The position numbers were made by a program, and so were the translations under genes. The notes under the pieces are model-generated. The model searched no databases and was not told the DNA's origin. It was given only the letters and a program-made list of their open reading frames with translations. A DNA stretch of 64,000 bases from Chloroflexota bacterium. GTDB lineage: Bacteria; Chloroflexota; Anaerolineae; UBA4142. This document shows, piece by piece, positions 1-64,000 of the stretch (positions are counted from its first letter, which is position 1; each line of letters starts with the position of its first letter). The stretch is taken from the NCBI GenBank assembly GCA_016219275.1, contig JACRBM010000013.1:1-64000 (forward strand), in the 5' to 3' direction.

Positions 1-179
1 CACCGCATCACTGGGCACACCCCAGCGATCGGGATTGAACAGATTGGTCGAGAGTGAAGTAGCGTCATTCTCTAATCAATGCCACAACTCGCTACAATTG
101 TCCAATTTAGAACGCTTGTCTAATCTGACATTGTCAAAGTAGTTACAATGGAATTTGCTCTGGTTTCGCGGAGGATTTG
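1..179. other. Left-edge region upstream of the mhqO-like gene
   Basis: No gene can be assigned here. A short frame starting with ATG at 67 runs leftwards off the window edge for about 22 codons and is too short to judge. The stretch from about 65 to 140 is AT-richer than its surroundings and holds repeated TTGTCYAAT-like boxes (98-106, 116-124, partial at 131-139), plus an inverted repeat TTAGA-N7-TCTAA at 107-123. This fits a promoter/operator for the downstream detoxification pair. The ribosome binding site GGAGG lies at 170-174. Confidence 0.4.
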
Positions 180-1259
180 ATGACTGTTCTTGGTCTCCAC
201 CATATTACATTGGTTTCGTCCAACGCTCAACGCACAGTTGATTTTTACACGCGTGTGTTGGGACAACGCTTGGTCAAAAGGACCGTCAACTTTGACGATC
301 CCGCCAGTTATCATCTGTACTTTGGCGATGAACTGGGTCGTCCTGGGAGCGCCATTACATTTTTCGAATGGCGCGACGCGCCGCGCGGCTATCCAGGCAT
401 CGGCGGCACGCATCACTTGGCGCTCCAGGTCGCGGACAACGCGGGCTTGCTCAAATGGAAACGCCGCCTTACCGATCTCGGCATCGCGGTCGAAGGTCCG
501 CTCGACCGGCACTATTTCCACTCGATCTATTTTCGCGATCCCGACGGCGTGATTCTCGAAATCGCGACGCGCGGTCCGGGCTGGACGATTGACGAAGCGC
601 CGGCTCGGATCGGCGAGGCATATCGCGAGCCGCCGCGCGCGATGATCGTTCGCAATCGCGATGAAGCGCGCATTCGCGCGGAAACGTGGCACGCACCGGT
701 CCCACACATCACACCAGAGATGGCGCTCGCGGCGGGAATGCACCACATCACCGCGATTGGTTCGGACATTCACCGGACACACGCGTTCTATGGCGACTTG
801 CTCGGCATGCGGCGTGTCAAGATGACGTCTAACTTCGACGACCCGACATCGGCGCACTGGTACTGGGGCGCTGGCGATGGCAAACCCGGCACACTCATCA
901 CGTACTTTGAACGCGACCCACGCAGCGAACCACATGCGCGACTGGGGACTGGTCAAACGCATCATTTTGCGCTCGCGGTGTCGGACGACAACAGCCAACT
1001 CGAATGGCGCGAGAAACTCGTACGCGCGGGACTGGGTGTGTCACCCGTGATGGATCGCGTTTACTTCAAAAGCATTTACACGCGCGATCCCGACGGGCAC
1101 ATCGTCGAATTAGCGACGGCCGGTCCGGGTTTTGCGGTGGATGAGGACGCGAGCGAACTGGGTACGCATCTCCGGCTCCCTCCCTGGCTTGAGGAACATC
1201 GCGCCGACATCGAAGCGAATCTGCAACCGCTCGCCGCCGACGCGTTGGAACCGGCATGA
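180..1259 (+). CDS. Ring-cleaving dioxygenase/glyoxalase-like protein (MhqO family)
   Basis: The protein has two tandem vicinal-oxygen-chelate (VOC) halves, each opening with a paired-His segment (LGLHHITL near residue 4 and GMHHITAIGS near residue 184). Each half ends with a similar FRDPDG/TRDPDG strand followed by an acidic metal-ligand-type ILEIAT/IVELAT. About 359 residues with duplicated domains is the architecture of the MhqO/LinE-like family linked to quinone and catechol stress. ATG 180 is chosen because GGAGG at 170-174 is five bases upstream; a TTG at 177 is too close. The stop overlaps the next start by ATGA, and the partner is a carboxylesterase as in Bacillus mhq operons. The substrate is inferred, not shown. 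Confidence 0.8.
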   Translation: MTVLGLHHITLVSSNAQRTVDFYTRVLGQRLVKRTVNFDDPASYHLYFGDELGRPGSAITFFEWRDAPRGYPGIGGTHHLALQVADNAGLLKWKRRLTDLGIAVEGPLDRHYFHSIYFRDPDGVILEIATRGPGWTIDEAPARIGEAYREPPRAMIVRNRDEARIRAETWHAPVPHITPEMALAAGMHHITAIGSDIHRTHAFYGDLLGMRRVKMTSNFDDPTSAHWYWGAGDGKPGTLITYFERDPRSEPHARLGTGQTHHFALAVSDDNSQLEWREKLVRAGLGVSPVMDRVYFKSIYTRDPDGHIVELATAGPGFAVDEDASELGTHLRLPPWLEEHRADIEANLQPLAADALEPA

Positions 1260-1894
1260 GTCCCTCGCTTCATCGAGACGAACCGGTTTTCATCACCGGC
1301 GCACCGCTCGACCGCGCGCGCATCGCGATGATTCTCATGCACGGGCGCGGCGCGTCGGCGCAAGACATTCTCACGCTTGGAGACGAATTCGCGCGTGCTG
1401 ATGTTGCCTATCTCGCGCCGCAAGCGGCAAACCAGACCTGGTATCCGTTTCGCTTTTTCGAACCCATCGAAAAAAACGAACCGTGGCTATCGTCGGCGCT
1501 CGCGGTGATCGGAGACCTGTTGGCGCGCATCGCCGCGTCCGGCATTCCCGCCGAACGAACCGTACTCGCCGGATTTTCTCAAGGCGCGTGCCTCGTGGCT
1601 GAATTTGCGGCGCGTCACGCGCGGCGATACGGCGGCGTCGTCGCACTTTCCGGTGCGCTGATCGGACCGGATGGCGTCACGCGCCCTACCACCGGCACGC
1701 TCGACCAGACCCAGGTTTTCCTGGGATGCGGCGAGGACGATATTCACATTCCTAAAGAACGCGTCCTCGCAACCGAACGCACTTTGCGCGCGCGCGGCGG
1801 GAATGTGACCACGCGGTTTTACTCCGACGTGAGACACACGATATACGCCGACGAGATCGAATTCGTCCGTGCAATGTTAGAACAAATCGAGTGA
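1256..1894 (+). CDS. Phospholipase/carboxylesterase family hydrolase (MhqD-like)
   Basis: A 212-residue alpha/beta hydrolase. An HGRG oxyanion segment follows strand 1 (MILMHGRGAS), the nucleophile elbow is GFSQGA (Ser in the middle), a late Asp lies in LGCGEDDIHIP, and the catalytic His is in the SDVRHTIYADE region. This is the full length of the family that includes MhqD and acyl-protein thioesterase-like enzymes. It overlaps the upstream dioxygenase by four bases, so the two are probably co-translated. In Firmicutes the same pair is induced by quinones and diamide-like electrophiles, and the same role is inferred here. Confidence 0.8.
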   Translation: MSPSLHRDEPVFITGAPLDRARIAMILMHGRGASAQDILTLGDEFARADVAYLAPQAANQTWYPFRFFEPIEKNEPWLSSALAVIGDLLARIAASGIPAERTVLAGFSQGACLVAEFAARHARRYGGVVALSGALIGPDGVTRPTTGTLDQTQVFLGCGEDDIHIPKERVLATERTLRARGGNVTTRFYSDVRHTIYADEIEFVRAMLEQIE

Positions 1895-2081
1895 CGATTT
1901 GACACAGCAGGACTCGAAGTCTAACAACTTTCTTACGGCGATCCAAAACGAATTTGCTATAATCCTGGATGTTCTTACGACACCCAGTTTTTTCGAGACC
2001 TTCTGACATCATCTGCCATCGAGCTTTTCAGGCGCAATTGATGCGCACCAAAATAAAACCCAGGAGAGAAGGAGGACAAGA

Positions 2082-3188
2082 ATGAGTAGCCAGACGCCCC
2101 CCATTCCCCCCAGTCCCACGACCGGCGGCGACGATAGTTTGCGTAACTATCTCGTGACCGAATTCGTCGAGGACTATCAAGAAGGGCACATCACGCGCCG
2201 CGACGCGATTAAAAAACTCGCCGCGATTTTTGGCAGCGCCGCGTTCGCGACGAATTTCCTTGCCGCGTGCGCGCCTGCACCGACTGCGGTGCCACCGACC
2301 GCGATGCCGCCGACCGCGATGCCGCCCCCCACGACGGCACCTACCGCGATGCCGCCCACCGCGATGCCACCTCCCACGACAGCACCTACGGCGATGCCAC
2401 CCACCGCGATGCCGCCTACCGCGACGGCGACTCGCGCCGCGACAAGCGCGGCAACGCCTGCGCCAACCGGAAATCCGGTAACCATCAATCCGAACGACCC
2501 AGACATCGAAGCCAGGATGGTCGAGTACGACAGCAAGACGTTCAAGATTGCGGCGTACCTCGCCAAGCCAAAGGGCAACGGACCTTTCCCCATCGTTCTC
2601 GTGTGCCACGAAAATCGCGGCTTGCTCGAGCACATCAAAGACGTCGCGCGCCGCTTTGCCAAAGCCGGTTATGCTGCGCTCGCGGTGGATTTGCTTTCGC
2701 GTGATGGCGGCACGGAAAAAGTCGGTGCGAATGTGCCAGGCGTGTTGGGCAATGCGCCACCAACCCAGTTCGTCGAAGACTTCCAAGCGGGTCTCAAGTA
2801 CATGCAAGCGCAAACCTTCGTCGCAAAAGATAAAGTGGGAATGACCGGCTTTTGCTTCGGCGGCGGCATCACATGGCGCTGTGCGACCCAGATGCCGGAA
2901 TTGCGCGCGGCGGTTCCATACTATGGACCGAACCCGCCGCTCGAAGACATCCCCAACATCAAAGCCGCGGTTCTCGCCATGTATGGCGGCACGGATACGC
3001 GCATCAATGCGGGCATCCCAGCCGTCGAGGACGCGTTGAAGAAGGCAAACAAGACGTTCGAGAAGATCATTTACGACGGGGCGGGGCACGCGTTCAACAA
3101 CGATACCGGCGCAAGTTACAACGCGAACGCCGCTAAAGATGCGTGGGCAAAGATGCTCGCGTGGTTCGACAAGTACGTGAAAGCGTAA
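2082..3188 (+). CDS. Dienelactone hydrolase family lipoprotein
   Basis: The N-terminus carries a late signal sequence with paired Arg (ITRRDA, residues 38-42), a hydrophobic stretch and a lipobox ending at Cys63. Export is therefore predicted, possibly by Tat, with lipid anchoring. Residues about 66-125 are a Pro/Thr/Met/Ala-rich linker encoded by near-identical repeats. The catalytic domain follows, with the dienelactone hydrolase triad recognisable as Cys258 in GFCFGGG, Asp305 in YGGTDTR and His336 in GAGHAFNN. A strong Shine-Dalgarno (GGAGG) precedes ATG 2082. Cytoplasmic homologues cleave dienelactone in chlorocatechol breakdown, but exported ones of this kind have no settled substrate. 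It stands alone; the upstream gap (1895-2081) shows no gene. Confidence 0.85.
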   Translation: MSSQTPPIPPSPTTGGDDSLRNYLVTEFVEDYQEGHITRRDAIKKLAAIFGSAAFATNFLAACAPAPTAVPPTAMPPTAMPPPTTAPTAMPPTAMPPPTTAPTAMPPTAMPPTATATRAATSAATPAPTGNPVTINPNDPDIEARMVEYDSKTFKIAAYLAKPKGNGPFPIVLVCHENRGLLEHIKDVARRFAKAGYAALAVDLLSRDGGTEKVGANVPGVLGNAPPTQFVEDFQAGLKYMQAQTFVAKDKVGMTGFCFGGGITWRCATQMPELRAAVPYYGPNPPLEDIPNIKAAVLAMYGGTDTRINAGIPAVEDALKKANKTFEKIIYDGAGHAFNNDTGASYNANAAKDAWAKMLAWFDKYVKA

Positions 3189-3198
3189 TCGCGTATGA

Positions 3199-3222
3199 GA
3201 ACGCTCCGGCGAGCGTTCCCTA
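3199..3222. repeat. Short GC-rich inverted repeat (GAACGCT...AGCGTTC)
   Basis: A palindromic stretch of the form GAACGCTC-cggc-GAGCGTTC between two convergent genes. A related copy (GGGAACGCT...AGCGTTCCC) lies at 9783-9806 after the response regulator gene, so this is a dispersed repeat rather than only a terminator. A second inverted repeat, GGCGCGGA...TCCGCGCC, is at 3245-3266. Confidence 0.5.
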
Positions 3223-3274
3223 CCCAGTCAGTGATCCTACGTAGGGCGCGGACGCCGTTCCGCGCCAATCAAAA

Positions 3275-3304
3275 GGGGCGACCTGCTCGGTCGCCCCAAA
3301 TTTT
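3275..3304. terminator. Bidirectional intrinsic terminator
   Basis: A nine-base-pair stem GGGGCGACC (3275-3283) and GGTCGCCCC (3289-3297) with a five-base loop, flanked by AAAA on the left and a T-rich run on the right. It sits between the convergent hydrolase gene and the minus-strand gene ending at 3305, so it can serve both. Confidence 0.8.
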
Positions 3305-3634
3305 TCAATTCAGACTGAGGAACGGTTTCAATTTCTCCAGGATCGCCGGCTCGTCTCCCGCGCGATAGATGGCGCGTTCTCCGTTGCCACAACTCAGCGC
3401 GATCAATTTCGCCAGCTCCCGAAAGCACGAACATGGTTCGAAGCGGCGCGCTTGCGCTTCGGTTTCCCACAGCGTAAATACGCGCACCTCATCCGCCGCG
3501 TGATTCACTGCGAACGACGCATCCTTCCAGCCCGGTTGCTCCTGCAATTCCGGTAAAACCGATTCGCGCCACACACGCGTTGCTTCGCCGATCCGATGAC
3601 TGGACAATCGCAAGTGAATCATACTTACGTACAT
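3305..3634 (-). CDS. Small antibiotic-biosynthesis-monooxygenase-like (dimeric alpha-beta barrel) protein
   Basis: A 109-residue protein starting MYVSMIHLRLSS. It has the strand-helix-strand pattern of the ABM/NIPSNAP-like ferredoxin-fold barrel: an N-terminal strand, a helix ending LPELQEQPGWKDA, then a strand containing RVFTLWETEAQA. ATG 3634 is chosen over a start 17 codons upstream because a GGGAGG box lies just before it. A two-Cys motif (CSC) sits near residue 68. Members act as small monooxygenases, heme-degrading proteins or unknown stress proteins; nothing here decides between these. Confidence 0.55.
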   Translation of the reverse strand: MYVSMIHLRLSSHRIGEATRVWRESVLPELQEQPGWKDASFAVNHAADEVRVFTLWETEAQARRFEPCSCFRELAKLIALSCGNGERAIYRAGDEPAILEKLKPFLSLN

Positions 3635-3787
3635 TCTCGCCTCCCTCGAACGCGGTATCTGAGATCGTGTCGGTCTCTTGCGCATAGTTTACACTCAAAC
3701 GCGTCGCTTTGCCAGTCCGGAAACTGCTCACTTTTTGTTCACGCGTAGCGACTCGACAGGCGCGTGGCAATCCGCTATAATTCGATC

Positions 3788-6700
3788 ATGCCCATTACGC
3801 GATTGTATTTTCTTGGAACGCCGAAACTCGAACTCGATGACGTACCCGCCGACATCACGTCGGTCAAATCCATCGCGCTGCTCGCCTTGCTCGCGATGCA
3901 ACGCGAGCCGCTCGCGCGCGAGCGCATCCTGGGAATGTTGTGGGCGGAAAGCGCAGACGACGCCGCGCGCAAAAATCTACGTAACGCGTTGTGGAGCATT
4001 CGCAAAGCACTCGGCGAGGACGTTATCCGCGCTGACGACGATCACCTCTCGCTCGGTGAATCCGTGTGGGTGGACGCGCGCGAGATGGAGCGGATAGCGG
4101 ATAGCGAATGGCAAATCGCAGATGGCAAATCGCAGATAGCAGATGTGTCATCTACCATTCGCCTTTCGCCATCCGCTATTGCGCTTTATCGCGGCGAATT
4201 TCTCGACGGCATCGCGTTGAGCGACGCGCCGGAATTTGAATTGTGGTTGACTGGCATCCGTGAACGTTTGGCGCAAGCACATTTGCGTTTGCTCGCCGCG
4301 CTCGTCGAACAACAACGCGCACGCGCGGATTGGCGCGAGGTCATCACGACTGCGCGCCGCGCGCTCGCCCACGATAATTTACAAGAGCCGATGTATCGCG
4401 CGTTGATGCACGCGCACGCGCAACTCGGCGAGCGCGCGGAGGCGCTGCGCGAGTATGACGCGTTGCGAGCCGCGCTCGAACGCGAACTGGGCGTCGCGCC
4501 GTTGCCAGAAACCGACGCGCTGCGCGACGCGATTGTTGCCGGGACTATTCGCGCGAGCGAGCCGCCTCAGCCCAGCCCCCGCGCGCGCATATCGCGCGCC
4601 GCGCCGTTGCACACTCCACTCGTCGGTCGGCGCGTTGAGATGGACACACTCTCCGATGAATGGAATCTTGTTCAAAGCGGACACACACGCGTCGCAATCA
4701 TTGTCGGCGAGTTGGGCATTGGCAAATCGCGCTTGTGGCAAGAATGGTCGAGCACCTCCGCGGGCAACGCGCTCGTTCTCGAAACGCGCTGTCTCGATTC
4801 GACCCAGTCGCTGCCGTTTGCGCCATTGACGCGCCTGTTTGATCGCGCCGATCTCGCGCGCAGATTGTTCACACCCGCATCGCCCGTCGCGCCGACCTGG
4901 CTTGCCGAAGCCGCGCGCTTGTTGCCCGGCATTCGCGCGAACTTGCCATCATTGCCTACGTCCACTCCGCTTTCACCCGAAGAAGAGTGCCTCCGATTGT
5001 TCGAAGCACTAGCGCAACTGTTGCTCGCGCTCAAGCAACCGCTCGTGATGTTTGTGGACGACGCGCATTGGGCAGACCGCGCCTCGCTCGACTGGCTTGG
5101 CTTTCTCACGCATCGTCTTGCCGATCAACCGCTGTTGCTCGTCATCGCGTATCGTCCCGAGGACGCGCCCGCCGCGCTCTCGCACGTCGTCGCGCGTTGG
5201 GCGCGCGAAGGCATTGCGCGCCGGCTCGCGCTCGCGCGTTTGACGCCCGCGGAATGCGCCGCGCTCACCGCGCTGCTCGGCGGCGATCCTGGGTCGATAG
5301 AACGCGCGCAAACCCAGAGCGCGGGCAATCCGTACTTTTTGATCGAGCTCTTGCGCGCCGCGCCGAACGATATTCCACCGGCGCTCGGCGAACTGGTGCG
5401 CGCGCGGCTCGCCGCATTGCCGGACGCGGCGCAACAAATCGCGCAAGCCGCCGCCGTGCTCGAATCGGATTTCGATCTCGCAATGTTGCGCCGCACGAGC
5501 GGTCGCGATGAAGAAGAAACGCTTCAAGCGTTGGATGTGTTGTTGAATGCGAACATTCTCGTCGAGCGACAGAATCAGTACGAGTTCGCGCATCCGCTCG
5601 TCGCCGCGATCACACGCGAGGGCATCCACCGCGCGCGCCGTGCGTTTCTACATCGCCGCGCGGCAGAAACGCTCGCCAGTGTGTACGGCGCGCGCGTGCA
5701 ACCGGTCGCGGGACGCCTCGCCGCGCATTACACCGAAGCGAACGATCCGCCGCGCGCCGCGCGCTTTGCCGAAATCGCGGCGGAGCACGCGCTCGCGCTC
5801 GGCGCGCCGGACCAAGCCGCGCAATTTTATCGGCAGGCGCTTGCGAACGAACCGACCCCCGAACGACAGCTAGGACTGGGACGCGTGTTGCAACGCCAGG
5901 GCGAACTCGCGGCGGCGCGCGCGTCGTTCGAGGTGGCGAAACGCGAGTACGAACGCGCGGGCAATCTGCGCGGCGCGGCGCGCGCGCAAGTCAATATCGC
6001 AGAAACGTATTTTCCAGCCGGACAATTCGCCGAAGGGCAACAGGCGCTCGAACGCGCGCTCAAGTACATGGACACGGACGATGATCCGCTCGCGCACGCG
6101 ATGGCGCACTTGATGCTCGGCACGGGTCCAACCGGGAATACCTTGCAGACTAACGAAATAGAAAATCATTTGCTCGAAGCCACGCGCCACGCGCAAGAGC
6201 ACAACCTGCCAGAGATCGCCGCGCGCGGTCAATTTGCCTTGGGTAACCAGCGCGCGGAACGCGGCAACTTGCGCGGCGCGCTCGACGCGTACACGCAATC
6301 CATCACGTTTGCGCGCGCGGCGGGAAACGATTATCAAGAAATCCTGGGACACAACAACCTGGCGTACCACGCATTGCTCTTGGGTGAACTCGATACCGCG
6401 CGCGAGCACGTCGCGCAAGGATTCGCGCCCGCCGAGGCGCGCGCGTTGCGCGTGGCGTTGCAGTACTTGCACAGCACGCGCGGCGAGATCGCACTCGCGG
6501 AAAAAAGATGGCAGGACGCCGAAGATGATTTTCGACGCGGGCTGGTCATCACGGAATCGCTCGGCAATCACGAGCAAGCCGCCAGTTATCGCGCGAATCT
6601 CGCGCTCGTCGCGCGCGGGCGCGGCGATTTGGACGCCGCACTGATCGCACTCGAAGAAGCGCGCGATGCGGCAGCGCGGCTCAACGCGCCGCACCTCCAA

Positions 6701-6889
6701 GCGAAAATCGAACTGTGGCTTGCGGAAGTGTACGCGGAACGCGGCGAACGCGCCGCGTTCGAAGAAGCGCTTGCCCGCGCGGAGGCGCGCCTGAAAGACA
6801 GCGGACGCGGCGCGTTGCAGGATTGGGCGCGGCGATTGCGCGAAGACAAAGAGGTTTGGACGCGGACAAACGCAGACAAACGCAGATGA
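3788..6889 (+). CDS. BTAD/SARP-type transcriptional regulator with AAA ATPase and TPR domains
   Basis: About 1033 residues. An N-terminal winged-helix segment (residues 1-95) is followed by a bacterial transcriptional activation domain to about 255. Next comes a STAND/AAA-type ATPase with Walker A GELGIGKSR near residue 307 and Walker B VMFVDDAHWAD near 420, then a long alpha-helical TPR-like region (about 650-1030) rich in Ala/Glu/Arg. This is the SARP/MalT-like layout in which ligand or protein binding to the C-terminal repeats controls an ATP switch. ATG 3788 (MPITRLYF) fits the family start. Residues about 102-131 are encoded by a heptamer repeat (4091-4180), and the last codons (ending NADKRR) by a 10-base repeat, both unusual. 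The target genes are unknown. Confidence 0.85.
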   Translation: MPITRLYFLGTPKLELDDVPADITSVKSIALLALLAMQREPLARERILGMLWAESADDAARKNLRNALWSIRKALGEDVIRADDDHLSLGESVWVDAREMERIADSEWQIADGKSQIADVSSTIRLSPSAIALYRGEFLDGIALSDAPEFELWLTGIRERLAQAHLRLLAALVEQQRARADWREVITTARRALAHDNLQEPMYRALMHAHAQLGERAEALREYDALRAALERELGVAPLPETDALRDAIVAGTIRASEPPQPSPRARISRAAPLHTPLVGRRVEMDTLSDEWNLVQSGHTRVAIIVGELGIGKSRLWQEWSSTSAGNALVLETRCLDSTQSLPFAPLTRLFDRADLARRLFTPASPVAPTWLAEAARLLPGIRANLPSLPTSTPLSPEEECLRLFEALAQLLLALKQPLVMFVDDAHWADRASLDWLGFLTHRLADQPLLLVIAYRPEDAPAALSHVVARWAREGIARRLALARLTPAECAALTALLGGDPGSIERAQTQSAGNPYFLIELLRAAPNDIPPALGELVRARLAALPDAAQQIAQAAAVLESDFDLAMLRRTSGRDEEETLQALDVLLNANILVERQNQYEFAHPLVAAITREGIHRARRAFLHRRAAETLASVYGARVQPVAGRLAAHYTEANDPPRAARFAEIAAEHALALGAPDQAAQFYRQALANEPTPERQLGLGRVLQRQGELAAARASFEVAKREYERAGNLRGAARAQVNIAETYFPAGQFAEGQQALERALKYMDTDDDPLAHAMAHLMLGTGPTGNTLQTNEIENHLLEATRHAQEHNLPEIAARGQFALGNQRAERGNLRGALDAYTQSITFARAAGNDYQEILGHNNLAYHALLLGELDTAREHVAQGFAPAEARALRVALQYLHSTRGEIALAEKRWQDAEDDFRRGLVITESLGNHEQAASYRANLALVARGRGDLDAALIALEEARDAAARLNAPHLQAKIELWLAEVYAERGERAAFEEALARAEARLKDSGRGALQDWARRLREDKEVWTRTNADKRR
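4091..4180 (+). repeat. In-gene array of degenerate 7-base repeats forming an imperfect palindrome
   Basis: The stretch reads as successive 7-base units such as GGATAGC, GGATAGC, GAATGGC, AAATCGC, AGATGGC, AAATCGC and AGATAGC, then AGATG. It is followed by complementary units (CATCTAC, CATTCGC, CTTTCGC, CATCCGC). It lies inside the BTAD domain coding sequence without breaking the frame and adds roughly 30 residues just before the conserved IALYRGEFLDG motif. Confidence 0.75.
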
Positions 6890-7076
6890 AATATAACTAC
6901 TCAGCCATCGTGCCATTATCCGCGAATCACGCGAATCTTCGCTAATTTTTTCTTTTCAATCGCGTTATTCGCGTTATTCGCGGATAAATTTGCTCGCTCG
7001 TGCGTGCAAGCGATGATGGGCTGAGCAGTACCCATGAAATTCTCATCCGCATGCATCCGCGTTTATCCGCGTCCCA
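6856..7076. repeat. Large composite inverted repeat of 9- and 10-base units
   Basis: The left part carries 10-base units (GGACGCGGAC, AAACGCAGAC, AAACGCAGAT) and the right part their inverted relatives (CATCCGCATG, CATCCGCGTT, TATCCGCGTC). Between them are 9-base units, GCGTTATTC twice and ATCACGCGA/ATCTTCGCT. The left arm encodes the end of the BTAD regulator. The rest fills most of the 386-base gap (6890-7275) before the sensor kinase, in which no gene is seen. Confidence 0.65.
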
Positions 7077-7275
7077 AATTGATTTGTTCGGTTTCAGCAC
7101 GCGCGATTTAGGATAGAAACCAGACTGAAATTGGACTCGATTTAGACCTGATTCTGATAGGCTTGGTCATGCCGGTTCGATGCCGCGTTGGGCATCCGCC
7201 ATGACAGTCCCGCTGACGAGTGCCTCCAAAGTGTGTATCGCGCCTTTGGAGGCATTCACGCGTAAAGGACGCTTG

Positions 7276-9198
7276 ATGAAACGATTCAATTTTACGTTCA
7301 CGCTGATGGCGCGTGTCATCCTGCTCGTTTCGATTGGCTTGCTCTTGATGTTCGGCGGATTTGCGTTTCTGAGTTTGGAAGCCGTGCGCGAAAGTACTGA
7401 TCGCGCGTTGCAAGAACGGATGCTTCTCGCGCAGATCACCGCCAGCCGCGTGGACGATTTGCTGCAACAAAAAATCACCTCGCTCCAAACCGTGCGGGAT
7501 GAATCCCCGTTCGACCCCAATCGCGACAATCCAGAAACGCTCGCGCCAATTCTCCATACCTTCGCGCAACACCTCGGCGATTTCGTACAGTACGTCGCGG
7601 TAACCGATCGCGAAGGGAATGTGATTCTATCCGAACCGTTGATGCCGGAACTGGTCGGCGCGAATGTGGCTTCGAATCGCTACGCCCAAAAAGTGCTCAA
7701 GACCGGTCAGCCGGTCGTGTCCGGTTATTTCGCGCCGGAAAAGGTAGAATCCACCGCGGCGATTTTGGTTTCCACTTCAAAAAACAATGGCACAACGAAT
7801 GGCGTCATCATCGCCGCGGTCAATCTCAAGCATCCCAGCATCAGTCATCTCCTCGGACCGTTAGGGCTGGGCAAACAGGGCTACGCCGAGATCGTAGATG
7901 AAGAAGGTTTTCCGCTCGCCAGCACATCGGAGGAACAATCGTGGCAGAACTGCCGCTATGGTGATCGCTTTGCCAGTTTGATTCGTGATCGCGGCACGGT
8001 GGTCGGGCAATGCCACGATTGTCACACCACATCGGCAACTCAGAAAAGACAAAACGGCGTGATGGCGTTTGCCGCGCTCACCACCGCGCCGTGGGGTATC
8101 GTCGTCCAACAAGATGAACGCGAGGCGTTCGCGTACACCAAAGAGTTGGAGCATAATCTGTCCTTGTTCGGCGGCGTCGCGTTTTTCATCACCCTCATCG
8201 TCGCGTGGCTCTTGACGCGCAGCGTGGTCAAGCCGGTCCAAACGTTGATCGCCGCCTCGCAACACATCGCGGCGGATGACTTGGCGCGACCGATTCCGCG
8301 CGTCGGCGGCGGCGAGGTGAGCATCCTGGGAGCGTCGCTGGACACTATGCGCGAGCGGCTGAAAAAATCCCTGGACGAGATCCAGGGATGGAATTCGGAA
8401 CTCGAACAACGCGTGGAATCGCGCACGCAAGAGTTGGAACAAGCCGAGCAAAGTCGCCGCGAGTTGTTACGCAAACTGGTCGTCGCGCAAGAAGAAGAGC
8501 GCCGCGGGTTGGCGCGCGAACTGCATGACGAAACGAGCCAGGCGTTGACCGCGCTCGTCGTCGGATTGGAGACCGCCACGACCGCGCCGGCGGAGTCGGT
8601 GGACGTGATGAAAGCGCGGCTGAATCCGATCAAGGCGATGGCGACCGCGATGCTGCGCGAAATTCAGCGCATCATCCACGACTTGCGCCCCGCGATCCTG
8701 GACGACCTGGGATTGGTGCAAGCGATAGATTGGTACGCGGAAACGCGCCTCAAAGTGCATGGCATTCAGGTCGGCTTTGAGACCGCGGGCGTCGAAAAAC
8801 GCTTGCCGTCCGAAGTCGAGACCGTCGTCTTTCGACTCGCGCAAGAAGCCATCAACAATATCGTGCGCCACGCTGGCGCAGAAGCGGTTAGCATCAGTCT
8901 GGAATTTGCGGACGATGCCGTTACGCTCGAAGTGGAAGACGACGGTTGTGGTTTCGATCCGGCAACCGCGCTATCCCCCGGAAAAGGGAATGCCACCTTT
9001 GGTCTCCTGGGAATGAAAGAACGCGCCGCTCTCTTTGGCGGAATCGTTAGCATCGAATCCAAGATTGAAGAGGGCACGAAAGTGACCGCCAAGATTCCGC
9101 TGAAAGGAACGAATGGGAATGGCAAAGATCCGAGTGTTGTTGGTGGACGATCACGCGATGTTGCGAGAAGGACTGAAGGCACTGCTCAGTCTGTGTGA
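7276..9198 (+). CDS. NarX-type sensor histidine kinase with a c-type heme motif in its sensor domain
   Basis: A 640-residue kinase. A first membrane helix (about 8-30) precedes a long extracytoplasmic domain (about 40-290) that resembles a double-Cache sensor. A second helix (296-318), HAMP, a coiled coil, a HisKA_3 H-box (ELHDETSQ, His417) and a HATPase with the N-box QEAINNIVRH follow. The sensor domain contains CHDCH at residues 246-250, a covalent heme c motif. Proximity to the membrane return suggests the domain reports redox state or a gas ligand. ATG 7276 has AAAGGA upstream, and earlier ATGs lack support. Its end overlaps the response regulator start by about 86 bases, so the pair is coupled. 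It probably controls the downstream reductive dehalogenase cluster (inference). Confidence 0.88.
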   Translation: MKRFNFTFTLMARVILLVSIGLLLMFGGFAFLSLEAVRESTDRALQERMLLAQITASRVDDLLQQKITSLQTVRDESPFDPNRDNPETLAPILHTFAQHLGDFVQYVAVTDREGNVILSEPLMPELVGANVASNRYAQKVLKTGQPVVSGYFAPEKVESTAAILVSTSKNNGTTNGVIIAAVNLKHPSISHLLGPLGLGKQGYAEIVDEEGFPLASTSEEQSWQNCRYGDRFASLIRDRGTVVGQCHDCHTTSATQKRQNGVMAFAALTTAPWGIVVQQDEREAFAYTKELEHNLSLFGGVAFFITLIVAWLLTRSVVKPVQTLIAASQHIAADDLARPIPRVGGGEVSILGASLDTMRERLKKSLDEIQGWNSELEQRVESRTQELEQAEQSRRELLRKLVVAQEEERRGLARELHDETSQALTALVVGLETATTAPAESVDVMKARLNPIKAMATAMLREIQRIIHDLRPAILDDLGLVQAIDWYAETRLKVHGIQVGFETAGVEKRLPSEVETVVFRLAQEAINNIVRHAGAEAVSISLEFADDAVTLEVEDDGCGFDPATALSPGKGNATFGLLGMKERAALFGGIVSIESKIEEGTKVTAKIPLKGTNGNGKDPSVVGGRSRDVARRTEGTAQSV

Positions 9199-9775
9199 AG
9201 ATGTTCAGGTGGTCGCCGAAGCATCCGACGGACGCCAGGCGCTCACGGCGGTGCGCGAACATTTACCCGATGTGGTGATCATGGATATGGCAATGCCGGG
9301 TATGGACGGCTTGGAAGCGACACGGCGCATCATCAGGGATCGTCCGGAAACCAAGATTCTCGTGTTGAGCCAACACGATAACGAGCGGTACGTGTTGCCA
9401 ATTCTCCAAGCCGGCGCGATGGGTTATGTGCTCAAGCGTTCGTTCGCCGGTGAGTTGGTCACCGCGATTCGGACGGTTTACCGGGGCGAGTCGTTCGTGC
9501 CGCCTTCCATTACCAAGATGTTGTTGGACAATTATCGCCAACACGCCGACAACGGTTCGGAAACGAGCGACGACGTACTGACCGAGCGAGAGAAGGAAGT
9601 CCTCAAACTCGTCGCCGAGGGACGCTCTAGTCAGGACATTGCCGAACTACTTGGTCTGAGCAAAAAAACCGTCATGTGCCACCGCGCGAATATCATGACC
9701 AAGCTAGGCATTCACAATCGCGCCAGTCTGGTCAAGTACGCCATCAGTCGCGGATTGATCGAGTTGGACGCGTGA
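9113..9775 (+). CDS. LuxR/NarL-family response regulator
   Basis: The receiver domain has the acidic pair in LLVDDHAML, the phospho-acceptor Asp58 in VIMDMAMPG and the conserved Lys in GYVLKRSF. A linker leads to a C-terminal LuxR helix-turn-helix (TEREKEVLKLVAEGRSSQ, then SKKTVMCHRANIM). The gene begins inside the end of the kinase gene; an alternative ATG at 9119 is equally possible because AAAGGA at 9103-9108 could serve either. It is the obvious partner of the upstream kinase. The natural candidate targets are the respiratory genes that follow on the same strand. Confidence 0.92.
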   Translation: MGMAKIRVLLVDDHAMLREGLKALLSLCEDVQVVAEASDGRQALTAVREHLPDVVIMDMAMPGMDGLEATRRIIRDRPETKILVLSQHDNERYVLPILQAGAMGYVLKRSFAGELVTAIRTVYRGESFVPPSITKMLLDNYRQHADNGSETSDDVLTEREKEVLKLVAEGRSSQDIAELLGLSKKTVMCHRANIMTKLGIHNRASLVKYAISRGLIELDA

Positions 9776-9782
9776 AACCCCA

Positions 9783-9806
9783 GGGAACGCTCGCCGAAGC
9801 GTTCCC
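9783..9806 (+). terminator. Stem-loop after the response regulator gene
   Basis: The inverted repeat GGGAACGCT (9783-9791) / AGCGTTCCC (9798-9806) starts seven bases after the stop codon. There is no T-run, so termination efficiency is doubtful. It is the same repeat type as at 3199-3222. Confidence 0.5.
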
Positions 9807-9930
9807 CATCCACCCCGCGCTACCGACCTCGCACGCAGGGAAAATCTAGGTACTGCCATCTCGAAAACTAGATACTTGTGCCGATTGATGCCACCGCCAG
9901 ATTGAGTTAAATTAACGGCAGGGAACTTAC

Positions 9931-10344
9931 GTGGCGAAATTGTTGCTGATTGAGCACAACAAGTCGTTAACCGCTTTGATCCAGCACGTATTGCGCGCAG
10001 ATCAAGGGTTGCAGTTAGTCGGGTGCGCGTCGAATGTTCACCAAGCGTTACAACTCCTCGCGACAACAACTCCGGACTTGATCCTGATAGATGCGCCGCT
10101 CCCCGACATTGGTTTTGCCGAGGTGATTCTGCTCGCGCTGGAAAGAGCGCCGACGAGTAAAATCATTCTGCTAGCGGACGATTGGGGCACGCGCTACTTG
10201 CGCGCCGCCATACGCTACGGCGTCAGTGGTTGCGTCAGAAAAGACCGGCTCGCCACCGACCTGATCCCGGTTGCCAAACGACTGCTCCACATCTCACTCG
10301 CGGAACACCAATACGCTCCCTTCGTCCGCGCCAAAAATAATTGA
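9931..10344 (+). CDS. Stand-alone receiver-domain protein, atypical acidic pocket
   Basis: A 137-residue CheY-like fold with no output domain. The Asp54 acceptor lies in LILIDAPLP and the conserved Lys in GCVRKDRL. The usual double-acid motif is replaced by Glu8-His9, and the Thr/Ser switch position in ILLADD is Ala. The start is GTG 9931 with a GGGAA box upstream. It sits between the two-component pair and the cytochrome gene. It could be a phosphate sink or an unphosphorylated protein-interaction module; the sequence does not decide. Confidence 0.7.
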   Translation: MAKLLLIEHNKSLTALIQHVLRADQGLQLVGCASNVHQALQLLATTTPDLILIDAPLPDIGFAEVILLALERAPTSKIILLADDWGTRYLRAAIRYGVSGCVRKDRLATDLIPVAKRLLHISLAEHQYAPFVRAKNN

Positions 10345-10403
10345 TGCACGTTAACCAACAACCTAAGTTAGTCCAATCTCACTGAGGAGATTTTAACCGC
10401 CCA

Positions 10404-10934
10404 ATGTACCAACGAAATCTGCTGAATCCAATATCCTTGATGTTCGTTCTACTGTTCGTGTCATTTGGTGTGATGGCTTGTCAACCCCAGCCCGTTGCCA
10501 CACCACTCCCGCCGCTCCCCACCGTCCTCGCGACAGAAACCAAACCGGCGCCAGCCCCTACCGTCGCGCCTAAAGTTGAGGCGACCAAACCCGTTGCCAA
10601 GCCCGGCGCGATCAAGACAGTCGAAGATATTATGAAGACTGCGCCCGTTTCTCAGTTCATGGATGGCAAACACGTCACGAAAGGGCTGCAGTGCACCGCT
10701 TGCCACACAGCGATGCCACCCAAAGGCGCGCCTGAAACCAAGACATGCTTGAGTTGCCACAAGAACACGTACACCGCGATGGCGGAGGTCACGGCGAAGG
10801 TAAGCCCAAACCCCCACTCCTCGCACGAAGGTGAAATTCCGTGCGTGGACTGTCACAAAGGGCACGAGCCATTCGTGTATGGATGTGGCAAAGCCGGATG
10901 TCACTCCGAGTACTCATCAAACCGTTTCAAGTAA
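10404..10934 (+). CDS. Multiheme c-type cytochrome lipoprotein (tetraheme)
   Basis: A lipoprotein signal peptide ends at Cys26 (lipobox VMAC), followed by a Pro/Ala/Thr-rich linker to about residue 68. The C-terminal 100 residues carry CTACH (97-101), CLSCH (115-119), CVDCH (147-151) and CGKAGCH (161-167, a CX4CH variant), so up to four hemes. Small size and spacing resemble the tetraheme domain of cytochrome c3-type/flavocytochrome c proteins. It should be tethered outside the membrane and pass electrons; the next genes offer a copper protein and the reductive dehalogenase as partners. The GAGGAG box is unusually far (14 bases) from ATG 10404. Confidence 0.85.
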   Translation: MYQRNLLNPISLMFVLLFVSFGVMACQPQPVATPLPPLPTVLATETKPAPAPTVAPKVEATKPVAKPGAIKTVEDIMKTAPVSQFMDGKHVTKGLQCTACHTAMPPKGAPETKTCLSCHKNTYTAMAEVTAKVSPNPHSSHEGEIPCVDCHKGHEPFVYGCGKAGCHSEYSSNRFK

Positions 10935-11030
10935 CTCTACCCTCGGATCGAAAGGAGTGGTCACAGCACAAGAACCGAACGCAAAACAATCGCCCACCAC
11001 GCAATGGGCAACATGGCAATCAGGAAATTG

Positions 11031-11047
11031 AAAAACCAATGGAGGTT
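11031..11047 (+). promoter_or_regulatory. 17-base leader containing the ribosome binding site, copy 1
   Basis: The sequence AAAAACCAATGGAGGTT precedes the cupredoxin start and recurs exactly at 11517-11533 before rdhA. It includes GGAGG plus 10 more upstream bases, so conservation goes beyond a simple ribosome binding site. Confidence 0.55.
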
Positions 11048-11050
11048 ATG

Positions 11051-11437
11051 ATGCGGAAATTGATTCTACTCGTTGCAGTTCTAGTTGTGACGATGCTGGT
11101 CGTCGCATGCGGCAGTTCCAAGCCTGCCGTGGTCATGGATGAACCAGTCCCTGCCGGCGCTGACGGCGCGCAAATTGTCAATCTGTCTTTCAATACAACC
11201 GACATTTCCCCGGCGACCGTGACCGTCAAAGCTGGACAAAAGGTACTCTTTGTCGTCAAGAACACTGATCCAAAAGAGGATCACAACGTCGTCAGCCAAG
11301 ATTTAGGCATCAAGGAAATTCTCGTCGTTCCCGGACAAACCGCGCGCCGCTTGTGGACGCCGACCGCCAAGCCAGGTGAGTACCCGACCGGTTGCACGAT
11401 TCACCCCGACATTCGGATGAAGATCGTCGTTCAGTGA
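11051..11437 (+). CDS. Plastocyanin-like blue copper lipoprotein (cupredoxin)
   Basis: The 128-residue protein has a lipobox ending at Cys20 and a single cupredoxin domain. Type-1 copper ligands are visible: His in KEDHNVV and the Cys-His-Met set in TGCTIHPDIRM. ATG 11051 is preferred over nearby ATGs because GGAGG at 11041-11045 is correctly spaced. The leader AAAAACCAATGGAGGTT recurs before rdhA. A lipid-anchored one-electron carrier next to a reductive dehalogenase gene suggests a role in feeding it electrons, which is an inference. Confidence 0.88.
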   Translation: MRKLILLVAVLVVTMLVVACGSSKPAVVMDEPVPAGADGAQIVNLSFNTTDISPATVTVKAGQKVLFVVKNTDPKEDHNVVSQDLGIKEILVVPGQTARRLWTPTAKPGEYPTGCTIHPDIRMKIVVQ

Positions 11438-11516
11438 ACCAGACAGCAGGCGGAGACGGTTCTGGCAAGCCGATTCCCCTAATTGTGGATCATGCGACTT
11501 GCCAGCAAATCTCTTC

Positions 11517-11533
11517 AAAAACCAATGGAGGTT
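11517..11533 (+). promoter_or_regulatory. 17-base leader containing the ribosome binding site, copy 2
   Basis: An identical copy of the cupredoxin leader, here upstream of rdhA. GGAGG at 11527-11531 fixes the rdhA start at ATG 11537. Confidence 0.55.
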
Positions 11534-11536
11534 GAC

Positions 11537-12937
11537 ATGGCATCGAATTTAACCCGCCGAGAATTTTTGAAAGACCTCGGTTTGCTCGGCGCTGGTGTTA
11601 CGCTCGCCCCAGCCGCAATTAGCGGCGCCAACATTTTCGATTGGGACAACGAAAAGACGCCCCAGTTGCATCGCCCTAGCTGGGTGAACACATCCAGCTC
11701 ACCCACGATGGAAATTGACTGGGACAAGATGCAACGCTTTCGCGAGTGGCGCACGACGCGCGGCAGTTTCGCCGAATATGTGGGAAAGGAACGCGACGAG
11801 CGGTTGACCAAACTGCAAACCGAAAACTTGGATCGGTTCCTCAGGCAAAACAAACCGGGCTATACGCTCAAGGATCGCGCGCTCGGCGTGGCAACAGGAC
11901 AAGGCGCGGGCGCACAAGGGTTTCTGCCACCCAAAGACGCGACCACGCCAGACAAACTCGGCGTCGCAAAATGGACCGGCTCGCCGGAAGATGCGGCGAT
12001 CATGGTGACGGCGGCAATGCGCCACCTGGGCGCGGGCACCGTTGGCTTTGTGGAATTGGATTCGCGCACGACCGAGAAACTAATCTACGCCGAAGACCCG
12101 GACAAGAAAGTAATGGAAATCGCGGATGTGGCTCAACCGTCCGAGGACGACAAGAAACGCGTTATTCCGAAAAAAGCGCGCTGGGTGATTGTGTGGACCG
12201 TGCCGATGTCGCAAGAGACGATGAAAGCCGCGCCCACCGTGTTGTGCCAGCTCACCACCGGGTTGACCTACACGTTAAATCGCAGCATCCAATTGCGCTT
12301 GCAGTACTTTCTCGCCGGGTTGGGTTATCTGGGTCTGGGCGAAGCCAGCACGAACGCGCTCGGCATCTCGCCCGCGCTCGGCACGATGGCGGGCTTGGGT
12401 GAAATGTCGCGCTTGAATCGCTTGATCACACCCGAATGGGGTCCCATCACGCGCGTGTTCAAGATGGTCACCGACCTGCCGCTCGCGCCGACCAAACCGA
12501 TCAACGCCGGCATCATGCAGTTCTGCAAAGTCTGCAAAAAGTGCGCGGATTTTTGCCCGTCCAAGGCGTTGAGTTTCGACACCGAACCGACCTGGCAAAC
12601 GCGTGGCGGGTGGAACAACCCAGGACACAAGGCGTTCTTTGAAGATTCGACCAAGTGCCGCGCGTATTGGCGGCAGGTCGGCACGAACTGCGGTCTCTGC
12701 TTCACCGCGTGTCCGTTCGGCACCAAGAACCAAGCATTCTTCCACGAATTCCGCAACGCACTCGTCTCCGCGACGCCGGTCTTTGACAGCGCGCTCAAGG
12801 CGGTGGACGACTGGCTCAACCCAGGTCCCGCGAATCCGGAACTGGGCGATCCCTTCAAGAACCCGGAAGCGTGGTGGAAACGCACCGACTTGCCGATTTA
12901 CGGCATCAACACGTCTTCGGGTCTCAGTGACATCTAG
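11537..12937 (+). CDS. rdhA: Reductive dehalogenase catalytic subunit (RdhA), Tat-exported
   Basis: A 466-residue cobamide-dependent reductive dehalogenase. The Tat signal is LTRREFLKDLG at the N-terminus. The family's early motif EIDWDKMQRF, the central IVWTVPM segment and the NALGISPALG/LITPEWGP segment are all present. Two ferredoxin-type clusters follow: Cys330-333-336-340 (FCKVCKKCADFCP), then the remote Cys374 with Cys385-388-392 (CGLCFTACP). The family removes halogen from organohalides as a respiratory terminal step on the outer membrane face. ATG 11537 is set by GGAGG at 11527-11531. It is followed by the rdhB anchor gene after 12 bases. The substrate cannot be deduced from sequence. 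Confidence 0.95.
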   Translation: MASNLTRREFLKDLGLLGAGVTLAPAAISGANIFDWDNEKTPQLHRPSWVNTSSSPTMEIDWDKMQRFREWRTTRGSFAEYVGKERDERLTKLQTENLDRFLRQNKPGYTLKDRALGVATGQGAGAQGFLPPKDATTPDKLGVAKWTGSPEDAAIMVTAAMRHLGAGTVGFVELDSRTTEKLIYAEDPDKKVMEIADVAQPSEDDKKRVIPKKARWVIVWTVPMSQETMKAAPTVLCQLTTGLTYTLNRSIQLRLQYFLAGLGYLGLGEASTNALGISPALGTMAGLGEMSRLNRLITPEWGPITRVFKMVTDLPLAPTKPINAGIMQFCKVCKKCADFCPSKALSFDTEPTWQTRGGWNNPGHKAFFEDSTKCRAYWRQVGTNCGLCFTACPFGTKNQAFFHEFRNALVSATPVFDSALKAVDDWLNPGPANPELGDPFKNPEAWWKRTDLPIYGINTSSGLSDI

Positions 12938-12949
12938 AGGAGTTACACA

Positions 12950-13240
12950 ATGATGTGGCTTGTTACAGGTGTGATCATTGGCGTCGTGGGTTGGTGGCTC
13001 GTCTCCTGGACGCGCGCACACAAAATCGGCGTCACGTGGTACGAATGGTTGCTCGCCGTGCTCGCGCTCGGGCTAGGATTGCTCGCGCTCCAAAACTATT
13101 ACGCGTTCCTGAGAGAAATGGAACCGAATGCCGCTGTGGTGATGCTGGCGTTGTTGGGAGTGCCGGCGCTGATTCTAGCCGGGCTTGCCGTTTTTCTGGT
13201 GTGGTGGCAAGGACGCACAACCAAACCGACCAAAGCATGA
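12950..13240 (+). CDS. rdhB: Reductive dehalogenase membrane anchor (RdhB)
   Basis: A 96-residue protein with three predicted membrane helices (about 3-20, 30-48 and 62-86), and NYYAFLREMEPNAA between helices two and three. Size, topology and the Glu-Pro motif after helix two match RdhB anchors. It starts 12 bases after rdhA with GAGGAG at 12937-12942. The expected function is to hold exported RdhA at the outer face of the membrane. Confidence 0.9.
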   Translation: MMWLVTGVIIGVVGWWLVSWTRAHKIGVTWYEWLLAVLALGLGLLALQNYYAFLREMEPNAAVVMLALLGVPALILAGLAVFLVWWQGRTTKPTKA

Positions 13241-13256
13241 TCTAACCGATGAAGAA

Positions 13257-13290
13257 GAAGGTGCGGGCGTAACAACCCGCACCTTCGACT
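13257..13290 (+). terminator. Stem-loop after rdhB
   Basis: A perfect 11-base-pair stem GAAGGTGCGGG (13257-13267) / CCCGCACCTTC (13276-13286) with an eight-base loop, 16 bases after the rdhB stop. No long T-run follows. A related stem (GGTGCGGGC...GCCCGCATC) occurs at 21676-21699. Confidence 0.65.
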
Positions 13291-13413
13291 GATTGTACCA
13301 CACTGGCACTTGATTTTGACTGTTCTTGGACTGCTCACAGACTTCCTCCTCTTATCCTACATCCGAGATATTGAGCGAGGTTGCTTGATAGGACACAACG
13401 AGGTGATGCCGCC

Positions 13414-15501
13414 ATGAAGATAAAGCACTGGATCATTGCAATCAGCATTCTGATTCTCATCCTTCTCCCCGCCCCTGCCGTCTCGGTCGCCAAATCAAAT
13501 TCCAATCGCGTTTTCAATATCCGCGCGCGTTCATTCGAATACACGCCTTCGGTCATTCACGTTCAGCAAGGCGATCGCGTCAAGTTGACGATGACGGCGG
13601 ATGACGTGACGCACGGATTGATTCTCGATTATTACGATGTCGAACTCGTCGCCGCGCCGCGCCCAGAAAAAGAATCGAGCGTCGAATTTATCGCGGATCG
13701 CGCGGGCAAGTTTCGTTTTCGCTGCACCCAGGTGTGCGGTCCGCTCCATCCCTTCATGGTCGGCGAACTCATCGTCGAACCGAACGCGCTGGGCACGCTC
13801 TCATTCCCGCTGCTCCTGATTGTCGCCGGTGGCACGCTCGGTTTGTTGTGGGTCGGCAAAAGTCGTCCCGGCATGTTGCCCGAACAACCGTGGCGCTTTG
13901 AACTGACCAAGTTTCGCATCGTTCGCTGGTTTGTGGATCAACGCTGGTTTCAGTACTCGTTGATGTTACCGAATTTATTTTTCTTCGTCATCATCATGCT
14001 GGCGGCGTTCTTTGGCACGCCGGTCGGCAACGCAAATTTCGCCATCATCTTTGTGTGGATCGTGTGGTGGGCGGCGCTCAAATTGATCCTGATTCCATTG
14101 GGCGGTCGCTCGTGGTGCTCAATGTGTCCGATCCCCGCGCCCGGCGAATGGATTGATCACCGCGCGTTCATCAAAAAAGGAAACGAGAAACCGCTCGCCA
14201 TCGCGCGCAAGAATTGGCCCAAGCAACTCCGCAATCTCTGGACGCAGAACGCGACGTTTCTCGCCGTCGCATTGTTCAGCGCGATCATCCTGACGCGACC
14301 CTGGGCAACCGGCGTCGTCTTGCTCGCGTTTTTTATCGGGGCGATCATTCTCTCGTACGTGTACGGTCGGCGCATCTTTTGCCGGTACGTTTGCCCGGTC
14401 AGCGGATTCATCGCGCTCTACTCGATGGCAGCGCCGGTCGAAGTCCGCGTCAAAGACCCGGACCTTTGCCGCAAGCACGTCGAAAAAGATTGCGTGTGCG
14501 GAAACGAAAGCGGTTATGGTTGTCCGTGGATGGAATATCCCGGCAATCTAAAACGCAATGCGTACTGCGGTCTGTGCACCGAGTGTCTCAAGACCTGCCC
14601 GAAAAATAATGTCGGCTTGAACTTGCGTCCCTTTGGCAGCGACTTGTTTATCGCGCAAGGACGCGGCGTGGACGAAGTGTACAACGTCTTTATCATGCTC
14701 ACCTGCGCGATGGTTTACTCGGCAGTTTATCTCGGCTCGTGGGGCGTGCTCAAGGACTGGGCGAACATCGCGACGATTCCTGGGTTCTTGTTCTACACCG
14801 TACTCTTCCTCGCGGCGAACCTCGTCGTCGTGCCGGGCTTGTTCTATCTCGCGGTCTGGCTCGGCAAAGCGTGGGCAGACCAGCGCCTCCCCTCGCGCCA
14901 AGAGTCGCTAGCGATTTTGGAACCGCTCGCCCCGGTGCCGGGTCAAATCGCGCAATTCGTGCGCGGATTCGCGCGTCGCAGCAGACCGGCAATCGCTTCG
15001 CGCGCGATGGCAATCCAAGCGATGGACGCGCCCGTCCAACGCCCTGTTGCACTGACCCAGGTCGCGGTGGCATCACCGACGGTCGCGACGAAACCCGTCC
15101 AACCCAAGCCGGCTCCTGCCAGCGCGTTGCCGCCGCTCAAACAACTCTTTGTGGATTACGGTTATGCGCTCGCGCCGCTCGGCTTGACCGGTTGGATCGC
15201 GTTCACAGTGTCGTTCGCGCTGATTGATATTTCGTACGCCATCCCGCTCTTGTCCGATCCGTTCGGCTGGGGGTGGAATTTGTTCGGCACGGCGGGCACA
15301 CCCTGGATTCGTTTTATTCCGGAATGGGTGCCGTACATCCAAACGCCGATATTGTTGATCGGGATGGCGCTGTCCATCGTGACCGCGTACAAGATCATCG
15401 AGCAACGCGTCGCGGATAAAAAGCTCGCGTTCCAGAGCGTTTTGCCGGTCGTCGTCTTTATGGTCGTCGTCATGTTCGTGTTCTTCCAACTGTACGTGTA
15501 A
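13414..15501 (+). CDS. CuA-type cupredoxin fused to a NapH/NosR-like membrane polyferredoxin
   Basis: A 695-residue fusion. A signal peptide precedes a cupredoxin domain with a full binuclear CuA set: His67 (VTHG), Cys104, Cys108, His112 and Met115 in CTQVCGPLHPFM. Multiple membrane helices follow with CSMCPIPAPGE and CRYVCPVSG motifs, then a ferredoxin region (CRKHVEKDCVC, CGLCTECLKTCP). A Pro/Ala linker and further C-terminal helices close the protein. The membrane part resembles NapH and the NosR/RdhC core. ATG 14 kb inside the cluster (13414) has GAGGTGAT upstream. A role carrying electrons from quinol to external acceptors fits, but this exact fusion is unfamiliar to me. Confidence 0.8.
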   Translation: MKIKHWIIAISILILILLPAPAVSVAKSNSNRVFNIRARSFEYTPSVIHVQQGDRVKLTMTADDVTHGLILDYYDVELVAAPRPEKESSVEFIADRAGKFRFRCTQVCGPLHPFMVGELIVEPNALGTLSFPLLLIVAGGTLGLLWVGKSRPGMLPEQPWRFELTKFRIVRWFVDQRWFQYSLMLPNLFFFVIIMLAAFFGTPVGNANFAIIFVWIVWWAALKLILIPLGGRSWCSMCPIPAPGEWIDHRAFIKKGNEKPLAIARKNWPKQLRNLWTQNATFLAVALFSAIILTRPWATGVVLLAFFIGAIILSYVYGRRIFCRYVCPVSGFIALYSMAAPVEVRVKDPDLCRKHVEKDCVCGNESGYGCPWMEYPGNLKRNAYCGLCTECLKTCPKNNVGLNLRPFGSDLFIAQGRGVDEVYNVFIMLTCAMVYSAVYLGSWGVLKDWANIATIPGFLFYTVLFLAANLVVVPGLFYLAVWLGKAWADQRLPSRQESLAILEPLAPVPGQIAQFVRGFARRSRPAIASRAMAIQAMDAPVQRPVALTQVAVASPTVATKPVQPKPAPASALPPLKQLFVDYGYALAPLGLTGWIAFTVSFALIDISYAIPLLSDPFGWGWNLFGTAGTPWIRFIPEWVPYIQTPILLIGMALSIVTAYKIIEQRVADKKLAFQSVLPVVVFMVVVMFVFFQLYV

Positions 15502-15509
15502 CATCTGTT

Positions 15510-15590
15510 CAGCCACACGCTTCGCGTCACGCAGAACCACACGAAAATATTCTGCGTGATTCTGTGCGGTTCTGTGGCGAATAATAGTGC
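15510..15590. repeat. Inverted repeat of 10-base units (TTCTGTGCGG type)
   Basis: Left units CCACACGC and CACGCAGAACCACAC face right units TTCTGCGTGA, TTCTGTGCGG and TTCTGTGGCG. It occupies the gap between the CuA fusion and the copper chaperone genes and could fold into a long imperfect hairpin. Confidence 0.55.
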
Positions 15591-15606
15591 CAGCAAAGCA
15601 ATCACA

Positions 15607-16029
15607 ATGAAACAAATTTTGTTGATCCTGGGATTCATTTTGCTCGCGTTGGCGGCGTGTGCGCCGGGCAAATTCGCGGTGAGCGAACCCTGGGCGCGTC
15701 CCGCATTGGCGAACGGCACCGGCGCGGCGTACTTTGTCATCGAAAATCCGGCGGCACAGCCCGACGCGTTGATCAACGCGACAAGTGATGTCGCCGGGAT
15801 CGTCGAACTGCACAAGACGGTGATGGCGCAAGGCGACGTGATGCAAATGATGAAAATGGAACGCATCGTCATTCCCGCCAATAGCAAAACCGAATTCAAG
15901 CCCGGCGGTTCGCACATCATGCTCATCAACCTCAAACGGGAGCTCAAGACCGGCGATACCTTTGCGCTCACACTTCGATTTGAAAACGCGGGCGAAGTAG
16001 TTTTGCAAGTCAAGGTACAAGAAAGATAG
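15607..16029 (+). CDS. PCu(A)C copper chaperone lipoprotein
   Basis: A 140-residue lipoprotein (lipobox LAAC near residue 18). The domain opens with the family-typical VSEPWARPA, contains GAAYFVIEN, and has the copper-binding set ELHKTVMAQGDVMQMMKME plus a C-terminal GGSHIMLINL, giving the His/Met ligands of H(M)X10MX21HXM. PCuAC proteins deliver Cu(I) to CuA sites outside the membrane. The two CuA-like proteins encoded nearby (13414 and 19342) are the obvious clients. ATG 15607 begins the signal peptide. Confidence 0.9.
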   Translation: MKQILLILGFILLALAACAPGKFAVSEPWARPALANGTGAAYFVIENPAAQPDALINATSDVAGIVELHKTVMAQGDVMQMMKMERIVIPANSKTEFKPGGSHIMLINLKRELKTGDTFALTLRFENAGEVVLQVKVQER

Positions 16030-16040
16030 TGTATTGCCGA

Positions 16041-16115
16041 ACCCCACCCAGCCCTCCCCTTACCAAGGGGAGGGTAGGGAGGGGTGATTGCTTCGTCGCT
16101 GCGCTCCTCCAATAA
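16041..16115. repeat. MITE-like fragment with CCCTCCCC core
   Basis: A GC palindrome (CCCTCCCCTTaccAAGGGGAGGG) followed by GATTGCTTCGTCGCTGCGCTCCTCCAATAAC, which is the inverted relative of the left end of the element at 18061-18204. It looks like one half of that element. It lies in the 104-base gap before the ABC permease gene. Confidence 0.65.
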
Positions 16116-16133
16116 CATCAAGTCCGTGAACAA

Positions 16134-17339
16134 ATGAAACGATTGAGTCTCCCGTATCTCGTCATCCAAAATATCAAACGCCGACCGTATCGCACCGCCG
16201 CCATTGTTTTGTCGGTCGCCATCGCGATTGGCACGCTCTTTGCGATCACGCTGACGATGCGCGGCGTGCAGAACAGTTTGCAAGTTGGCTTGGCGCGCCT
16301 GGGCGCTGATCTGATCGTCGTGCCGCGCGGGCAACACGTCTCCGCGCAAGAAGCGTTCGTCGTTGGGCAACCCACGACGTTTTACATGAACCAAAGCGTA
16401 CAAGACCAGGTTGCCAAACTGCCAGGCGTGGAACGCGTCTCGTCCCAGGTTTTCGTCAAGACGTTGACGAACGCGAGTTGTTGCGTCGGCGAATTTTTTC
16501 TCGTCAGTTTCGACCCGCGCACTGATTTTACGATCTATCCGTGGCTCACGTCGCATCTCGAAGGACACACTCTGCGTTCCGACGAAATTCTCGTGGGCGA
16601 CCGCATCCTGTTGTTTCCCGGTGAGACCGCGCTCTTTTACGGCTCTGCTTTCAAAATCGTCGCCGTGTTGGAAGCAACCGGGATGGGCTTGGATCGCACT
16701 GTTTTCGTTCCGCTCGACGGCTTGCGCGAGATGATCGCGGCGTCACCCGAACGCGCCGAGCAAGCATTAACCATCGCGCCGAATCAAATCTCGACTGTCT
16801 TGGTGCGCGTGGAGCCGGGAACGGATCAGAACAACGTCGCCGAACTGATCGAAAGTAAAATTCCAGATGTCCAAGCGATCACCACATCGCGAATGACCTT
16901 CGCCGTCAATCAACAATTTTCCGGTTTACTCCAAATCATCTTCGTCGTCACCGCCAGTTTGTGGATCATGGCGCTCATCGTCATCGCGTTGATTTTCACT
17001 CTTAGCGTCAACGAACGCCAACGCGAACTGGGTCTCTTGCGCGCGATGGGCGCGCACAAGCGCTTCGTGCTTCGCCTCATCATCGGCGAAGCGATGCTAC
17101 TGACCGGACTCGGCGGAGTCATCGGATTGTGTGTGAGCGGCGCGCTCTTGTTAAGTTATCAAGGATTGCTCGAACAGCGTTTGCATATTCCATTTTTGCT
17201 TCCTTCCTGGTTCGATGCAACGATGTTGATTAGCGGATTGCTGGGGTTAGCCATCGTGTCGGGCGCAATCGCGTCGTTCCAGCCGGCGTTTCGCATCAGT
17301 CGCTTGGAGCCGTATGAAGCAGTTCGCCAGGGCAGTTAA
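16134..17339 (+). CDS. MacB/FtsX-type ABC transporter permease
   Basis: A 401-residue permease with an N-terminal membrane helix (TAAIVLSVAIAIGTLFAITL), a large extracytoplasmic MacB_PCD-like domain (about 45-255) and three C-terminal helices. The FtsX signature region contains NERQRELGLLRAMGAHK. It abuts the ATPase gene with no gap (TAA then GTG). Such pairs export lipoproteins, peptides or small molecules or drive mechanotransmission. Its position after a copper chaperone suggests a role in assembling the exported electron carriers, which is only a contextual inference. Two adjacent Cys (NASCCVGE) lie in the external domain. Confidence 0.85.
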   Translation: MKRLSLPYLVIQNIKRRPYRTAAIVLSVAIAIGTLFAITLTMRGVQNSLQVGLARLGADLIVVPRGQHVSAQEAFVVGQPTTFYMNQSVQDQVAKLPGVERVSSQVFVKTLTNASCCVGEFFLVSFDPRTDFTIYPWLTSHLEGHTLRSDEILVGDRILLFPGETALFYGSAFKIVAVLEATGMGLDRTVFVPLDGLREMIAASPERAEQALTIAPNQISTVLVRVEPGTDQNNVAELIESKIPDVQAITTSRMTFAVNQQFSGLLQIIFVVTASLWIMALIVIALIFTLSVNERQRELGLLRAMGAHKRFVLRLIIGEAMLLTGLGGVIGLCVSGALLLSYQGLLEQRLHIPFLLPSWFDATMLISGLLGLAIVSGAIASFQPAFRISRLEPYEAVRQGS

Positions 17340-18029
17340 GTGAACAACGTGATTTCACAATCGCAAATCAGTCTACATTCCGTCAGCAAACGTTACCGGC
17401 AAGGTGGCGTCATCGTCACCGCGCTCGACAACGTGAATTTGGAAATCCAGTCCGGCGATTTTCTCGTCATTACGGGACGCTCAGGCGTTGGCAAAACAAC
17501 TCTGCTCAGTGTCATCGGCGGACTGACGTTGCCGACCCAGGGCACGATCATGTTCAACGGCACAAACCTGGGAACGCTCGACGATGTTGCCTTGTCCGCA
17601 TTCCGCGCGCGCAAGATGGGATTCGTTTTCCAATTCGCCAGTATGTTGCCCACATTGACCGCGCAAGAAAATATCAGCGTTCCACTTTTATTTGCGAATG
17701 GAACCGGTAAACCTCAACGCGTTCCAGAACTATTGCGCCTCGTCGGGTTGGAGGATCGCGCGCATCACTATGCGGCGCAATTATCCGGCGGGCAACAGCG
17801 GCGCGTCGCGATTGCGCGCGCGTTGATCAATCAGCCGGCGGTCTTGCTCGCCGATGAACCGACCGGCGATTTGGATACGGATACGGAAAAGGAAATTCTT
17901 GAGATGTTGCGCGCCTTCAACCAACAAGGGATGACGATCATTCTCGTCACGCACAACCCAGAGTTGAGCGCGTACGGTAATCGGACTGTCCGCATGGAAC
18001 GCGGTAAACTCATCGAGGCGTCTCAATAA
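17340..18029 (+). CDS. LolD/MacB-type ABC transporter ATP-binding protein
   Basis: A 229-residue ATPase with Walker A GRSGVGKTT, Q-loop FVFQFASMLPTLT, signature LSGGQQRRVAIARAL, Walker B AVLLADEPTGDLD and H-loop LVTHNPE. The GTG start at 17340 directly follows the permease stop, so the two are translated together as one transporter. Confidence 0.92.
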   Translation: MNNVISQSQISLHSVSKRYRQGGVIVTALDNVNLEIQSGDFLVITGRSGVGKTTLLSVIGGLTLPTQGTIMFNGTNLGTLDDVALSAFRARKMGFVFQFASMLPTLTAQENISVPLLFANGTGKPQRVPELLRLVGLEDRAHHYAAQLSGGQQRRVAIARALINQPAVLLADEPTGDLDTDTEKEILEMLRAFNQQGMTIILVTHNPELSAYGNRTVRMERGKLIEASQ

Positions 18030-18060
18030 TGTGTCGTTCAATTCTCGCAGCTGTTCTGAT

Positions 18061-18204
18061 GTCATTGCGAGGAACGAAGCGACGAAGCAATCTACCTCTC
18101 CCAACCCTCCCCTTGCTAAGGGGAGGGCTAGGGTGGGGTTGGGGATTGCTTCAGGCACACCTGCCCTGGCGGGCGGTGCCAGGGAAAACCGCCCTCGCAA
18201 TGAC
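18061..18204. mobile_element. MITE-like repeat with 12-base terminal inverted repeats
   Basis: The element is bounded by GTCATTGCGAGG (18061-18072) and CCTCGCAATGAC (18193-18204), a perfect 12-base inverted repeat. Inside are GAAGCGACGAAGCAATCT, a palindromic CCCTCCCCTTgctAAGGGGAGGG block and CTGCCCTGGCGGGCGG. There is no coding capacity for a transposase. The GCAATGAC end contains the ATG used by the PQQ-repeat lipoprotein. Confidence 0.8.
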
Positions 18205-19312
18205 AGACAGGGTAGAGCGGTTACTAATTCTCATCACGCTTGGTTCGCTCGCCTGGTTCAGCGCGGGTTGCGCGTCCCAGGGACCGGTGTTGTGGACGTT
18301 CAAAACCGGACGCGATATTGCCGCCAGTCCTGCGATTGGCGCAAACGGCGCGATTTACTTTGGCTCGCACGATAATTTCTTTTACGCGCTAAATCCGAAC
18401 GGCACACTCAAATGGAAATTCGCGACGGGCGCATGGGTTCATGGTTCGCCGGCAATCGGCGAGGACGGCACGGTTTACTTTTCATCTTACGACGATTATC
18501 TTTACGCGATGACCGGCGACGGTCAACTCAAGTGGCGCGTGCGCTTGGAACGACAAATCGAATCCTCGCCCGCGCTCGGCGCGGATGGCACGATCTACAT
18601 CGGTGACGACGACAAGCAACTCTACGCGATTACACCGGACGGCAAGATCAAGTGGACATTCAAGACCGGCGATCTCGTCGTCGGATGTCCGTCCATCGGC
18701 AAAGATGGCACGATTTATTTTGGCTCCGGCGATAACTGGGTCTATGCGCTCAATCCAGATGGCAGCGTGAAATGGAAATTGGAAACGCGCGGACCGATTT
18801 ACTCGTCGCCCGCGATTGGAGCGGATGGAGTGATGTACATCGGGTCGAGTGATCGCGGGGTGTACGCGATCAACCCGAACGGGCAAACGCGTTGGCGTTA
18901 CGAAACCGACGACAAGGTGTACGCGTCACCCGCGCTCGGCGCGGACGGCACGGTCTACGTCGGTTCGCTCGATGGGCATCTGTACGCGCTCAACCCTGAT
19001 GGGACTCTGCAGTGGAAAACAAATTTCCGCGAATGGATTATCTCGTCGCCCGCGGTCGGGGCGGATGGCACGATTTATTTCGGCGCGTACACGCGCGCGT
19101 TGTACGCGGTGAATCCGAAAGGTCAGATGGTTTGGAAGTACGAAGCGGAGCGTTACATTTTTTCTTCACCCACACTTGCCGCCGACGGCACGTTGTACGT
19201 TGGCGCGGATGATGGAAAACTGTACGCGCTCAAGACAACGAGTACGGGCTTGGCAGCATCATCGTGGTCCAAGTTTCGCGGTGATGCGCGGAATTCCGGA
19301 CGGCATTATTAA
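18200..19312 (+). CDS. PQQ-repeat (BamB-like beta-propeller) lipoprotein
   Basis: About 370 residues: a signal peptide with lipobox FSAGC (Cys24), then roughly nine repeats of about 37 residues of the form ADGTIYxG...LYAxxPDGxxKW with recurring SPAIG/SPALG links. This is the PQQ-like propeller pattern. ATG 18200 begins a clean lipoprotein signal. An in-frame ATG at 18029 overlaps the ATPase stop, but its extra 57 codons are almost entirely repeat DNA. The start codon lies within the terminal inverted repeat of the MITE-like element. The function is unknown; it could be a scaffold for exported redox proteins. Confidence 0.8.
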   Translation: MTDRVERLLILITLGSLAWFSAGCASQGPVLWTFKTGRDIAASPAIGANGAIYFGSHDNFFYALNPNGTLKWKFATGAWVHGSPAIGEDGTVYFSSYDDYLYAMTGDGQLKWRVRLERQIESSPALGADGTIYIGDDDKQLYAITPDGKIKWTFKTGDLVVGCPSIGKDGTIYFGSGDNWVYALNPDGSVKWKLETRGPIYSSPAIGADGVMYIGSSDRGVYAINPNGQTRWRYETDDKVYASPALGADGTVYVGSLDGHLYALNPDGTLQWKTNFREWIISSPAVGADGTIYFGAYTRALYAVNPKGQMVWKYEAERYIFSSPTLAADGTLYVGADDGKLYALKTTSTGLAASSWSKFRGDARNSGRHY

Positions 19313-19341
19313 ACCCAGGTCGTCCCAGCAGGAGAATCCTC

Positions 19342-19728
19342 ATGAAAAAAGCAGAACTCATTGGCGCGGTCTTAATCTGGCTCGTTCTTCTTGGAACTCC
19401 CGCCGGCGTCTTTGCGTATCAGGCATATCGCGCCAACACGGCGGAATGCCAAACGATCAACATGCGAACGTACGAGAACGGGAATCCCTATCCCAGCCCC
19501 ATCCGCGTGAAAAAAGGGGAACCGGCGTGCATCAAATTGACAAGCGAGGATGTGACGCACGGGTTTATCATCAGCGATTTCAACGTCAACGCGGGAGAGA
19601 TTCACGCCGGCAAATGGACGACGATTGTATTCACGCCGACGGAATCGGGCACCTTCAACTATGTCTGCACGATTGTGTGCAGTCCGATGCACTCGCGGGT
19701 GCGCGGGCAGATCATCGTGGAGGATTGA
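19342..19728 (+). CDS. CuA-like cupredoxin (cytochrome oxidase subunit II-type domain)
   Basis: A 128-residue protein with one N-terminal signal or anchor helix and a cupredoxin domain. The CuA loop is CTIVCSPMH (Cys109, Cys113, His117), with His73 in VTHGF. The Met ligand expected three residues after the loop His is Val120, so the site may be a modified CuA or mononuclear. The Shine-Dalgarno AGGAGA precedes ATG 19342. It is a probable membrane-anchored electron carrier in the same system as the CuA fusion at 13414. Confidence 0.82.
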   Translation: MKKAELIGAVLIWLVLLGTPAGVFAYQAYRANTAECQTINMRTYENGNPYPSPIRVKKGEPACIKLTSEDVTHGFIISDFNVNAGEIHAGKWTTIVFTPTESGTFNYVCTIVCSPMHSRVRGQIIVED

Positions 19729-19815
19729 CTTTGCCTTGCGAAAGTTTGAAGGCGCCAACCCGCGTGAATCGAATTTTGCAACCTTCGCAGGATGGATCGA
19801 GTATGTGGAGGACTA

Positions 19816-20055
19816 ATGCTCGCGACGTACGAATATCAATGTGATAAATGCAAATCGCCGTTTCAGGTGCGGCGTGATTGGAATGCCGCCGCGACCGGCG
19901 TTCGCTGTCCGGCGTGTCAGAGCGACGCGGCGCATCGCGTTTTCTCGGTGGTAACGACGCTCAGTCGCGGATCGGATGGGGCAATCCGAACGATTGGCGC
20001 GAGTCCGTGCAGTACTTGTACCGCATCGCAATGCCGCGGTTGCCAATCGAAATGA
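19816..20055 (+). CDS. FmdB-family zinc ribbon protein
   Basis: A 79-residue protein starting MLATYEYQCDKCKSPF, with the CXXC...CXXC ribbon (CDKC, CPAC) of the FmdB/CxxC_CxxC_SSSS family. It has an additional Cys-rich tail (CSTCTASQCRGC) that could bind a second metal. GGAG at 19807-19810 supports ATG 19816. The family is common beside metal-dependent redox operons; its molecular role is unsettled. Confidence 0.8.
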   Translation: MLATYEYQCDKCKSPFQVRRDWNAAATGVRCPACQSDAAHRVFSVVTTLSRGSDGAIRTIGASPCSTCTASQCRGCQSK

Positions 20056-20081
20056 GGCAATTGAAATTGTCGCGCGTGCAC

Positions 20082-20184
20082 GTAGGGGCGAAGCATTCGC
20101 AGAATGTTGATGCTTGGATAATCGTCCATCGAATGCGATGCGCCTGATTGATGAATCACCGTATGGCGAATGCTTCGCCCCTAC
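20082..20184. repeat. Inverted repeat with 19-base perfect arms (GTAGGGGCGAAGCATTCGC)
   Basis: The left arm at 20082-20100 and right arm at 20166-20184 are exact inverted copies, separated by 65 bases with partial internal symmetry. It fills the gap between the FmdB-like gene and the first NapG-like gene. Dispersed palindromes of this sort are typical non-autonomous repeats. Confidence 0.75.
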
Positions 20185-20208
20185 ACGCCCCTCTCACTGG
20201 AGATTGTG

Positions 20209-20805
20209 TTGTCAAATCATAATCAGCCGCTCAAAATGTCGCGGCGCGATTTTCTCAAATTAGCCGGCGGCGTTGCCGCATTCGGCTTTTCCGCGTTCGT
20301 CCTGGTTCCGCAACCGACCTTTCCGCGCGTGTTGCTTCCCGGCGCACTCCTACCCGCCGCGCGCTTTCAAGCCGCGTGTAATCGCTGCGGCAAATGCGCC
20401 GCCGTGTGTCCGCACGACGCGATTCGGCAAAGCGCGGATGGACTGCCGTACATTGATGGATTATCCGGTTGGTGCGATTTGTGTATGGATTGCGTCGAGG
20501 CGTGCCCGACCGGCGCGTTATTACCCGCCGATCCGCAACAGATCAAACTGGGTGTGGCAGAGATAGACCGCAACCGGTGTATCGCGTGGCTGACGGCTGG
20601 ATGTCGCCTCTGCTACGAAAAATGTACGAACCTCAAGCAAGCGATTACGATAGACCAAGATTTACGCACGTACGTTGACGAGTCGCGTTGCAATGGATGC
20701 GGCGCGTGCGTCAACGTTTGTCCCCAGCCCGACCGCTCAGGCGGAAACATCCGGGCGGGACGCGCCGTCGCCTTGAAAGTGAATCCGAATGATCCCCGAA
20801 CTTGA
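20209..20805 (+). CDS. NapG-like Tat-exported polyferredoxin, copy 1
   Basis: A 198-residue protein with a Tat signal (SRRDFLKLAGG) and four ferredoxin-type cysteine clusters: CNRCGKCAAVCP, CDLCMDCVEACP, the modified CRLCYEKC and CNGCGACVNVCP. It matches NapG/MauM. The first ATG (20236) sits right at the Tat motif, so the better start is probably TTG 20209, six bases after GGAG at 20199-20202. It overlaps the NapH-like gene by 17 bases. Probable role: an extracytoplasmic partner passing electrons from the NapH-like quinol oxidase to a terminal acceptor. Confidence 0.82.
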   Translation: MSNHNQPLKMSRRDFLKLAGGVAAFGFSAFVLVPQPTFPRVLLPGALLPAARFQAACNRCGKCAAVCPHDAIRQSADGLPYIDGLSGWCDLCMDCVEACPTGALLPADPQQIKLGVAEIDRNRCIAWLTAGCRLCYEKCTNLKQAITIDQDLRTYVDESRCNGCGACVNVCPQPDRSGGNIRAGRAVALKVNPNDPRT

Positions 20806-21601
20806 GCAACCGATTCAAGCCATCGCGCGTCCAGCAATCAAAAAACGCGCGCAACATGATACCTGGTCGAGATTTCGATTTGTCACAACCGTCAGCGCGA
20901 TCGTACTCATCGCGCTCGGCGCGGCGACGAATGTTAACATTGGCACGTTCTCGTCATTCAGTCTGGGTCCAGTCACGATTGCGTGTCCGCTCGGCGTCGC
21001 GCAAATAATGGCGGCGACGCAATCGTTCATCCCCGCGCTCGCACTCGCCGGACTTGCCGGTGTCTTGCTGACGATTTTGTTCGGGCGCGCGTTTTGCGGT
21101 TGGCTGTGTCCGGGACGGTGGCTGTTCAATCACTCGCCGCGCATGGCGAAACAAGGTTGGAAACATCGCGCGTGGGTGCAGAGCGGCGTCATCACCGGCG
21201 TGGTCGGTTTGGCATGGGTATTTCACAACCCGGTTTTTTGCATCATCTGCCCGGTCGGTTCGATTTGTCGCGGCGCGGTGGCGCTCGGTGGAGGTGGCAG
21301 TATCTTGCCCGCGCTGGGTTGGCTCAGCGCGCTACTCAGCGTCGAGTGGTTCAGCGGACGTTCGTGGTGTCGCGACCTGTGCCCGGTCGGCGCGACACTC
21401 AGTCGCATCAGCGCGCTGAATCCGTTCGTCAAAGTAAAAGCGGATTCGGAGAAATGTCGTCCGTGCTTGGCGTGTATGAAGAAATGCCCGGAGAGCGTCA
21501 ACCTCAGTCAAGCAACCGAGATGTCCACCTGCACAAAATGTTTCGCGTGCCAAGGCGTGTGCCCGCGCGATGCGGTTGAGATCAAACTCATCAACAAGTG
21601 A
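20789..21601 (+). CDS. NapH-like membrane quinol-oxidising polyferredoxin, copy 1
   Basis: A 270-residue protein with about four or five membrane helices. It has paired membrane-proximal motifs FCGWLCPGRW and FCIICPVGSICRG, a third WCRDLCPVGA and a C-terminal double [4Fe-4S] region (CRPCLACMKKCP and CTKCFACQGVCP). This is the NapH architecture. It overlaps the NapG-like gene, so the two are co-expressed. In nitrate-reducing bacteria NapGH transfers electrons from menaquinol or ubiquinol to the periplasm; here the acceptor is probably the heme and copper carriers. Confidence 0.87.
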   Translation: MIPELEQPIQAIARPAIKKRAQHDTWSRFRFVTTVSAIVLIALGAATNVNIGTFSSFSLGPVTIACPLGVAQIMAATQSFIPALALAGLAGVLLTILFGRAFCGWLCPGRWLFNHSPRMAKQGWKHRAWVQSGVITGVVGLAWVFHNPVFCIICPVGSICRGAVALGGGGSILPALGWLSALLSVEWFSGRSWCRDLCPVGATLSRISALNPFVKVKADSEKCRPCLACMKKCPESVNLSQATEMSTCTKCFACQGVCPRDAVEIKLINK

Positions 21602-21675
21602 ATAATTCACTGCGAAAATCACCCGGTAGAGTGGTGACACATAATTGGTTGCCGCGTATAATTCGCACAGAACAA

Positions 21676-21712
21676 GGTGCGGGCAATTCCGCCCGCATCT
21701 CTTTTATTTTGT
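21676..21712 (+). terminator. Intrinsic terminator between the two NapGH pairs
   Basis: The stem GGTGCGGGC (21676-21684) / GCCCGCATC (21691-21699), with one G-T pair, is followed by TCTTTTATTTTG. It would partly isolate the second NapGH pair from the first. Confidence 0.7.
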
Positions 21713-21729
21713 AAAGGTCCAGTCGTTGA

Positions 21730-22296
21730 ATGAACTCTAACGGATTTACCCGGCGTGAATTTCTCACGCTCGTCGGCGGCGCAACCGCGTTGAGTATTTC
21801 AGGTTTTATCCTGAACACCCAAACCGCGTCCGCCGATGTCCGACCACCCGGCGCACTCGCGCCCTACGAACTTTTTCGCGCGGCATGTGTGCGGTGCGGC
21901 AAATGTGTTTCCGCGTGTCCGCATCAATCCATTCGCCAAAACAGCGAACGGCTACCGTATATTGATGGCATAACCGGTTGGTGCGTTTTCTGTATGGACT
22001 GTGGCGTCGCGTGTCCGACCGGCGCGTTGCATCCGGTGGACCCGCATACGAGCAAACTAGGAACTGCCGTCATTGATCGGAATCGCTGTCTACCCTGGAC
22101 TCTATCCGAGTGCCATCAATGTTACGACAAGTGTGTTGGATTGCAGCAAGCGATCAAATTGGATTCGCAAAAACGTCCGTCAGTGGATGCGGCGCGTTGC
22201 AATGGCTGCGGCGCATGCGTGACCGCGTGTCCGCAATCGAATCGTGAAGGCAGGGGCAAGGAATTTGGAAAAGCAATTACACTCATCGCCGGTTGA
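21730..22296 (+). CDS. NapG-like Tat-exported polyferredoxin, copy 2
   Basis: A 188-residue paralogue of the protein at 20209. It has a Tat motif FTRREFLTLVGG, then clusters CVRCGKCVSACP, CVFCMDCGVACP, CHQCYDKC and CNGCGACVTACP in the same order and spacing. ATG 21730 gives a normal Tat signal. Its end overlaps the next gene by about 50 bases. Divergence from copy 1 is considerable, so the duplication is not recent, and the two pairs may serve different acceptors. Confidence 0.85.
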   Translation: MNSNGFTRREFLTLVGGATALSISGFILNTQTASADVRPPGALAPYELFRAACVRCGKCVSACPHQSIRQNSERLPYIDGITGWCVFCMDCGVACPTGALHPVDPHTSKLGTAVIDRNRCLPWTLSECHQCYDKCVGLQQAIKLDSQKRPSVDAARCNGCGACVTACPQSNREGRGKEFGKAITLIAG

Positions 22297-23086
22297 TCTC
22301 GCGCCTGCCGAACTTGTACGCTCCGTGCCTGCTCAAAAAACAGAGGCGCGAACGCGTTGGAGTTATTGGCGCGCGGGAATGACGATCTTGGCGCTAGCCG
22401 TCATCGCGTTCAGCGCGCATTGGAACCTGGGCTTGGGTACATTTTCGGTTTTTGGTTGGGGACCGCTTCGCATTGCTTGTCCACTTGGCGTGGCACAAAT
22501 CATCGCGGCAACCCAGACTATCGTTCCAACCCTGGCAATCGCCGGACTTGCCACAGTCATTTTGACGATGATCTTTGGTCGCGTGTTTTGTGGGTGGTTT
22601 TGTCCGGGACGCTGGCTTTTCAATCACGGACCGCGCACCGCGCAACAACCTTGGGCGGCGCGTGAATGGATTCAGGGCGGCATCATCGCAAGCGTGATCG
22701 GTTTATCGTACGTATTTCACAACCCGCTTTTTTGTATCATCTGTCCGGTCGGCTCGATTTGTCGCGGTGCGCTCGCAGTCAGCACAGGCGAAAGTCTGTT
22801 GCCTGCCTTCGGATGGCTCAGCGCGTTGGTCAGCGTCGAGTGGTTGAGCGGGCGCGCGTGGTGTCGCGATTTGTGTCCGGTCGGTGCGATGTACAGTCGC
22901 ATCAGCGCGTTGAATCCGTTTATCAAAGCCAAAGCCAATCCGGAAAAATGTCGTCCCTGTTTGGCGTGTATGAAAAAATGTCCAGAGGGGATGAACCTCA
23001 GCCAAACCAGCAACCTGTCCACGTGCACAAAATGTTTCGCGTGCGAATCCGCGTGTCCACGCGACGCCGTAGAAATCAAATTCTAA
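22244..23086 (+). CDS. NapH-like membrane polyferredoxin, copy 2
   Basis: A 280-residue paralogue of the protein at 20789, with FCGWFCPGRW, FCIICPVGSICRG, WCRDLCPVGA and the double cluster CRPCLACMKKCP/CTKCFACESACP. GTG 22244 is the longest start. TTG 22265, with an AAGGAA box just upstream, is a credible alternative and would shorten the overlap with the preceding gene. It is the last gene of the redox block and is followed by a strong terminator. Confidence 0.85.
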   Translation: MKAGARNLEKQLHSSPVDLAPAELVRSVPAQKTEARTRWSYWRAGMTILALAVIAFSAHWNLGLGTFSVFGWGPLRIACPLGVAQIIAATQTIVPTLAIAGLATVILTMIFGRVFCGWFCPGRWLFNHGPRTAQQPWAAREWIQGGIIASVIGLSYVFHNPLFCIICPVGSICRGALAVSTGESLLPAFGWLSALVSVEWLSGRAWCRDLCPVGAMYSRISALNPFIKAKANPEKCRPCLACMKKCPEGMNLSQTSNLSTCTKCFACESACPRDAVEIKF

Positions 23087-23094
23087 ATCGAACG

Positions 23095-23124
23095 ATGCGA
23101 CGCCCCCCAGCGTCGCATTTTTTA
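23095..23124 (+). terminator. Intrinsic terminator ending the redox gene block
   Basis: A perfect nine-base-pair stem ATGCGACGC (23095-23103) / GCGTCGCAT (23110-23118) with a C-rich loop, followed by a T-rich tract, nine bases after the NapH-like copy 2 stop. Confidence 0.9.
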
Positions 23125-23214
23125 TTGGACGTGACAGAAAGCCGCGCACCGAGTATAATCCAGCTGTCCTCTCTAACTTTGCTTCGACTATTTCGATCAA
23201 CCAAGGAGTCAGCG

Positions 23215-23565
23215 ATGTCTACCTTTAAGATTGACGAGAACACCCCGATTCTGATCGAGTTCAAGCCCGCGCCGGGCGTAGTGCGAACGGCGGCACCCAG
23301 TTCTCCCGGCGACCTCGTCGAGAAATCCGAAAAGGCACTGAACAACGCGATGAACACGATCTACGCGATGGCGCGGCGCATCAACGCGACCATCGGCGAA
23401 ATCAAATTGTCCGAGCGCCCCTCCAGAGTACAAGTGGATTTCGGATTGGTCCTCACCGCCGAGGCGAACGCGCTGGTTGCGCAAGCCAGCACTGAAGCGA
23501 GTTTCATCGTGAAACTAACCTGGGAAAGCCAAGAGCCGCGCAAACCATTGCCGGAGATGGATTGA
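23215..23565 (+). CDS. CU044_2847-family (trypsin-co-occurring domain) small protein
   Basis: A 116-residue protein beginning MSTFKIDENTPILIEFK, with the family pattern of an N-terminal strand, a central helix (LNNAMNTIYAMARRINA), a strand reading VQVDFGLVLTAEANALVA and a final strand ending IVKLTW. Such domains are often found beside trypsin-like or other effector proteins in conflict or signalling systems, but here no protease is adjacent. AAGGAG upstream supports ATG 23215. A longer frame reaching back into the NapH-like gene is a shadow. Confidence 0.7.
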   Translation: MSTFKIDENTPILIEFKPAPGVVRTAAPSSPGDLVEKSEKALNNAMNTIYAMARRINATIGEIKLSERPSRVQVDFGLVLTAEANALVAQASTEASFIVKLTWESQEPRKPLPEMD

Positions 23566-23584
23566 TCCACGACGGAACAAAAAT

Positions 23585-23618
23585 CCAGGTTCCCCTCCGT
23601 GGAGAAACCTGGTTTTTT
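23585..23618. terminator. Stem-loop between convergent genes
   Basis: CCAGGTT (23585-23591) pairs with AACCTGG (23606-23612), with an inner CTCC/GGAG stem, then TTTTTT. It is placed after the small protein gene and just before the end of the minus-strand kinase gene. It resembles the palindromic repeat at 42772-42804. Confidence 0.75.
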
Positions 23619-23636
23619 GCACTTGACGACTGTCCA

Positions 23637-25061
23637 CTAGCGACTGGCAACCGGCAACCACACCGTAAACGTACTCCCCTTGCCAACTTCGCTCTGCACC
23701 TCGATGCGCCCGCCGTGTACTTCCGCGATCCACTTGCAAATCGCGAGACCTAGGCCGGTGCCGCCGCCTGAGCGCGCCGAAGGATCGCGCGAGCGCGCCT
23801 TGTCCACGCGATAGAACCGATCAAAGATGCGCGACACGTCTTGCGCGGGAATGCCCACGCCGGTATCCGCAATCGCGACGCGCACCCAGTCTGAATCGCG
23901 TTCGAGCGACAATTTCACTTCGCCCCCGCTCGGCGTGTACTTGATCGCGTTATCCACCAAGTTGAGCAACAACTGCTTGAGCCGGTCTGCATCGCCCAGT
24001 ACCTGCGCCTGGTCTTCATTGCCGAGCGAGACCTTGACGCCCGATTGCGTCAATCGCGCCTGACCGTACACGTCGAGCAAGAGTGTATCGAGTTCGACGA
24101 CATCCTTGCGAACCTTGACACCCGCATCCGCTTGCGCGAGCAAAAGCAAATCCTGCACCAACCGTTGCATCCGCGCCGATTCGGACTCCATCGCGTCGAG
24201 CGCGGTCTGGCGTTCGTCCGGATCTTCCATCGCGCCGCGCTTGAGCAAATCGAGGTTGCCGCGAATCGCAGTCAGCGGCGAACGCAATTCGTGCGACACA
24301 TCCGCGACGAAACGTTGTTGCACACGAAACAATTCTTCGATGCGCGTGAGCATCTCGTTGAACGTCGCGGCGAGACGACCCAGCTCGTCGCCGGTCGCCT
24401 TGTGTTCGATGCGCTGGGTCAGGTCGCCCTTGCGCGCAATATCGCGCGCGGCTTGGGTCATGCGATCAATCGGCGCGAGCGCGCTGTACGCCAGCAATGC
24501 GCCGATGACAAACGCGAGGAGCAACGCCCCGCCGATCCCAGCGACAATTACCACGGCGAGCCGGCGCAGCGTCGCGTATGTATCTTGCAACGATTGCGCG
24601 ACCTCGATCGCGCCAATATTCTGACTGCGGACGGTCAACGGGCGCACGTACACGCGCAAGAGCGCGCCGCCGCTCGTCAACTGCACGTAGACCGACTCGC
24701 CTTCCTTGACGCGATCCAACACCGCTTGCGAAACCTGGATCACCTTGTCACCCAGGTTTTCCGACCGACTCACCACGGTGCCGTCAAAGGAGACGACTTG
24801 GACGAATACGCCGGGCGTCGCGAACACATCCGCGCCGGGCAACACAAAACGCGTGCGCAACAAACGCAAATCGCTTTGCACTTGCAACGCCGCGTCCGCC
24901 GCGGTTTGCACTTCGCCGGCGCGCCGTTCGAGCGTGCGGTCTACTTCGCCGAGCAAACTGAAGGAAAGGATCGCGTACAGCGCGCCGCTAAACGCCACGA
25001 GGATCACGGCAAGCACGAGGACGTACCAAAGCGTCAAACGCAATCGAATAGACATGCTCAA
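23637..25061 (-). CDS. Sensor histidine kinase (HAMP, HisKA, HATPase)
   Basis: A 474-residue canonical OmpR-partner kinase. It has TM1 near 10-32, an extracytoplasmic region, TM2 near 160-185, HAMP with MTQAARDIARKGDLTQRI, an H-box with the phosphoacceptor in DVSHELRSPLTAIRG, an N-box LVDNAIKYTPSGG, G1 IADTGVGIP, an F-box-like IFDRFYRVD and G2 GGGTGLGLAICK. It overlaps the upstream kinase-like gene by ATGA (25058-25061). With the OmpR-type regulator at 27045 it probably forms the active relay of this cluster. Confidence 0.92.
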   Translation of the reverse strand: MSMSIRLRLTLWYVLVLAVILVAFSGALYAILSFSLLGEVDRTLERRAGEVQTAADAALQVQSDLRLLRTRFVLPGADVFATPGVFVQVVSFDGTVVSRSENLGDKVIQVSQAVLDRVKEGESVYVQLTSGGALLRVYVRPLTVRSQNIGAIEVAQSLQDTYATLRRLAVVIVAGIGGALLLAFVIGALLAYSALAPIDRMTQAARDIARKGDLTQRIEHKATGDELGRLAATFNEMLTRIEELFRVQQRFVADVSHELRSPLTAIRGNLDLLKRGAMEDPDERQTALDAMESESARMQRLVQDLLLLAQADAGVKVRKDVVELDTLLLDVYGQARLTQSGVKVSLGNEDQAQVLGDADRLKQLLLNLVDNAIKYTPSGGEVKLSLERDSDWVRVAIADTGVGIPAQDVSRIFDRFYRVDKARSRDPSARSGGGTGLGLAICKWIAEVHGGRIEVQSEVGKGSTFTVWLPVASR

Positions 25062-26869
25062 TCAGATAACCACACGCGGCGCGCGTTCGCGGATTTCGCC
25101 GGCGGCTCGACGCGCAAAGGCAAGCGCACCGTAAAGACCGACCCGTGCCCTAACTCGCTCGCGACCTCTAACGCGCCGCCCATCATCGCGCAATAACGTT
25201 GGCTCAACGCGAGACTCAAACCGGTCGTGCCCGGTTCGCGCGCCGCCGTTGTATCCGCTTGCGCGAATGGCTCGAACAATTGGCGCAGATGTGCGGGCGC
25301 GATGCCGACCCCGGTGTCGCTCACACAAATCGTCACCCACTCCATATCGTTCATGGCTTCGTGTGACAGTTGAACGCAGATACTACCATGGCGCGTAAAC
25401 TTGCACGCGTTTTCCACGAGCGTGAACAAGACCTGCTGAATCTTGTCCCTGTCGGAATTCATGCCCATCACGCCGTCGGTGCGTAGTTCGAGCGTGTTGC
25501 CTTTCTCCTCCGCCAACGGCTGACTCGTCGCGACCACTTCGCGCACCAGACTCGCCAGGTCGAAAATCCTGGGTGTCAGCGGCATCGCGCCCATTTCGAT
25601 TTTGGTCAATTCGAGCAGATTGTTGACGAGCAACAGCAGTTGCCGGCTCGCCGAGTTGATTTTGTCGAGATAGCCGACGAAACTCGTCAGATCGCGCGCG
25701 CGCGCTTCATTCAGCAAGGTCCGACTATACCCGGTAATCATCGCGAGCGGGGTCCGAAGTTCATAGCCCGCCGTGGCGAGAAACGCGCTCTTGGCGCGAC
25801 CGGCGGCTTCGGCTTGCTCTTTGGCGTGCTCCAATTCTTGTTTGACCGTTTTGTAATCGGTGATGTTACGCAGAATCGCGACGTGACCATTGAGGCGGCG
25901 TTGATGATCGAACAAGGGCGTAATCCGCATATCGTACGCGCGCGCTTGTTCGCCAGCGGCGATCACAATTTCAGTCGAGAACGAACCGGGGCGACGCGTC
26001 GCGTCGATCAAGCCGCCCCAGGTCGGCAACACGCGCTCCGCCAAATGCCCGACGATTTGCCGCGGCGATAGACCCAGGATGTCTTGCACGGCGGGGTTGA
26101 TATCCACGATGCGCGCGTGCGCGTCTACGACGATCAACCCATCGCTCATATTTTCGATCGCGAGATCGCGCGCGACCGGGACAATTTCGAGCAGGCGCAA
26201 TCGAAAGAACGCCCAACCAAACGCGACGCCGCTGACGCCGAACGCGATGGGCGTCAAGTCCAACAACGGAAACGGGCTGAGTCGAAAAACCGAAATGATG
26301 TTGCTGATCCACGGCACGAACGCGGCGACGAGCACCGTCCACGCTTGCGATTGAAAAAAGGGCGGCAGGCGAATGATCGCCCAGATAAGCAGGAGCGTTC
26401 CCGCCAAGACCAGCGCGTACGAATAAAGCGTATGCACCCACGCCCATACGCCGAACGTGGCTTCGACCATCGGTTGATCGTTGACCATCACTAAACGCGT
26501 GCTCGTGTAAATCAAACCATGCGCTTCGTTCGTCCACGCGAGTGCGACCGTGACGAGCGGCTCTAATCCCAAGAGCACGATCACGCGACGCGTGAGCCAA
26601 CGCGCCTGCCCGGTGTACTCGGCGCTGAGAATCAACCACAAGAGCGGAACTGCCGCGATGCCGATGAACACAAATTTTGCCCACAGCATCTTGGTTGCCA
26701 AGTCCGGACTCGCCAAGCCGAGACTGACCCCCAGCGACCACTGCGCGGTGGCAAGCATCAACAACGCGAACGTCCCCGCGCCGAGCGCGGGACGCCGCGA
26801 CCATCCAAACACGGCGAGCAAGACGGACACGATCACGGCAGAATTGATGAGGGCAAAGACCAGGGTCAT
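25058..26869 (-). CDS. 7TM-PAS histidine-kinase-like protein with Tyr at the phosphoacceptor position
   Basis: About 603 residues. An N-terminal seven-helix membrane sensor (7TM-HK type, about 1-220) is followed by a PAS domain (NMSDGLIVVDAHARIVDINPA), a short coiled coil, a HisKA-like region and a HATPase domain. The H-box reads ATAGYELRTPLAM, so the phosphoacceptor His is Tyr (residue 369, codon at 25763-25765). The ATPase keeps an N-box (VENACKFTRHG) and DTGVGI, but the glycine loop is altered to TTGLSLA. ATG 26869 is chosen because the preceding in-frame codons from GTG 26953 do not look like membrane protein. It may regulate the neighbouring kinase rather than phosphorylate. Confidence 0.8.
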   Translation of the reverse strand: MTLVFALINSAVIVSVLLAVFGWSRRPALGAGTFALLMLATAQWSLGVSLGLASPDLATKMLWAKFVFIGIAAVPLLWLILSAEYTGQARWLTRRVIVLLGLEPLVTVALAWTNEAHGLIYTSTRLVMVNDQPMVEATFGVWAWVHTLYSYALVLAGTLLLIWAIIRLPPFFQSQAWTVLVAAFVPWISNIISVFRLSPFPLLDLTPIAFGVSGVAFGWAFFRLRLLEIVPVARDLAIENMSDGLIVVDAHARIVDINPAVQDILGLSPRQIVGHLAERVLPTWGGLIDATRRPGSFSTEIVIAAGEQARAYDMRITPLFDHQRRLNGHVAILRNITDYKTVKQELEHAKEQAEAAGRAKSAFLATAGYELRTPLAMITGYSRTLLNEARARDLTSFVGYLDKINSASRQLLLLVNNLLELTKIEMGAMPLTPRIFDLASLVREVVATSQPLAEEKGNTLELRTDGVMGMNSDRDKIQQVLFTLVENACKFTRHGSICVQLSHEAMNDMEWVTICVSDTGVGIAPAHLRQLFEPFAQADTTAAREPGTTGLSLALSQRYCAMMGGALEVASELGHGSVFTVRLPLRVEPPAKSANARRVWLSD

Positions 26870-27044
26870 GGTGACAACTCGCTCGATGATGATTCGGACT
26901 GTGGTGCCCTTCGGCGGCGCGTCCGCGCGGGTGGGCAGACTACCCGCCTCCACATTAGCGCAGATTCCTCATGCGCGTATAGCAGACCTGACAGGTCTAG
27001 CGCGGAACGCACACCGTAAACCAAAATGGAAATCGCGCTAGTGG

Positions 27045-27719
27045 TTATTCCTCGCGCATCGCGTAGCCGACGCCGCGCACGGTTTGCAACAGACGCGGCT
27101 CGTTGCCGGCTTCGAGTTTTGTTCTTAGGTAACGAATGTACACTTCGAGAATGTTCGACTCGCCGCCGAAATCGTACCCCCACACGCGGTCGTAGATGAT
27201 TTCGCGCGTGATGACCTGGCGCGGATGCCGCATGAAAAAGTGCAACAGGTCGAACTCTTTCGTCGTCAAGTCCACCTTGCGCGAGCTGCGCGTCACTTCA
27301 CGCGTGCTGACGTTGAGCGTGAGATCGGCGAAATGCAAAACTGTTTCGTCCGTCGCGCGCACGCGGCGAAGCAACGCGCGCACGCGCGCGAGCAATTCTT
27401 CGAACGCGAACGGCTTGACCAGATAATCGTCCGCGCCGGTGCTCAACCCTTTCACGCGATCCGCGACTGAGTCCTTGGCGGTAAGCATCAAGATCGGCAC
27501 CGCGCCACCGGCGCGCAAACGCCGGCACACCTCCAAGCCGTCCAGCCCTGGCAACATCCAATCGAGCACGACGAGATCAGGCGGATTGTCGCGCGCGGCT
27601 TTGAGACCGGCTTCGCCGTCGGCGCACACCTCGACGCGAAATCCTTCGTACGTCAAACCGCGGCGAAGCAAGTCGCCGATTTTTTGTTCGTCTTCGATGA
27701 CCAGAATTCGTTCAGACAT
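27045..27719 (-). CDS. OmpR/PhoB-family response regulator
   Basis: A 224-residue regulator. The receiver has VIEDEQ, phospho-Asp in VVLDWMLPG, a Thr in LMLTAKDS and Lys in DYLVKPF. The C-terminal winged helix has [16 protein letters not shown] and the recognition region [13 protein letters not shown]. It is upstream of the two kinase-type genes on the same strand, with a gap of about 175 bases before them, and likely heads a three-gene operon. Confidence 0.93.
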
Positions 27720-27728
27720 AGTGGGAAC

Positions 27729-28541
27729 CTAATGCCATACGAATTTCCAGGTCGCGCTGGGCGGCGATAGTGCGAGATCGCCCGGTTCGCGCTTGACCTG
27801 GACAAACCATTGAAAGGTATCTTCTTTGGCTTTATGATAAAGCTCAAATCCACCGCCATCATACACGCGCTTCAACGGTAGGAAATTGTCGCGCGTTTTT
27901 CCGGCATACGTTTGCGACATCCCAGTTTTGTCCACAAACGAAATGACGACGACGTACCAATCATTCGGACCCAGCTTGCACAGTTCGCAATTCCAACGAA
28001 ACGTAATCGCCGCGTTGGCTTGCCCTTCGCCGCTGTACACGTTGCCGTTGGGCGGGGCAGTGATTGTCGGCGCGGGCATGAGCGGCGTCGGCGTCACCGT
28101 TGGCGCGGGAGTCGGCACGATGATTGGGCGCGTGGTCGTACGCGTCGCGGTCGCGCTCACCGGCGTGCCGGCGAACGGCGGCGGATCGCTGGGTTTCGGC
28201 GTGAAGAAGAAAGTTGCCGTAGGAATGGGCGACGGCGTACTCGACGGAAAAAACAACGGCGCGAGCGTCGCGGTTGGTGCGCGCGCGATCGGCGATTCCG
28301 GAGTCGGTGCGGCAAGCATACCGACGAGCGCGGTCAAGGTCAAGATGACGACCGCCGCCGCGATCATCAACAAGGCGCGCACCGTTTGATCGCCCGCGCG
28401 CTCTTGCTCCAACGAAAACAACGTCGTGCGGGACAAGCGCCGCGCGTCCACCAACAACTTGACGCCGACGATGACGCCGATCAGGCACAACAGAAAAATC
28501 CAAAGCCCATAAGTTCGAACAAAGATGACGAACGCAGCCAA
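27729..28541 (-). CDS. Membrane-anchored protein with Pro/Thr-rich linker and unknown C-terminal domain
   Basis: A 270-residue protein with two membrane helices near residues 10-28 and 58-75. A long Pro/Thr/Ala linker (about 78-158) leads to an extracytoplasmic domain of about 110 residues. That domain has aromatic-rich strands (ITFRWN, WYVVVISFVD, FQWFVQVKR, ATWKFVW) and a CELC pair. This resembles Ig/fibronectin-like folds often seen in exported Chloroflexi proteins, but no family is recognised. The start is TTG 28541 with a GGAG box upstream. The gene ends nine bases before the regulator gene start. Confidence 0.65.
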   Translation of the reverse strand: MAAFVIFVRTYGLWIFLLCLIGVIVGVKLLVDARRLSRTTLFSLEQERAGDQTVRALLMIAAAVVILTLTALVGMLAAPTPESPIARAPTATLAPLFFPSSTPSPIPTATFFFTPKPSDPPPFAGTPVSATATRTTTRPIIVPTPAPTVTPTPLMPAPTITAPPNGNVYSGEGQANAAITFRWNCELCKLGPNDWYVVVISFVDKTGMSQTYAGKTRDNFLPLKRVYDGGGFELYHKAKEDTFQWFVQVKREPGDLALSPPSATWKFVWH

Positions 28542-28556
28542 CGAAGCAACTCCGAA

Positions 28557-28880
28557 CTATTTCCGCTTTTTCTCCGACTTGGCTTGGCACAGTACGCACA
28601 GCGTCGCATGGGGCATCGCCTCAAGTCGTTCCGGCGCGATGGGATTGCCGCACGAATCGCAAACGCCGTACTTGCCCGCCGCGAGACGCGCGAGCGCCAC
28701 ATCAATTTGCGCGAGGCGTTGCTTTTGATCGTTCTTGAGCCACAACGATTGCACTTTGGCTTGTGTCATCGCCGCCATATCGGCTTCGTCACCTTTGCCT
28801 GGCTCGGGCGCTGGAATCGGACGCGCCAATAATTGGGTGCGTTCTTCTTCCAATTGTTTTCGCACGGCATCAATATCCAC
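28557..28880 (-). CDS. TraR/DksA-family zinc finger protein
   Basis: About 107 residues: an N-terminal helical hairpin (VRKQLEEERTQLL... RLAQIDVALARL) followed by the zinc finger CDSCGNPI...CVLC with the DksA-family GKYGVC and PERLEAMPHATLC context. GTG at 28880 or 28886 is likely. A longer frame reaching 28991 passes through the terminator of the upstream gene and is rejected. DksA-like proteins bind the RNA polymerase secondary channel, although many short members have no tested role. Confidence 0.8.
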   Translation of the reverse strand: MDIDAVRKQLEEERTQLLARPIPAPEPGKGDEADMAAMTQAKVQSLWLKNDQKQRLAQIDVALARLAAGKYGVCDSCGNPIAPERLEAMPHATLCVLCQAKSEKKRK

Positions 28881-28939
28881 AAACACTTCGCTCGGGCGCA
28901 AGACAAATCCAGAATTCGTCCTACCGCCAACTAGAAAAC

Positions 28940-28988
28940 GAGCGGAGCAAGGTCGCGCGAAAACGACCGCGCGACAATGGCTCCGCTC
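28940..28988 (-). terminator. Intrinsic terminator of the ATP-grasp ligase gene
   Basis: An outer stem GAGCGGAGC (28940-28948) / GCTCCGCTC (28980-28988) and an inner stem GTCGCGCG/CGCGCGAC. On the minus strand it is followed by GTTTTCTAG. It starts 16 bases after the ligase stop. Confidence 0.8.
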
Positions 28989-29004
28989 CACAGCCGGTTA
29001 CACG

Positions 29005-30060
29005 TTAGCTCAATCCGTAGCGCTGCGCCGCCGCTTCGAGGATGCCGTTGATGAGCGCGATATAACTCACGCCGTCGGCTTCGGCTTGCATGACGATATC
29101 GCTGATCCCCTCCTGCAAACCGGCGAGCGGATTGATTTCGAGGATGTACGGAACGTTCGTTGCGCGATGAATCCGAAAATCCACGCGCGCAAAGTCAAAA
29201 CATTCGAGCGCGGCGAACGCGCCCATCGCGAGATTTTGCATCTTGGCGCGCATCGTTTTCGAAATGGGCGCGGGGCACAGGTACGTCGGCACCTCGTACA
29301 ACTTGCCTTTGATGACCGACGTGTACAACCCGGCTTCCTCCGGCGGACACGGCGACAAGTCCACTTCGAGCGGTGGAAAGACGCGCAAGGTGTTCGATGT
29401 CCACTTGCCTTTGCGCGGCGTCAACTCGTCACACGCGAAATTACCGAGCATGCCCAACGTAAACTCGCGTCCTTCGATGAATTCTTCGACGAGCGCCGGT
29501 TGCGCGTACGCGGTGATGACGTACCGGATTTGCTCGCGCAGTTCGCGCGCGTTACGCACGACCGATTGCGCGCGCACGCCGATGCCCGACCCTTCGCGGC
29601 TGGGTTTCACGAACAAGGGAAACGTGAGCCGCTTGTCCAGCGGCTCGTCGCCGGTGACGAATGTTTGAAACGCCGGCGTCGGCAAGCCATGATACGCGAG
29701 GATGCGTTTGGTCATCGGCTTGTCGAGCGCAAGCGCCAGCGTCATCACGCCAGAGCCGGTGTACGGCATCCGCATCGCGTCGAGCAACGCCGGTACCTGG
29801 GCTTCGCGCGAGCCGCCGAAAAATCCCTCACACGTATTGAAGGCGATGTCCACGTTGCGTCGCTCGAGTTTCTGCGGCAACGTGACATCGCCCTCCATCG
29901 GAATGACCTCATGCCCACCCGCGCGCAACGCGCGCTCGATGCCGGCAACGGTGCGCTCGCTATCGAGTTCGTTCCACTTGTCCCAGGGTTCATCGTTCGA
30001 CTCGACGTGCGGCGCGTTTTGTTTGAGATTGTACAGCAAAGCAACGGTTAGTTTCTTCAT
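29005..30060 (-). CDS. D-alanine-D-alanine ligase-like ATP-grasp enzyme
   Basis: A 351-residue ATP-grasp protein. It shows the Ddl-type NTCEGFFGGSREAQVPALLDAMRMPYTGS segment in outline, LDKPMTKRILAYHGLPTP before the ATP-grasp, PLFVKPSREGSGIGV (phosphate loop), VEEFIEGREFTLGMLG and the metal-binding RVDFRIH...LEINPLAG end. The family joins amino acids via acyl phosphates. It lies downstream of a lysine 2,3-aminomutase gene rather than in a cell-wall cluster, so a non-peptidoglycan substrate is possible. No second ddl is visible in this window for comparison. Confidence 0.85.
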   Translation of the reverse strand: MKKLTVALLYNLKQNAPHVESNDEPWDKWNELDSERTVAGIERALRAGGHEVIPMEGDVTLPQKLERRNVDIAFNTCEGFFGGSREAQVPALLDAMRMPYTGSGVMTLALALDKPMTKRILAYHGLPTPAFQTFVTGDEPLDKRLTFPLFVKPSREGSGIGVRAQSVVRNARELREQIRYVITAYAQPALVEEFIEGREFTLGMLGNFACDELTPRKGKWTSNTLRVFPPLEVDLSPCPPEEAGLYTSVIKGKLYEVPTYLCPAPISKTMRAKMQNLAMGAFAALECFDFARVDFRIHRATNVPYILEINPLAGLQEGISDIVMQAEADGVSYIALINGILEAAAQRYGLS

Positions 30061-30071
30061 GGGTCTCTGTG

Positions 30072-30200
30072 ATGAAAACTGGAAGTTGGATGTTGGACGT
30101 TAGATGTTGGATGTTAGATGTTGGACATTCGATATTGGAGGTTTTGATCCCTAGTTTCAATCTCCAACTTCCAACCTCCAACCTCCAATTTCTAATTTCT
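30072..30200. repeat. Array of degenerate 7-base repeats arranged as an inverted repeat
   Basis: Left units: GGAAGTT, GGATGTT, GGACGTT, AGATGTT, GGATGTT, AGATGTT, GGACATT, CGATATT, GGAGGTT. Right units are complementary: AATCTCC, AACTTCC, AACCTCC, AACCTCC, AATTTCT, AATTTCT. It fills the whole gap between the ligase and kamA genes and would form a long, imperfect hairpin. Confidence 0.85.
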
Positions 30201-31716
30201 ACCTTGCCTTACCGTTGCTGTTCCCGTTGCCATTCGCCCGCGGTTTGCGCGGCATGGTCGCTTCGAGCGCCATCAGCGGAAGCAACTCGCTGACGGGCTG
30301 AACCGATTTAACCGGCAGTGGGATCGTGGTCTTACGACGAACCTTTTTCTCCGTGTCCATTTTCTTGACGCGGCGCTGTTTACGCCGCAAGCCGTCCGGT
30401 TCCAACACCACCGCGTCGCCGGCGAGCAATTTCGCCACGCCTTCCTTCGGCGCGGCGCGACGGCAGTACTCACAATTGTCCGCCGAGTGATGTTCGTAAC
30501 GATCGGGTTCGCTGTACGTCGCGATCACGCCTTCAAAGTTGCGGACGATGATTTTGCGATCACTCTGCGAGATCAAGTAGTTAGGCATGATCGGAACTTT
30601 GCCGCCGCCGCCCGGCGCATCCACGCAGAACGTTGGAATGGCAAACCCGGTCGTATGTCCCCGCAACGCTTCGATGATCCCAAGTCCCACACTGACCGGT
30701 GTGCGAAAATGTCCGATACCCTGCGACAGGTCGCATTGATACAGGTAGTACGGGCGAATACGATTCTTGACCAAGTCTTGCACCAACGCCTTCATCGTGC
30801 TGGCGCAATCGTTGATCCCTGCCATCAACACGGTTTGCGCGCCGAGCGGAATGCCGGCATCCGCCAGTTTGCCTACCGCTTCGCACACGTCGGGCGTCAA
30901 CTCTTTCGGATGGTTGATGTGAATGTTCATCCACAAGGGATGATACCGACGCAGAGTTGCCACCATCTTGTCGGTGACGCGTTGCGGCAAGAAAATCGGC
31001 ACGCGCGTCCCGATTCGCAGAATCTCAACTGACTTGACCGCGCGAAAGCGACCCAGGGTATAGTCCAACAAATCGTCGGAGAGGAACAAGCCGTCTCCGC
31101 CGGAGATGAGGACATCGCGCACTTCGGGGTGCGCTTCGAAATACTGCGCAATCGCTTCGATGCGCGTCTTGTGCGCGGGCATCACGCCGGTGCCGACCAT
31201 ACGGCGGCGCGTGCAATGGCGACAATACGCAACGCATTGATCGGTAATTTCAACCAAGACGCGATCGGGATAGCGATGCACGAGACCGGGCACGGGCATG
31301 TGCGCGTCTTCGCCAAGCGGGTCCTCGAGATCGGGATCATCGAGCGCAAATTCCGCCATCGTCGGGATGACTTGGCGACGAATCGGACACATGGGATCGC
31401 GCGGATCCATCAACGCCGCGAAATGCGGCGTGATTGCCACCCGCAACTCGGGCTTGAGCCGCACCGCCTGCTCTTCATCGGGCGTAAGGCGGACGAGTTG
31501 CTGGAGTTGCTCTAGCGTGGTGATGCGATTTTGCATTTGCCAACGCCAGTCGTTCCACTGTTCTGCCGTGACATTTGCCCACAGAGGACTGCGGGCACGA
31601 ATGCTCTCGACCGCTGAAGGTTCGGCTAGTTCGAATAATGCCAGCGGTGAGAGCACACTACTTGGGGGCTTACCGGGTGGCTCCTTTTCGCTGTATTCAG
31701 TTGTTGATTGTTCCAT
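30199..31716 (-). CDS. kamA: L-lysine 2,3-aminomutase
   Basis: A 505-residue radical SAM/PLP enzyme. The radical SAM motif is CVAYCRHC (CX3CX2C), with the SAM-binding SGGDGLF and the characteristic HINHPKELTP and QTVLMAGIND segments. The C-terminal GGGGKVPIMPNY PLP region and a late CEYC follow. The start is ATG 31716; upstream codons lack support. An unusual Lys/Arg-rich tail of about 70 residues follows the conserved core. KamA converts lysine to beta-lysine for fermentation, osmolyte or tRNA/EF-P-like uses. Here a neighbouring ATP-grasp ligase suggests beta-lysine conjugation (inference). Confidence 0.92.
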   Translation of the reverse strand: MEQSTTEYSEKEPPGKPPSSVLSPLALFELAEPSAVESIRARSPLWANVTAEQWNDWRWQMQNRITTLEQLQQLVRLTPDEEQAVRLKPELRVAITPHFAALMDPRDPMCPIRRQVIPTMAEFALDDPDLEDPLGEDAHMPVPGLVHRYPDRVLVEITDQCVAYCRHCTRRRMVGTGVMPAHKTRIEAIAQYFEAHPEVRDVLISGGDGLFLSDDLLDYTLGRFRAVKSVEILRIGTRVPIFLPQRVTDKMVATLRRYHPLWMNIHINHPKELTPDVCEAVGKLADAGIPLGAQTVLMAGINDCASTMKALVQDLVKNRIRPYYLYQCDLSQGIGHFRTPVSVGLGIIEALRGHTTGFAIPTFCVDAPGGGGKVPIMPNYLISQSDRKIIVRNFEGVIATYSEPDRYEHHSADNCEYCRRAAPKEGVAKLLAGDAVVLEPDGLRRKQRRVKKMDTEKKVRRKTTIPLPVKSVQPVSELLPLMALEATMPRKPRANGNGNSNGKAR

Positions 31717-31896
31717 TTTGAATAGGTACCTTCCTTGTGAGTTGAATTTGCGCCAGTCCTGGGCGCGGGTTGGAAATGCCGGTTGAAAATGTGTACGGCT
31801 TGAACCTCGTGGTTCGCTTCCCCCTGCGCGGTCACTCGTACGCGTCATTGCGCCAACCTCGACCGCGGGTGATCACACTCCTTTCAGAGAGGCAAA

Positions 31897-32571
31897 TTAT
31901 TTTTTGCGCGGCGGCAATCCTTCAAAAATCCGCCCGAGCGCGCCTTCGTTCTCAAGCGTCGCGACCGCAATCACTTCGTCACCCTCCGCGAGTTTCGTTT
32001 CGCCATACGGCACAATCGCTTTGCCATTCCGAATAACCAGCGGAATGACGCAATCTTCCGGGATCTTCAAGTCGCGCAAGGGTTTGCCAATCACCGGCGA
32101 GTCCGCCGGCACTTTGGCTTCGAGGAAGGTCGCGCCGGCTTCGCGCAGTGTGAGCAAGTGGACGAGCGAATGCGCCGGGATTTCGCGTTCGATTTGCGCG
32201 AGAATCAAATCCGTGACCGACACGGTCGTATCAATGCCGAGCAGTTTGAAGATTTGCTCGTTCTTGGGATTGTTGATGCGCGAGATGGTTCGATTGACGT
32301 TGAACTTGCGTTTTGCCATTTGGCAAATCATCAAATTATCTTCGTCATCGCCGGTGACCGCGACGACCAAGTCTGCGCGCGCCATGCCGGCTTCTTCCAT
32401 CACCAACGCGTCCGAGCCGTCGCCGCGCATCACAATGCCGCCAAATTCAATTGTGAGCGTATCGTACTTGCGCTTGTCTTTTTCGACAATGAGAATTTCG
32501 TGTTCTTGATTGAGGAGCGTCTTGGCAAGATAATAACCGACCTTGCCGCCGCCCACGATAATGATATACAT
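31897..32571 (-). CDS. TrkA-type potassium transport regulator (RCK_N and RCK_C)
   Basis: A 224-residue protein with an N-terminal Rossmann fold (IIVGGGKVGYYLA, then VIVEKD-type acidic residue) and a C-terminal RCK_C domain beginning near PADSPVIGKPL and ending DEVIAVATLE. Full RCK_N/RCK_C proteins bind NAD(H) or ATP and gate potassium transporters; some RCK_C domains bind c-di-AMP. It is nine bases from the RCK_N-only gene upstream. The pair resembles actinobacterial CeoB/CeoC. Confidence 0.9.
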   Translation of the reverse strand: MYIIIVGGGKVGYYLAKTLLNQEHEILIVEKDKRKYDTLTIEFGGIVMRGDGSDALVMEEAGMARADLVVAVTGDDEDNLMICQMAKRKFNVNRTISRINNPKNEQIFKLLGIDTTVSVTDLILAQIEREIPAHSLVHLLTLREAGATFLEAKVPADSPVIGKPLRDLKIPEDCVIPLVIRNGKAIVPYGETKLAEGDEVIAVATLENEGALGRIFEGLPPRKK

Positions 32572-32580
32572 CGCCGCCTC

Positions 32581-32997
32581 TTACTTTTTCGCGTCGGGTT
32601 GCGCGATCAAATCGGCAATCTTGTCCGACGCGAGAATCGTCGGTGAGATCGTTTCCATCAGACCGATCGCGTGATACGTGCCTTCGCGTACGGGATCGTT
32701 AAAGCGCGCGATGACGCGCGGCACGTTGAAAACCAGTTTCGCGACTTCGGCTGCCATCGCGTTCGTGTTGTCGCCCGCCGTGACGGCGATGAACACATCC
32801 GCGAGTTCGATGCCGGCGCGGCGTAGGATATCGCTATCAATCCCGGTGCCCAGGATTTTTTCGCCGCCGAAATCGGCGCCGAGGCGCGCGAACGCTTCGG
32901 TGCTTCGATCTATGATCGTGACGCGTTGTCCCTCGTGATCAAATCGTCGCGCGAGGTGCGCGCCTAATCTCCCGCATCCGACGATGATGATTCTCAT
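32581..32997 (-). CDS. TrkA-N domain (RCK_N) protein
   Basis: A 138-residue protein starting MRIIIVGCGRLGAHLARRF, a Rossmann nucleotide-binding domain with the acidic IIDRS at the end of strand 2. The C-terminal RCK_C domain is missing or reduced to a short tail (ILASDKIADLIAQP). It is paired with the full-length RCK protein and probably forms mixed rings with it. ATG 32997 fits the domain boundary. Confidence 0.88.
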   Translation of the reverse strand: MRIIIVGCGRLGAHLARRFDHEGQRVTIIDRSTEAFARLGADFGGEKILGTGIDSDILRRAGIELADVFIAVTAGDNTNAMAAEVAKLVFNVPRVIARFNDPVREGTYHAIGLMETISPTILASDKIADLIAQPDAKK

Positions 32998-33129
32998 TGC
33001 ATCCTCCCGCAGACTATACCACGAAATTTTTTCGACGTAAAGGGGTTGGCGCAAATTTTAAGCACGACTTGACCGTCCAACCATGCGCCGGTTTGGTTGC
33101 CTTGACAAGGTTGAGCCGTCGCGCCGCAA

Positions 33130-33591
33130 TCATTTTTGGTTTGCATTCGCGGCGCCGTTGTCGTCGCGCGCTCGTTCACGGCACAACCACACCGGACATG
33201 GCGCGTTCTTGAACACATAATTCGCCGTCGCGCCGAGGTAGAACTCGCCGAGCAATTTGCGGAATGGAATCCCCATCACAATCAAGTCCACCCCGCGATC
33301 GGTCGCTTCATTCACCAACGCCGACCCAGCCACCCGCGCCTGCAACAACTCGGATTCGACGTGACTATAATGTGCGCGCGCGATGCGTTCCGCCTCAATG
33401 AGCGCCTGTTCGCCGCGCTCTTGCGCTGGCAAATTCTCCGCGTCCACTGGCAAGGTGCGTTGCATCTCGATAACGTGGATGAGCAACACCTTGGCTTTGT
33501 CTGGCTTGGCGGTTTGGCAGGCGAGATGAATCGCGGCTTCGTCCGCCGGGATGCCTTCGATTGGCACCAGAATCTTGAATAGTTTTCCCAT
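33130..33591 (-). CDS. Universal stress protein (UspA family)
   Basis: A 153-residue single Usp domain. It starts KILVPIEGIPADEAA, with VLLIHVIEM after the first helix and the nucleotide-binding loop GVDLIVMGIPFRKLLGEFYLGATANYVFKNAPCPVWLCR, where the G-2X-G-9X-G(S/T) motif is partly degenerate. It starts five bases after the permease gene, so it is probably co-translated. Usp domains often regulate associated transporters. Confidence 0.87.
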   Translation of the reverse strand: MGKLFKILVPIEGIPADEAAIHLACQTAKPDKAKVLLIHVIEMQRTLPVDAENLPAQERGEQALIEAERIARAHYSHVESELLQARVAGSALVNEATDRGVDLIVMGIPFRKLLGEFYLGATANYVFKNAPCPVWLCRERARDDNGAANANQK

Positions 33592-33596
33592 AACTT

Positions 33597-35558
33597 TCAC
33601 CGTTCCAAATGATAAGGCACATCGAGCACCACGGTGTTGCGACGAAACAACAACGCCGCCTTGAGACGCAAGGCGGTCTGATTGTGCAACAAGTGCTGCC
33701 ACCAATGCGCCGGGATAGACTCGGGCAAGACTAGAATCAAAAACGCTTCGGGGTCTTGAAGATGTAACGCGTCAATATACGCAATCAACGGCTCGGTAAA
33801 TGAGCGGAACGGCGATTCGAGCAAAACCAGTTGCGTACCGTTGCCCCAGCGCGTCCACTGCTCGCGAAAATTCTCGGCTTCTTCCGTCTCATACGTAATG
33901 TGCACGGCAACCGGATCTTTGGCAAGCGAACGCGCAAACGCCAGCGCGCGCAACGTCACGATGTTAATGTCGCCAATCGGCACGACCACAATTTGACGCG
34001 GCGTCGCAATCGCGTGGGTGAGGCGCGTTACGCTCACCTGCTCGGCGACGAGATGATAGTGCCGGTAAATCACGTTAAAAATCAAAACGAGGATGGGCGT
34101 CAACACGACGACGATCCACGCGCCCAGTTGAAACTTCACTGAGCCGACGATCAACAACACGATGCCAGTCAACACACCACCCGTGGCGTTGATGACGAGA
34201 CTGCGTTGCCAACCCGCCGCGCGCAGCCGCCACCAATGTCGCACCATCCCGAATTGCGACAAGGTGAACGACAGAAAAACACCGACCGCGTACAACGGGA
34301 TGAGCGCGTGCGTACTCCCGCCGAAGGCGACGATCAACAGCGCGGCAACCGCGCCTAACACGATGATGCCATACGAAAATGCTAACCGATCTCCGCGAAA
34401 CAGGAATTGACGCGGCGCAAAGCCATCGCGCGCCAGCACCGAGAACAAACGCGGAAAGCCGTTGAAACTGGTATTCGCCGCGAGCACCAAAATCATCATC
34501 GTCGCGGCTTGAAACACGCCGTACATCACGCCATTGCCCAGCACCGCGCGACCCAGTTGCGAGATCACCGTCTCTGTCTCCGTCGGCGCTAGCCCGTACT
34601 GGTGCGCGAGAAACGTCACGCCGACAAAAAACACGCCGAGAATCCCTGCCATCCAGGTCAGCGTCGTCGCGGCATTATGTGTCTCTGGCGATTTGAACGC
34701 CGGCACACCGTTCGCAATCGCTTCCGTGCCGCTCATCGCGACACTGCCCGCGGCGAACGCGTGTAGAATCAAAAACAATCCCAGCGGCTCGAACTCGGTA
34801 TGTTCGAAATGCGGCTCGGCGGCGACGACTTCGCCCATCAACACGCGCGCCGCGCCAAGCAGGATAAGACCGGCGAGACTGAAAATAAACAGGTACGTCG
34901 GCAACGCAAAAATCGTACCCGATTCGCGAATGCCGCGCAGGTTGATGAGCGTGATAATGCCGATAAACACCACGGAAATTTCGACGCGGTACGGATACAG
35001 CGGTTGCGCCGCCGACGTTATCGCGGCAGTGCCCGCGGCAATCGAGACCGCGACCGTGAGTACGTAATCAATGAGCAACGCCGCCGCCGCGACCAAACCC
35101 GCTTGTGTTCCCAGGTTCTCGCGCGAGACCGTGTACGAACCACCGCCGTGCGGGTACGCGTGCACCGTTTGCCGGTACGAGAACGACACAATTGCGAGCA
35201 AGATAGCAATGCCCAGCGCGATGGGCAAGGCGTACGGCAAACCGAGCGTGCCCGCCGCGACCAGCACCAGCAAAATTTCTTCCGTCGCGTACGCGGACGA
35301 TGAAATCGCGTCGGATGAAAAAACTGCCAACGCCTTGAGCTTGGTGAGCCGCTCGTCTTTTTCCGCGATGGTTGGCAACGGCTTGCCGACCAGCCATACC
35401 TTGACGCGGCGATAAAGCAAGCCAAGCCCTTTGGTTGGGCGCGATACTTGCTCGGATGCGCGTAGATAGCCCGGAGCGACCCGGCGCAATGTATCTGAAC
35501 GCACCACGCGCACGTACGTATCACCCTGGCGTTTGCCGCGATGCAGTTCGCGCGTCAT
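33597..35558 (-). CDS. KimA-like APC-superfamily potassium/amino-acid permease
   Basis: About 653 residues with some twelve membrane helices and a cytoplasmic C-terminal region of about 170 residues. The opening WLVGKPLPT...KALAVFSSDAISSSAYATEEIL is the KimA/YdaO and Rv2690c-type signature, as is HAYPHGGGSYTVSRENLG. The downstream UspA and two RCK genes support potassium transport, since in mycobacteria a similar permease lies beside CeoB/CeoC. ATG 35558 is used. The frame extends to ATG 35681, but that start lies within a terminator-like hairpin. An alternative substrate is an amino acid. Confidence 0.78.
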   Translation of the reverse strand: MTRELHRGKRQGDTYVRVVRSDTLRRVAPGYLRASEQVSRPTKGLGLLYRRVKVWLVGKPLPTIAEKDERLTKLKALAVFSSDAISSSAYATEEILLVLVAAGTLGLPYALPIALGIAILLAIVSFSYRQTVHAYPHGGGSYTVSRENLGTQAGLVAAAALLIDYVLTVAVSIAAGTAAITSAAQPLYPYRVEISVVFIGIITLINLRGIRESGTIFALPTYLFIFSLAGLILLGAARVLMGEVVAAEPHFEHTEFEPLGLFLILHAFAAGSVAMSGTEAIANGVPAFKSPETHNAATTLTWMAGILGVFFVGVTFLAHQYGLAPTETETVISQLGRAVLGNGVMYGVFQAATMMILVLAANTSFNGFPRLFSVLARDGFAPRQFLFRGDRLAFSYGIIVLGAVAALLIVAFGGSTHALIPLYAVGVFLSFTLSQFGMVRHWWRLRAAGWQRSLVINATGGVLTGIVLLIVGSVKFQLGAWIVVVLTPILVLIFNVIYRHYHLVAEQVSVTRLTHAIATPRQIVVVPIGDINIVTLRALAFARSLAKDPVAVHITYETEEAENFREQWTRWGNGTQLVLLESPFRSFTEPLIAYIDALHLQDPEAFLILVLPESIPAHWWQHLLHNQTALRLKAALLFRRNTVVLDVPYHLER

Positions 35559-35672
35559 CAAATCCGGGTGAATCGTGTGATTCGCATCGTCGTGTTCCGA
35601 CGACGCACTTTGGTTTTCCGACTCAGGTCGAGCCGAATGTTCCACGTCCACTCCAAAATGGCGCAAAGGAAA

Positions 35673-35712
35673 ACGGCTCATCCCGCCGTGCCTCTGGATT
35701 CGGATGAGCCGT
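35673..35712 (-). terminator. Terminator or start-covering hairpin between deoD-like and permease genes
   Basis: A perfect 11-base-pair stem ACGGCTCATCC (minus strand 35712-35702) and GGATGAGCCGT (35683-35673) with an 18-base loop, followed by TTTCCTTT. It lies 90 bases after the purine nucleoside phosphorylase stop and covers the ATG at 35681, one of two candidate starts of the permease. Confidence 0.65.
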
Positions 35713-35801
35713 CTGGTTGGCTTGGAATCGGATGCCCCAGTGAATCAACTTTGCCAAAAAAGATTGGCGCAATAATAGCGCGATGCCGATAACGTGTCAA
35801 G

Positions 35802-36635
35802 TCACATTCGGGCGAGCACGCCCTTGACCAGCGCTCCTAGTTTCGGCACGGCAACCTTACCCGCGGCCAGCACTTCGGCATGGCTGACCTCGTGGTGCGC
35901 GTGCGCGAGCGAATTCGAGATGAGACTAACGCCAAGCACGCGCATGCCACTGTGGCGCGCGACGATCACTTCGGACACGGTGGACATGCCAACCGCGTCC
36001 GCGCCGATCAGCCGAATAAATCGCACGTCCGCCGGCGATTCAAACGACGGACCCGCGAGCATCAGGTAAACTCCCTCGCACAACGCGAGACCCAGTTCGC
36101 CCGCGACATGACGCGCGAGCTCGCACAACACAGGATCGTACGCATTTGTCATGTCCGGAAAACGCGGACCCAGCGTCGCATCGTTCGGACCGCGCAATGG
36201 ACTGTTGCCCGCCATGCCGACCATGTTGATGTGATCCGTAATCAACATCAAATCGCCGGCGTGAAAGTTCGCGTTGACGCCGCCCGCCGCATTCGTCACG
36301 ATGAGCGTGTCCGCGCCGAGCGCGCGCATCACGCGAATCGGCAAGGTCACTTGCCCCATCGTGTATCCTTCGTAGTAATGCGCGCGACCGCGCATCGCGA
36401 TGACCGTTTTACCACCCAACTCGCCGATCACGAGCGCGCCGCTGTGACCCTCCACGGTCGAAACCGGAAACCCAGGCACCTCGTTGAACAGAATTACATC
36501 CGCGCGCGTGATTTCGTCCGCCAGCGTGTTCAAGCCCGAACCCAAAACCAGTCCGATCTGCGGTTTGTGTTGTGTGCGCGTCGCGATATAGTGAGCCGCC
36601 TGTTCAATATCCGCGCGTGTGATGAAATGCTCCAC
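35802..36635 (-). CDS. Purine nucleoside phosphorylase (PNP class I trimeric type)
   Basis: A 277-residue enzyme with the PNP/MTAP pattern: IGLVLGSGLNTLADEI, phosphate-binding HSG in VEGHSGALVIGE, GRAHYYEGY, ITNAAGGVN-type base-binding (VTNAAGGVNANF), INMVGMAGNSPLRGPND and the Glu/Met region LMLAGPSFESPADVRFIRLIGADAVGMSTVSE. The start is GTG 36635. It cleaves purine nucleosides with phosphate in salvage. It is the first gene of the strand-wise group before the potassium module; the two are separated by a hairpin. Confidence 0.93.
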   Translation of the reverse strand: MEHFITRADIEQAAHYIATRTQHKPQIGLVLGSGLNTLADEITRADVILFNEVPGFPVSTVEGHSGALVIGELGGKTVIAMRGRAHYYEGYTMGQVTLPIRVMRALGADTLIVTNAAGGVNANFHAGDLMLITDHINMVGMAGNSPLRGPNDATLGPRFPDMTNAYDPVLCELARHVAGELGLALCEGVYLMLAGPSFESPADVRFIRLIGADAVGMSTVSEVIVARHSGMRVLGVSLISNSLAHAHHEVSHAEVLAAGKVAVPKLGALVKGVLARM

Positions 36636-36657
36636 TCTTCAAAATCCTCTGGTGAGA

Positions 36658-37350
36658 TTATGTTTGCAAAAGAAATGCGTCATGCTCGGCTGACGTGATA
36701 CCCGTGTGCAATTCACTCAAGACGGCTGCCATGTCGCCTTGGAGCAACGCGTTCACCGCGAGCCATAGACCCGGCAATACGCGACTAGGAATGACACCGC
36801 TGTCGTCCGGCGTCAACGCGACGTATTCTTCATCGCGCAGTTCGAACCAGTCCACGCGTACTTCGTGCGTTTGCCAAACGATATATTCTGGCACGCCATT
36901 GCGGCGATAGATATTTTTCTTGGCGTGCAAATCTAGTGCCGCACTCGTCGTCGCGATCTCGACAATCAACTCTTGAACGCCCTCGATGTAACCATCCACA
37001 CCGACACGCGATCGTCCGCTACGTTCCAATCGCAACAACGCATCTGGTTGTACTTCATTATCCGTATCGAGCCGAACCGTCGCGTTGTCCATAACAACGA
37101 TACCGGGAGTTGCCGCGCTATAAGCAATCAACCACCCGATCACGAACGCATGTGCCTTAGCATGAATCGAACTTACCGGTGACGGCATGTAGACGACTCC
37201 TTCGACAAGTTCGGCTTTTTTGATATGAGACATTGCGTTGTAGCGCCGTTCGAATTCCGCGCGCGTCAAGCGGTCGCCGTTTTCGAGTAGCGGCAAACGC
37301 ATCGCTTGAGATTGCGCCACCATGCGAACAGGCGCTTGGGTCATCGCCAT
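36658..37350 (-). CDS. Uma2-family (DUF820) PD-(D/E)XK nuclease-fold protein
   Basis: A 230-residue protein. The family core is visible: ELVEGVVYMPSPVSSIHA, then NATVRLDTDNEVQPDALLRL with the catalytic-type acidic Asp, VQELIVEIATTS with Glu, and the Lys-containing KKNIYRRNGVPEYIVW. ATG 37350 has GGTGGA upstream. Uma2 proteins are abundant in cyanobacteria and Chloroflexi and their substrates are unknown; many behave as dispersed accessory genes. Confidence 0.85.
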   Translation of the reverse strand: MAMTQAPVRMVAQSQAMRLPLLENGDRLTRAEFERRYNAMSHIKKAELVEGVVYMPSPVSSIHAKAHAFVIGWLIAYSAATPGIVVMDNATVRLDTDNEVQPDALLRLERSGRSRVGVDGYIEGVQELIVEIATTSAALDLHAKKNIYRRNGVPEYIVWQTHEVRVDWFELRDEEYVALTPDDSGVIPSRVLPGLWLAVNALLQGDMAAVLSELHTGITSAEHDAFLLQT

Positions 37351-37384
37351 CGGTCCACCTTCACAAGACAAGTTGAAAACTTGC

Positions 37385-38008
37385 CTACATCTTTGTCAAC
37401 AGTTCCGCTTTTTTCTGCTGGAACTCGGCGTCGCTCAAAATGCCGCGCCGTCGCAAATCATCCAACTGCGCGATGAGCAGAGGAATCGCCTCAGGTCCAT
37501 CCAGCGCGGGTAGTGCGGGGGACGCGGGACGACTCAATGCTTCTTTCTGATTTAACATTTCGGTCTTGAACACAATCGGCTCGGCGATATGCACCAACTT
37601 GTTGATGCCGGACTCGCTTGCCGTCAAGATTTCGATGTTGCCGTAATTGAAAATGCGTCCGAGCGCGGATTGATCGAGCACCACGTCGTTCACCTTTTCG
37701 AGCGACGAATCAATCACGTGCTTGTTGATGACACCCGCCATTTGAATGACGCGCTGATTCGTCACGAGGTACTCTTCGTTCGACCACGCGAGGTAATCGC
37801 GCAGAAACAACGCGCCGGGGACAAATAAAAACATCAGCGCCAGAATTCCAATTCCAACAGTCGCCGCAAGCAGCGCAATCGTCACGGCAACGATCACAAT
37901 TGTAAAAACCAGGTTGCCCACAAAGGATTGCGCCAACACCATCCAATGTTTGCGCGTGCGGACGACGATTTGTTCGTTCTTGCCAAGTAATTCTTCGACG
38001 TAACCCAT
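37385..38008 (-). CDS. Membrane protein with bacterial PH domain and C-terminal SHOCT motif
   Basis: A 207-residue protein with two hydrophobic helices (about 30-48 and 51-70). A PH-like domain (DUF304 type) contains EEYLVTNQRVIQMAGVINKHVIDSSLEKVNDV in outline. A short linker leads to a C-terminal SHOCT motif, IAQLDDLRRRGILSDAEFQQKKAELL. The ATG at 38008 immediately follows the recombinase stop, so the two are translationally linked. The molecular role is unknown; such proteins probably oligomerise at the membrane. Confidence 0.8.
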   Translation of the reverse strand: MGYVEELLGKNEQIVVRTRKHWMVLAQSFVGNLVFTIVIVAVTIALLAATVGIGILALMFLFVPGALFLRDYLAWSNEEYLVTNQRVIQMAGVINKHVIDSSLEKVNDVVLDQSALGRIFNYGNIEILTASESGINKLVHIAEPIVFKTEMLNQKEALSRPASPALPALDGPEAIPLLIAQLDDLRRRGILSDAEFQQKKAELLTKM

Positions 38009-38914
38009 TCATTCCTCCGCTGGTTCAGTCGCGCGCACCGGCACGAGCGCGAGCGCGCGTTGTTCGATGAGTCGTTGATAAACCTGGGTGGTCGCGATAC
38101 TTGTGTGACCTAACAAGCGTTGCACATTTTGCAAATTGGTTCCGCCGCTCAACAAATGCACCGCGAACGAGTGGCGCAACATGTGCGGCGAAACGGGCGT
38201 CGTGATCTGCGCGGTCTTGACGTACTCTTTGATGATGAGCCACAAGCCCTGCCGTGTTAAACGCTCGCCGTGCGGATTCACAAAGAGGGCGCGCTCGTCC
38301 AGGTTCGTGGTGAACACCGGGCGCGCACGGCGCAAATACTCGGCGACCGCTTCGAGCGCGCGCGCTTCAACGGGGATGACCCGGCGCTTGACGCCGCTGC
38401 CGACGCAGCGCACCACGCCGCCTTCCAAATTCACATCCTCCACGTCGAGCGAAACCAACTCGGTAACGCGCAAGCCGCTCGCGCTCAACAATTCCAAAAT
38501 CGCGCGATCGCGCAAACCTTTGGGCGTGTTGTTTTGCAATGGCGCGGCGAGTAAGCGTTCGACTTCATCCGGCGCGAGGACATGCGGAATTCGTTTGACT
38601 ACTTTGGGCGAGTCGAGCGTGGCGGTGGGATTGTCGGCGACCAGATTTTTTTCCTCGAGAAAGTGGAAAAACGTTTTGATGACCGCAACTTTGCGCGAGA
38701 CGGATGAGGCGGTGTACTGCCGGTCTTTGAGATGAATCAAAAAACTCAACAGCAACGGTTTGTCTACCCGACTCCACTGCGTCAGGTATTGCCGCTCGTT
38801 GAGCGCGAAATTCAACAATTGTTGGAGGTCGTTGCGATACGCTTCGATGGTATTGGGCGAGTACCCTTTATCATTTCGCAAGGCAGCTAGAAATTCTTGA
38901 ATCTGTTCTTCCAT
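38009..38914 (-). CDS. xerD: Tyrosine recombinase XerD-like
   Basis: A 301-residue recombinase. The N-terminal SAM-like core-binding domain opens IQEFLAALRNDKGYSPNTIEAY. The catalytic domain has Arg in SGLRVTELVSL, a beta-hairpin Lys region, HMLRHSFAVHLL (His-X-X-Arg), LGHTSIATTQVYQRL (His and Tyr nucleophile). Length and motifs match chromosomal XerC/XerD dimer resolution enzymes. No attachment site, integron or phage genes are adjacent, so it is probably the housekeeping enzyme. Confidence 0.88.
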   Translation of the reverse strand: MEEQIQEFLAALRNDKGYSPNTIEAYRNDLQQLLNFALNERQYLTQWSRVDKPLLLSFLIHLKDRQYTASSVSRKVAVIKTFFHFLEEKNLVADNPTATLDSPKVVKRIPHVLAPDEVERLLAAPLQNNTPKGLRDRAILELLSASGLRVTELVSLDVEDVNLEGGVVRCVGSGVKRRVIPVEARALEAVAEYLRRARPVFTTNLDERALFVNPHGERLTRQGLWLIIKEYVKTAQITTPVSPHMLRHSFAVHLLSGGTNLQNVQRLLGHTSIATTQVYQRLIEQRALALVPVRATEPAEE

Positions 38915-39034
38915 TTCGATGTCTCATTCAACTCAGTGCAATGATATTGTAGCACAAAGTACCACGAGTGTCGAATAGGTTCAGGAACAAATCGGGTTTC
39001 CCAAAATTCTGAGCATGGCGACTTGATTCGTTCC

Positions 39035-39063
39035 AAAAAAGCGCGCGGCATTCAACCGCGCGC
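39035..39063 (-). terminator. Intrinsic terminator of glmS
   Basis: The stem GCGCGCGG (39041-39048) / CCGCGCGC (39056-39063) with a seven-base loop; on the minus strand it is followed by TTTTTT (39040-39035). It lies about 20 bases downstream of the glmS stop. The region 38915-39034 upstream of xerD holds nothing else recognisable. Confidence 0.9.
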
Positions 39064-39083
39064 TTTGCCTATTCACCGTCCCA

Positions 39084-40943
39084 CTACTCCACCGTCACAC
39101 TCTTCGCCAGATTGCGCGGCTGGTCTACATCGCAGCCGCGCTTGAGCGCAACATAGTACGCGAGCAATTGCAGCGGCGCTGCCGCGACCAGCGGCGTCAA
39201 CTCTTCCGCCGCATGCGGCAAATACACCACATCGTCCGCGTACCGCGCGATACCGGCGTCGCCTTCGGTCGCAAGCGCGATCACCGGCGCGCGACGCGCG
39301 CGCACCTCCAGGATATTGCTCACCACCTTGTCAAACGTCGCGCTCTGCGTTGCGATCGCGACGACCGTGATGTCTGGGTCGAGCATCGCGATCGGACCAT
39401 GCTTGAGTTCGCCGGCAGGATACCCTTCGGCATGTAGATAACTGATCTCTTTGAGTTTCAACGCGCCTTCGAGCGCGGTCGGATAGCCAAAGCCGCGTCC
39501 GAAGAAAAAGCAACTCTTGCGCGTCCAGATTTTTTCCGCGAGCCGTTGCATCGCTTGATCCATGCCGAGCGCGGCTTGGACAAGATCGGGCACGCGCGCG
39601 AATTGTTGCGCGAGTTCCGCCACGCGCGTCGCATCGAGCGCGCCGCGTCGTTGCGCCAGGTCGAGCGCAATGAGTTCGAGCAAGAGCACCTGCGCGCTGA
39701 ACGTCTTGGACGCGACGACGCCGATTTCCGGACCGACGTGCAAGTGCACCGTCGCCGTGACACCACGCGTGATCGAACTACCGACGACGTTCGTCAGCGC
39801 GAGCGTTTGCGCGCCCGCCGATTTTGCGAGCCGCATACTCGCAATCGTATCCGCGGTCTCGCCCGATTGAGTGATGAGAATCGCGAGCGTCGTCTCGTCG
39901 AGCACCGGCGCGGCGTACCGAAACTCGGACGCGATCAGCGTCTCCGCCGGCACGCGCGCCCATTCTTCGAACACGCGCTTGCCGACCAAGCCCGCGTGGT
40001 ACGACGATCCGCACGCGAGCAAGACGACGCGTCGGACGCGCGCAAGGTCGAGCGAATCCAATTCATCAAGATGCGCGCCGCGCGCATCCACGCGCCCGCG
40101 CAACGCGTTCGCGAGCGCGGACGGTTGCTCGTTGATCTCCTTCAAAAAGAAATGCGGATACCCTTGCTTCTCCGCCGCTTGCGCGTCCCAGGTCACATCG
40201 AGCGGCGCGCGTTCGACCGGCGCGCCGTCGAGCGTACATAGACGAACCGCGTCCGGCGTAAGCGCGGCAATCTCGCCATCTTCGATCAGCATCACGCGCC
40301 GCGTGTACGGCAACAATGCCGGAATATCAGACGCGATGAAATTTTCGCCCGCGCCCATCCCGATCACGAGCGGCGAAAAGTGTCGCGCGCCGATCAACAA
40401 TTCGGGATTCTCCAAATCCATCACGCCAATGCCAAACGTCCCGCGCACGCGCTTTAACGCGCGCCGCACCGCATCAACCAACGCGTACCCGCGTGTTCCT
40501 TCATTTCCTTTATTTCCCTCCTCTCCCTCCAATTCCTGTTCTACCAGATGCGCGATCACCTCCGTGTCCGTCTCGCTCGCAAACTGGTGTCCGCGCGCGC
40601 GTAATTCATCGCGCAGTTCGGCGAAATTTTCGATGATGCCGTTGTGCACGACGGCGATGCGTCTGGCGCAATCGGTGTGCGGATGCGCGTTCGTATCGTT
40701 CGGAATGCCGTGCGTCGCCCAACGCGTATGCCCCAAGCCGAGCCGACCGCGCGGCGCGCCGCCATCGAGCGCATCGCGCAATTTCTTGAGTTTACCTTCA
40801 CTCTTGCGAATATCAATCACATGGTCGGGCGTGAGAATCGCCACACCCGCCGAGTCGTACCCGCGATATTCGAGCCGTTGCAAACCATCGAGCAAAATAG
40901 GCGCGGCGTCACGCGCGCCAACGTATCCGACGATGCCACACAT
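39084..40943 (-). CDS. glmS: Glutamine-fructose-6-phosphate aminotransferase (isomerizing)
   Basis: A 619-residue enzyme. The N-terminal glutaminase begins MCGIVGYVG with the Cys2 nucleophile and continues LQRLEYRGYDSAGVA, GHTRWATHG and HNGIIEN. Two SIS isomerase domains follow (ACGSSYHAG, ITQSGETADT, and GRGFGYPTALEGALKLKEISYLHAE in outline). It ends in the usual LAKSVTVE. ATG 40943 has GAGGAGG just upstream. It makes glucosamine-6-phosphate for peptidoglycan. Residues about 136-149 are a repeat-derived insertion. Upstream lies a glmS ribozyme that should cleave the mRNA when glucosamine-6-phosphate is high. Confidence 0.96.
   Translation of the reverse strand: MCGIVGYVGARDAAPILLDGLQRLEYRGYDSAGVAILTPDHVIDIRKSEGKLKKLRDALDGGAPRGRLGLGHTRWATHGIPNDTNAHPHTDCARRIAVVHNGIIENFAELRDELRARGHQFASETDTEVIAHLVEQELEGEEGNKGNEGTRGYALVDAVRRALKRVRGTFGIGVMDLENPELLIGARHFSPLVIGMGAGENFIASDIPALLPYTRRVMLIEDGEIAALTPDAVRLCTLDGAPVERAPLDVTWDAQAAEKQGYPHFFLKEINEQPSALANALRGRVDARGAHLDELDSLDLARVRRVVLLACGSSYHAGLVGKRVFEEWARVPAETLIASEFRYAAPVLDETTLAILITQSGETADTIASMRLAKSAGAQTLALTNVVGSSITRGVTATVHLHVGPEIGVVASKTFSAQVLLLELIALDLAQRRGALDATRVAELAQQFARVPDLVQAALGMDQAMQRLAEKIWTRKSCFFFGRGFGYPTALEGALKLKEISYLHAEGYPAGELKHGPIAMLDPDITVVAIATQSATFDKVVSNILEVRARRAPVIALATEGDAGIARYADDVVYLPHAAEELTPLVAAAPLQLLAYYVALKRGCDVDQPRNLAKSVTVE
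40497..40537 (-). repeat. In-frame 9-base repeat within glmS
   Basis: On the + strand the units TTCATTTCC, TTTATTTCC, CTCCTCTCC and CTCCAATTCC run in register. On the coding strand they encode the three-residue periodic stretch GEEGNKGNEGTRG, which is absent from typical GlmS sequences between the LVEQEL helix and the ALVDAVRRAL helix. Confidence 0.75.
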
Positions 40944-40961
40944 GGGAACCCTCCTCTGGGG

Positions 40962-41034
40962 ATTTTGAATTTTTGATTTTCGATTTTCGATTGATGAGTG
41001 GCAATCCAAAATCGAAAATCGAAAATCGAAAATA
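40962..41034. repeat. Array of 7-base AAAATCG units forming a hairpin
   Basis: ATTTTTG, ATTTTCG, ATTTTCG, ATTGATG on one side face AAAATCG, AAAATCG, AAAATCG, AAAATAA on the other. It sits between the ribozyme and the glmS ribosome binding site, so it would be in the 5' leader of the mRNA. Confidence 0.8.
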
Positions 41035-41098
41035 AATTTGCCCTCGCGCGGTTTTTGTCGCGCCGATCGCTCGGCGGCATTGGGCGCGCGTTTGGATT

Positions 41099-41280
41099 GG
41101 CTGGGAGGGGAAGCCGCGCGTCATCGTGGAATGTGACGACGCGCGTGTAAGGACGTGGCTGTCCTTGGAGGCATCCGCTGATCTTTCGATTTTCCCCGAC
41201 GCGAACACGCCGAGTTAGTTTCGCCGCGCGGCGAAAAACCTCCACCTCGTCATCCCGCGAATTGCGCGGGACCATGCGCT
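41099..41280 (-). ncRNA. glmS ribozyme (glucosamine-6-phosphate-activated self-cleaving leader)
   Basis: On the minus strand the predicted cleavage site is A(41280)/G(41279) in AGCGC. The stem TCCCGCG/CGCGGGA (41271-41253) follows, then the conserved core TGACGAGGTGGAGG (41252-41239). Later come AATCGAAAGAT and GCGGATGCCTCC (41178-41167), whose CCTCC pairs with GGAGG. P3 AAGGAC/GTCCTT (41166-41149) and a P4-like CGCGCGTC/GACGCGCG (41145-41115) complete it. These match the known glmS ribozyme consensus in order and orientation, directly upstream of glmS. An extra palindromic hairpin TTTCGCCGCGCGGCGAAA (41236-41219) and some 20 more bases are inserted within the core loop, unlike the compact Bacillus and Thermoanaerobacter forms. 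Confidence 0.88.
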
Positions 41281-41305
41281 GGGCTTCCCAGGTTCGTTTA
41301 TGGAT

Positions 41306-42034
41306 TCATCCGGTCGCCTCCTTTCCCATCGGCGCGCGATACAACTCGAGATGATGAATCGGATGAGCGAGCGCGCCGGTATAATAGCCGTGCAATTCCG
41401 GCGGCATCAGTTCGGCAATCTTGACCATCAACTCATCCGACATTTTACCCATGCCTTCGCGCGTCGGCTTCGCGCCGGTCACGACGGGCAGAACCGGTTT
41501 GCCGATGCGACAGTGCAACGGCGCGCGGCGCAAACGCGACAGACTTGACCAAAACGCTTTGCCGCCCCACACTGCCACCGGCAAAATCGGCGCGCCCGTG
41601 CGGAGCGATAACATGATCGCGCCTTCGCGTCCTTTTTGCAAGGCGCCGGTTTCGCTCCGATGACCTTCCGGCGCGATGACGACGACCGCGCCGCCATTCA
41701 ACACGCGCAACGCCATCTTGAACGCCGCCATATCCGCTTCGCCGCGGCGCACCGCGAACGCGCCGTACCATCGAAGCAACGCACCCAGGATCGGATAATC
41801 AAACGCTTCGACCTTTGCCATCGGCACAACATCTTTGCGCGGCGTGAATGCCGCCAACAAAACTGGGTCGAGAAAACTACTGTGGCTGATCGCGACGACG
41901 AGTCCGCCTTTTGGCGGCACATTCTCAAATCCATGAATATCCACACGCGTCAACATACGCAACAAGGTTCGCAACAGTGGATTTGCCACGTAATAGAACC
42001 ATGGGCGCGGTGGCAAACCAGGAGGCATACTCAT
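41306..42034 (-). CDS. plsC: 1-acyl-sn-glycerol-3-phosphate acyltransferase
   Basis: A 242-residue acyltransferase with the catalytic HX4D motif (ISHSSFLDP), the FAVRRGEAD block, the EGHRSETGALQKGREGAIML block (glycerol phosphate-binding EGxR-like) and PILPVAV. An N-terminal amphipathic/hydrophobic stretch is present. It makes phosphatidic acid in membrane lipid synthesis. It overlaps cmk by ATGA (42031-42034) and is 26 bases from the ribozyme, so glmS may be read through from this operon. Confidence 0.93.
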   Translation of the reverse strand: MSMPPGLPPRPWFYYVANPLLRTLLRMLTRVDIHGFENVPPKGGLVVAISHSSFLDPVLLAAFTPRKDVVPMAKVEAFDYPILGALLRWYGAFAVRRGEADMAAFKMALRVLNGGAVVVIAPEGHRSETGALQKGREGAIMLSLRTGAPILPVAVWGGKAFWSSLSRLRRAPLHCRIGKPVLPVVTGAKPTREGMGKMSDELMVKIAELMPPELHGYYTGALAHPIHHLELYRAPMGKEATG

Positions 42035-42744
42035 ACTTTAATTATCTCCGCTTGACCGTGAATCAACGCGAGAACTCGCGCGAGCACGTCAGAAATTTCC
42101 AAACCGGTTGAATCGAGATAAACCGCGTCGTCCGCGCGTTTGAGCGGCGCGACCGAACGCGACGAATCAATTTGATCGCGACGTTGAATCTCGCGCAACA
42201 CCGCGTCGAACTCGACTTGCTCGCCGCGTGCAATGCGCTCGCGATAACGCCGTTGCGCGCGTTCGCCTTCGGTCGCATCGAGGTAGATTTTGAGGTCGGC
42301 TTCCGGCAAAACGACCGTGCCAATATCGCGTCCGACCATCACCACTTTGCCTTGCAAGCCGATGCGTCGTTGTTGCGCCGACATCGCGGCGCGCACGCCA
42401 GGGTATGCCGACACCGGCGACACGTTCGCATCCACCGCGCGCGCACGAATATCCCACGTGATATCTTGACCGTCGGCGAGAACGGTGAATTGTCGTCCGT
42501 CCTGAATCGTCGGTGGTTGAAATTCGATCTTGACCTGCTCGGCGAGACGCGTGATCGCGGTATCATCCTCAATCGGTACGCCGCGCGCGAGCGCGACGCT
42601 CGTAATCACACGATACATCACGCCGGAATCAAAATAGAGGTAACCCAGTTTTTCCGCGAGCAACGCGCCAATCGTACTCTTGCCCGATGCCGCGGGTCCG
42701 TCAATCGCGATGACGGAGATCACCTTGGGGATGGATGGAATCAA
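42031..42744 (-). CDS. cmk: Cytidylate kinase
   Basis: A 237-residue kinase with P-loop AIDGPAASGKSTIG, YFDSGVMYR (substrate), VMVGRDIGTVVLPEADLKIYLDA and RRYRERIARGE lid residues, ending RDQIDSSRSVAPLKRADDAVYLDSTGLE in outline. It phosphorylates CMP/dCMP. The start is TTG 42744 with GAGGA upstream; GTG 42723 is an alternative. The cmk-plsC order is widespread in Gram-positive and Chloroflexi genomes. Confidence 0.95.
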   Translation of the reverse strand: MIPSIPKVISVIAIDGPAASGKSTIGALLAEKLGYLYFDSGVMYRVITSVALARGVPIEDDTAITRLAEQVKIEFQPPTIQDGRQFTVLADGQDITWDIRARAVDANVSPVSAYPGVRAAMSAQQRRIGLQGKVVMVGRDIGTVVLPEADLKIYLDATEGERAQRRYRERIARGEQVEFDAVLREIQRRDQIDSSRSVAPLKRADDAVYLDSTGLEISDVLARVLALIHGQAEIIKV

Positions 42745-42771
42745 TTCGCTTCCTCGTGTGATACCTTCGCC

Positions 42772-42804
42772 AGAATCCAGGTTTCTCGAAGAAACCTGGA
42801 TTCT
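42772..42804 (-). terminator. Perfect 15-base-pair palindrome covering the rluB stop
   Basis: AGAATCCAGGTTTCT (42772-42786) and AGAAACCTGGATTCT (42790-42804) with a three-base loop. The rluB stop codon (42805-42803) overlaps its edge. No T-run follows. It could be a repeat insertion or an mRNA 3' structure between rluB and cmk. The same CCAGGTT core recurs at 23585-23612. Confidence 0.6.
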
Positions 42805-43588
42805 ATCTCCGCTTGCCGATTGTATTTGGCGAAGGTGTTATCGTAGCTTGCCTTTTCAATTGGCGGATTTCGTGCGCGGTCAACGCGCGCGACTGCCCGA
42901 CACGCAACGCGCCCAGTTTGACCGGACCGATCCGCACGCGAATCAATCGTTTGACCGGATGCCCGACCGCGCCGCAGAGATGCCGAATCTCGCGTTTTTT
43001 ACCCTCATGCAAAATGATGCGAAGCCAGTATTCGTTGCGCGCGGTCGCGTGCCAACCATGTTCCCGCGCGTTGGCATCGAGTTCCTTGACGCGCGTGACT
43101 GAATCGGCGCGCAATCGCTCGCCTTGATAAAGAACGCCGCTCTGCACACGCGCAAGTGTCTCGTCGGTCGGCGCGCCTTCGACGAGCGCCAGGTATTCTT
43201 TCTCGTGCTGAAAACGCGGATGCGTGATGCGATGCGCGAGTTCACCATCGTTCGTCAGCAGAAGCAACCCTTCGCTGTTCGCATCCAAGCGTCCCGCCGG
43301 ATACAATCTCTCGCGCGATGACACGAGATCCACCGCGAGCGGCTTGCCGCGCGCTTCGTCAATGTCGCTGAGATAACCGCGTGGCTTGTGCAAAACGATG
43401 TACGTTTTCGTTTCGACGCGAATCGCTTTGCCGTTGATTTCAACGCGGTCGTGTTCGGGATCCACCTTGGTGCCGAGTTCCGACACGACCGTACCGTTCA
43501 CGCGCACGCGTCCGGCGACGATCAACTCTTCGCATTTGCGACGCGACGCGATGCCCGCGTGCGCGAGAATTTTTTGCAGGCGTTCCAT
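42803..43588 (-). CDS. rluB: 23S rRNA pseudouridine synthase (RsuA/RluB family)
   Basis: A 261-residue protein. The S4 RNA-binding domain is at the N-terminus (MERLQKILAHAGIASRRKCEELI), and the catalytic domain has AGRLDANSEGLLLLTNDGELAHRITHP with the catalytic Asp in GRLD. It ends KREIRHLCGAVGHPVKRLIRVRIGPVKLG. Full length for the RluB/RsuA family; RluB versus RsuA is assigned from the scpB neighbourhood, which is typical for rluB. Confidence 0.93.
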   Translation of the reverse strand: MERLQKILAHAGIASRRKCEELIVAGRVRVNGTVVSELGTKVDPEHDRVEINGKAIRVETKTYIVLHKPRGYLSDIDEARGKPLAVDLVSSRERLYPAGRLDANSEGLLLLTNDGELAHRITHPRFQHEKEYLALVEGAPTDETLARVQSGVLYQGERLRADSVTRVKELDANAREHGWHATARNEYWLRIILHEGKKREIRHLCGAVGHPVKRLIRVRIGPVKLGALRVGQSRALTAHEIRQLKRQATITPSPNTIGKRR

Positions 43589-43589
43589 G

Positions 43590-44183
43590 TCATTTTATTC
43601 TCTCCGACACGTGTTGCGCGGCTGCATTTGCATGTTCGACCGCATCGGCGAGCACTTGCTCGGCGGCTTGTTCGAGCGGCGGCAAATCGTCCACGCCGCG
43701 CAAGCCAAAGTTCTGCAAGAACTCGAACGTCGTCGTATAGAGAATCGGACGCCCGGCGGTTTCCTGCCGCCCCGCTTCTTCGATCAAGCCACGCGCAAGC
43801 AACGAGTGCAACACGCCGTCGCAATTCACGCCGCGCACCGCTTCGATGGCGGGACGCGTGACCGGCTGGCGATACGCAATGATCGCGAGTGTTTCGAGCG
43901 CGGCGGCGGAGAGATGCCCCGACACACTCACACCCAGGAATTTTTCGATGACTGCCGCGCAGTCCGGCGATGTGACCAACTGCACACGCTCGCGCACGCG
44001 TTGCAAACGAATTCCGCGCCCCGCGTACAACTCTTTCAGTTGCGTCAGCGCCTCTTCGACTTGGACTGACTCGACGCTCAACGCATTCGCGAGCGAATCA
44101 ATCGTCACCGGTCCCTCGGCGACAAACAACAAACTTTCGAGCAGAACAGGCAATGGTTTGGCTTGCTCTACCGCGTCCGTCAT
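43590..44183 (-). CDS. scpB: Segregation and condensation protein B
   Basis: A 197-residue protein with two winged-helix domains: LLESLLFVAEGPVTIDSLANAL and AALETLAIIAYRQPVTRPAIEAVRGVNCDGVLHSLLARGLIEEAGR in outline, the ScpB signature. It works with ScpA and SMC in chromosome condensation. scpA is not in this window. It overlaps the upstream gene by ATGA (44180-44183) and is two bases from rluB, a common arrangement. Confidence 0.95.
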   Translation of the reverse strand: MTDAVEQAKPLPVLLESLLFVAEGPVTIDSLANALSVESVQVEEALTQLKELYAGRGIRLQRVRERVQLVTSPDCAAVIEKFLGVSVSGHLSAAALETLAIIAYRQPVTRPAIEAVRGVNCDGVLHSLLARGLIEEAGRQETAGRPILYTTTFEFLQNFGLRGVDDLPPLEQAAEQVLADAVEHANAAAQHVSERIK

Positions 44184-44734
44184 ACTGGCTTCTTTTTCGC
44201 GCGAGGTTGTTCGAGCCGTACTTGAATCGCGCCGACGGTCAGACCCAGTTGTTGTTCCAGCACTTGCTTCGCCGCCGTGATTACCTGTTGCGTTTTTTCC
44301 GGCACGATCATCTCTGGCGCGGTTTCGAGCTCGAGCAGCACATCCACTCTATTTTTCTGGCGCGGCGTCACGCGTGGTTTGACCTGGGTCACATCCGCGA
44401 TTTGCAGGATCGCGCGTTCCAAACGTTCCGCAATCAGGTCGCTCGATAATTCGACCTGACCCTCCGCGACCTGGATTCGGAATTGGCGACGGTGACCGCG
44501 TTGCAGTTCAAAATACAACAACCCGACGGACACGATAAAGACGAACACCGCGCCACTCACGCACGCGACTTGGGTATACAGCGCGCTCGCGCCGGTGAAC
44601 AACATACGCGCGGTATTCGTGAGCGTGTCGCCGAGCGGCGCGCGATAGAACAGCACCAGCACCAATGCAATCGGCATCAATGCAATCGCGATGAGTAATT
44701 CCGCAATCACCAAAAGACGATTGAATAGATTCAT
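44180..44734 (-). CDS. Asp23/AmaP-like membrane protein
   Basis: A 184-residue protein beginning MNLFNRLLVIAELLIAIALMP with two N-terminal membrane helices (about 8-30 and 53-75). A cytoplasmic domain follows with VAEGQVELSSDLIAERLERAILQ and a later VDVLLELE strand, typical of Asp23-family proteins linked to cell-envelope stress (AmaP). ATG 44734 has GGGGCGAAG upstream. Function in this organism is unproven. Confidence 0.75.
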   Translation of the reverse strand: MNLFNRLLVIAELLIAIALMPIALVLVLFYRAPLGDTLTNTARMLFTGASALYTQVACVSGAVFVFIVSVGLLYFELQRGHRRQFRIQVAEGQVELSSDLIAERLERAILQIADVTQVKPRVTPRQKNRVDVLLELETAPEMIVPEKTQQVITAAKQVLEQQLGLTVGAIQVRLEQPRAKKKPV

Positions 44735-44759
44735 CTTCGCCCCGCCATATTGGCGCGCA

Positions 44760-47522
44760 TTATACACTAAATCGCCGCGACCCAACAAACGCGCCAATCA
44801 CGATCAATAATGCGATCGCGCTGATTCCCGCGCCCAAGTACAGCGACGATGGACGATACTCAAATTCGATGCGATGCTCGCCGGGCGCAAGACGCACCGC
44901 GCGGAAAATGTAATCGGCGCGCTGAATCGGCGTAGGAAATCCATCCACGCGCGCGATCCAACCTGGATACCACGAATCGGTGAGCAAGAGATACGCATCG
45001 GTTTCGACGCGCGCGGTGACAACGACGCGCTCAGGTTTATTTTCGACAATTCGCGCCGACTCGTTCGCCGTTTGCGCGCCACCCGCGTCGAGCGGCGCGC
45101 CATCGCTTAGGATGAGCGTCTCCCGCGGCTGGAACGTCGCGCGCGACATTTCTTTCAGCGCGGTTTTGTCGTCGGCAACGCGCGCGTGGTGAACGAGAAA
45201 CGCGCGCGGCAATGCATCGTAATTTTCGTAGATCGCGACATAGTTCGAACGATAAATGAGCGCGTAATCGCTCTGCCCTTGTAAATGGGCGAGCGAAATT
45301 TCTCTGCCTTCAGACGTCACCAACAACACGCGCTCGATGCGAATCAACCCGTACGGAATCAAAGGAAACGCATAGATACTCGTCGCATCGCACGCGTTGC
45401 CCTCGCGCGTCAAATCGAACTCGGCGAGGAACGTGTGCCCATCATGCGACTCGGTTGGAAACGCGGAACGCGCGGGATAGGTCGTCGCAATCGCCGGGCG
45501 CGCGTGCTTGATCACTTTGAGAACGTCGGTACGGTCGTAAGCCCATTCGGCGGTGTGATCGCCGGCGCGCAGCGTAAACGTACGCATCCCGTCCTGGCAC
45601 ATCACTTGCACGCGTGCGACCGGCGTGCCAGTCGGATAGTCCACCGATTGCGCGATGGACGACATCAGTTTGATTTTCGTCGTCGGCACGGCGGGAAACG
45701 TCGCGTCGTTCAATACAACCTGGACGCCGAAATCATTGTTGAGATCGTTGCCCTCGGTCTTTGGATCCGTCGGCAACAGTTGCGGCAAAATGTAATAGCG
45801 CACGTTCAACAGATTCACCATCGGCGCGCTGATGGATTCGAGATACTCGCCGGTGCGTTGCGGAATCAGCGGCGTGTACGAAATCGCGTTCGGCACATCG
45901 TACGTCATCGAAATGTTCGGATACAAACTTTCGCGCATCGTCGAGAACACCGGATAAATCCACAAACTCGTCAGCACGCGACCGTCTTGCCCCAAACCAT
46001 TCTTGACGATGGACGCCGCCGGCGGCGCGGCGGAAAAATCTTGTACCGATGTCGTCGCGTCGTACGTTTTCGAGTACACCGACGCGAACAAGCCGAGGTC
46101 TATCGCGGTGATGCCTAGGGTCAACGCGACGAGCGTCGTGCGCGTGAATAACCCGCGTCGCGCGCCAAGTAGAACCCACACACTGATGAGCGCGAAAATT
46201 ACCGGCAACCACACCCATGCGCCCAGCCAAGCATCGAGCGGTAATGCCGGCATCAACCCCGCGACAAGCGCGATGCCGAGCGCGGCAATCGTCAGCGCGA
46301 TCACCTGCCCGCGCGTCACGCGCGCGGTGATTTTCGCGCGGACGAGCAGCGCATCGAACGCGAACGCCGCGAGCATCGCGGCGGCGAAACTGTACCAGAA
46401 GAAAAAGCGCGAAGGCACGCGGAAATAATTGAACAACGGCAGATAACGCAAGGCGCGATAAAAAATGTTCTGGTCGCCCAGACCCAGGAACAGCGCGGTC
46501 AACGCGATGAGCGCGAAGAAAATCACGCGGCGTTCGCGTCGCAAAACGGGCGCAAGCATCGCGAGTACGACGGGCAGCAACCCGATGTAGCCGATCACTT
46601 CGACCGACACGTTGGGGTACGGATTGCCCTGGATGAACGGATGAAACAGCATCGCGTAATGAATCGGACGCAGCGAGAACGCGTTGAAAAACTTCGGGAG
46701 CAAGCCGGCAGCGCGGTCGCTAAAGCCGCCCAGCTCGAACGTTGGCATCAACTGCACTGCTGCCATGCCCGCGCCAAGCGAAAACGCGATCACCGCCGGA
46801 ATCGCGCGCAGCGGATCGAAATAACGCAGGACAGCCCCCACCCCAGCTCTCCCACGCTTTGCGGGGGAGGGAGAGTTATCGCGTTGCCAATTGATGAGCG
46901 CGTACAGTCCGACGAGAATCGCGCTGAGAAATGCGAACTGAGGATGTCCGCCGAAAAGTTGAAACCCGCTGAACAATGTCATCAATGCGAGCCACCGCAC
47001 ACGCGCGCCCAGGTTCGGCGCGTGTTCCGCGCGTTCCCAGGTCCACAACAACCACGGCAACCACGATGCGGTCGCGAGCACGCTCATGTGTTGCATCCGC
47101 GCGACGAAAAATCCGCCCAGCCCAAACGCCAGTCCGCCGAGAAACGCACTCGGACGTTGCAGGTTCAGCGCGCGCGCGAATAGGTACGTCCCAATCGCGA
47201 CCCAGCCCAGGTGCAGCAGAATGTCGTAATTCGTCGCGATATCAATCGGCAACAGTCCGTACAAAAGCGGGTGCGTGGGATAGAGCGCGGCGATTTGTCC
47301 TTCGGCGAACAGTGGAAACCCCGCGAACATGCGCGGATCCCACAACGGCAAACGTAATTGCTTGAGCGCGTCGGCATACGCCAGGTGCGTAGGTAGAAAA
47401 AAAAGCGAAATGTCGCCGAAGAAGAAAACGGCTTGACGCAAAGCGGCGGGCGCAAAAATCGCGAGCGGTAAACCGGCAAGTAGCAAAAATGCCAGCCAAT
47501 CAGATTTGATTTGGCGAATCAT
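44760..47522 (-). CDS. YfhO-like large polytopic membrane protein
   Basis: A 920-residue protein with about ten or more N-terminal membrane helices and a C-terminal extracytoplasmic beta-rich region, ending in a final helix. The opening PAALRQAVFFFGDISLFFLPTHLAYADALKQ and the WDPRMFAGFPLFAE motif are those of YfhO/GT-C-like glycosyltransferase-associated proteins. YfhO functions in lipoteichoic or wall glycosylation in Bacillus; here the acceptor is unknown. Residues about 215-230 (DNSPSPAKRGRAGVG) are encoded by an inserted repeat. It overlaps cdaR by ATGA. Confidence 0.8.
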   Translation of the reverse strand: MIRQIKSDWLAFLLLAGLPLAIFAPAALRQAVFFFGDISLFFLPTHLAYADALKQLRLPLWDPRMFAGFPLFAEGQIAALYPTHPLLYGLLPIDIATNYDILLHLGWVAIGTYLFARALNLQRPSAFLGGLAFGLGGFFVARMQHMSVLATASWLPWLLWTWERAEHAPNLGARVRWLALMTLFSGFQLFGGHPQFAFLSAILVGLYALINWQRDNSPSPAKRGRAGVGAVLRYFDPLRAIPAVIAFSLGAGMAAVQLMPTFELGGFSDRAAGLLPKFFNAFSLRPIHYAMLFHPFIQGNPYPNVSVEVIGYIGLLPVVLAMLAPVLRRERRVIFFALIALTALFLGLGDQNIFYRALRYLPLFNYFRVPSRFFFWYSFAAAMLAAFAFDALLVRAKITARVTRGQVIALTIAALGIALVAGLMPALPLDAWLGAWVWLPVIFALISVWVLLGARRGLFTRTTLVALTLGITAIDLGLFASVYSKTYDATTSVQDFSAAPPAASIVKNGLGQDGRVLTSLWIYPVFSTMRESLYPNISMTYDVPNAISYTPLIPQRTGEYLESISAPMVNLLNVRYYILPQLLPTDPKTEGNDLNNDFGVQVVLNDATFPAVPTTKIKLMSSIAQSVDYPTGTPVARVQVMCQDGMRTFTLRAGDHTAEWAYDRTDVLKVIKHARPAIATTYPARSAFPTESHDGHTFLAEFDLTREGNACDATSIYAFPLIPYGLIRIERVLLVTSEGREISLAHLQGQSDYALIYRSNYVAIYENYDALPRAFLVHHARVADDKTALKEMSRATFQPRETLILSDGAPLDAGGAQTANESARIVENKPERVVVTARVETDAYLLLTDSWYPGWIARVDGFPTPIQRADYIFRAVRLAPGEHRIEFEYRPSSLYLGAGISAIALLIVIGAFVGSRRFSV
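46832..46879 (-). repeat. In-frame GC-rich repeat inserted in the YfhO-like gene
   Basis: On the coding strand CTCTCCCTCCCCCGCAAAGCG followed by TGGGAGAGCTGGGGTGGGGG is a palindrome-like dispersed element related to the CCCTCCCC blocks at 16041 and 18061. It is translated as NSPSPAKRGRAGVG in a loop of the protein without breaking the frame. Confidence 0.75.
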
Positions 47523-49045
47523 TGGCGCGGTGAAACCACAGTCGGTGTTGTCGTCGTCGTCACGGTCGCAGAGACATTGGGTATCGTCGTGATCACGGTT
47601 GGGGGAACACTCGGTGTTGTCATCGTCACGGTTGCGGTGACACTCGGCGGCGTTGTCACGGTTGCGGGAACAGTCAGTGTTGTCGTCGTCGTCACGGCGG
47701 CAGCAGCGCGCGGCGTCGAAGTGATCGCCGGCGCGATCAAGGTCATTGTACGCGTCGCGGTAATCGCCGGCGTTTGCGCTGGCAGAGTCAGCGTCGGTGT
47801 CACAATCGGAAGAGTCAACGTTGGCGTAATCGTCGGCGTGGCTGGGTCGGTGATCACAACCTGGATCATATCCGGCACGATGCTTTGCACGCGTAACACG
47901 TTCGGCAGCGTCGGCACGCGCGGCTTGACCGCGTGCGTGCCCGCCGCGAGTCCCGCCACATCGAGCGCGACTTGGATGTCGTTCGGCGTGAGACTTTGCA
48001 AGGTCGTCACCGGTCCCGCCAAGATCACATCCACCGCGTCCGGCGAAATCACCGCGTTCAAGCCGCTGCGTAATCCCTGCAACGACACGCGACGCCGCAC
48101 GGTTTGTCCGCCAATGATCGGCGTAACCGAAACTTGAACATTAATCCCATCGCTATTCAAGACCGACACCCCGTCGGGCAAAGACAACACCGCGCGCTTG
48201 GTCACCTCGGCGGTCGCGCCCTCCACATCAATCGGCAACGTCTCGACGAATCCTTGAATCTTCGCCATCACCTCCGCGTTGCCAACAATCGTCGCCGTCG
48301 AAGGAAGGACGAGGATATTGCTGACCCAGTATCCGGGCGCGACATTGCCCTTGAGCACCGTCTTGATCGAAACATCTTTGTAACCGACGCGTTGCTCGAC
48401 CTGGACTTTGACCTGCACCGACGCGGGCGCCACATTCAACCCCGATACGGTTTTGCCTTGCGCGTCGCGCAACACGACAACGGCATCGCGCTCGATGGGC
48501 GCTTTGGAACCGCGCAGAAAAATATCCACAACGCCCTCGGCGATCTGATCTACCAACACCGCGGGTCCATTCACCGTCACCGTCACGGGGTCCATCACCG
48601 GCGTGCGAAATGTATAGCCGAGTGGCGGCGCGTCAAGCACATCGGCGTGGACTTCGACCTCGCGCGATTTCAAACTCTCCAAGCGCACGCCCATCTGCGC
48701 CGGTTCGACGACGAGCACCGCGACGCGTGGATCCGTTACTTGAATCACGACGGGAACTTGATGCAATCCCGCGGCGAGTCCTTTCAAATCTGCGGACACG
48801 CGAAACGAGGCGGGACGCAATTGATCCCAGGATGCCTGGGGCGCGCGCACTTTGACGCGCACCGTTTCCGCGGTGCGTTGATACACCACCAGACCTTCCG
48901 CACGATTGACGACCTCGACCGGAAGCGCATCCTGGAAAAATGCGTCGCGGCTAGGATTTTGTTCGCTCGTCGCGACGATCCAAATGACCGCGGCGAACAA
49001 TAATGCCATGCCAAGCGAAATGACTTGACTAAAAACCGAGCGCAT
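47519..49045 (-). CDS. cdaR: YbbR-domain protein, CdaA regulator (CdaR)
   Basis: A 508-residue protein with one N-terminal membrane helix (VISLGMALLFAAVIWIVATSE), then about four YbbR repeats of 75-85 residues (e.g. FQDALPVEVVNRAEGL, VEVHADVLDAPPLGYTF, DVSIKTVLKGNVAPGY). A Thr/Pro/Val-rich tail (about 405-508) of imperfect repeats such as TPTLTLP closes it. CdaR controls diadenylate cyclase CdaA, encoded immediately upstream with three intervening bases. The low-complexity tail is not part of the usual CdaR and may cross the cell wall. Confidence 0.9.
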   Translation of the reverse strand: MRSVFSQVISLGMALLFAAVIWIVATSEQNPSRDAFFQDALPVEVVNRAEGLVVYQRTAETVRVKVRAPQASWDQLRPASFRVSADLKGLAAGLHQVPVVIQVTDPRVAVLVVEPAQMGVRLESLKSREVEVHADVLDAPPLGYTFRTPVMDPVTVTVNGPAVLVDQIAEGVVDIFLRGSKAPIERDAVVVLRDAQGKTVSGLNVAPASVQVKVQVEQRVGYKDVSIKTVLKGNVAPGYWVSNILVLPSTATIVGNAEVMAKIQGFVETLPIDVEGATAEVTKRAVLSLPDGVSVLNSDGINVQVSVTPIIGGQTVRRRVSLQGLRSGLNAVISPDAVDVILAGPVTTLQSLTPNDIQVALDVAGLAAGTHAVKPRVPTLPNVLRVQSIVPDMIQVVITDPATPTITPTLTLPIVTPTLTLPAQTPAITATRTMTLIAPAITSTPRAAAAVTTTTTLTVPATVTTPPSVTATVTMTTPSVPPTVITTIPNVSATVTTTTTPTVVSPRQ

Positions 49046-49048
49046 CGT

Positions 49049-49864
49049 TTATTTTTTCTCCGCGTCGTTGCGTTTGAGCCACCGATGATTGTTCGGCGTT
49101 GGATGATACAGGCGGCGCAAAAGTCGTCCCAGCTCGCCTTCGTCGAGCCGGCGCACCAGGCGACCGTTATGCGCGACCGAAATTGCGCCGGTTTCTTCGG
49201 ACACGACCACCGCAATCGCGTCCGTGCCTTCGGTCACACCCAACGCGGCGCGATGCCGCGTGCCCAATTCGCGGCTGAGTGAATTATTTTCCGACAAGGG
49301 TAACATGCACGTCGCCGCGACGATGCGATCATCGCGCACGATCACCGCGCCGTCGTGCAGCGCGGCGTTCTTGAAAAAAATCGAAAGAAGCAAATCGGCG
49401 GAAAGTTGCGCGTCGAGCATCACCCCGGTATCCACGAAATCCTGCAAGCCCGTCGTCCCTTCGAGCACGATCAGCGCGCCGCAGCGTTGTTCGGCGAGTT
49501 CGCTCGCCGCGCGGGTGATCGTCGTTATCACGTGCGACACGGAAAAATTACGCCGCGTCAGCAACATCCCTGGTCGTCCCAGGCGTTCCAACGCGCGGCG
49601 CAATTCCGGTTGAAACACGACCGGAATCGCGACGAGCAACGCGGGAATCGAATTGCGAATGAGCCAATTGAACGCGGTGAGCTGAAAGATGGTGCTCGCG
49701 AGCACGGCGAGAAAGACGACGAACAAAATGCCGCGCAAAAGTTGCACCGCGCGCGTGCCTTGAATGAGATAGAACAAACCGTAGATGACTAGCGCGACGA
49801 GGAGAATATCGAGCAGACTGGAGAGAGTGAAACGCGAGATCAGTTCGCCGAGCGCGCTCAACAC
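49049..49864 (-). CDS. cdaA: Diadenylate cyclase CdaA (c-di-AMP synthase)
   Basis: A 271-residue protein with three N-terminal membrane helices (to about residue 80), then the DAC domain with the catalytic motifs DGAVIVRDDRIV and GTRHRAALGVTE, plus VFQPELRRALERLG ahead of the domain. It converts two ATP to c-di-AMP. The start is GTG 49864. It is followed by cdaR, the standard arrangement. c-di-AMP commonly controls potassium transport, and a KimA-like permease and RCK proteins lie in this window. Confidence 0.95.
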   Translation of the reverse strand: MLSALGELISRFTLSSLLDILLVALVIYGLFYLIQGTRAVQLLRGILFVVFLAVLASTIFQLTAFNWLIRNSIPALLVAIPVVFQPELRRALERLGRPGMLLTRRNFSVSHVITTITRAASELAEQRCGALIVLEGTTGLQDFVDTGVMLDAQLSADLLLSIFFKNAALHDGAVIVRDDRIVAATCMLPLSENNSLSRELGTRHRAALGVTEGTDAIAVVVSEETGAISVAHNGRLVRRLDEGELGRLLRRLYHPTPNNHRWLKRNDAEKK

Positions 49865-49870
49865 GATGTT

Positions 49871-52081
49871 TTACTCACTGATTTCTTGCAAGAGATTCCG
49901 ATAGTCTTCCACACGCGGCGGATTCAGCGCGATGATTTGGCGAATCGTTTCGGCGGCGGCTTGACGTTGCCCGCCGCGCATTTGCGCTTCGCCGAGCGCG
50001 TCGAGCGCGGCGACCGCTTGTTCCACCGCCCCCGCCGCGGCATAGTCCTGCGCCAAGCGATGGATCAACTCGGCATCGTTGGCATACGCTTGCGTCAATG
50101 CCTCGAGCACGCCGAGCACCTTGGACGACTCGCCGCGCGCCCGGTACCGCTTGAGCAAGTCATCCAAATCGCGCAACGCCGCTTCGGTTTGCCCCTGGCG
50201 CAACTGGAGATCAATCACGTAAAAGTGCGCGCGCTCATCGTCGGGCGATTGTTGACGAATTTCCTGGTATGCCGCGAACGCGCCCTTGAAGTCGCCTTGG
50301 CGCGCGCGCGTTTCCGCCAACCGATGCCGCAGATTCAACGCGAACGGCGAATTGGTCGCGCCCGCGCGGGCGGCGTAGCGAATTCCTTCGCTGTACCGTT
50401 CCAACGCCTTTGCCAATTGTCCATTCCGCGCGTTGACCTCGCCCAAACTTAGGTATTGTTCCAATGCCTCGCCGGTTTTATTTTGTTGCGTCAACAAGTC
50501 AATCAAGCGCGTACGATTGCTGACATCGTTCGGTTCGATATTTAACGCGTGACGATAAAACAATTCCGCGCGGACGAGATCGTTGCGGACCATGGACAAA
50601 TCGGCGAGCGCTTCATACTTGGCGCGCGCGTCTTGGTAACGATCTTGCTTGATGAGAATTTCGGCGACGCGCACGTGCGAGGGCAAATACCCGGGCGCAA
50701 TTTGAATCGCGCGATAACATTCTTCCATCGCCGCGAACAACTTGCCGCGCCGCAGGTACTCTTGCGACACCGCGAGCGCTTCGAGCATCTTGTCCGAATC
50801 GGATAACTGGATGATTTCGGCAAGACTGGCATGACTGCCCTCGGTGCGGAGCGCGTCGAGGTGCGTGCGCGCTTCGCGCAGTTTGTCTTCCCAGCCCTTG
50901 TTCGTCAGGAATTGTTCGAGCGCGCCGGCGAACGATTCCATCTTTTCGTGATCGCCCTTTGCCGCGTAACTCTCGGCGATGCCTTCGTAAACCGCGATAA
51001 GTTCGTCGGCTTGGTCGCGTCGCACACTGCCCAAGTCCACGATCTTGAGCACTTGCAGATAATGCTCGACCGCTTCGTCCATGCGCCCCTCGGCGCGATA
51101 GCATTGTCCCAGCGCATAGTGACTCGCCAGCGCGAGGTTCTTGTCGCTCACCGTATCGCTCAACAACGCGATTGCGTCGTCGTACCGCATCGTCTCAAAG
51201 TACAGAAGACCCAGGTTGAACTTGACTTCCGGTCGCGCGACGCCGGCGTTGATCAGCGTACGATACGCCTCCATCGCCTCGCCGACGCGCCGTTGGGTTT
51301 GCGCGTCTACTGCGCGCGCGATCAACGCGTCAATGTCCGATTGACTCAATGCCGGGCGGTCATCCGCGCGGCGTTCTTCCGTAATTTCCTTGGGGACGGC
51401 GTGTTCTTCGAGCAAGGTCTCCGCCAAACGCGTGAGCGCGGCTTTTTCTGCTTCGCCGACCGGAGAGGTGGCGCTCACCGAAGTGGTCTGCTCGCGCGGT
51501 TGCAAGTCATCTAACAGTGCGCGCGCGCGTGTGTTGCGCGGATCGAATTCAAGCGCACGCTGCGCGAGCGCGAGCGCTTTCGTGGTATCGCCGCGGCGTT
51601 GGTGGATCCCGGCGAGTGTCACATACTCGTTCGCGGCTTGCGCGCGTCTGCCATCGCGCTCGAACGCGTCGGCGAGATTTTGGTGCACATCCGAGCGATC
51701 CGGTTCGAGCCGCGCCGCGTTCTGCCACGCTTCGACCGCGCGGCGCGATTGTTTTTGCGTAAGGTACACTTCGGCAATCGTGACATACATCCCCGCGGCT
51801 TCGGCGGAACGCTTGAGTTTTTCCAACATCCCGGCGATACTCGTCAGCGGCGCCGGATCGCTGGGCTGCCGCTGCGCGACCATTTGATACGCGCGCAGTG
51901 CGTCCTCCAGTTTGCCCGCCCCTTCGAGCGCGTGAGCCAGACTCAACCGCACCGTGATGTCGTCAGGAAACTCATTGAGCGCGCGCTGATACTCGGTCAC
52001 GGCTTTTTGCCATTGACCGTCCCACGCGGCATTGTGTCCTTTTTTGATCGCGTCCTGAAAAATCGCCTTGTCGTTTGGCAT
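49871..52081 (-). CDS. Large TPR protein
   Basis: A 736-residue soluble protein made almost wholly of tetratricopeptide repeats, e.g. WQKAVTEYQRALNEFPDD, EDALRAYQMVAQRQPSDPAPL, RYQDARAKYEALADLSMV and GDFKGAFAAYQEIRQQSPDD. No signal peptide or catalytic motif is seen. ATG 52081 is chosen because the 14 codons upstream derive from the heptamer repeat. It sits between argF and cdaA, suggesting co-transcription; a scaffold role is inferred. Confidence 0.85.
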   Translation of the reverse strand: MPNDKAIFQDAIKKGHNAAWDGQWQKAVTEYQRALNEFPDDITVRLSLAHALEGAGKLEDALRAYQMVAQRQPSDPAPLTSIAGMLEKLKRSAEAAGMYVTIAEVYLTQKQSRRAVEAWQNAARLEPDRSDVHQNLADAFERDGRRAQAANEYVTLAGIHQRRGDTTKALALAQRALEFDPRNTRARALLDDLQPREQTTSVSATSPVGEAEKAALTRLAETLLEEHAVPKEITEERRADDRPALSQSDIDALIARAVDAQTQRRVGEAMEAYRTLINAGVARPEVKFNLGLLYFETMRYDDAIALLSDTVSDKNLALASHYALGQCYRAEGRMDEAVEHYLQVLKIVDLGSVRRDQADELIAVYEGIAESYAAKGDHEKMESFAGALEQFLTNKGWEDKLREARTHLDALRTEGSHASLAEIIQLSDSDKMLEALAVSQEYLRRGKLFAAMEECYRAIQIAPGYLPSHVRVAEILIKQDRYQDARAKYEALADLSMVRNDLVRAELFYRHALNIEPNDVSNRTRLIDLLTQQNKTGEALEQYLSLGEVNARNGQLAKALERYSEGIRYAARAGATNSPFALNLRHRLAETRARQGDFKGAFAAYQEIRQQSPDDERAHFYVIDLQLRQGQTEAALRDLDDLLKRYRARGESSKVLGVLEALTQAYANDAELIHRLAQDYAAAGAVEQAVAALDALGEAQMRGGQRQAAAETIRQIIALNPPRVEDYRNLLQEISE

Positions 52082-52084
52082 GGT

Positions 52085-52160
52085 TTGCGAATGGCGGATG
52101 GCGATTGGCGAATGGCTAATCACGCATCACGCATCACGAATTACGAATTACGAATCGCGT
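52085..52160. repeat. Array of degenerate 7-base repeats at the TPR gene start
   Basis: The units GAATGGC, GGATGGC, GATTGGC, GAATGGC, TAATCAC, GCATCAC, GCATCAC, GAATTAC, GAATTAC, GAATCGC run without interruption. This separates the TPR gene from the argF stop and lies immediately before ATG 52081. It is the same class as at 4091, 30072 and 40962. Confidence 0.85.
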
Positions 52161-52161
52161 T

Positions 52162-53103
52162 TCACTTTTTACTTTTAGCTTTCGGCTTTTTACTTGCCCC
52201 GCCCATCAACAACGCGAGAATCGCTTTTTGCGCGTGCATCCGGTTCTCAGCTTGATCGAACACGACCGAATGCGCGCCGTCCATCACTGCGTCGGTGATT
52301 TCGAGACCGCGATGCGCCGGCAAACAGTGCAGCACAATCGCGTGGGGCTTGGCGAGCGCGACCAGTTCTTCGTTGACCTGGAACGGCGGAAAAATTTTTG
52401 CGCGCTCCGCGGCTTCGGCTTCTTGCCCCATGCTCGCCCACACATCCGCGTACAACACGTCCGCGCCTTGCGCGGCTTGCCTAGGATCCTGGGTCAACGA
52501 AACTTTGCCGCCCAGCGCGCGCGCCTGGTTCACCGAGGCATCGTCGAGCGAGTACCCTTGCGGCGAGGCGCACACAAATTCCGCGCCCCCGAGCGCGCAC
52601 GCAAACATCAGCGACCGCGCGACGTTGTTGCCGTCGCCAAAGAACACGACCTTCAACCCTTTGAGTGTGCCGAGATGCTCGACGATGGTGAGCGCGTCGG
52701 CGAGCGCCTGACACGGATGTTCCCAGTCGCTCAAGCCGTTGATGACCGGCACACTCGCAAACTGCGCCAGTTCGGTGACGTGCGCGTGCGCGAACACACG
52801 CGCCATGATTCCGTCCACATAGCGCGACAGGACGCGCGATACGTCCGCAATGCTTTCGCGTTGTCCCAAGCCGATTTCGTTCGGCGAGAGGTACAACGCT
52901 TGCCCGCCCAGGTGCAACATGCCCATATCGAACGAGACGCGCGTGCGAAGCGAAGGTTTTTGGAAAACCATCCCCAGCGTTTTGTTTTTGAGAATCGGTT
53001 TGTTGCCAGATTTGCGCCACTCGGCTTTGAGTTTTTTAGCCGTGGACAAGTACTGCGCCAGTTCCGCCGACGAGAGATCGGCAATCGCGAGAAAGTGTTT
53101 CAT
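52162..53103 (-). CDS. argF: Ornithine carbamoyltransferase
   Basis: A 313-residue enzyme. The carbamoyl-phosphate loop is present as [11 protein letters not shown] (a variant of STRTR), with [11 protein letters not shown], the ornithine-specific [16 protein letters not shown] (near the D-SMG motif) and the catalytic HCLPAHRG. It forms citrulline in arginine synthesis. ATG 53103 has GGAG just upstream. A Lys-rich tail (KKPKAKSKK) runs into the heptamer repeat region. Confidence 0.95.
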
Positions 53104-53114
53104 GAGTCTCCGTT

Positions 53115-53792
53115 TTACATCAGACGATTATTATTGATCATCAACGCGAACTGGCAACCCAGGAATTGCGCGGCGCGGCGACACATCAACATGCGGTTGA
53201 GAAAAATCTCAAAGTATTCCGACACCGCCGAAATCGTAGTGTCAATTTCCAGTTCGAGTGTGATCGTCTTGGCGTCGCGATCCACGCGCACAAACGAACG
53301 TTGCACCGCGTAATTGACGCGGTCGTGAATGTCGAACGTCTTGGGATCGGGATTTTGCACGCGGCTCACATGTACGTCCGCCTTGTCCGCGATGATGACT
53401 GCCGCTACAACAGGACTTGCCACCACACCAATCGGCTCTTCGTGATTGCCAATCGCGCCCATCACCAACGCGATTTCGTCGAATGGCATTTTCAAGCGCA
53501 GGAGAATTTCACGCGCCAGCAACGCGCCGGCAAGCGTGTGCCCATCGCGGTGAATCAAGTTGCCGGCGTCGTGCAACAACCCCGCCATCGCGGCGAGTTC
53601 GGCTTGACGCGGCGGATAGTCGAGGCGCGTGAGAATGTTCTGCGCGATGTGCGCGACCAATCCGGCGTGACGTTCGCCGTGCTCGGTGTACCCGAACGCG
53701 TTCATCATCGCGTTCGCCGCGCGCAGGTACGTGACGACTTCGTCGTCGCGGCGCAAATCATTGACGGTGATAGGCAGATCGGACATACGCAA
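53115..53792 (-). CDS. HD-domain phosphohydrolase
   Basis: A 225-residue protein with HD-domain metal ligands: [13 protein letters not shown] (first His), [20 protein letters not shown] (HD motif and following His) and NHEEPIG, then [10 protein letters not shown] (last Asp). Its C-terminal 60 residues add a beta/helix domain of unknown type. HD proteins cleave phosphoesters such as nucleotides or c-di-nucleotides; the substrate is unknown. It is three bases from the phosphoesterase gene, so the two are co-expressed. Confidence 0.8.
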
Positions 53793-53795
53793 CCG

Positions 53796-54338
53796 TCACA
53801 GAGGAACGATGCGCCCTTTGATGGCGAAGGGCGTGATCTCCAAAATGCCAACCGTGCCACGACTGTTGGCGTTCGTGGGACGCGCGACGGAACCGGGATT
53901 GAACAACAACACGCCGCCGTGCATTTTGATGTACGGTTCGTGCGTGTGCCCAAAAATAATCGCGTCCACGTTGTCAAACTCGCGCAGCACTCCCGCATAG
54001 AGGTCTTGACGTTGCTTTTCGCGATTAAAGCGATAGACCATCCGCCGCACGAAACCGCCGTCGGTCAGCGCGCGATGTCCATGCACGAGACCGACCGCGC
54101 GTTCGGAAAACTCCAGGCGTTGTTTTTCTTGGAGATATTTTTTGACTTCGGGGCTATCCTGGTCGCCGGAAACCGCAAACGTCTGCGCGATCGGTTCGAG
54201 TTGCTGCAGCACCGTCAAATCGCACACGTCGCCCACGTGCAAAATGATGTCAATGCCGTTGAACAATTCGAGAATTCGCGGCGGCAACGCCGGAAGAATC
54301 GTTGGAATATGTGTGTCTGCCAAGACGCCGATTTTCAT
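53796..54338 (-). CDS. MJ0936/YfcE-family metallophosphoesterase
   Basis: A 180-residue enzyme starting MKIGVLADTHIPT with the metal-ligand pattern D-X-H (ADTH), GD-type loop (HVGDVCD), a second Asp in GDQDSPE, GLVHGH and the final GHTHEP. A longer frame from 54518 is rejected because its first 60 codons are antisense to the neighbouring membrane gene. The family hydrolyses small phosphodiesters; the physiological substrate is not clear. Confidence 0.9.
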   Translation of the reverse strand: MKIGVLADTHIPTILPALPPRILELFNGIDIILHVGDVCDLTVLQQLEPIAQTFAVSGDQDSPEVKKYLQEKQRLEFSERAVGLVHGHRALTDGGFVRRMVYRFNREKQRQDLYAGVLREFDNVDAIIFGHTHEPYIKMHGGVLLFNPGSVARPTNANSRGTVGILEITPFAIKGRIVPL

Positions 54339-54349
54339 AGCGCACCCGA

Positions 54350-55228
54350 TTAGAACCAGAGCGAGAATGCCATCACCAACATGGCGACGAGGATATACGA
54401 CTGCACGTGCTGGACGTAGGCGCGTCCATCCCGGTCCATGCGATAACGAACTTGCCACAATAATTGCGCGATCAAACCTAACGCGACGATGCCCGCGCCG
54501 AGCGGCGTGTTGCTCCACACCAACATCAAGATCGCGCCGACCTGCAAAAGATTACTCCACCGCGTCCACTGCCCCTGCCCCAACGCCAGACCGATCATCG
54601 CGCGATAGACCAGAGTAAAGAGCAACGCCGCCGCCAGCGCCCAAAACGAAAACGACGCGAACGCGCTTTGCGCGATCAACCACGGAATCGCGACCTCGGT
54701 GATCGCGCGCAATCCCGCGCCGCGCGCCGAACCGAGACGTCCTTCGAGCAAGGCAAGCACCATCGCGACAACAGTGAGCGCGAACGGCGCGACGCCCAGC
54801 ACCGCCGCGAGACTCAAACCGAGCACGCCGGCGAAAAACATCCCAATCGTTTCGGAGTCAATCAGGGGCCAAATCACGCGCCGCAGAAAATCAATCCGCC
54901 GTTTGATTTGCCAACGCAGACGCGCCCACCGTCCGCTCGGCGCATCATAGTCTTGCCAGGTTTGCGTGCGCGTCGAGGCGCGCGTCAACGCGGCGCGCAA
55001 TTCGGAGCCGAACCACAACGCGCGCCACGCGCCGAGCAACGCATCGCACAGCAAGAATGACAAGATGAAAAAGAGCACGGATTGCCCTCGCCAACTCAAC
55101 CCGCCAGACGCGATCGCGCCGCACAATGCCGCCCACGCGGGACCGAGAATCGTCAACGGGCGAGTGGGTCGAAAGTCGAGAGCCATCCACCGCCCGGCAA
55201 CGGGGCGGGTGGAAAACGATTCGTCCAT
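54350..55228 (-). CDS. Polytopic membrane protein of unknown function
   Basis: A 292-residue protein with about six to eight hydrophobic helices. Recognisable features are an Arg-rich loop near residues 83-118 (RASTRTQTWQDYDAPSGRW) and a final segment YRMDRDGRAYVQHVQSYILVAML. No family is recognised. It may be related to UbiA-like or other inner membrane proteins, but no catalytic motif supports that. It is the first gene of the long minus-strand run and is 11 bases from the phosphoesterase gene. Confidence 0.6.
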   Translation of the reverse strand: MDESFSTRPVAGRWMALDFRPTRPLTILGPAWAALCGAIASGGLSWRGQSVLFFILSFLLCDALLGAWRALWFGSELRAALTRASTRTQTWQDYDAPSGRWARLRWQIKRRIDFLRRVIWPLIDSETIGMFFAGVLGLSLAAVLGVAPFALTVVAMVLALLEGRLGSARGAGLRAITEVAIPWLIAQSAFASFSFWALAAALLFTLVYRAMIGLALGQGQWTRWSNLLQVGAILMLVWSNTPLGAGIVALGLIAQLLWQVRYRMDRDGRAYVQHVQSYILVAMLVMAFSLWF

Positions 55229-55285
55229 ACAAACTCATAATAACACAAGGAAAAGAAATTTACAAACGGAGCGCATGTCGCGCGC

Positions 55286-55318
55286 AAAAAAATCCCCTCG
55301 CGCTTGTCGCACGAGGGG
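55286..55318 (-). terminator. Intrinsic terminator of the heptaheme cytochrome gene
   Basis: CCCCTCG (55294-55300) pairs with CGAGGGG (55312-55318). On the minus strand the stem is followed by TTTTTTT. It is nine bases after the cytochrome stop codon. Confidence 0.85.
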
Positions 55319-55327
55319 AAAACACGT

Positions 55328-56851
55328 TCAGCGATAGTACCACGGGTACGGTGATCGCCATGTCGAACGTGGGTACCAATTCGGCTGTGTCGGTACACCA
55401 GGATTGTTCCAATTCGTCTGCGGAGAAATAGTTGGGCTTGTTGGAACCAAATTCGTGGTTGGCGCACTTGGAGTTTTCGGGCGAGTGCGCTCATCATCTT
55501 CACGCTTGCGCTCGTCCTTGGTTTCGTGCGGACCCGCGCCATCGGGAGATTTGTTGCCATGACACACACTACATTTTTTCAGCGTGCCGGCTTCACCTTG
55601 CAACGCGATGTTTTGAATATTGTCATTCGGTTGAATCGTCGGCAAGATCGCATGCGGACTGCCATGGCACGCTTCGCAGTACATGCCGCCGTGTCCTTTT
55701 GAGTTGCGATAGAGCGTGTTCGGATTCTCCGCGAATTTGCTGCCATGACACGTTTCGCAACGCGGCAGATCAATCCACGGACGCCGCGTCGGACTCGCCA
55801 CCTGCATCATTCCGCCATGGCACTTGACGCACGTTACGCCTTCTTTGTACATCACATCGCGCAAACACTGGGTCTGCTTGCCGGGGTGACACAAGTAGCA
55901 ATCCTGGGTCGCGCTTGCGTGTTGGTTGTGCATCGCACGCGAGAGATTGGGCAGCGCGGGATTGCCGGGCATACCGAGCGCGTTCGAGCCGTGACACTTG
56001 GCGCAGAGCACCGGACGTTGCGACATCAAATTCGTGCGCTCGTTCAAATCGTGCAACGCGAGAATGTTCGTCTCGACGTTTCCGGTCGCAACTCCTTTCA
56101 GCCGGCGATCACCATGACATGTGTCGCAACTCATCTCGGTCGAAACCGGCGCGACCGTCGTCGTTTCCGCAAGCACGCGTCCGGTCGCGTTGTCCTTCGC
56201 GACCATCTTGACTTGTTGGTACGGGTACCAGTACTGCGGCGTGAACGCGGGTGCGCTATCGCGATACGGCGTCACCGGCACACCTTCGATCACAAAGTGA
56301 TCGCCGCTCGGCGCCATCACGCCGGAGAGCCGCGCGCCGGTAAGCCCAACTTCGGGTTGCGATGCCGAAGGACTGCCGGGAAATAATTGTGCGGCGTATT
56401 GCCAAAAGTTACTTTTGCACCGTCCGTTCTTGCACGCAGAAAACGTATTGTCCACGATGCTGTACTCGACGCGATAGCCGGTCGTCACGATTTGCGGCTT
56501 GGTGTCTTGACGAATCAATTGCGCCCACAAGGTGTTGAATGGCGGCAACACCGCGAGGTTGGCAAAGTTCTCGTTTAAGCAGTGCATACCGAGATCGTTC
56601 CAACCGATCAGTTTGAATACGCCATTCGCGATTTGCGCGGGCGCGCCCGCCGCGCGCGACGCATCTGCCGCGCGCGCTTGTTCCGGCTCGGGCGCGATGA
56701 ACACACACCGCGCGCGTTCAACTTCTGGCGCAAGCACTGCGACCGATGTCGGTGCGAACACAAACCAGACCGCGCCCACGATCAGCGCGACCGACACGAG
56801 AGCCATCGCGAATGCGCGCGAGTGCAATCTGCGCTTGGGAATTTTTTCCAT
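55328..56851 (-). CDS. Heptaheme c-type cytochrome, membrane-anchored
   Basis: A 507-residue protein with an N-terminal helix (residues about 14-36) that anchors or exports it. A non-heme domain follows with the IGWNDLGMHCLN motif of a family of large multiheme cytochromes. Seven CXXCH motifs lie in the second half: CDTCH, CAKCH, CYLCH, CVKCH, CETCH, CEACH and CSVCH. A Pro/Thr-rich tail ends with aromatic residues. ATG 56851 has GGGAGG upstream. It is divergent from the YVTN lipoprotein gene. It probably transfers electrons outside the membrane; its partner is unknown. Confidence 0.87.
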   Translation of the reverse strand: MEKIPKRRLHSRAFAMALVSVALIVGAVWFVFAPTSVAVLAPEVERARCVFIAPEPEQARAADASRAAGAPAQIANGVFKLIGWNDLGMHCLNENFANLAVLPPFNTLWAQLIRQDTKPQIVTTGYRVEYSIVDNTFSACKNGRCKSNFWQYAAQLFPGSPSASQPEVGLTGARLSGVMAPSGDHFVIEGVPVTPYRDSAPAFTPQYWYPYQQVKMVAKDNATGRVLAETTTVAPVSTEMSCDTCHGDRRLKGVATGNVETNILALHDLNERTNLMSQRPVLCAKCHGSNALGMPGNPALPNLSRAMHNQHASATQDCYLCHPGKQTQCLRDVMYKEGVTCVKCHGGMMQVASPTRRPWIDLPRCETCHGSKFAENPNTLYRNSKGHGGMYCEACHGSPHAILPTIQPNDNIQNIALQGEAGTLKKCSVCHGNKSPDGAGPHETKDERKREDDERTRPKTPSAPTTNLVPTSPTISPQTNWNNPGVPTQPNWYPRSTWRSPYPWYYR

Positions 56852-56874
56852 TCTGCCTCCCTGGAACGTGTAGA

Positions 56875-56938
56875 ACAAGTTTCTAACTTGTCCCGTTTTG
56901 TATGTACAGCAGACCCATGAGACAAGTTAGAAACTTGC
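56875..56938. repeat. Inverted repeat ACAAGTTTCTAACTTGTC
   Basis: The left arm at 56875-56892 and right arm GACAAGTTAGAAACTTGC at 56921-56938 match at 17 of 18 positions in inverted orientation. Each arm is itself partly palindromic. It lies in the cytochrome gene's 5' region, between two divergent genes. Confidence 0.75.
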
Positions 56939-57084
56939 CTTACGAATCTCCGCGCGAATGGTTGCATCCACTACGCTCGAATATTAAGGGAATATGAGAG
57001 AGCCAAGATTAAATCGGTCTCAAACCCACCTTAAATTTGTGTTAAACAAAAACCAACTTGACCGGCGTATTCGGATTGAGTAGA

Positions 57085-59628
57085 ATGAACGCGATGAAAA
57101 TCTTCCCACTTGCGCTTGTGCTCACGTCGCTGCTCGTCGCGTGTGCGAATGCAACTCCATCGCCTACGCCGTTCACCGCGCCGACGAACACACTCGCGAT
57201 TCCCAGCGCGACGCCGCTGGCTACTATCGCGCCGCGCGCGTTCACCGCGTACCAACAATTCGCGTTGCGCGATGTGCCCGGCGCAGGTCGTCATCCCGTC
57301 GCGTTGGCAATGGCGAATGGGACGCTCTACGCGCTCAACTGGGTTAGCCGCAACATCGCCGTTTTGCAAAATGATCGCGTCGCGCGATTTATTCCGCTCG
57401 ACGCCGCACCGAACGCGTTCGTCGCCGACCCCGCGCAAAATCGTTTGTTCATCGCAACCGACGACAAAATGCTGCGCGTGTTCGTCAACGAGCAACCGAC
57501 CCAGGCACTAAACATCGGGGATACGGCGCGCGCGTTGTTGCTTATAGAAAATCGCTTGTTCGTTGGGTTGGATGCGCGCGGCGAGATTCTCGTCCTCGAC
57601 CCCGCGACACTCAAAATCGAAACGCGGCTCACCGTTCCAAACTCGTTTACGATCATCCGTCTTGCCGGCGATGCGACGCGCCATCGCGTTTTCGCGAACG
57701 CGTACGAAAAAACCGCGGTGATAGACTCGACCAACGTGCGCGTTATCTCGACCATCACCGCCAAAGGCAGTTATCAAACTCTGCTCGCGGATCCGCCGAA
57801 CGATCAGGCGCTCATTGGTATTTACGATTCGCAAACACAAACGTCGTTTCTGACCGCGTTCGATCCGCAGACCGGCAAATCGTCCGCGCGCGTGCGGCTC
57901 GGCGGCGACCCGCGCGAGGCAATTGCGAATCGCGATGGCTCGCGCGTCTACGTCGCCAATTCGTTCACGAACGACGTGAGCGTCATTGATCCGCGCGCCA
58001 TGTCCAACCTCGCGACGATTGCGGTCGGACTACAACCCTGGTCGCTCGCGCTCGACGAAAACGCGCGTCGGCTTTACGTCGGCAACTATGAGAGCGACAG
58101 CATCAGCGTTATCAACACCGATAATAACCAGGTGCTTGCGACGATTCCGCTCGCGATGATGCCGACCGCGCTCGCGGCAAATGAAAGCGCGGGACGCGTT
58201 TATCTCGCGAACGCGTCCACCGATTCGGTGTTCGTCATTGAAGTTTCGCGCGTCGCACGTGAAATCGCCGTCGGGCGACATCCCAGCGCGCTCGTGCGCG
58301 ACGCATCATCGAATCGCATCCTCGTCGCGAACCAAGCCGACCGTACGCTTTCGATCATTGACGAGACGACCTTCGCCGTGCGCGCGACCCAGCCCATCAC
58401 GCGGTACGTCACGAGCGTCGAAGTGGACGCGCCGCGCGGGCGCGTGTTCGTCAACGATGTGATTCTCGATTACAATTCGCTATCACCCGTCGGCGCGTTG
58501 ACGGCGCGCGGGTTTACGCTCAATTCGATCATCACGCCAACCGGTGTGCGCGTGAATCCAAATACAGGACACATTTACGCCACCGGCAGCAACGGTGTGC
58601 CTGGTTCAAATTCGCGCGTCGTCACGTACAGCATGGACCGCGCGACGCTCGCGCAACGCGGCACGCTGAGTTATTCCGGCAACACCGCGTTTCTCGACCT
58701 GGATCCTCTGACAAATCGCGTGTTTCTCGCCGGCACGCATCCGCTCGCGCAAACACACGAACTCGGAGTGTACGACATCAACGATACGAAAATCTTTTCG
58801 TTGCCGTTGCCCGCGCGCACAACCGGCATGGTATTCAACCCGCAAACGCGTCATCTCTTTCTCGCGCACGCCGGTTCGACAACCTTCACTTCCACGCGCC
58901 AACCGACCGCGGATAACACGATCCAGGTGCTCGACACCGATTCGTTCGGCGAGGTTGCGCGCATCGCGCTCGATGCGCCGGGCATGATGACGCGTCTCGG
59001 CAACACGATTTACGTCGCGACGAATCAAGGCACGGTCGCGCTGATTCAAGACACACACGCGCCGATGCCGCCTTCGCCCACACCGACGTTCACCTCCACA
59101 CCGTACCCAACGCTCCCGCCGCTCACGCCGCGCGCATTAGCGACGCCCAGCATCACGCGCGCACCGGCTGTCACCACGCCCACCTGCGCGCTCGCGCTTG
59201 GCACTATCGCGTCGCAGAAATGGTCGCCGCAACTTGCGACCCGGCTCGGCTGCGCGACCGAACTCGAACGCGCGACGAATTTTGCGACCCAGGTTTTCGA
59301 ACAAGGCGCGATGCTGTGGCGCGAAGATGAAAAACGCATCTATGTTTTGTTCGCGGATAAAACCTGGGCGCAGTTCGACGATGCCTGGAACGCGACGCTC
59401 CCGGAAGATTCGTGTCCCAATATCGTCGCGCCAGCGAGCGGCAAGCCCAAGCGCGGTTTCGGAAAAGTGTGGTGCGAGAAAACGAACGCACGCGCGAAAC
59501 TCGGACTCGCGATCAGCGCCGAGATTGGGTATGCCGTACCGGCGCAACGATTCGAACGCGGTGTCATCTTTGCAAGCAATCCAGCCAATCGCGTTTGGGT
59601 TTTGTACGCGAATGGAACCTGGGAATAG
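57085..59628 (+). CDS. YVTN beta-propeller lipoprotein
   Basis: About 847 residues: a lipoprotein signal with lipobox LVAC, a short Thr/Pro linker, then a seven- to ten-bladed propeller of YncE/40-residue YVTN repeats (e.g. RVYVANSFTNDVSVID, RLYVGNYESDSISVIN, RVYLANASTDSVFVIE, RILVANQADRTLSIID). A second Pro/Thr linker (about 668-705) leads to a 150-residue C-terminal domain with GAMLWREDEKRIYVLFADKTWAQFDD, a repeat-like Trp/Tyr motif seen in Chloroflexi exported proteins. ATG 57085 or 57094 are possible. Likely a surface scaffold or binding protein; pairing with the divergent cytochrome is unexplained. Confidence 0.85.
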   Translation: MNAMKIFPLALVLTSLLVACANATPSPTPFTAPTNTLAIPSATPLATIAPRAFTAYQQFALRDVPGAGRHPVALAMANGTLYALNWVSRNIAVLQNDRVARFIPLDAAPNAFVADPAQNRLFIATDDKMLRVFVNEQPTQALNIGDTARALLLIENRLFVGLDARGEILVLDPATLKIETRLTVPNSFTIIRLAGDATRHRVFANAYEKTAVIDSTNVRVISTITAKGSYQTLLADPPNDQALIGIYDSQTQTSFLTAFDPQTGKSSARVRLGGDPREAIANRDGSRVYVANSFTNDVSVIDPRAMSNLATIAVGLQPWSLALDENARRLYVGNYESDSISVINTDNNQVLATIPLAMMPTALAANESAGRVYLANASTDSVFVIEVSRVAREIAVGRHPSALVRDASSNRILVANQADRTLSIIDETTFAVRATQPITRYVTSVEVDAPRGRVFVNDVILDYNSLSPVGALTARGFTLNSIITPTGVRVNPNTGHIYATGSNGVPGSNSRVVTYSMDRATLAQRGTLSYSGNTAFLDLDPLTNRVFLAGTHPLAQTHELGVYDINDTKIFSLPLPARTTGMVFNPQTRHLFLAHAGSTTFTSTRQPTADNTIQVLDTDSFGEVARIALDAPGMMTRLGNTIYVATNQGTVALIQDTHAPMPPSPTPTFTSTPYPTLPPLTPRALATPSITRAPAVTTPTCALALGTIASQKWSPQLATRLGCATELERATNFATQVFEQGAMLWREDEKRIYVLFADKTWAQFDDAWNATLPEDSCPNIVAPASGKPKRGFGKVWCEKTNARAKLGLAISAEIGYAVPAQRFERGVIFASNPANRVWVLYANGTWE

Positions 59629-59694
59629 AATCGAATGCAAATTGTGGGGCAATTTTCAAAATTGCCTGTTGCAGATATTCTCTAGAGGAGTGTC

Positions 59695-60300
59695 ATGGCG
59701 ATTCAAGCTGTCATTTTCGATTTAGGTGGAGTGATCTTACGAACCGAGGACCAAACCGCGCGACGCAAGTGGGAAGCGCGGCTCGGTTTGCGGGAAGGCG
59801 AACTCGAGCGCGCGGTGTTTGGGTGCGATGCATCTGTCCGCGCCTCCATCGGCAAGGCAGATGACGATGACGTGTGGAATTCGGTCGCCGCGCGGTTTGG
59901 ATTCAAAGACGGCGACGCGAAACAGTTCCGTCACGATTTCTTCGCGGGCGATCACATAGATGTGACACTCGTGCAATTCATCCGCGATTTGCGTCCGCAG
60001 TACAAAACCGGCATTCTCAGCAACGCCTGGCTCAGTGCGCGGCGCACCATCATGGAACGCTTTGGGCTTGACCAGGTCGTAGATACCATCGTGATTTCGG
60101 CGGAGGAAGGCATCGCCAAACCGGACGCGCGCATTTATCAACTTGCCGCACAACGGCTAAGCGTCGCGCCGACCGACGCGATTTTTGTTGACGATATGCC
60201 GGAGAACGCGGAAGGCGCGCGGCGCGTGGGAATGCGCGGTGTGCAATTCAAAAATACCGCGCAAGCCATCTCAGAGGTAAAGCAGTACCTGGGCGAATGA
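59695..60300 (+). CDS. HAD-family hydrolase (HAD-IA)
   Basis: A 201-residue protein with the four HAD motifs: DLGGVILRTED (Asp nucleophile region), the Ser/Asn in GILSNAW, Lys in EEGIAKPDARIY and the acidic loop FVDDMPENAEGAR. The usual cap helices lie between motifs 1 and 2. Size fits phosphoglycolate phosphatase-like or haloacid dehalogenase-like members. ATG 59695 has AGGAG just before it. It is one base from the next gene. Confidence 0.88.
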   Translation: MAIQAVIFDLGGVILRTEDQTARRKWEARLGLREGELERAVFGCDASVRASIGKADDDDVWNSVAARFGFKDGDAKQFRHDFFAGDHIDVTLVQFIRDLRPQYKTGILSNAWLSARRTIMERFGLDQVVDTIVISAEEGIAKPDARIYQLAAQRLSVAPTDAIFVDDMPENAEGARRVGMRGVQFKNTAQAISEVKQYLGE

Positions 60301-60301
60301 A

Positions 60302-60835
60302 ATGAAACGCGTCAACGTGATCGGCACGAGTGGTTCGGGCAAGACGACCTTCGCGCGCGACCTCGCGCGACAGCTCGGCTGTCCGCACATCGAACTCGAC
60401 GCGCTACACTGGGAGCCGAACTGGGTCGAGGCATCGCGCGAAGTGTTTCGCGCGCGCGTCGAATTGGCGACGCGCGGCGAGACGTGGACGCTCGACGGCA
60501 ACTATAGCAAGGCGCGTGATATCGTGTGGGGGCGCGCCGACACGGTCGTCTGGCTCGATTACACGCTATCAGTCGTCTTGTGGCGCGTGTGGTGGCGGAC
60601 GATCCACCGCGGAATCAAACGCGAAGAATTGTGGAACGGCAATCGCGAAAATCTACGTATGGCATTTCTCAGCCGCGATTCGATTTTGCTGTGGTCGCTC
60701 ACGACGTACCATCGCCGCCGCAAAGAATATCCCGCACTCTTCGCGCGACCTGAGCACGCGCATTTGACGATTGTGCGATTACCGTCACCGCGCGAGGCGA
60801 TGGCGTGGATGGCGCGCGTGAAACGTGAAACGTAA
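60302..60835 (+). CDS. P-loop NTPase/adenylate kinase-like (FlaR-type) protein
   Basis: A 177-residue P-loop kinase with VIGTSGSGKTTFARDLA, HIELDALHWEPNW and TWTLDGNYSKARDIVWGRADTVVWLDYTL, with Arg-rich lid residues. This is the topology-modulation/FlaR-like family (small nucleotide-kinase fold), with no defined substrate. It starts one base after the HAD gene stop. Confidence 0.8.
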   Translation: MKRVNVIGTSGSGKTTFARDLARQLGCPHIELDALHWEPNWVEASREVFRARVELATRGETWTLDGNYSKARDIVWGRADTVVWLDYTLSVVLWRVWWRTIHRGIKREELWNGNRENLRMAFLSRDSILLWSLTTYHRRRKEYPALFARPEHAHLTIVRLPSPREAMAWMARVKRET

Positions 60836-60850
60836 AACGAGAGGAGCCGA

Positions 60851-61933
60851 TTGATAAAATCACTTTGGAGCACCGCGCGGCTCATCATGTTTGCGCGCGT
60901 CTATTTTGTTTTTCTTTTCGGTTGGGCGATCCTGCACGCGATTTTTGGAGATCGCTGGTCGTGGTTGTTCTTACTCAACTCGTTCGCGCCGTATCTGTTC
61001 GCGCCGGCGCCGCTTGTGTTTGTTATCGCACTTACTGTGCGGCAACGTCACGTGTGGATTGGATTCGGCGCGGCAGTCACACTTGCCATGTGGATGTTCG
61101 GCGGATTTTTTCTGCCCAAACTAACTCCTTCGAACTCAAATGGTGCGACACTCGACATGATGACGTACAACATGCTCTACGTGAGCGAGAATACCAGCTC
61201 AGTGACTACGATCATTCGCAATGCAAACCCCGATGTTGTCGCAATCCAGGAACTTACTCCGCCTGCCGCGGAGGCGATACGACGCGATTTAGGAAACGCG
61301 TATCCATTTCAAATTCTTGACTTGCAAGACGGCAAAAGCGGGATGGGCGTAATCAGTCGTTATCCTCTGCATGATACGGGCGAGTCGCTCCCTGGCGAAT
61401 GGAGTAATGCTCCACAGGTTCTAACCTTGGAGTGGAACGGAACAAACGTGACGCTTCTCCACATTCATGCCATCTCGCCGAATTTTTTACCGAACAAAAT
61501 GTGGGCGACGATTCGCGAACGCGAACGACAAGCAAGGACAATCGTTGAATTCAAGGATGTCCGACCGGTTCCCATCGTCGTCCTGGGTGATTTCAATGCC
61601 GGCGAGCAAAGTGAAGCATATCACATCCTCTCACAAGGGTTGACGGATTCGTGGCGAGAAGCCGGCTGGGGATTGGGTCATACGTTTCCGGGAATTCTGA
61701 TTGATTCTTTGCCGCGAGCAATTCACGATGGATTGGCTGTTGCCGGTTGGGAATCGCCAACACTTGCGCGCGTAAACACCGGCATTACAGTACCGCTGTG
61801 GCTCATCCGCATTGACTATATTTTTCACTCACATCACTGGCAAGCTGTGTCCGCGCGAATTGGTTCATGGGACGGCTACTCCGATCATCGTCCCGTAATC
61901 GCAAAATTAGTTTTGACCCAGGATGCTAAATGA
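60851..61933 (+). CDS. Endonuclease/exonuclease/phosphatase-fold protein with membrane helices
   Basis: About 360 residues with three N-terminal membrane helices (about 13-33, 40-60 and 70-90). The extracytoplasmic EEP domain contains TYNMLYVSEN, VVAIQELTP, LLHIHAISPN, VVLGDFNAG and the SDHRPV end. The start is TTG 60851 with GAGGAG upstream; ATG 60887 is an alternative. Members cleave phosphodiesters in nucleic acids, lipids or phosphoinositides; the substrate is unknown. It overlaps hutH by ATGA. Confidence 0.88.
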   Translation: MIKSLWSTARLIMFARVYFVFLFGWAILHAIFGDRWSWLFLLNSFAPYLFAPAPLVFVIALTVRQRHVWIGFGAAVTLAMWMFGGFFLPKLTPSNSNGATLDMMTYNMLYVSENTSSVTTIIRNANPDVVAIQELTPPAAEAIRRDLGNAYPFQILDLQDGKSGMGVISRYPLHDTGESLPGEWSNAPQVLTLEWNGTNVTLLHIHAISPNFLPNKMWATIRERERQARTIVEFKDVRPVPIVVLGDFNAGEQSEAYHILSQGLTDSWREAGWGLGHTFPGILIDSLPRAIHDGLAVAGWESPTLARVNTGITVPLWLIRIDYIFHSHHWQAVSARIGSWDGYSDHRPVIAKLVLTQDAK

Positions 61934-63495
61934 TTTCTCTCAATGGCGAACACTTTACGCTCGACGATGTTGTTGCGATTGCACGCGATAACGCACCCGT
62001 CGCACTTGCCGATACCGCGCGACCCAGGATTGACGCGAGCCGCGCCTGGGTGGACGACTTGCTCGCGCGCGGCGCGCCGACGGTCTACGGTATCAACACC
62101 GGCTTTGGCGTTTTCGCCAACGTGCCGATTCACGCCGATCAATCCGCGCGGCTAATGCGAAACCTGATTCTCAGTCACAGCGCGGGCGTCGGCGATCCGC
62201 TCCCCGAACAAGTCGTCCGCGCGACGATGGCGATACGCGCGAACACACTCGCCAAGGGATTCTCCGGCGTGCGCGCAGTTGTGATTGAAACACTAATCGC
62301 AATGTTGAATCGCGGCGTCCACCCGATCATTCCGTCGAAAGGGTCCGTCGGCGCGAGCGGCGACCTCGCGCCACTCTCACATCTCGTCCTCGTTCTCTCG
62401 CGCGATGCGGACGATCGCGACGAAGAATCGGGCGAAGCGATTTATCGCGGCGAACGCGTGAGTGGCAAACGCGCGATGGAACTCGCCGGGATTCCGCGCA
62501 TCGAACTGCAAGCGAAAGAGGGACTCGCGCTCAACAATGGCGCGACTGTTTCGGCGGCAATCGCATCGTTCGCGATTGCGGACGCGGAGAATCTCGCGCG
62601 GCACGCGGACATCGCGGTAGCGTTGTCGCTCGAAGCGATGGTCGGTCGGTCGTCGCCGTTCGACGAGCGGATTCACCGCGCGGCGGGGCACGCCGGACAA
62701 ATCGAGACGGCGCGCAACATTCGCGCGTTGATCGAGCAGAGTCAACTGCTCGATTCAACGCGCAAGGTGCAGGACGCGTACTCGTTTCGCTGCGCGCCCC
62801 AGGTCATCGGCGCGGCGCGCGATGCCATTGCGTACGCGCACAAAATCATCACCGAAGAAATCAACGCGGCGACGGACAATCCGTTGATCTTTCTCGACAT
62901 CGCCGACGAGAACAAATCGCGTTCGGGCGGCAACTTTCACGGCGAGGGGATTGCGTTCACGATGAACTTGCTCGCCATGGCAGTTGCGGAGATCGGCAGC
63001 ATTTCCGAGCGACGCGTGTTTCGCTTGACGAGCGCGCATCTCAGCGATGGCTTGCCGATGATGCTCGTCGAAGGCGGCGGCGCGAACAGCGGCTTGATGA
63101 TGGCGCAAGTCACTGCCGCCGCACTCGTTTCGGACAACAAAACGCTCGCGCATCCCGACAGCGTGGACTCGATTCCGACGAGCGCGGATCAAGAGGATCA
63201 CGTTTCGATGTCCACGAACGCGGCGCGTCACGCGCGCGAGATCGTGTGGAACACAACGCGCGTCCTTGCGATTGAATTGATCGCGGCGGCGCAAGGCATT
63301 GATCTGCGTTTGAAAAACCTGGGACGCGGGGTCGAGATGCTGGGACGCGGGACGCGCGCGCTTCACGCGCAGATTCGCGCGGCGATTCCGTTCCTGGATC
63401 GCGATCGCGTGCTCGCGCCAGATATTGAACGCGTAGTGGAGTTGATCCAAGGCAAAGAATTGATCACTGCTGATCCGCGCGCTCCCACCACATAA
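61930..63495 (+). CDS. hutH: Histidine ammonia-lyase
   Basis: A 521-residue lyase. The MIO prosthetic group forms from ASG in GSVGASGDLAPLSHL. The conserved TGFG motif near residue 57, ALNNGATVSAA, NNGA-type and TDNPLIF segments, and SADQEDHVSM are present. It converts histidine to urocanate and ammonia in histidine degradation. The rest of the hut pathway is not in this window. It overlaps the convergent gene by 32 bases at its 3' end. Confidence 0.95.
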   Translation: MISLNGEHFTLDDVVAIARDNAPVALADTARPRIDASRAWVDDLLARGAPTVYGINTGFGVFANVPIHADQSARLMRNLILSHSAGVGDPLPEQVVRATMAIRANTLAKGFSGVRAVVIETLIAMLNRGVHPIIPSKGSVGASGDLAPLSHLVLVLSRDADDRDEESGEAIYRGERVSGKRAMELAGIPRIELQAKEGLALNNGATVSAAIASFAIADAENLARHADIAVALSLEAMVGRSSPFDERIHRAAGHAGQIETARNIRALIEQSQLLDSTRKVQDAYSFRCAPQVIGAARDAIAYAHKIITEEINAATDNPLIFLDIADENKSRSGGNFHGEGIAFTMNLLAMAVAEIGSISERRVFRLTSAHLSDGLPMMLVEGGGANSGLMMAQVTAAALVSDNKTLAHPDSVDSIPTSADQEDHVSMSTNAARHAREIVWNTTRVLAIELIAAAQGIDLRLKNLGRGVEMLGRGTRALHAQIRAAIPFLDRDRVLAPDIERVVELIQGKELITADPRAPTT

Positions 63496-64000
63496 ACGTC
63501 GCGAGCATTCCGGCGAGACTCGTGAGCGCGACGATCACAAAACTGATCGCGCCGAGATTCGCGGTTTGCACGCCAGCCGTTCCGGCGAACAACGCAGGCA
63601 CCGACCACGGAAAGTACTCGCCCCACCCCATCACCGCGAGGACTTGAGCGAAAAGAATCGCGAGAATCGTGATGCCCATCGGCGGCAAATAGCCGCGTCC
63701 CGCGCTCGCGGAAAACACAATCGGTGTCACAAGCGCGATTGTGAGAACCGACGTGATCGCGAGCGTGGCGCCGCCTTGCACCAAGATTTCGATTGGCGCT
63801 GGCGCGAGGGCAACCGCGTTGCCCACACCGAGACCGATGATAAAACTCAGCGCGGACAAGGCGAATGTCCACACTGCGACGACGATCAGCTTGCTCATCA
63901 CAATCACAGAACGCGCGGTCGGCAGCGCGAGCCAATCCTTCACCGTGCGGTCGGCAAACTCGCGCCCGAACACCCAGGTCGCGACAAGTCCGAACAGAAC
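63464..64000 (-). CDS. ABC-2-type transporter permease (truncated at the right edge)
   Basis: The last ~179 residues of a polytopic permease; the reading frame runs to the window edge without a start. Motifs include FGREFADRTVKDWLALPTAR, typical of ABC-2/YhgE-like integral membrane subunits, then five membrane helices. Its 3' end overlaps hutH by 32 bases in the antisense direction. The matching ATPase must lie outside the window. Confidence 0.8.
   Translation of the reverse strand, partial: VLFGLVATWVFGREFADRTVKDWLALPTARSVIVMSKLIVVAVWTFALSALSFIIGLGVGNAVALAPAPIEILVQGGATLAITSVLTIALVTPIVFSASAGRGYLPPMGITILAILFAQVLAVMGWGEYFPWSVPALFAGTAGVQTANLGAISFVIVALTSLAGMLATFMWWERADQQ

Follow-up and report, generated by a model that had tools for sequence, protein, structure and literature searches.

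Copper-protein genes adjoin rdhAB in an Anaerolineae genome and may take the place of the flavin RdhC module

Gene content of the locus

The window, meaning the whole stretch of 64,000 nt that was analysed (assembly GCA_016219275.1, contig JACRBM010000013.1, positions 1-64,000), belongs to a Chloroflexota bacterium of the Anaerolineae, UBA4142. It contains a block of about 16 kb (7276-23086) in which rdhAB and copper, heme, and NapGH-like genes are co-oriented on the plus strand. All the genes that the earlier note had named in this block were recovered by Pfam and NCBIfam profiles and motifs, on that strand and near where it had placed them. The features are as follows.

7276..9198, +, sensor histidine kinase (Pfam dCache, HAMP, HisKA_3, HATPase)
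9113..9775, +, LuxR-type response regulator (Pfam Response_reg and GerE)
9931..10344, +, stand-alone receiver-domain protein (Pfam)
10404..10934, +, tetraheme cytochrome c3-like lipoprotein (PF14537, heme motifs, lipobox)
11048..11437, +, type-1 (plastocyanin-like) cupredoxin lipoprotein (PF13473, 7e-18; ligands conserved in relatives)
11537..12937, +, RdhA, predicted TAT-exported reductive dehalogenase (TIGR02486, PF13486, active-site residues)
12950..13240, +, RdhB membrane anchor with EXE motif (sequence, homologues, hydrophobic segments)
13257..13286, no strand, palindrome with a 12-bp stem between rdhB and the CuA fusion
13414..15501, +, predicted N-terminal CuA domain fused to a NapH/NosR-like (Fer4_5) polyferredoxin membrane protein (Pfam, NCBIfam)
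15607..16029, +, PCuAC copper chaperone lipoprotein (PF04314, 1.6e-36)
16134..17339, +, FtsX/MacB-type ABC permease (Pfam)
17340..18029, +, LolD/MacB-like ABC ATPase (NCBIfam)
18200..19312, +, PQQ-type beta-propeller lipoprotein (PF13570/PF13360; start from lipobox and homologues)
19342..19728, +, second CuA-like protein (profile match, ligand alignment)
20170..20805, +, NapG-like TAT-exported polyferredoxin, copy 1 (NCBIfam)
20789..21601, +, NapH-like membrane ferredoxin, copy 1 (NCBIfam)
21730..22296, +, NapG-like polyferredoxin, copy 2 (NCBIfam; local duplication)
22244..23086, +, NapH-like membrane ferredoxin, copy 2 (NCBIfam; local duplication)

Beyond the genes named in the earlier note, the block encodes a sensor kinase with a heme motif, two response regulators, an ABC transporter of the FtsX/MacB type, and a PQQ-type propeller, the start of which most likely lies near 18200. 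The tetraheme lipoprotein indeed has four hemes, as the earlier note had it, counted from three CxxCH motifs and one CX4CH motif.

Reductive dehalogenase genes

By its sequence, the product of 11537-12937 is a true reductive dehalogenase and a predicted corrinoid enzyme. It scores 260 bits against TIGR02486 (cut-off, 160.35) and 100.6 bits against PF13486 (cut-off, 24.3), and its TAT motif reads TRREFLK. The eight FeS cysteines, forming two 4Fe-4S motifs, are invariant in 12 homologues aligned to PceA, as are Y245, N273, and R306, the equivalents of PceA Tyr246, Asn272, and Arg305. RdhB has three hydrophobic segments, and its EXE motif reads EME. In the RdhA tree, the RdhAs linked to rdhB and CuA group with that of G006 (84/63) and are neighbours of FMN/ApbE-type RdhAs (100/99); as a clade, the copper-linked RdhAs are moderately supported. 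The rdhA contigs of G006 stop before the slot downstream of rdhB. Marine-type loci also carry a second rdhA that falls outside this clade. One of the points put forward as new, an rdhA gene outside the classical genera, is already on record for Anaerolineales (PMC4959059).

Copper and NapGH-like proteins

The cupredoxin lipoprotein upstream of rdhA shows the plastocyanin-like ligand pattern C-x2-H-x4-M. Downstream of rdhB, the fusion protein, which most likely starts at 13414, combines a PF13473/COX2 domain with Fer4_5. Among NosZ and COX2 profiles, its N-terminal domain matches NosZ as a CuA domain with an E value of 8e-15, and the five CuA ligands (H68, C105, C109, H113, and M116, numbered from 13411) are invariant in 10 homologues; fold family and ligands are those of a CuA protein, with a predicted binuclear copper site. 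The ferredoxin motifs CX2CP at C236 and CX3CP at C324 are also invariant and belong to a polytopic membrane core with CXnCP. Both structure models are of low confidence (mean pLDDT, 47 and 54); the Foldseek search covered the cupredoxin part of the first one, which matches Thermus CuA with an E value of about 1e-3. The slot of the PCuAC chaperone is occupied by a DUF4418 protein in several relatives. The second CuA-like protein is present, yet it is not a canonical CuA protein because Val120, itself invariant, stands at the position of the Met ligand; the two His and two Cys ligand positions do not vary.

Both of the NapGH pairs described earlier are present, but NapGH-like is the better name: the NapG and NapH models are the best matches and still score under their curated cut-offs (for example, 75 versus 269 and 83 versus 213 bits). 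The two pairs share about 69% DNA identity across 300 nt, relatives have one pair, and the arrangement looks like a local tandem duplication. The pairing of NapGH with a reductive dehalogenase, also claimed as new, had been described: NapGH-like quinol dehydrogenase genes lie beside reductive dehalogenase genes in Sulfurospirillum multivorans (PMC4585668) and Desulforhopalus (PMC12908670). The organohalide respiration region of S. multivorans resembles the window in this respect, but no copper carriers are named there, and the word copper is absent from PMC4585668. In the accessible literature, no copper carriers (plastocyanin or cupredoxin) linked to reductive dehalogenases were found; an earlier description in subscription papers is possible.

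The polyferredoxin membrane core of the fusion is common to the NosR/NapH membrane ferredoxins, and the nearest relatives of its CuA domain are NosZ and ba3 oxidase subunit II. Unlike NosR and NosZ, the window has no FMN domain and no CuZ propeller, and its own propeller has too few histidines for a CuZ site when the translation is read by eye. A degenerate nos cluster was rejected: no match in the genome exceeds the TIGR04246 cut-off for NosZ, and the matches span CuA/cupredoxin regions only.

Conservation of the rdhA-copper gene order

The genes for RdhA, CuA-ferredoxin, ABC transporter, and cupredoxin are kept together in seven other Anaerolineae loci; nearly all of the genomes compared are metagenome-assembled. 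In these loci, rdhA lies immediately upstream of the CuA-ferredoxin gene, and the fusions, which are 53 to 82% identical to that of the window, fall into at least two divergent subclades. Where the contig reaches far enough, the propeller, the second CuA-like protein, and mostly the NapGH-like genes are also found. In a tree of 84 CuA-ferredoxins, the rdh-linked ones form one clade (SH-aLRT, 95). Among loci with at least 3 kb of upstream sequence, rdhA is present in all seven fetched from this clade and in none of the 57 outside it. This synteny and clade analysis rules out a chance insertion of rdhAB next to copper genes. The adjacency would have been coincidental, in the terms of the earlier note, had relatives carried the CuA genes with rdhAB inserted only here, which is not the case for the rdh-linked clade. 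The gene order kept in the other loci, the single clade, and flavin-type sister loci that lack the copper genes uphold its view that rdhAB belongs with them.

The CuA/ferredoxin fusion as such is not a unique mark of rdh clusters; L184 and L185 are also fused, and L184, whose neighbourhood is visible, has no rdhA. Clusters of CuA, Fer4_5, and CuA-cytochrome c genes without rdhA occur in Thermoflexus, Methylomirabilota, Rokubacteria, and Methanoperedens. These share with the window a homologous CuA domain and membrane ferredoxin, a neighbouring CuA protein, and often a kinase/regulator pair, but differ from it in lacking rdhA and in that the CuA and ferredoxin genes are usually split.

Copper module and flavin RdhC module

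Sister RdhA loci (about 50% identity) from other Anaerolineae families carry an RdhC-like protein with FMN_bind and Fer4_5 together with ApbE (L175, L176, L178, L179, and L180). tblastn found no FMN or ApbE homologues in any copper locus, and the copper genes are absent from the flavin-type sister loci; among the loci compared, the two gene sets are mutually exclusive. PF04205 (FMN_bind) was found neither in the fusion nor anywhere in the genome from which the window comes (97.9% complete), although it is present in 4 of 14 control genomes. Like the FMN/ApbE-type Anaerolineae loci and the rdhABC clusters with RdhC/PceC and ApbE of Desulfitobacterium and Dehalobacter, the window has a TAT-exported RdhA, a three-helix RdhB with EXE, a CXnCP membrane protein adjoining rdhAB, and regulators nearby. 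It differs from them in having no FMN-binding domain and no ApbE, and instead holds the CuA domain, cupredoxin, PCuAC/DUF4418, ABC transporter, and propeller.

We somewhat favour the reading in which the copper module stands in for RdhC in serving RdhAB. The FMN-binding RdhC and the FMN transferase ApbE would be replaced by the CuA-ferredoxin, the cupredoxin, the second CuA-like protein, and PCuAC or DUF4418, with the CuA-ferredoxin as the putative membrane redox partner of RdhAB. When the CuA-ferredoxin is compared with the RdhC of sister loci, the alignment is confined to the CXnCP ferredoxin region and is weak (E value, 0.012); judged from these sequences, the two proteins are not orthologous, and a shared slot therefore does not prove a shared job. 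Nor is a simple exchange of domains in a single ancestral RdhC gene supported, as the membrane cores align weakly.

It is unlikely that the copper genes are only co-regulated neighbours, serving copper handling, oxygen protection, or another respiratory enzyme, that exchange no electrons with RdhAB. Homologous CuA/ferredoxin/CuA-cytochrome c genes are widespread without rdhA, often together with a PCYCGC protein, a kinase/regulator pair, and copper ATPases, and a paralogue cluster of this type lies on C60 of the same genome; however, the rdh-linked version forms its own clade, rdhA is directly upstream wherever visible, and the copper genes and the flavin module are mutually exclusive. If the copper module does act in RdhC's place, a lineage that keeps it where others keep the flavin module amounts to an exchange experiment made by nature, and what the two modules share is likely the essential job. 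Copper-dependent dehalogenation would then be predicted for groundwater as well as for oxygen-deficient marine waters. A searchable gene signature is provided by rdhA adjoining a CuA-ferredoxin gene.

Electron flow

CuA and type-1 (blue) copper sites normally have high potentials, near +200 to +400 mV. For RdhA, potentials of about -350 mV (Co(II)/Co(I)) and of about -480 mV (FeS clusters) have been published, and the RdhA/RdhB pair is able to bind menaquinol directly and accept its electrons (PMC10624902). RdhAB would receive low-potential electrons from menaquinol at the RdhA/RdhB interface and also through the NapGH-like proteins and c3-type hemes. Because the copper sites are high-potential, we tentatively suggest that the copper arm, rather than feeding cobalamin directly, would draw electrons off or poise the system, either while the corrinoid enzyme is activated, in a maturation role, or as a high-potential limb of quinol oxidation. 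Which way the electrons run is the part of this proposal that is least certain; the function of RdhC and the electron route from quinol to corrinoid are open questions (PMC5928378, PMC10624902). From its gene content, organohalide respiration in these uncultured Chloroflexota may use copper. A UbiA search of the genome gave four matches, a family too general to prove menaquinone synthesis.

Quinol bifurcation, in which the membrane ferredoxin sends one electron to CuA/cupredoxin and one via FeS to RdhA, and the high-potential electron passes to the heme-copper oxidases encoded in the genome or to some other sink of high potential, is quite unlikely. It would solve the redox gap and has a precedent in the bifurcation proposed earlier for the flavin RdhC (PMC5928378), the genome has two such oxidases, and FeS and CuA lie on a single polypeptide in the fusion. 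Against this, inspection of the cluster showed no flavin, Rieske, or cytochrome b protein, the quinol site is putative, and bifurcation is unnecessary in at least one genus, where PceA2B2 oxidises menaquinol directly (PMC10624902). A copper-dependent organohalide respiration in which the CuA-ferredoxin splits quinol electrons, the high-potential one leaving via CuA/cupredoxin and the low-potential one driving RdhA, is improbable; if true, copper would substitute for flavin in closing the redox gap.

The linear path that the earlier note had drawn, from quinol through NapGH and CuA/cytochrome to RdhA, in which copper would be an obligate and direct donor, is unsupported as written and very doubtful: the genes are consistently co-localised, electrons enter NosZ and cytochrome oxidase through CuA, these two being closest to the CuA domain of the fusion, and organohalide reduction is favourable overall (+240 to +580 mV), with uphill steps within the chain not excluded (PMC10624902), but copper would have to reduce Co(II)/FeS some 600 mV uphill, and menaquinol can feed RdhA/RdhB directly.

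Transcription and regulatory genes

A gap of 173 bp separates rdhB from the CuA fusion, and this gap and the hairpin within it (13257-13286) could mean separate transcripts. A related palindrome is located at 21675-21700. Because of the hairpin and a terminator-like site 3' of NapH1, a single transcript for the block is not assured. The sensor kinase (7276..9198) has one CxxCH (heme c) motif between its dCache and HAMP regions, and a kinase 62 to 73% identical to it adjoins rdhA in the G001, G006, G008, and G012 loci.

Conservation of rdhA with the CuA-ferredoxin

An alignment of the CuA-ferredoxin, a membrane protein that joins an N-terminal CuA domain to a NapH/NosR-like Fer4_5 polyferredoxin, was scanned against 84,980 species, each represented by a single genome, and returned 80 loci, seven of which (L054 to L059 and L063) carry rdhA just upstream of the CuA-ferredoxin gene. 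As far as the contigs reach, their gene orders are much alike, running rdhA, rdhB, CuA-ferredoxin, PCuAC or DUF4418, ABC permease, ATPase, propeller, and second CuA-like protein. A NapGH-like pair is present in most of them; in L055 and L056 it lies upstream, and none was detected in L063. The seven loci are labeled Anaerolineales, Chloroflexi, and Candidatus Aquidulcis, and their isolate names point to groundwater, African mine water, the La Plata, the Black Sea, and Saanich Inlet as probable source waters; nearly all of the relatives' genomes are metagenome assembled. Three further loci (L060 to L062) are truncated on the upstream side. In a membrane-core tree of 84 proteins, the CuA-ferredoxins of the window and of L054 to L063 formed one clade (SH-aLRT, 95), with L183 as its sister. 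When the comparison is limited to the 64 loci whose sequence extends 3 kb or more upstream, rdhA is present in 7/7 loci of the rdh-linked clade versus 0/57 others, which upholds the earlier note's view that rdhAB belongs with the CuA genes and argues against an insertion of rdhAB in this genome only. Four genomes in a 20-genome sample of the window's order encode an rdh-type fusion, and in all four the gene for RdhA lies no more than 3 kb away, on the contig that carries the fusion.

The nearest relatives of the rdh-linked CuA-ferredoxin fall within a large family of membrane ferredoxins linked to CuA, most of which occur without rdhA, and one paralogue occurs in the window's own genome (G000), in an rdhA-free cluster:
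Contig C60, ~59,700-63,050 (L042:5699-9047): PCYCGC protein, CuA protein, Fer4_5 membrane protein, and CuA-cytochrome c protein
This cluster adjoins a kinase/regulator pair, a multicopper oxidase, and a copper ATPase, and clusters of its type are widespread (Thermoflexus, Rokubacteria, Methylomirabilota, and Methanoperedens).

Gene content and transcription signals

All 17 genes of the 16-kb block lie on the plus strand in a gene-by-gene check. The window RdhA scores 100 bits above the cut-off of the curated RDH model and, aligned to Sulfurospirillum PceA, retains the FeS cysteines and the catalytic residues (PceA Tyr246, Asn272, and Arg305); these active-site residues and cysteines are invariant across 12 relatives. 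Three hydrophobic segments were recognized in RdhB, along with the EXE motif that is noted in the paper on the PceA2B2 structure (PMC10624902). The N-terminal domain of the fusion matches the CuA domains of NosZ (E value, 8e-15) and ba3 oxidase, and its ligands (His, Cys, Cys, His, and Met) are invariant in ten homologues. The cupredoxin encoded upstream of the fusion has a plastocyanin-type ligand set, and in the second CuA-like protein the Met ligand position is an invariant Val. Predicted structure models were poor, probably because of shallow alignments. A single CxxCH between the dCache and HAMP regions of the sensor kinase (7276-9198) suggests that heme-c redox or gas sensing may control the rdh cluster.

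Co-transcription of the block is uncertain. Between rdhB and the fusion lie 173 bp with a strong palindrome, NapG1 follows a 441-bp gap, and there is a terminator-like site ahead of NapG2. Two kinds of repeated sites were found:
13257-13286 and 21675-21700: two related palindromes, pattern AGGTGCGGG...CCCGCAYCT
21634-21662 and 23131-23159: promoter-like sites, one after each NapGH-like pair, with identical hexamers and spacing (GTGACA-17-TATAAT)
No such related palindromes are expected by chance in the window, and they are possibly a repeated regulatory or REP-like element. The matching promoter-like sites are consistent with tandem duplication of the entire NapGH-like unit.

A flavin-type counterpart

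A sample of 396 genomes from across the class contained 13 that encode an RdhA related to that of the window, eight of them outside the window's family. Contig permitting, the order in the latter is kinase, regulator, rdhA, sometimes rdhB, an FMN_bind and Fer4_5 protein of RdhC/PceC architecture, and ApbE. By tblastn, the FMN_bind and ApbE proteins were recovered from 5/5 flavin-type loci tested and from no copper locus, and no FMN_bind protein was found in the window's genome (97.9% complete). CuA sites receive copper from PCuAC proteins. ApbE-type proteins attach the FMN of PceC in Desulfitobacterium (PMC5928378). We infer that each locus type pairs a cofactor-inserting protein with a membrane ferredoxin that bears a periplasmic redox domain (ApbE with FMN, PCuAC with CuA). 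The copper-type and flavin-type ferredoxin cores show only a remote resemblance (E value, 0.012), which argues that the copper protein displaced RdhC and did not evolve from it. In the RdhA tree, the rdhB/CuA-linked RdhAs group with copies from genome G006 with moderate support (84/63), and the flavin-type RdhAs adjoin this group (100/99).

The earlier note had also regarded the setting as new; rdhA in Anaerolineales (PMC4959059) and NapGH beside RDases (PMC4585668, PMC12908670) were already known. Nothing relevant on RDases with plastocyanin, cupredoxin, or CuA was found in the open-licence literature, and a conserved copper module adjoining rdhAB to the exclusion of the flavin module appears undescribed there.

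Electron flow and the role of copper

The PceA2B2 structure places menaquinone at the RdhA/RdhB interface (PMC10624902), and a NapGH-like dehydrogenase is the favored link in Sulfurospirillum (PMC4585668). The window encodes both candidate routes and a tetraheme cytochrome. Plausible donors to RdhA would be menaquinol at the RdhA/RdhB interface, the NapGH-like dehydrogenase, and multiheme cytochromes (tetraheme here, decaheme in four related loci). Copper sites have potentials far more positive than those of the RdhA cofactors, so the direct step from copper to RdhA in the path proposed earlier is unlikely. The reported potential of menaquinone is -74 mV; those of Co(II)/Co(I) and the FeS clusters are ~-350 and ~-480 mV, respectively (PMC10624902). 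The copper arm could be a protective route to heme-copper oxidases, two of which are encoded in the genome; it could also be an electron sink in quinol bifurcation or a partner for activating or poising RdhA.

Variants in related loci

Directly after the CuA-ferredoxin gene, L056 to L060 and L063 encode a DUF4418 membrane protein (those of L057 and L059 show an RCHWT motif), and the window, L054, and L055 encode PCuAC; the shared slot suggests that DUF4418 may handle copper. L057, L058, L059, and L063 encode, upstream of rdhA, a decaheme protein of ~600 residues with a NapC/NirT domain, where the window instead has the tetraheme cytochrome, and also a dedicated tatC gene. A second rdhA, flavin-clade-like, occurs in L058, L059, and L063. 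Divergent RdhA-like ferredoxin proteins inside rdh loci (L043:11923-13437, without a PF13486 match, and L048:6303-7799), 25 to 31% identical to the window RdhA, are possibly accessory or degenerate RdhAs.

Follow-up and report, generated by a model that had tools for sequence, protein, structure and literature searches.

We analysed a window of 64,000 nucleotides of Chloroflexota DNA (the whole stretch examined, from contig JACRBM010000013.1), in which a gene for a sensor histidine kinase, starting at the ATG at position 7276, is followed by genes for a NarL-type response regulator, a stand-alone receiver, a multiheme cytochrome, a cupredoxin and the reductive dehalogenase RdhA (Table 1). The codons TGC CAC GAT TGT CAC on the + strand encode residues 246–250 of the kinase as CHDCH, exactly where the original prediction had placed a heme c motif. 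Pfam searches of the kinase returned dCache_1 (54.2 bits, cut-off 45), HAMP, HisKA_3 and HATPase_c. The protein had also been called 'NarX-type', a description that suits its HisKA_3 kinase core but not its sensor, which is a different domain: the NarX profile (NF007896) matched the kinase core only, and NarX membership of the sensor was rejected on a score of 85.7 bits against a cut-off of 578.

The neighbouring reductive dehalogenase was confirmed by TIGR02486 (259.9 bits against a cut-off of 160.35). All five close loci, which come from four genomes (L071 and L072 share one), have the gene order kinase, regulator, cytochrome, cupredoxin and RdhA, and four of them also have the stand-alone receiver. 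No RdhA match at E 1e-8 was found in the other 21 loci of the same comparison, some of which are short. Among 16 related genomes, all nine RdhA matches of at least 246 bits lay on contigs with this kinase type. It is possible that the membrane protein encoded downstream of RdhA serves as an unusual electron donor to RdhA in place of RdhB. Further 3' of the RdhA gene, positions 15556–22296 of the window hold genes for a copper chaperone PCuAC, a MacB-type ABC transporter, another cupredoxin and ferredoxins of the NapG/NapH-like kind, which together resemble a denitrification set placed around a dehalogenase.

Table 1 Features of the kinase locus, with positions in the window.
Feature	Position	Strand	Evidence or conservation
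Sensor histidine kinase, 640 aa: TM1, double Cache, TM2, HAMP, HisKA_3, HATPase_c	7276..9198	+	Pfam, AlphaFold model
Cys226-Arg227-Tyr228; Cys226 is the predicted other axial ligand	7951..7959	+	Covariation
CHDCH (C246, H247, C249, H250), predicted covalent heme c site; His250 is one predicted axial ligand	8011..8025	+	
NarL/LuxR-type response regulator (receiver + GerE)	9113..9775	+	Adjoins kinase in 5/5 close loci
Predicted operator: direct repeats AAATCTAGGTACT (9842-9854) and AAAACTAGATACT (9864-9876), 22 bp apart	9842..9876	+	6/6 loci
Sigma70-like promoter: TTGATG (9885), 17-bp spacer, TAAATT (9908)	9885..9913	+	Same spacer in 6/6 loci
Stand-alone receiver domain protein	9931..10344	+	
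Cytochrome c3-type multiheme protein	10404..10934	+	Cytochrom_c3_2
Cupredoxin	11036..11437	+	
Reductive dehalogenase RdhA with 4Fe-4S double-cluster domain	11483..12937	+	TIGR02486
Membrane protein: cupredoxin/COX2-like domain fused to NapH-like 4Fe-4S membrane part	13381..15501	+	

A check of the syntenic homologues for loss of the CXXCH found CHDCH kept in all five, at 61–73% identity and beside the same genes, and CxxCH was kept in many homologues of 25–40% identity. In the AlphaFold model of the kinase (mean pLDDT 85.8), two Cache modules lie between two long helices, which begin at residues 10 and 286; with the dCache_1 match and the conserved CHDCH, this two-module model bears out the proposal that the extracytoplasmic part is a double Cache, probably carrying heme c. 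The first half of the membrane-proximal module consists in the model of β1 (203–208), β2 (213–216) and a helix (229–237), and the second half of β3 (241–247), CHDCH (246–250), β4 (260–267) and β5 (273–280). The motif thus sits at the end of β3 and is inserted between β3 and β4, as in sCache_heme, with a less certain loop (pLDDT 57 over residues 251–260). This loop spans 20–27 residues in motif-bearing sensors and 12–23 in others, and its greater length in the former fits an inserted heme-binding piece, although the ranges overlap. A second model, of a relative 31% identical to the kinase (pLDDT 86.9), left the order of the elements unchanged.

Among the matches listed by Foldseek and VIA, the solved structures closest to the kinase model were dCache sensors (with 3lif, VIA gave Z 21.1 over 232 residues at rmsd 3.2), and 3b42, 3b47 and 5b82 were not among the best 50 listed by either. 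Searching solved structures by sequence with the sensor gave one weak match only, the methyl-accepting chemotaxis protein 7w0w (E 0.044). The two-module fold is common to the kinase and to dCache_1 sensors such as PctA and rpHK1S-Z16, which bind amino acids and other small molecules and in which we know of no covalent cofactor. That the motif is a remnant, and that the kinase senses a small molecule in its distal Cache pocket with heme playing little or no part, would suit this ordinary ligand-binding dCache fold and the loss of the motif in some relatives, but it fits poorly with conservation of the motif over several phyla and with a second ligand that, as described below, was replaced rather than lost; we consider this highly improbable.

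The sensor had also been likened to GSU0582 and GSU0935, whose domains are of the single-Cache PF11845/Tll0287 type, termed 'sCache_heme' (PMC12889525), whereas the kinase is a dCache protein. The window's sensor had no match to PF11845 up to E 1, and hhalign against sCache_heme aligned only 24 columns around CxxCH, at a probability of 7.8%. Membership of the GSU0582/GSU0935 group was rejected on these results together with the two-module dCache fold. PF11845 was found neither in the source genome nor in 14 control genomes, and the same profile found it in 11 of 301 Chloroflexota genomes; sCache_heme has been described as rare or absent in this phylum (PMC12889525). The likeness to sCache_heme (DUF3365/Tll0287-like) lies in an extracytoplasmic Cache fold, a CxxCH in the β3–β4 region and frequent fusion to signalling parts, and Tll0287 is also His/Cys-ligated (PMC12889525), as we predict for the kinase. 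From these sequence comparisons, an origin independent of sCache_heme is likely. In GSU0935 the second ligand is Met60, far ahead of Cys140 (PMC8396549), whereas that predicted for the kinase lies between β2 and β3. The same paper describes DcrA of Desulfovibrio, which has a c-type heme outside the membrane and is said to sense redox and oxygen; it differs from the kinase in being a chemoreceptor. PceS/PceP of Sulfurospirillum is likewise a two-component system in a reductive-dehalogenase gene region, but PceS is described with seven transmembrane helices and a periplasmic domain, and 'heme' is absent from the main text of that paper (PMC7755780).

For the wider family, we aligned 121 sensors (116 after removal of duplicates), leaving out rows under about 240 model positions, among them L073/L013 and L204–L206. 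The loci were at most the best 25–30 per search, picked by likeness to motif-bearing queries rather than sampled at random. Among the matches listed were 76 non-redundant CxxCH sensors from several phyla, and profile searches extended the family to Nitrospirota, to Anaeromyxobacter and further genomes from the same phylum, and to one Tectomicrobia record. As 'motif-bearing' meant C..CH at the aligned place, the conservation of His250 is partly a matter of definition. Elsewhere the motif is lost or absent, reading CHNCD in L020, CLGCT in L050 and L051 and CSFCA in the Acidobacteriota relative L094, and plain dCache relatives have none. The source genome encodes three further dCache kinases with a CxxCH motif, which adjoin molybdopterin oxidoreductase, NrfD/FeS or 13-heme cytochrome genes. 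A different HisKA_3 kinase of this genome (L005, contig C71) has a sensor with two CxxCH motifs (CVECH and CQQCH) and a weak, sub-threshold match to Mcp40H-20_sensor.

We found a candidate for the second heme ligand just ahead of the helix between β2 and β3, where most relatives read S-D-H and the kinase's RdhA-linked clade reads N-C-R-Y. Because only a short turn joins this helix to β3, its N terminus should lie beside the end of β3, going by the helix–turn–strand order of the model only. All 76 CxxCH sensors have a candidate ligand (His228 in 49, Cys228 in 17 and Cys226 in 10, including the kinase), and Cys226 occurs in none of the 49 that keep His228. The ten Cys226 sensors form two separate groups of five, the RdhA-linked clade and a Nitrospirota-side group with YCDY or QCNR. 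His228 is not exclusive to heme, as 25 of 40 sensors without CxxCH have it; the other 15 have neither His nor Cys (ligand-site Cys, 0 of 15). The tree needs three independent His-to-Cys changes, all on supported branches, and loss of His was paired with gain of Cys in each, although an independent-pairs test (p 0.25) cannot reach significance with only three pairs. His247 was present in 48 of 49 sensors with His228, 0 of 17 with Cys228 and 10 of 10 with Cys226, and L050 and L051 have lost both His250 and the His at position 228. We infer from these patterns that His250 and Cys226 are the ligands of a heme iron in the kinase. The L073/L013 homologue (L073, 10001–11803) keeps CHDCH but lacks about 37 residues in frame (about residues 200–236), a gap that removes β1 through the helix of the proximal module, and with it Cys226; this could be a misassembly or a dead copy. 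In L046, L049, L053 and L056, which have no CxxCH, a conserved [AG]EHP occupies the place of His228.

Taken together, the sequence features suggest that the kinase probably carries a covalently attached heme c outside the membrane. The source genome encodes the heme attachment set CcmE-CcmF-CcmC twice. Cytochrome assembly genes were found in 16 of 17 genomes with a motif-type sensor (including G004, whose copy reads CHNCD) and in 28 of 30 other genomes; their presence in motif-less genomes means that they do not discriminate between heme and Zn. A pair of Cys, a single His and a further position where His and Cys can replace each other would also be compatible with an extracytoplasmic site for Zn or another metal in place of heme, and four Nitrospirota-side sensors (L199, L201, L202 and L203) look like metal sites, with CxHG[YFH] replacing CxxCH and the His-rich sequence HHDH where the ligand would lie; perhaps theirs is a converted heme site, or the source of it. 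A metal site is nevertheless improbable for the kinase, given the exact CxxCH spacing in 76 sensors, the complete sets of cytochrome c maturation genes that the genome encodes and the tight linkage to multiheme cytochrome genes.

This linkage was strongest outside Chloroflexota. A 9- to 13-heme open reading frame (ORF) was present in 19 of 20 Nitrospirota- or Myxococcota-side sensor loci and in 2 of 20 control regions, which were arbitrarily placed stretches of the same genomes (p 6e-8, ignoring kinship). In the stretches fetched, all 12 loci of the Nitrospirota side had a 12- to 13-heme ORF and seven of the eight of the Myxococcota side a 9-heme ORF; several loci are ordered tetraheme cytochrome, FeS protein, NrfD, 13-heme cytochrome, kinase and regulator. 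In Chloroflexota the linkage was weaker, at 16 of 41 motif-bearing against 2 of 24 motif-less loci (p 0.009), and 10 of 33 against 2 of 24 without the RdhA clade and the seed loci (p 0.055; both Fisher tests, ignoring kinship). Redox seed genes had been taken from four of the counted loci, but the multiheme count does not use the seeds.

We also identified a candidate control region between the regulator and receiver genes, where an 11-base word scan revealed two direct repeats followed by a promoter. The TAG[AG]TA core of the first repeat begins 38–39 bp ahead of the −35 box in all six loci, and the position of the repeats just upstream of that box suggests an activator site. The complement of the repeat contains TACCTAG, which we take to resemble the NarL heptamer. 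The full operator–promoter architecture occurred eight times in 226 loci (1.78 Mb, both strands): once at the corresponding place in each of five related clusters, once as the window's own copy (L001), and in two additional copies upstream of NapG in L070 and L073. It was absent from unrelated loci among these 226 loci and 1.78 Mb. No palindromes shared among the loci were found upstream of the genes.

Redox or gas sensing is, on sequence grounds, the likeliest role of the kinase. One possibility is that the heme c is present and that the kinase senses NO or another gas to switch respiratory modules, like the signalling sCache_heme domains. A signalling-type sCache_heme protein binds NO tightly, and the membrane-anchored protein releases NO slowly and forms no stable oxy complex, whereas a stand-alone one is redox-like (PMC12889525); the kinase's cluster also encodes NapGH- and NosR-like proteins. 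The membrane-anchored protein, however, lacks an axial Cys and is predicted to be five-coordinate (PMC12889525), whereas all 76 sensors keep a His/Cys candidate, and the stand-alone protein with His/Cys ligation releases NO fast and was assigned a redox role (PMC12889525). We prefer redox over NO because the predicted His/Cys ligation is closer to that of the redox-like Tll0287 group than to the open form that senses NO, and regard a dedicated gas sensor as unlikely.

With a probability of about 0.6, we favour a kinase that senses redox (or NO) through a heme c with His/Cys ligation and turns on the dehalogenase module through its NarL-type regulator. Outside the membrane, the cytochrome c maturation system would attach a single heme to Cys246 and Cys249; the heme iron would be ligated by His250 on one side and Cys226 on the other, a His two positions later taking the place of this Cys in most relatives. 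The heme may then change its redox state, perhaps by exchanging electrons with extracytoplasmic cytochromes nearby, or bind NO, which would alter the ligation and move the proximal module against TM2–HAMP. This movement would set HisKA_3 autophosphorylation and the passage of phosphate to the adjacent regulator, which would bind the pair of direct repeats lying immediately ahead of the −35 box and activate the genes for the receiver, multiheme cytochrome, cupredoxin and RdhA.

A February 2026 preprint presents sCache_heme as the first Cache domain known to have a covalently bound cofactor (PMC12889525), and we found no description of a heme-c double Cache in the literature searched. More tentatively, and at somewhat under even odds, the sensors may form a second, independently evolved heme-c Cache class in the double-Cache family (Chloroflexota, Nitrospirota, Myxococcota and others) that reads the redox state of the cell's multiheme wiring outside the cytoplasm by exchanging electrons directly with the cytochromes encoded alongside; three changes of its second ligand from His to Cys would have tuned the set point, one of them accompanying the recruitment to reductive dehalogenation. 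The occurrence of relatives beside other electron-transfer genes in other phyla points to a class of redox or gas sensor that is widespread and has yet to be described. With such a family, covalent heme would be known in double Cache domains as well, probably with an origin of its own, and nature would supply a series of sensors with either His or Cys as ligand. For a reductive-dehalogenase cluster of uncultured Chloroflexota, the family would also provide a sensor, a regulator, an operator and a promoter that can be tested, and it would predict what switches on multiheme respiratory operons in other phyla.
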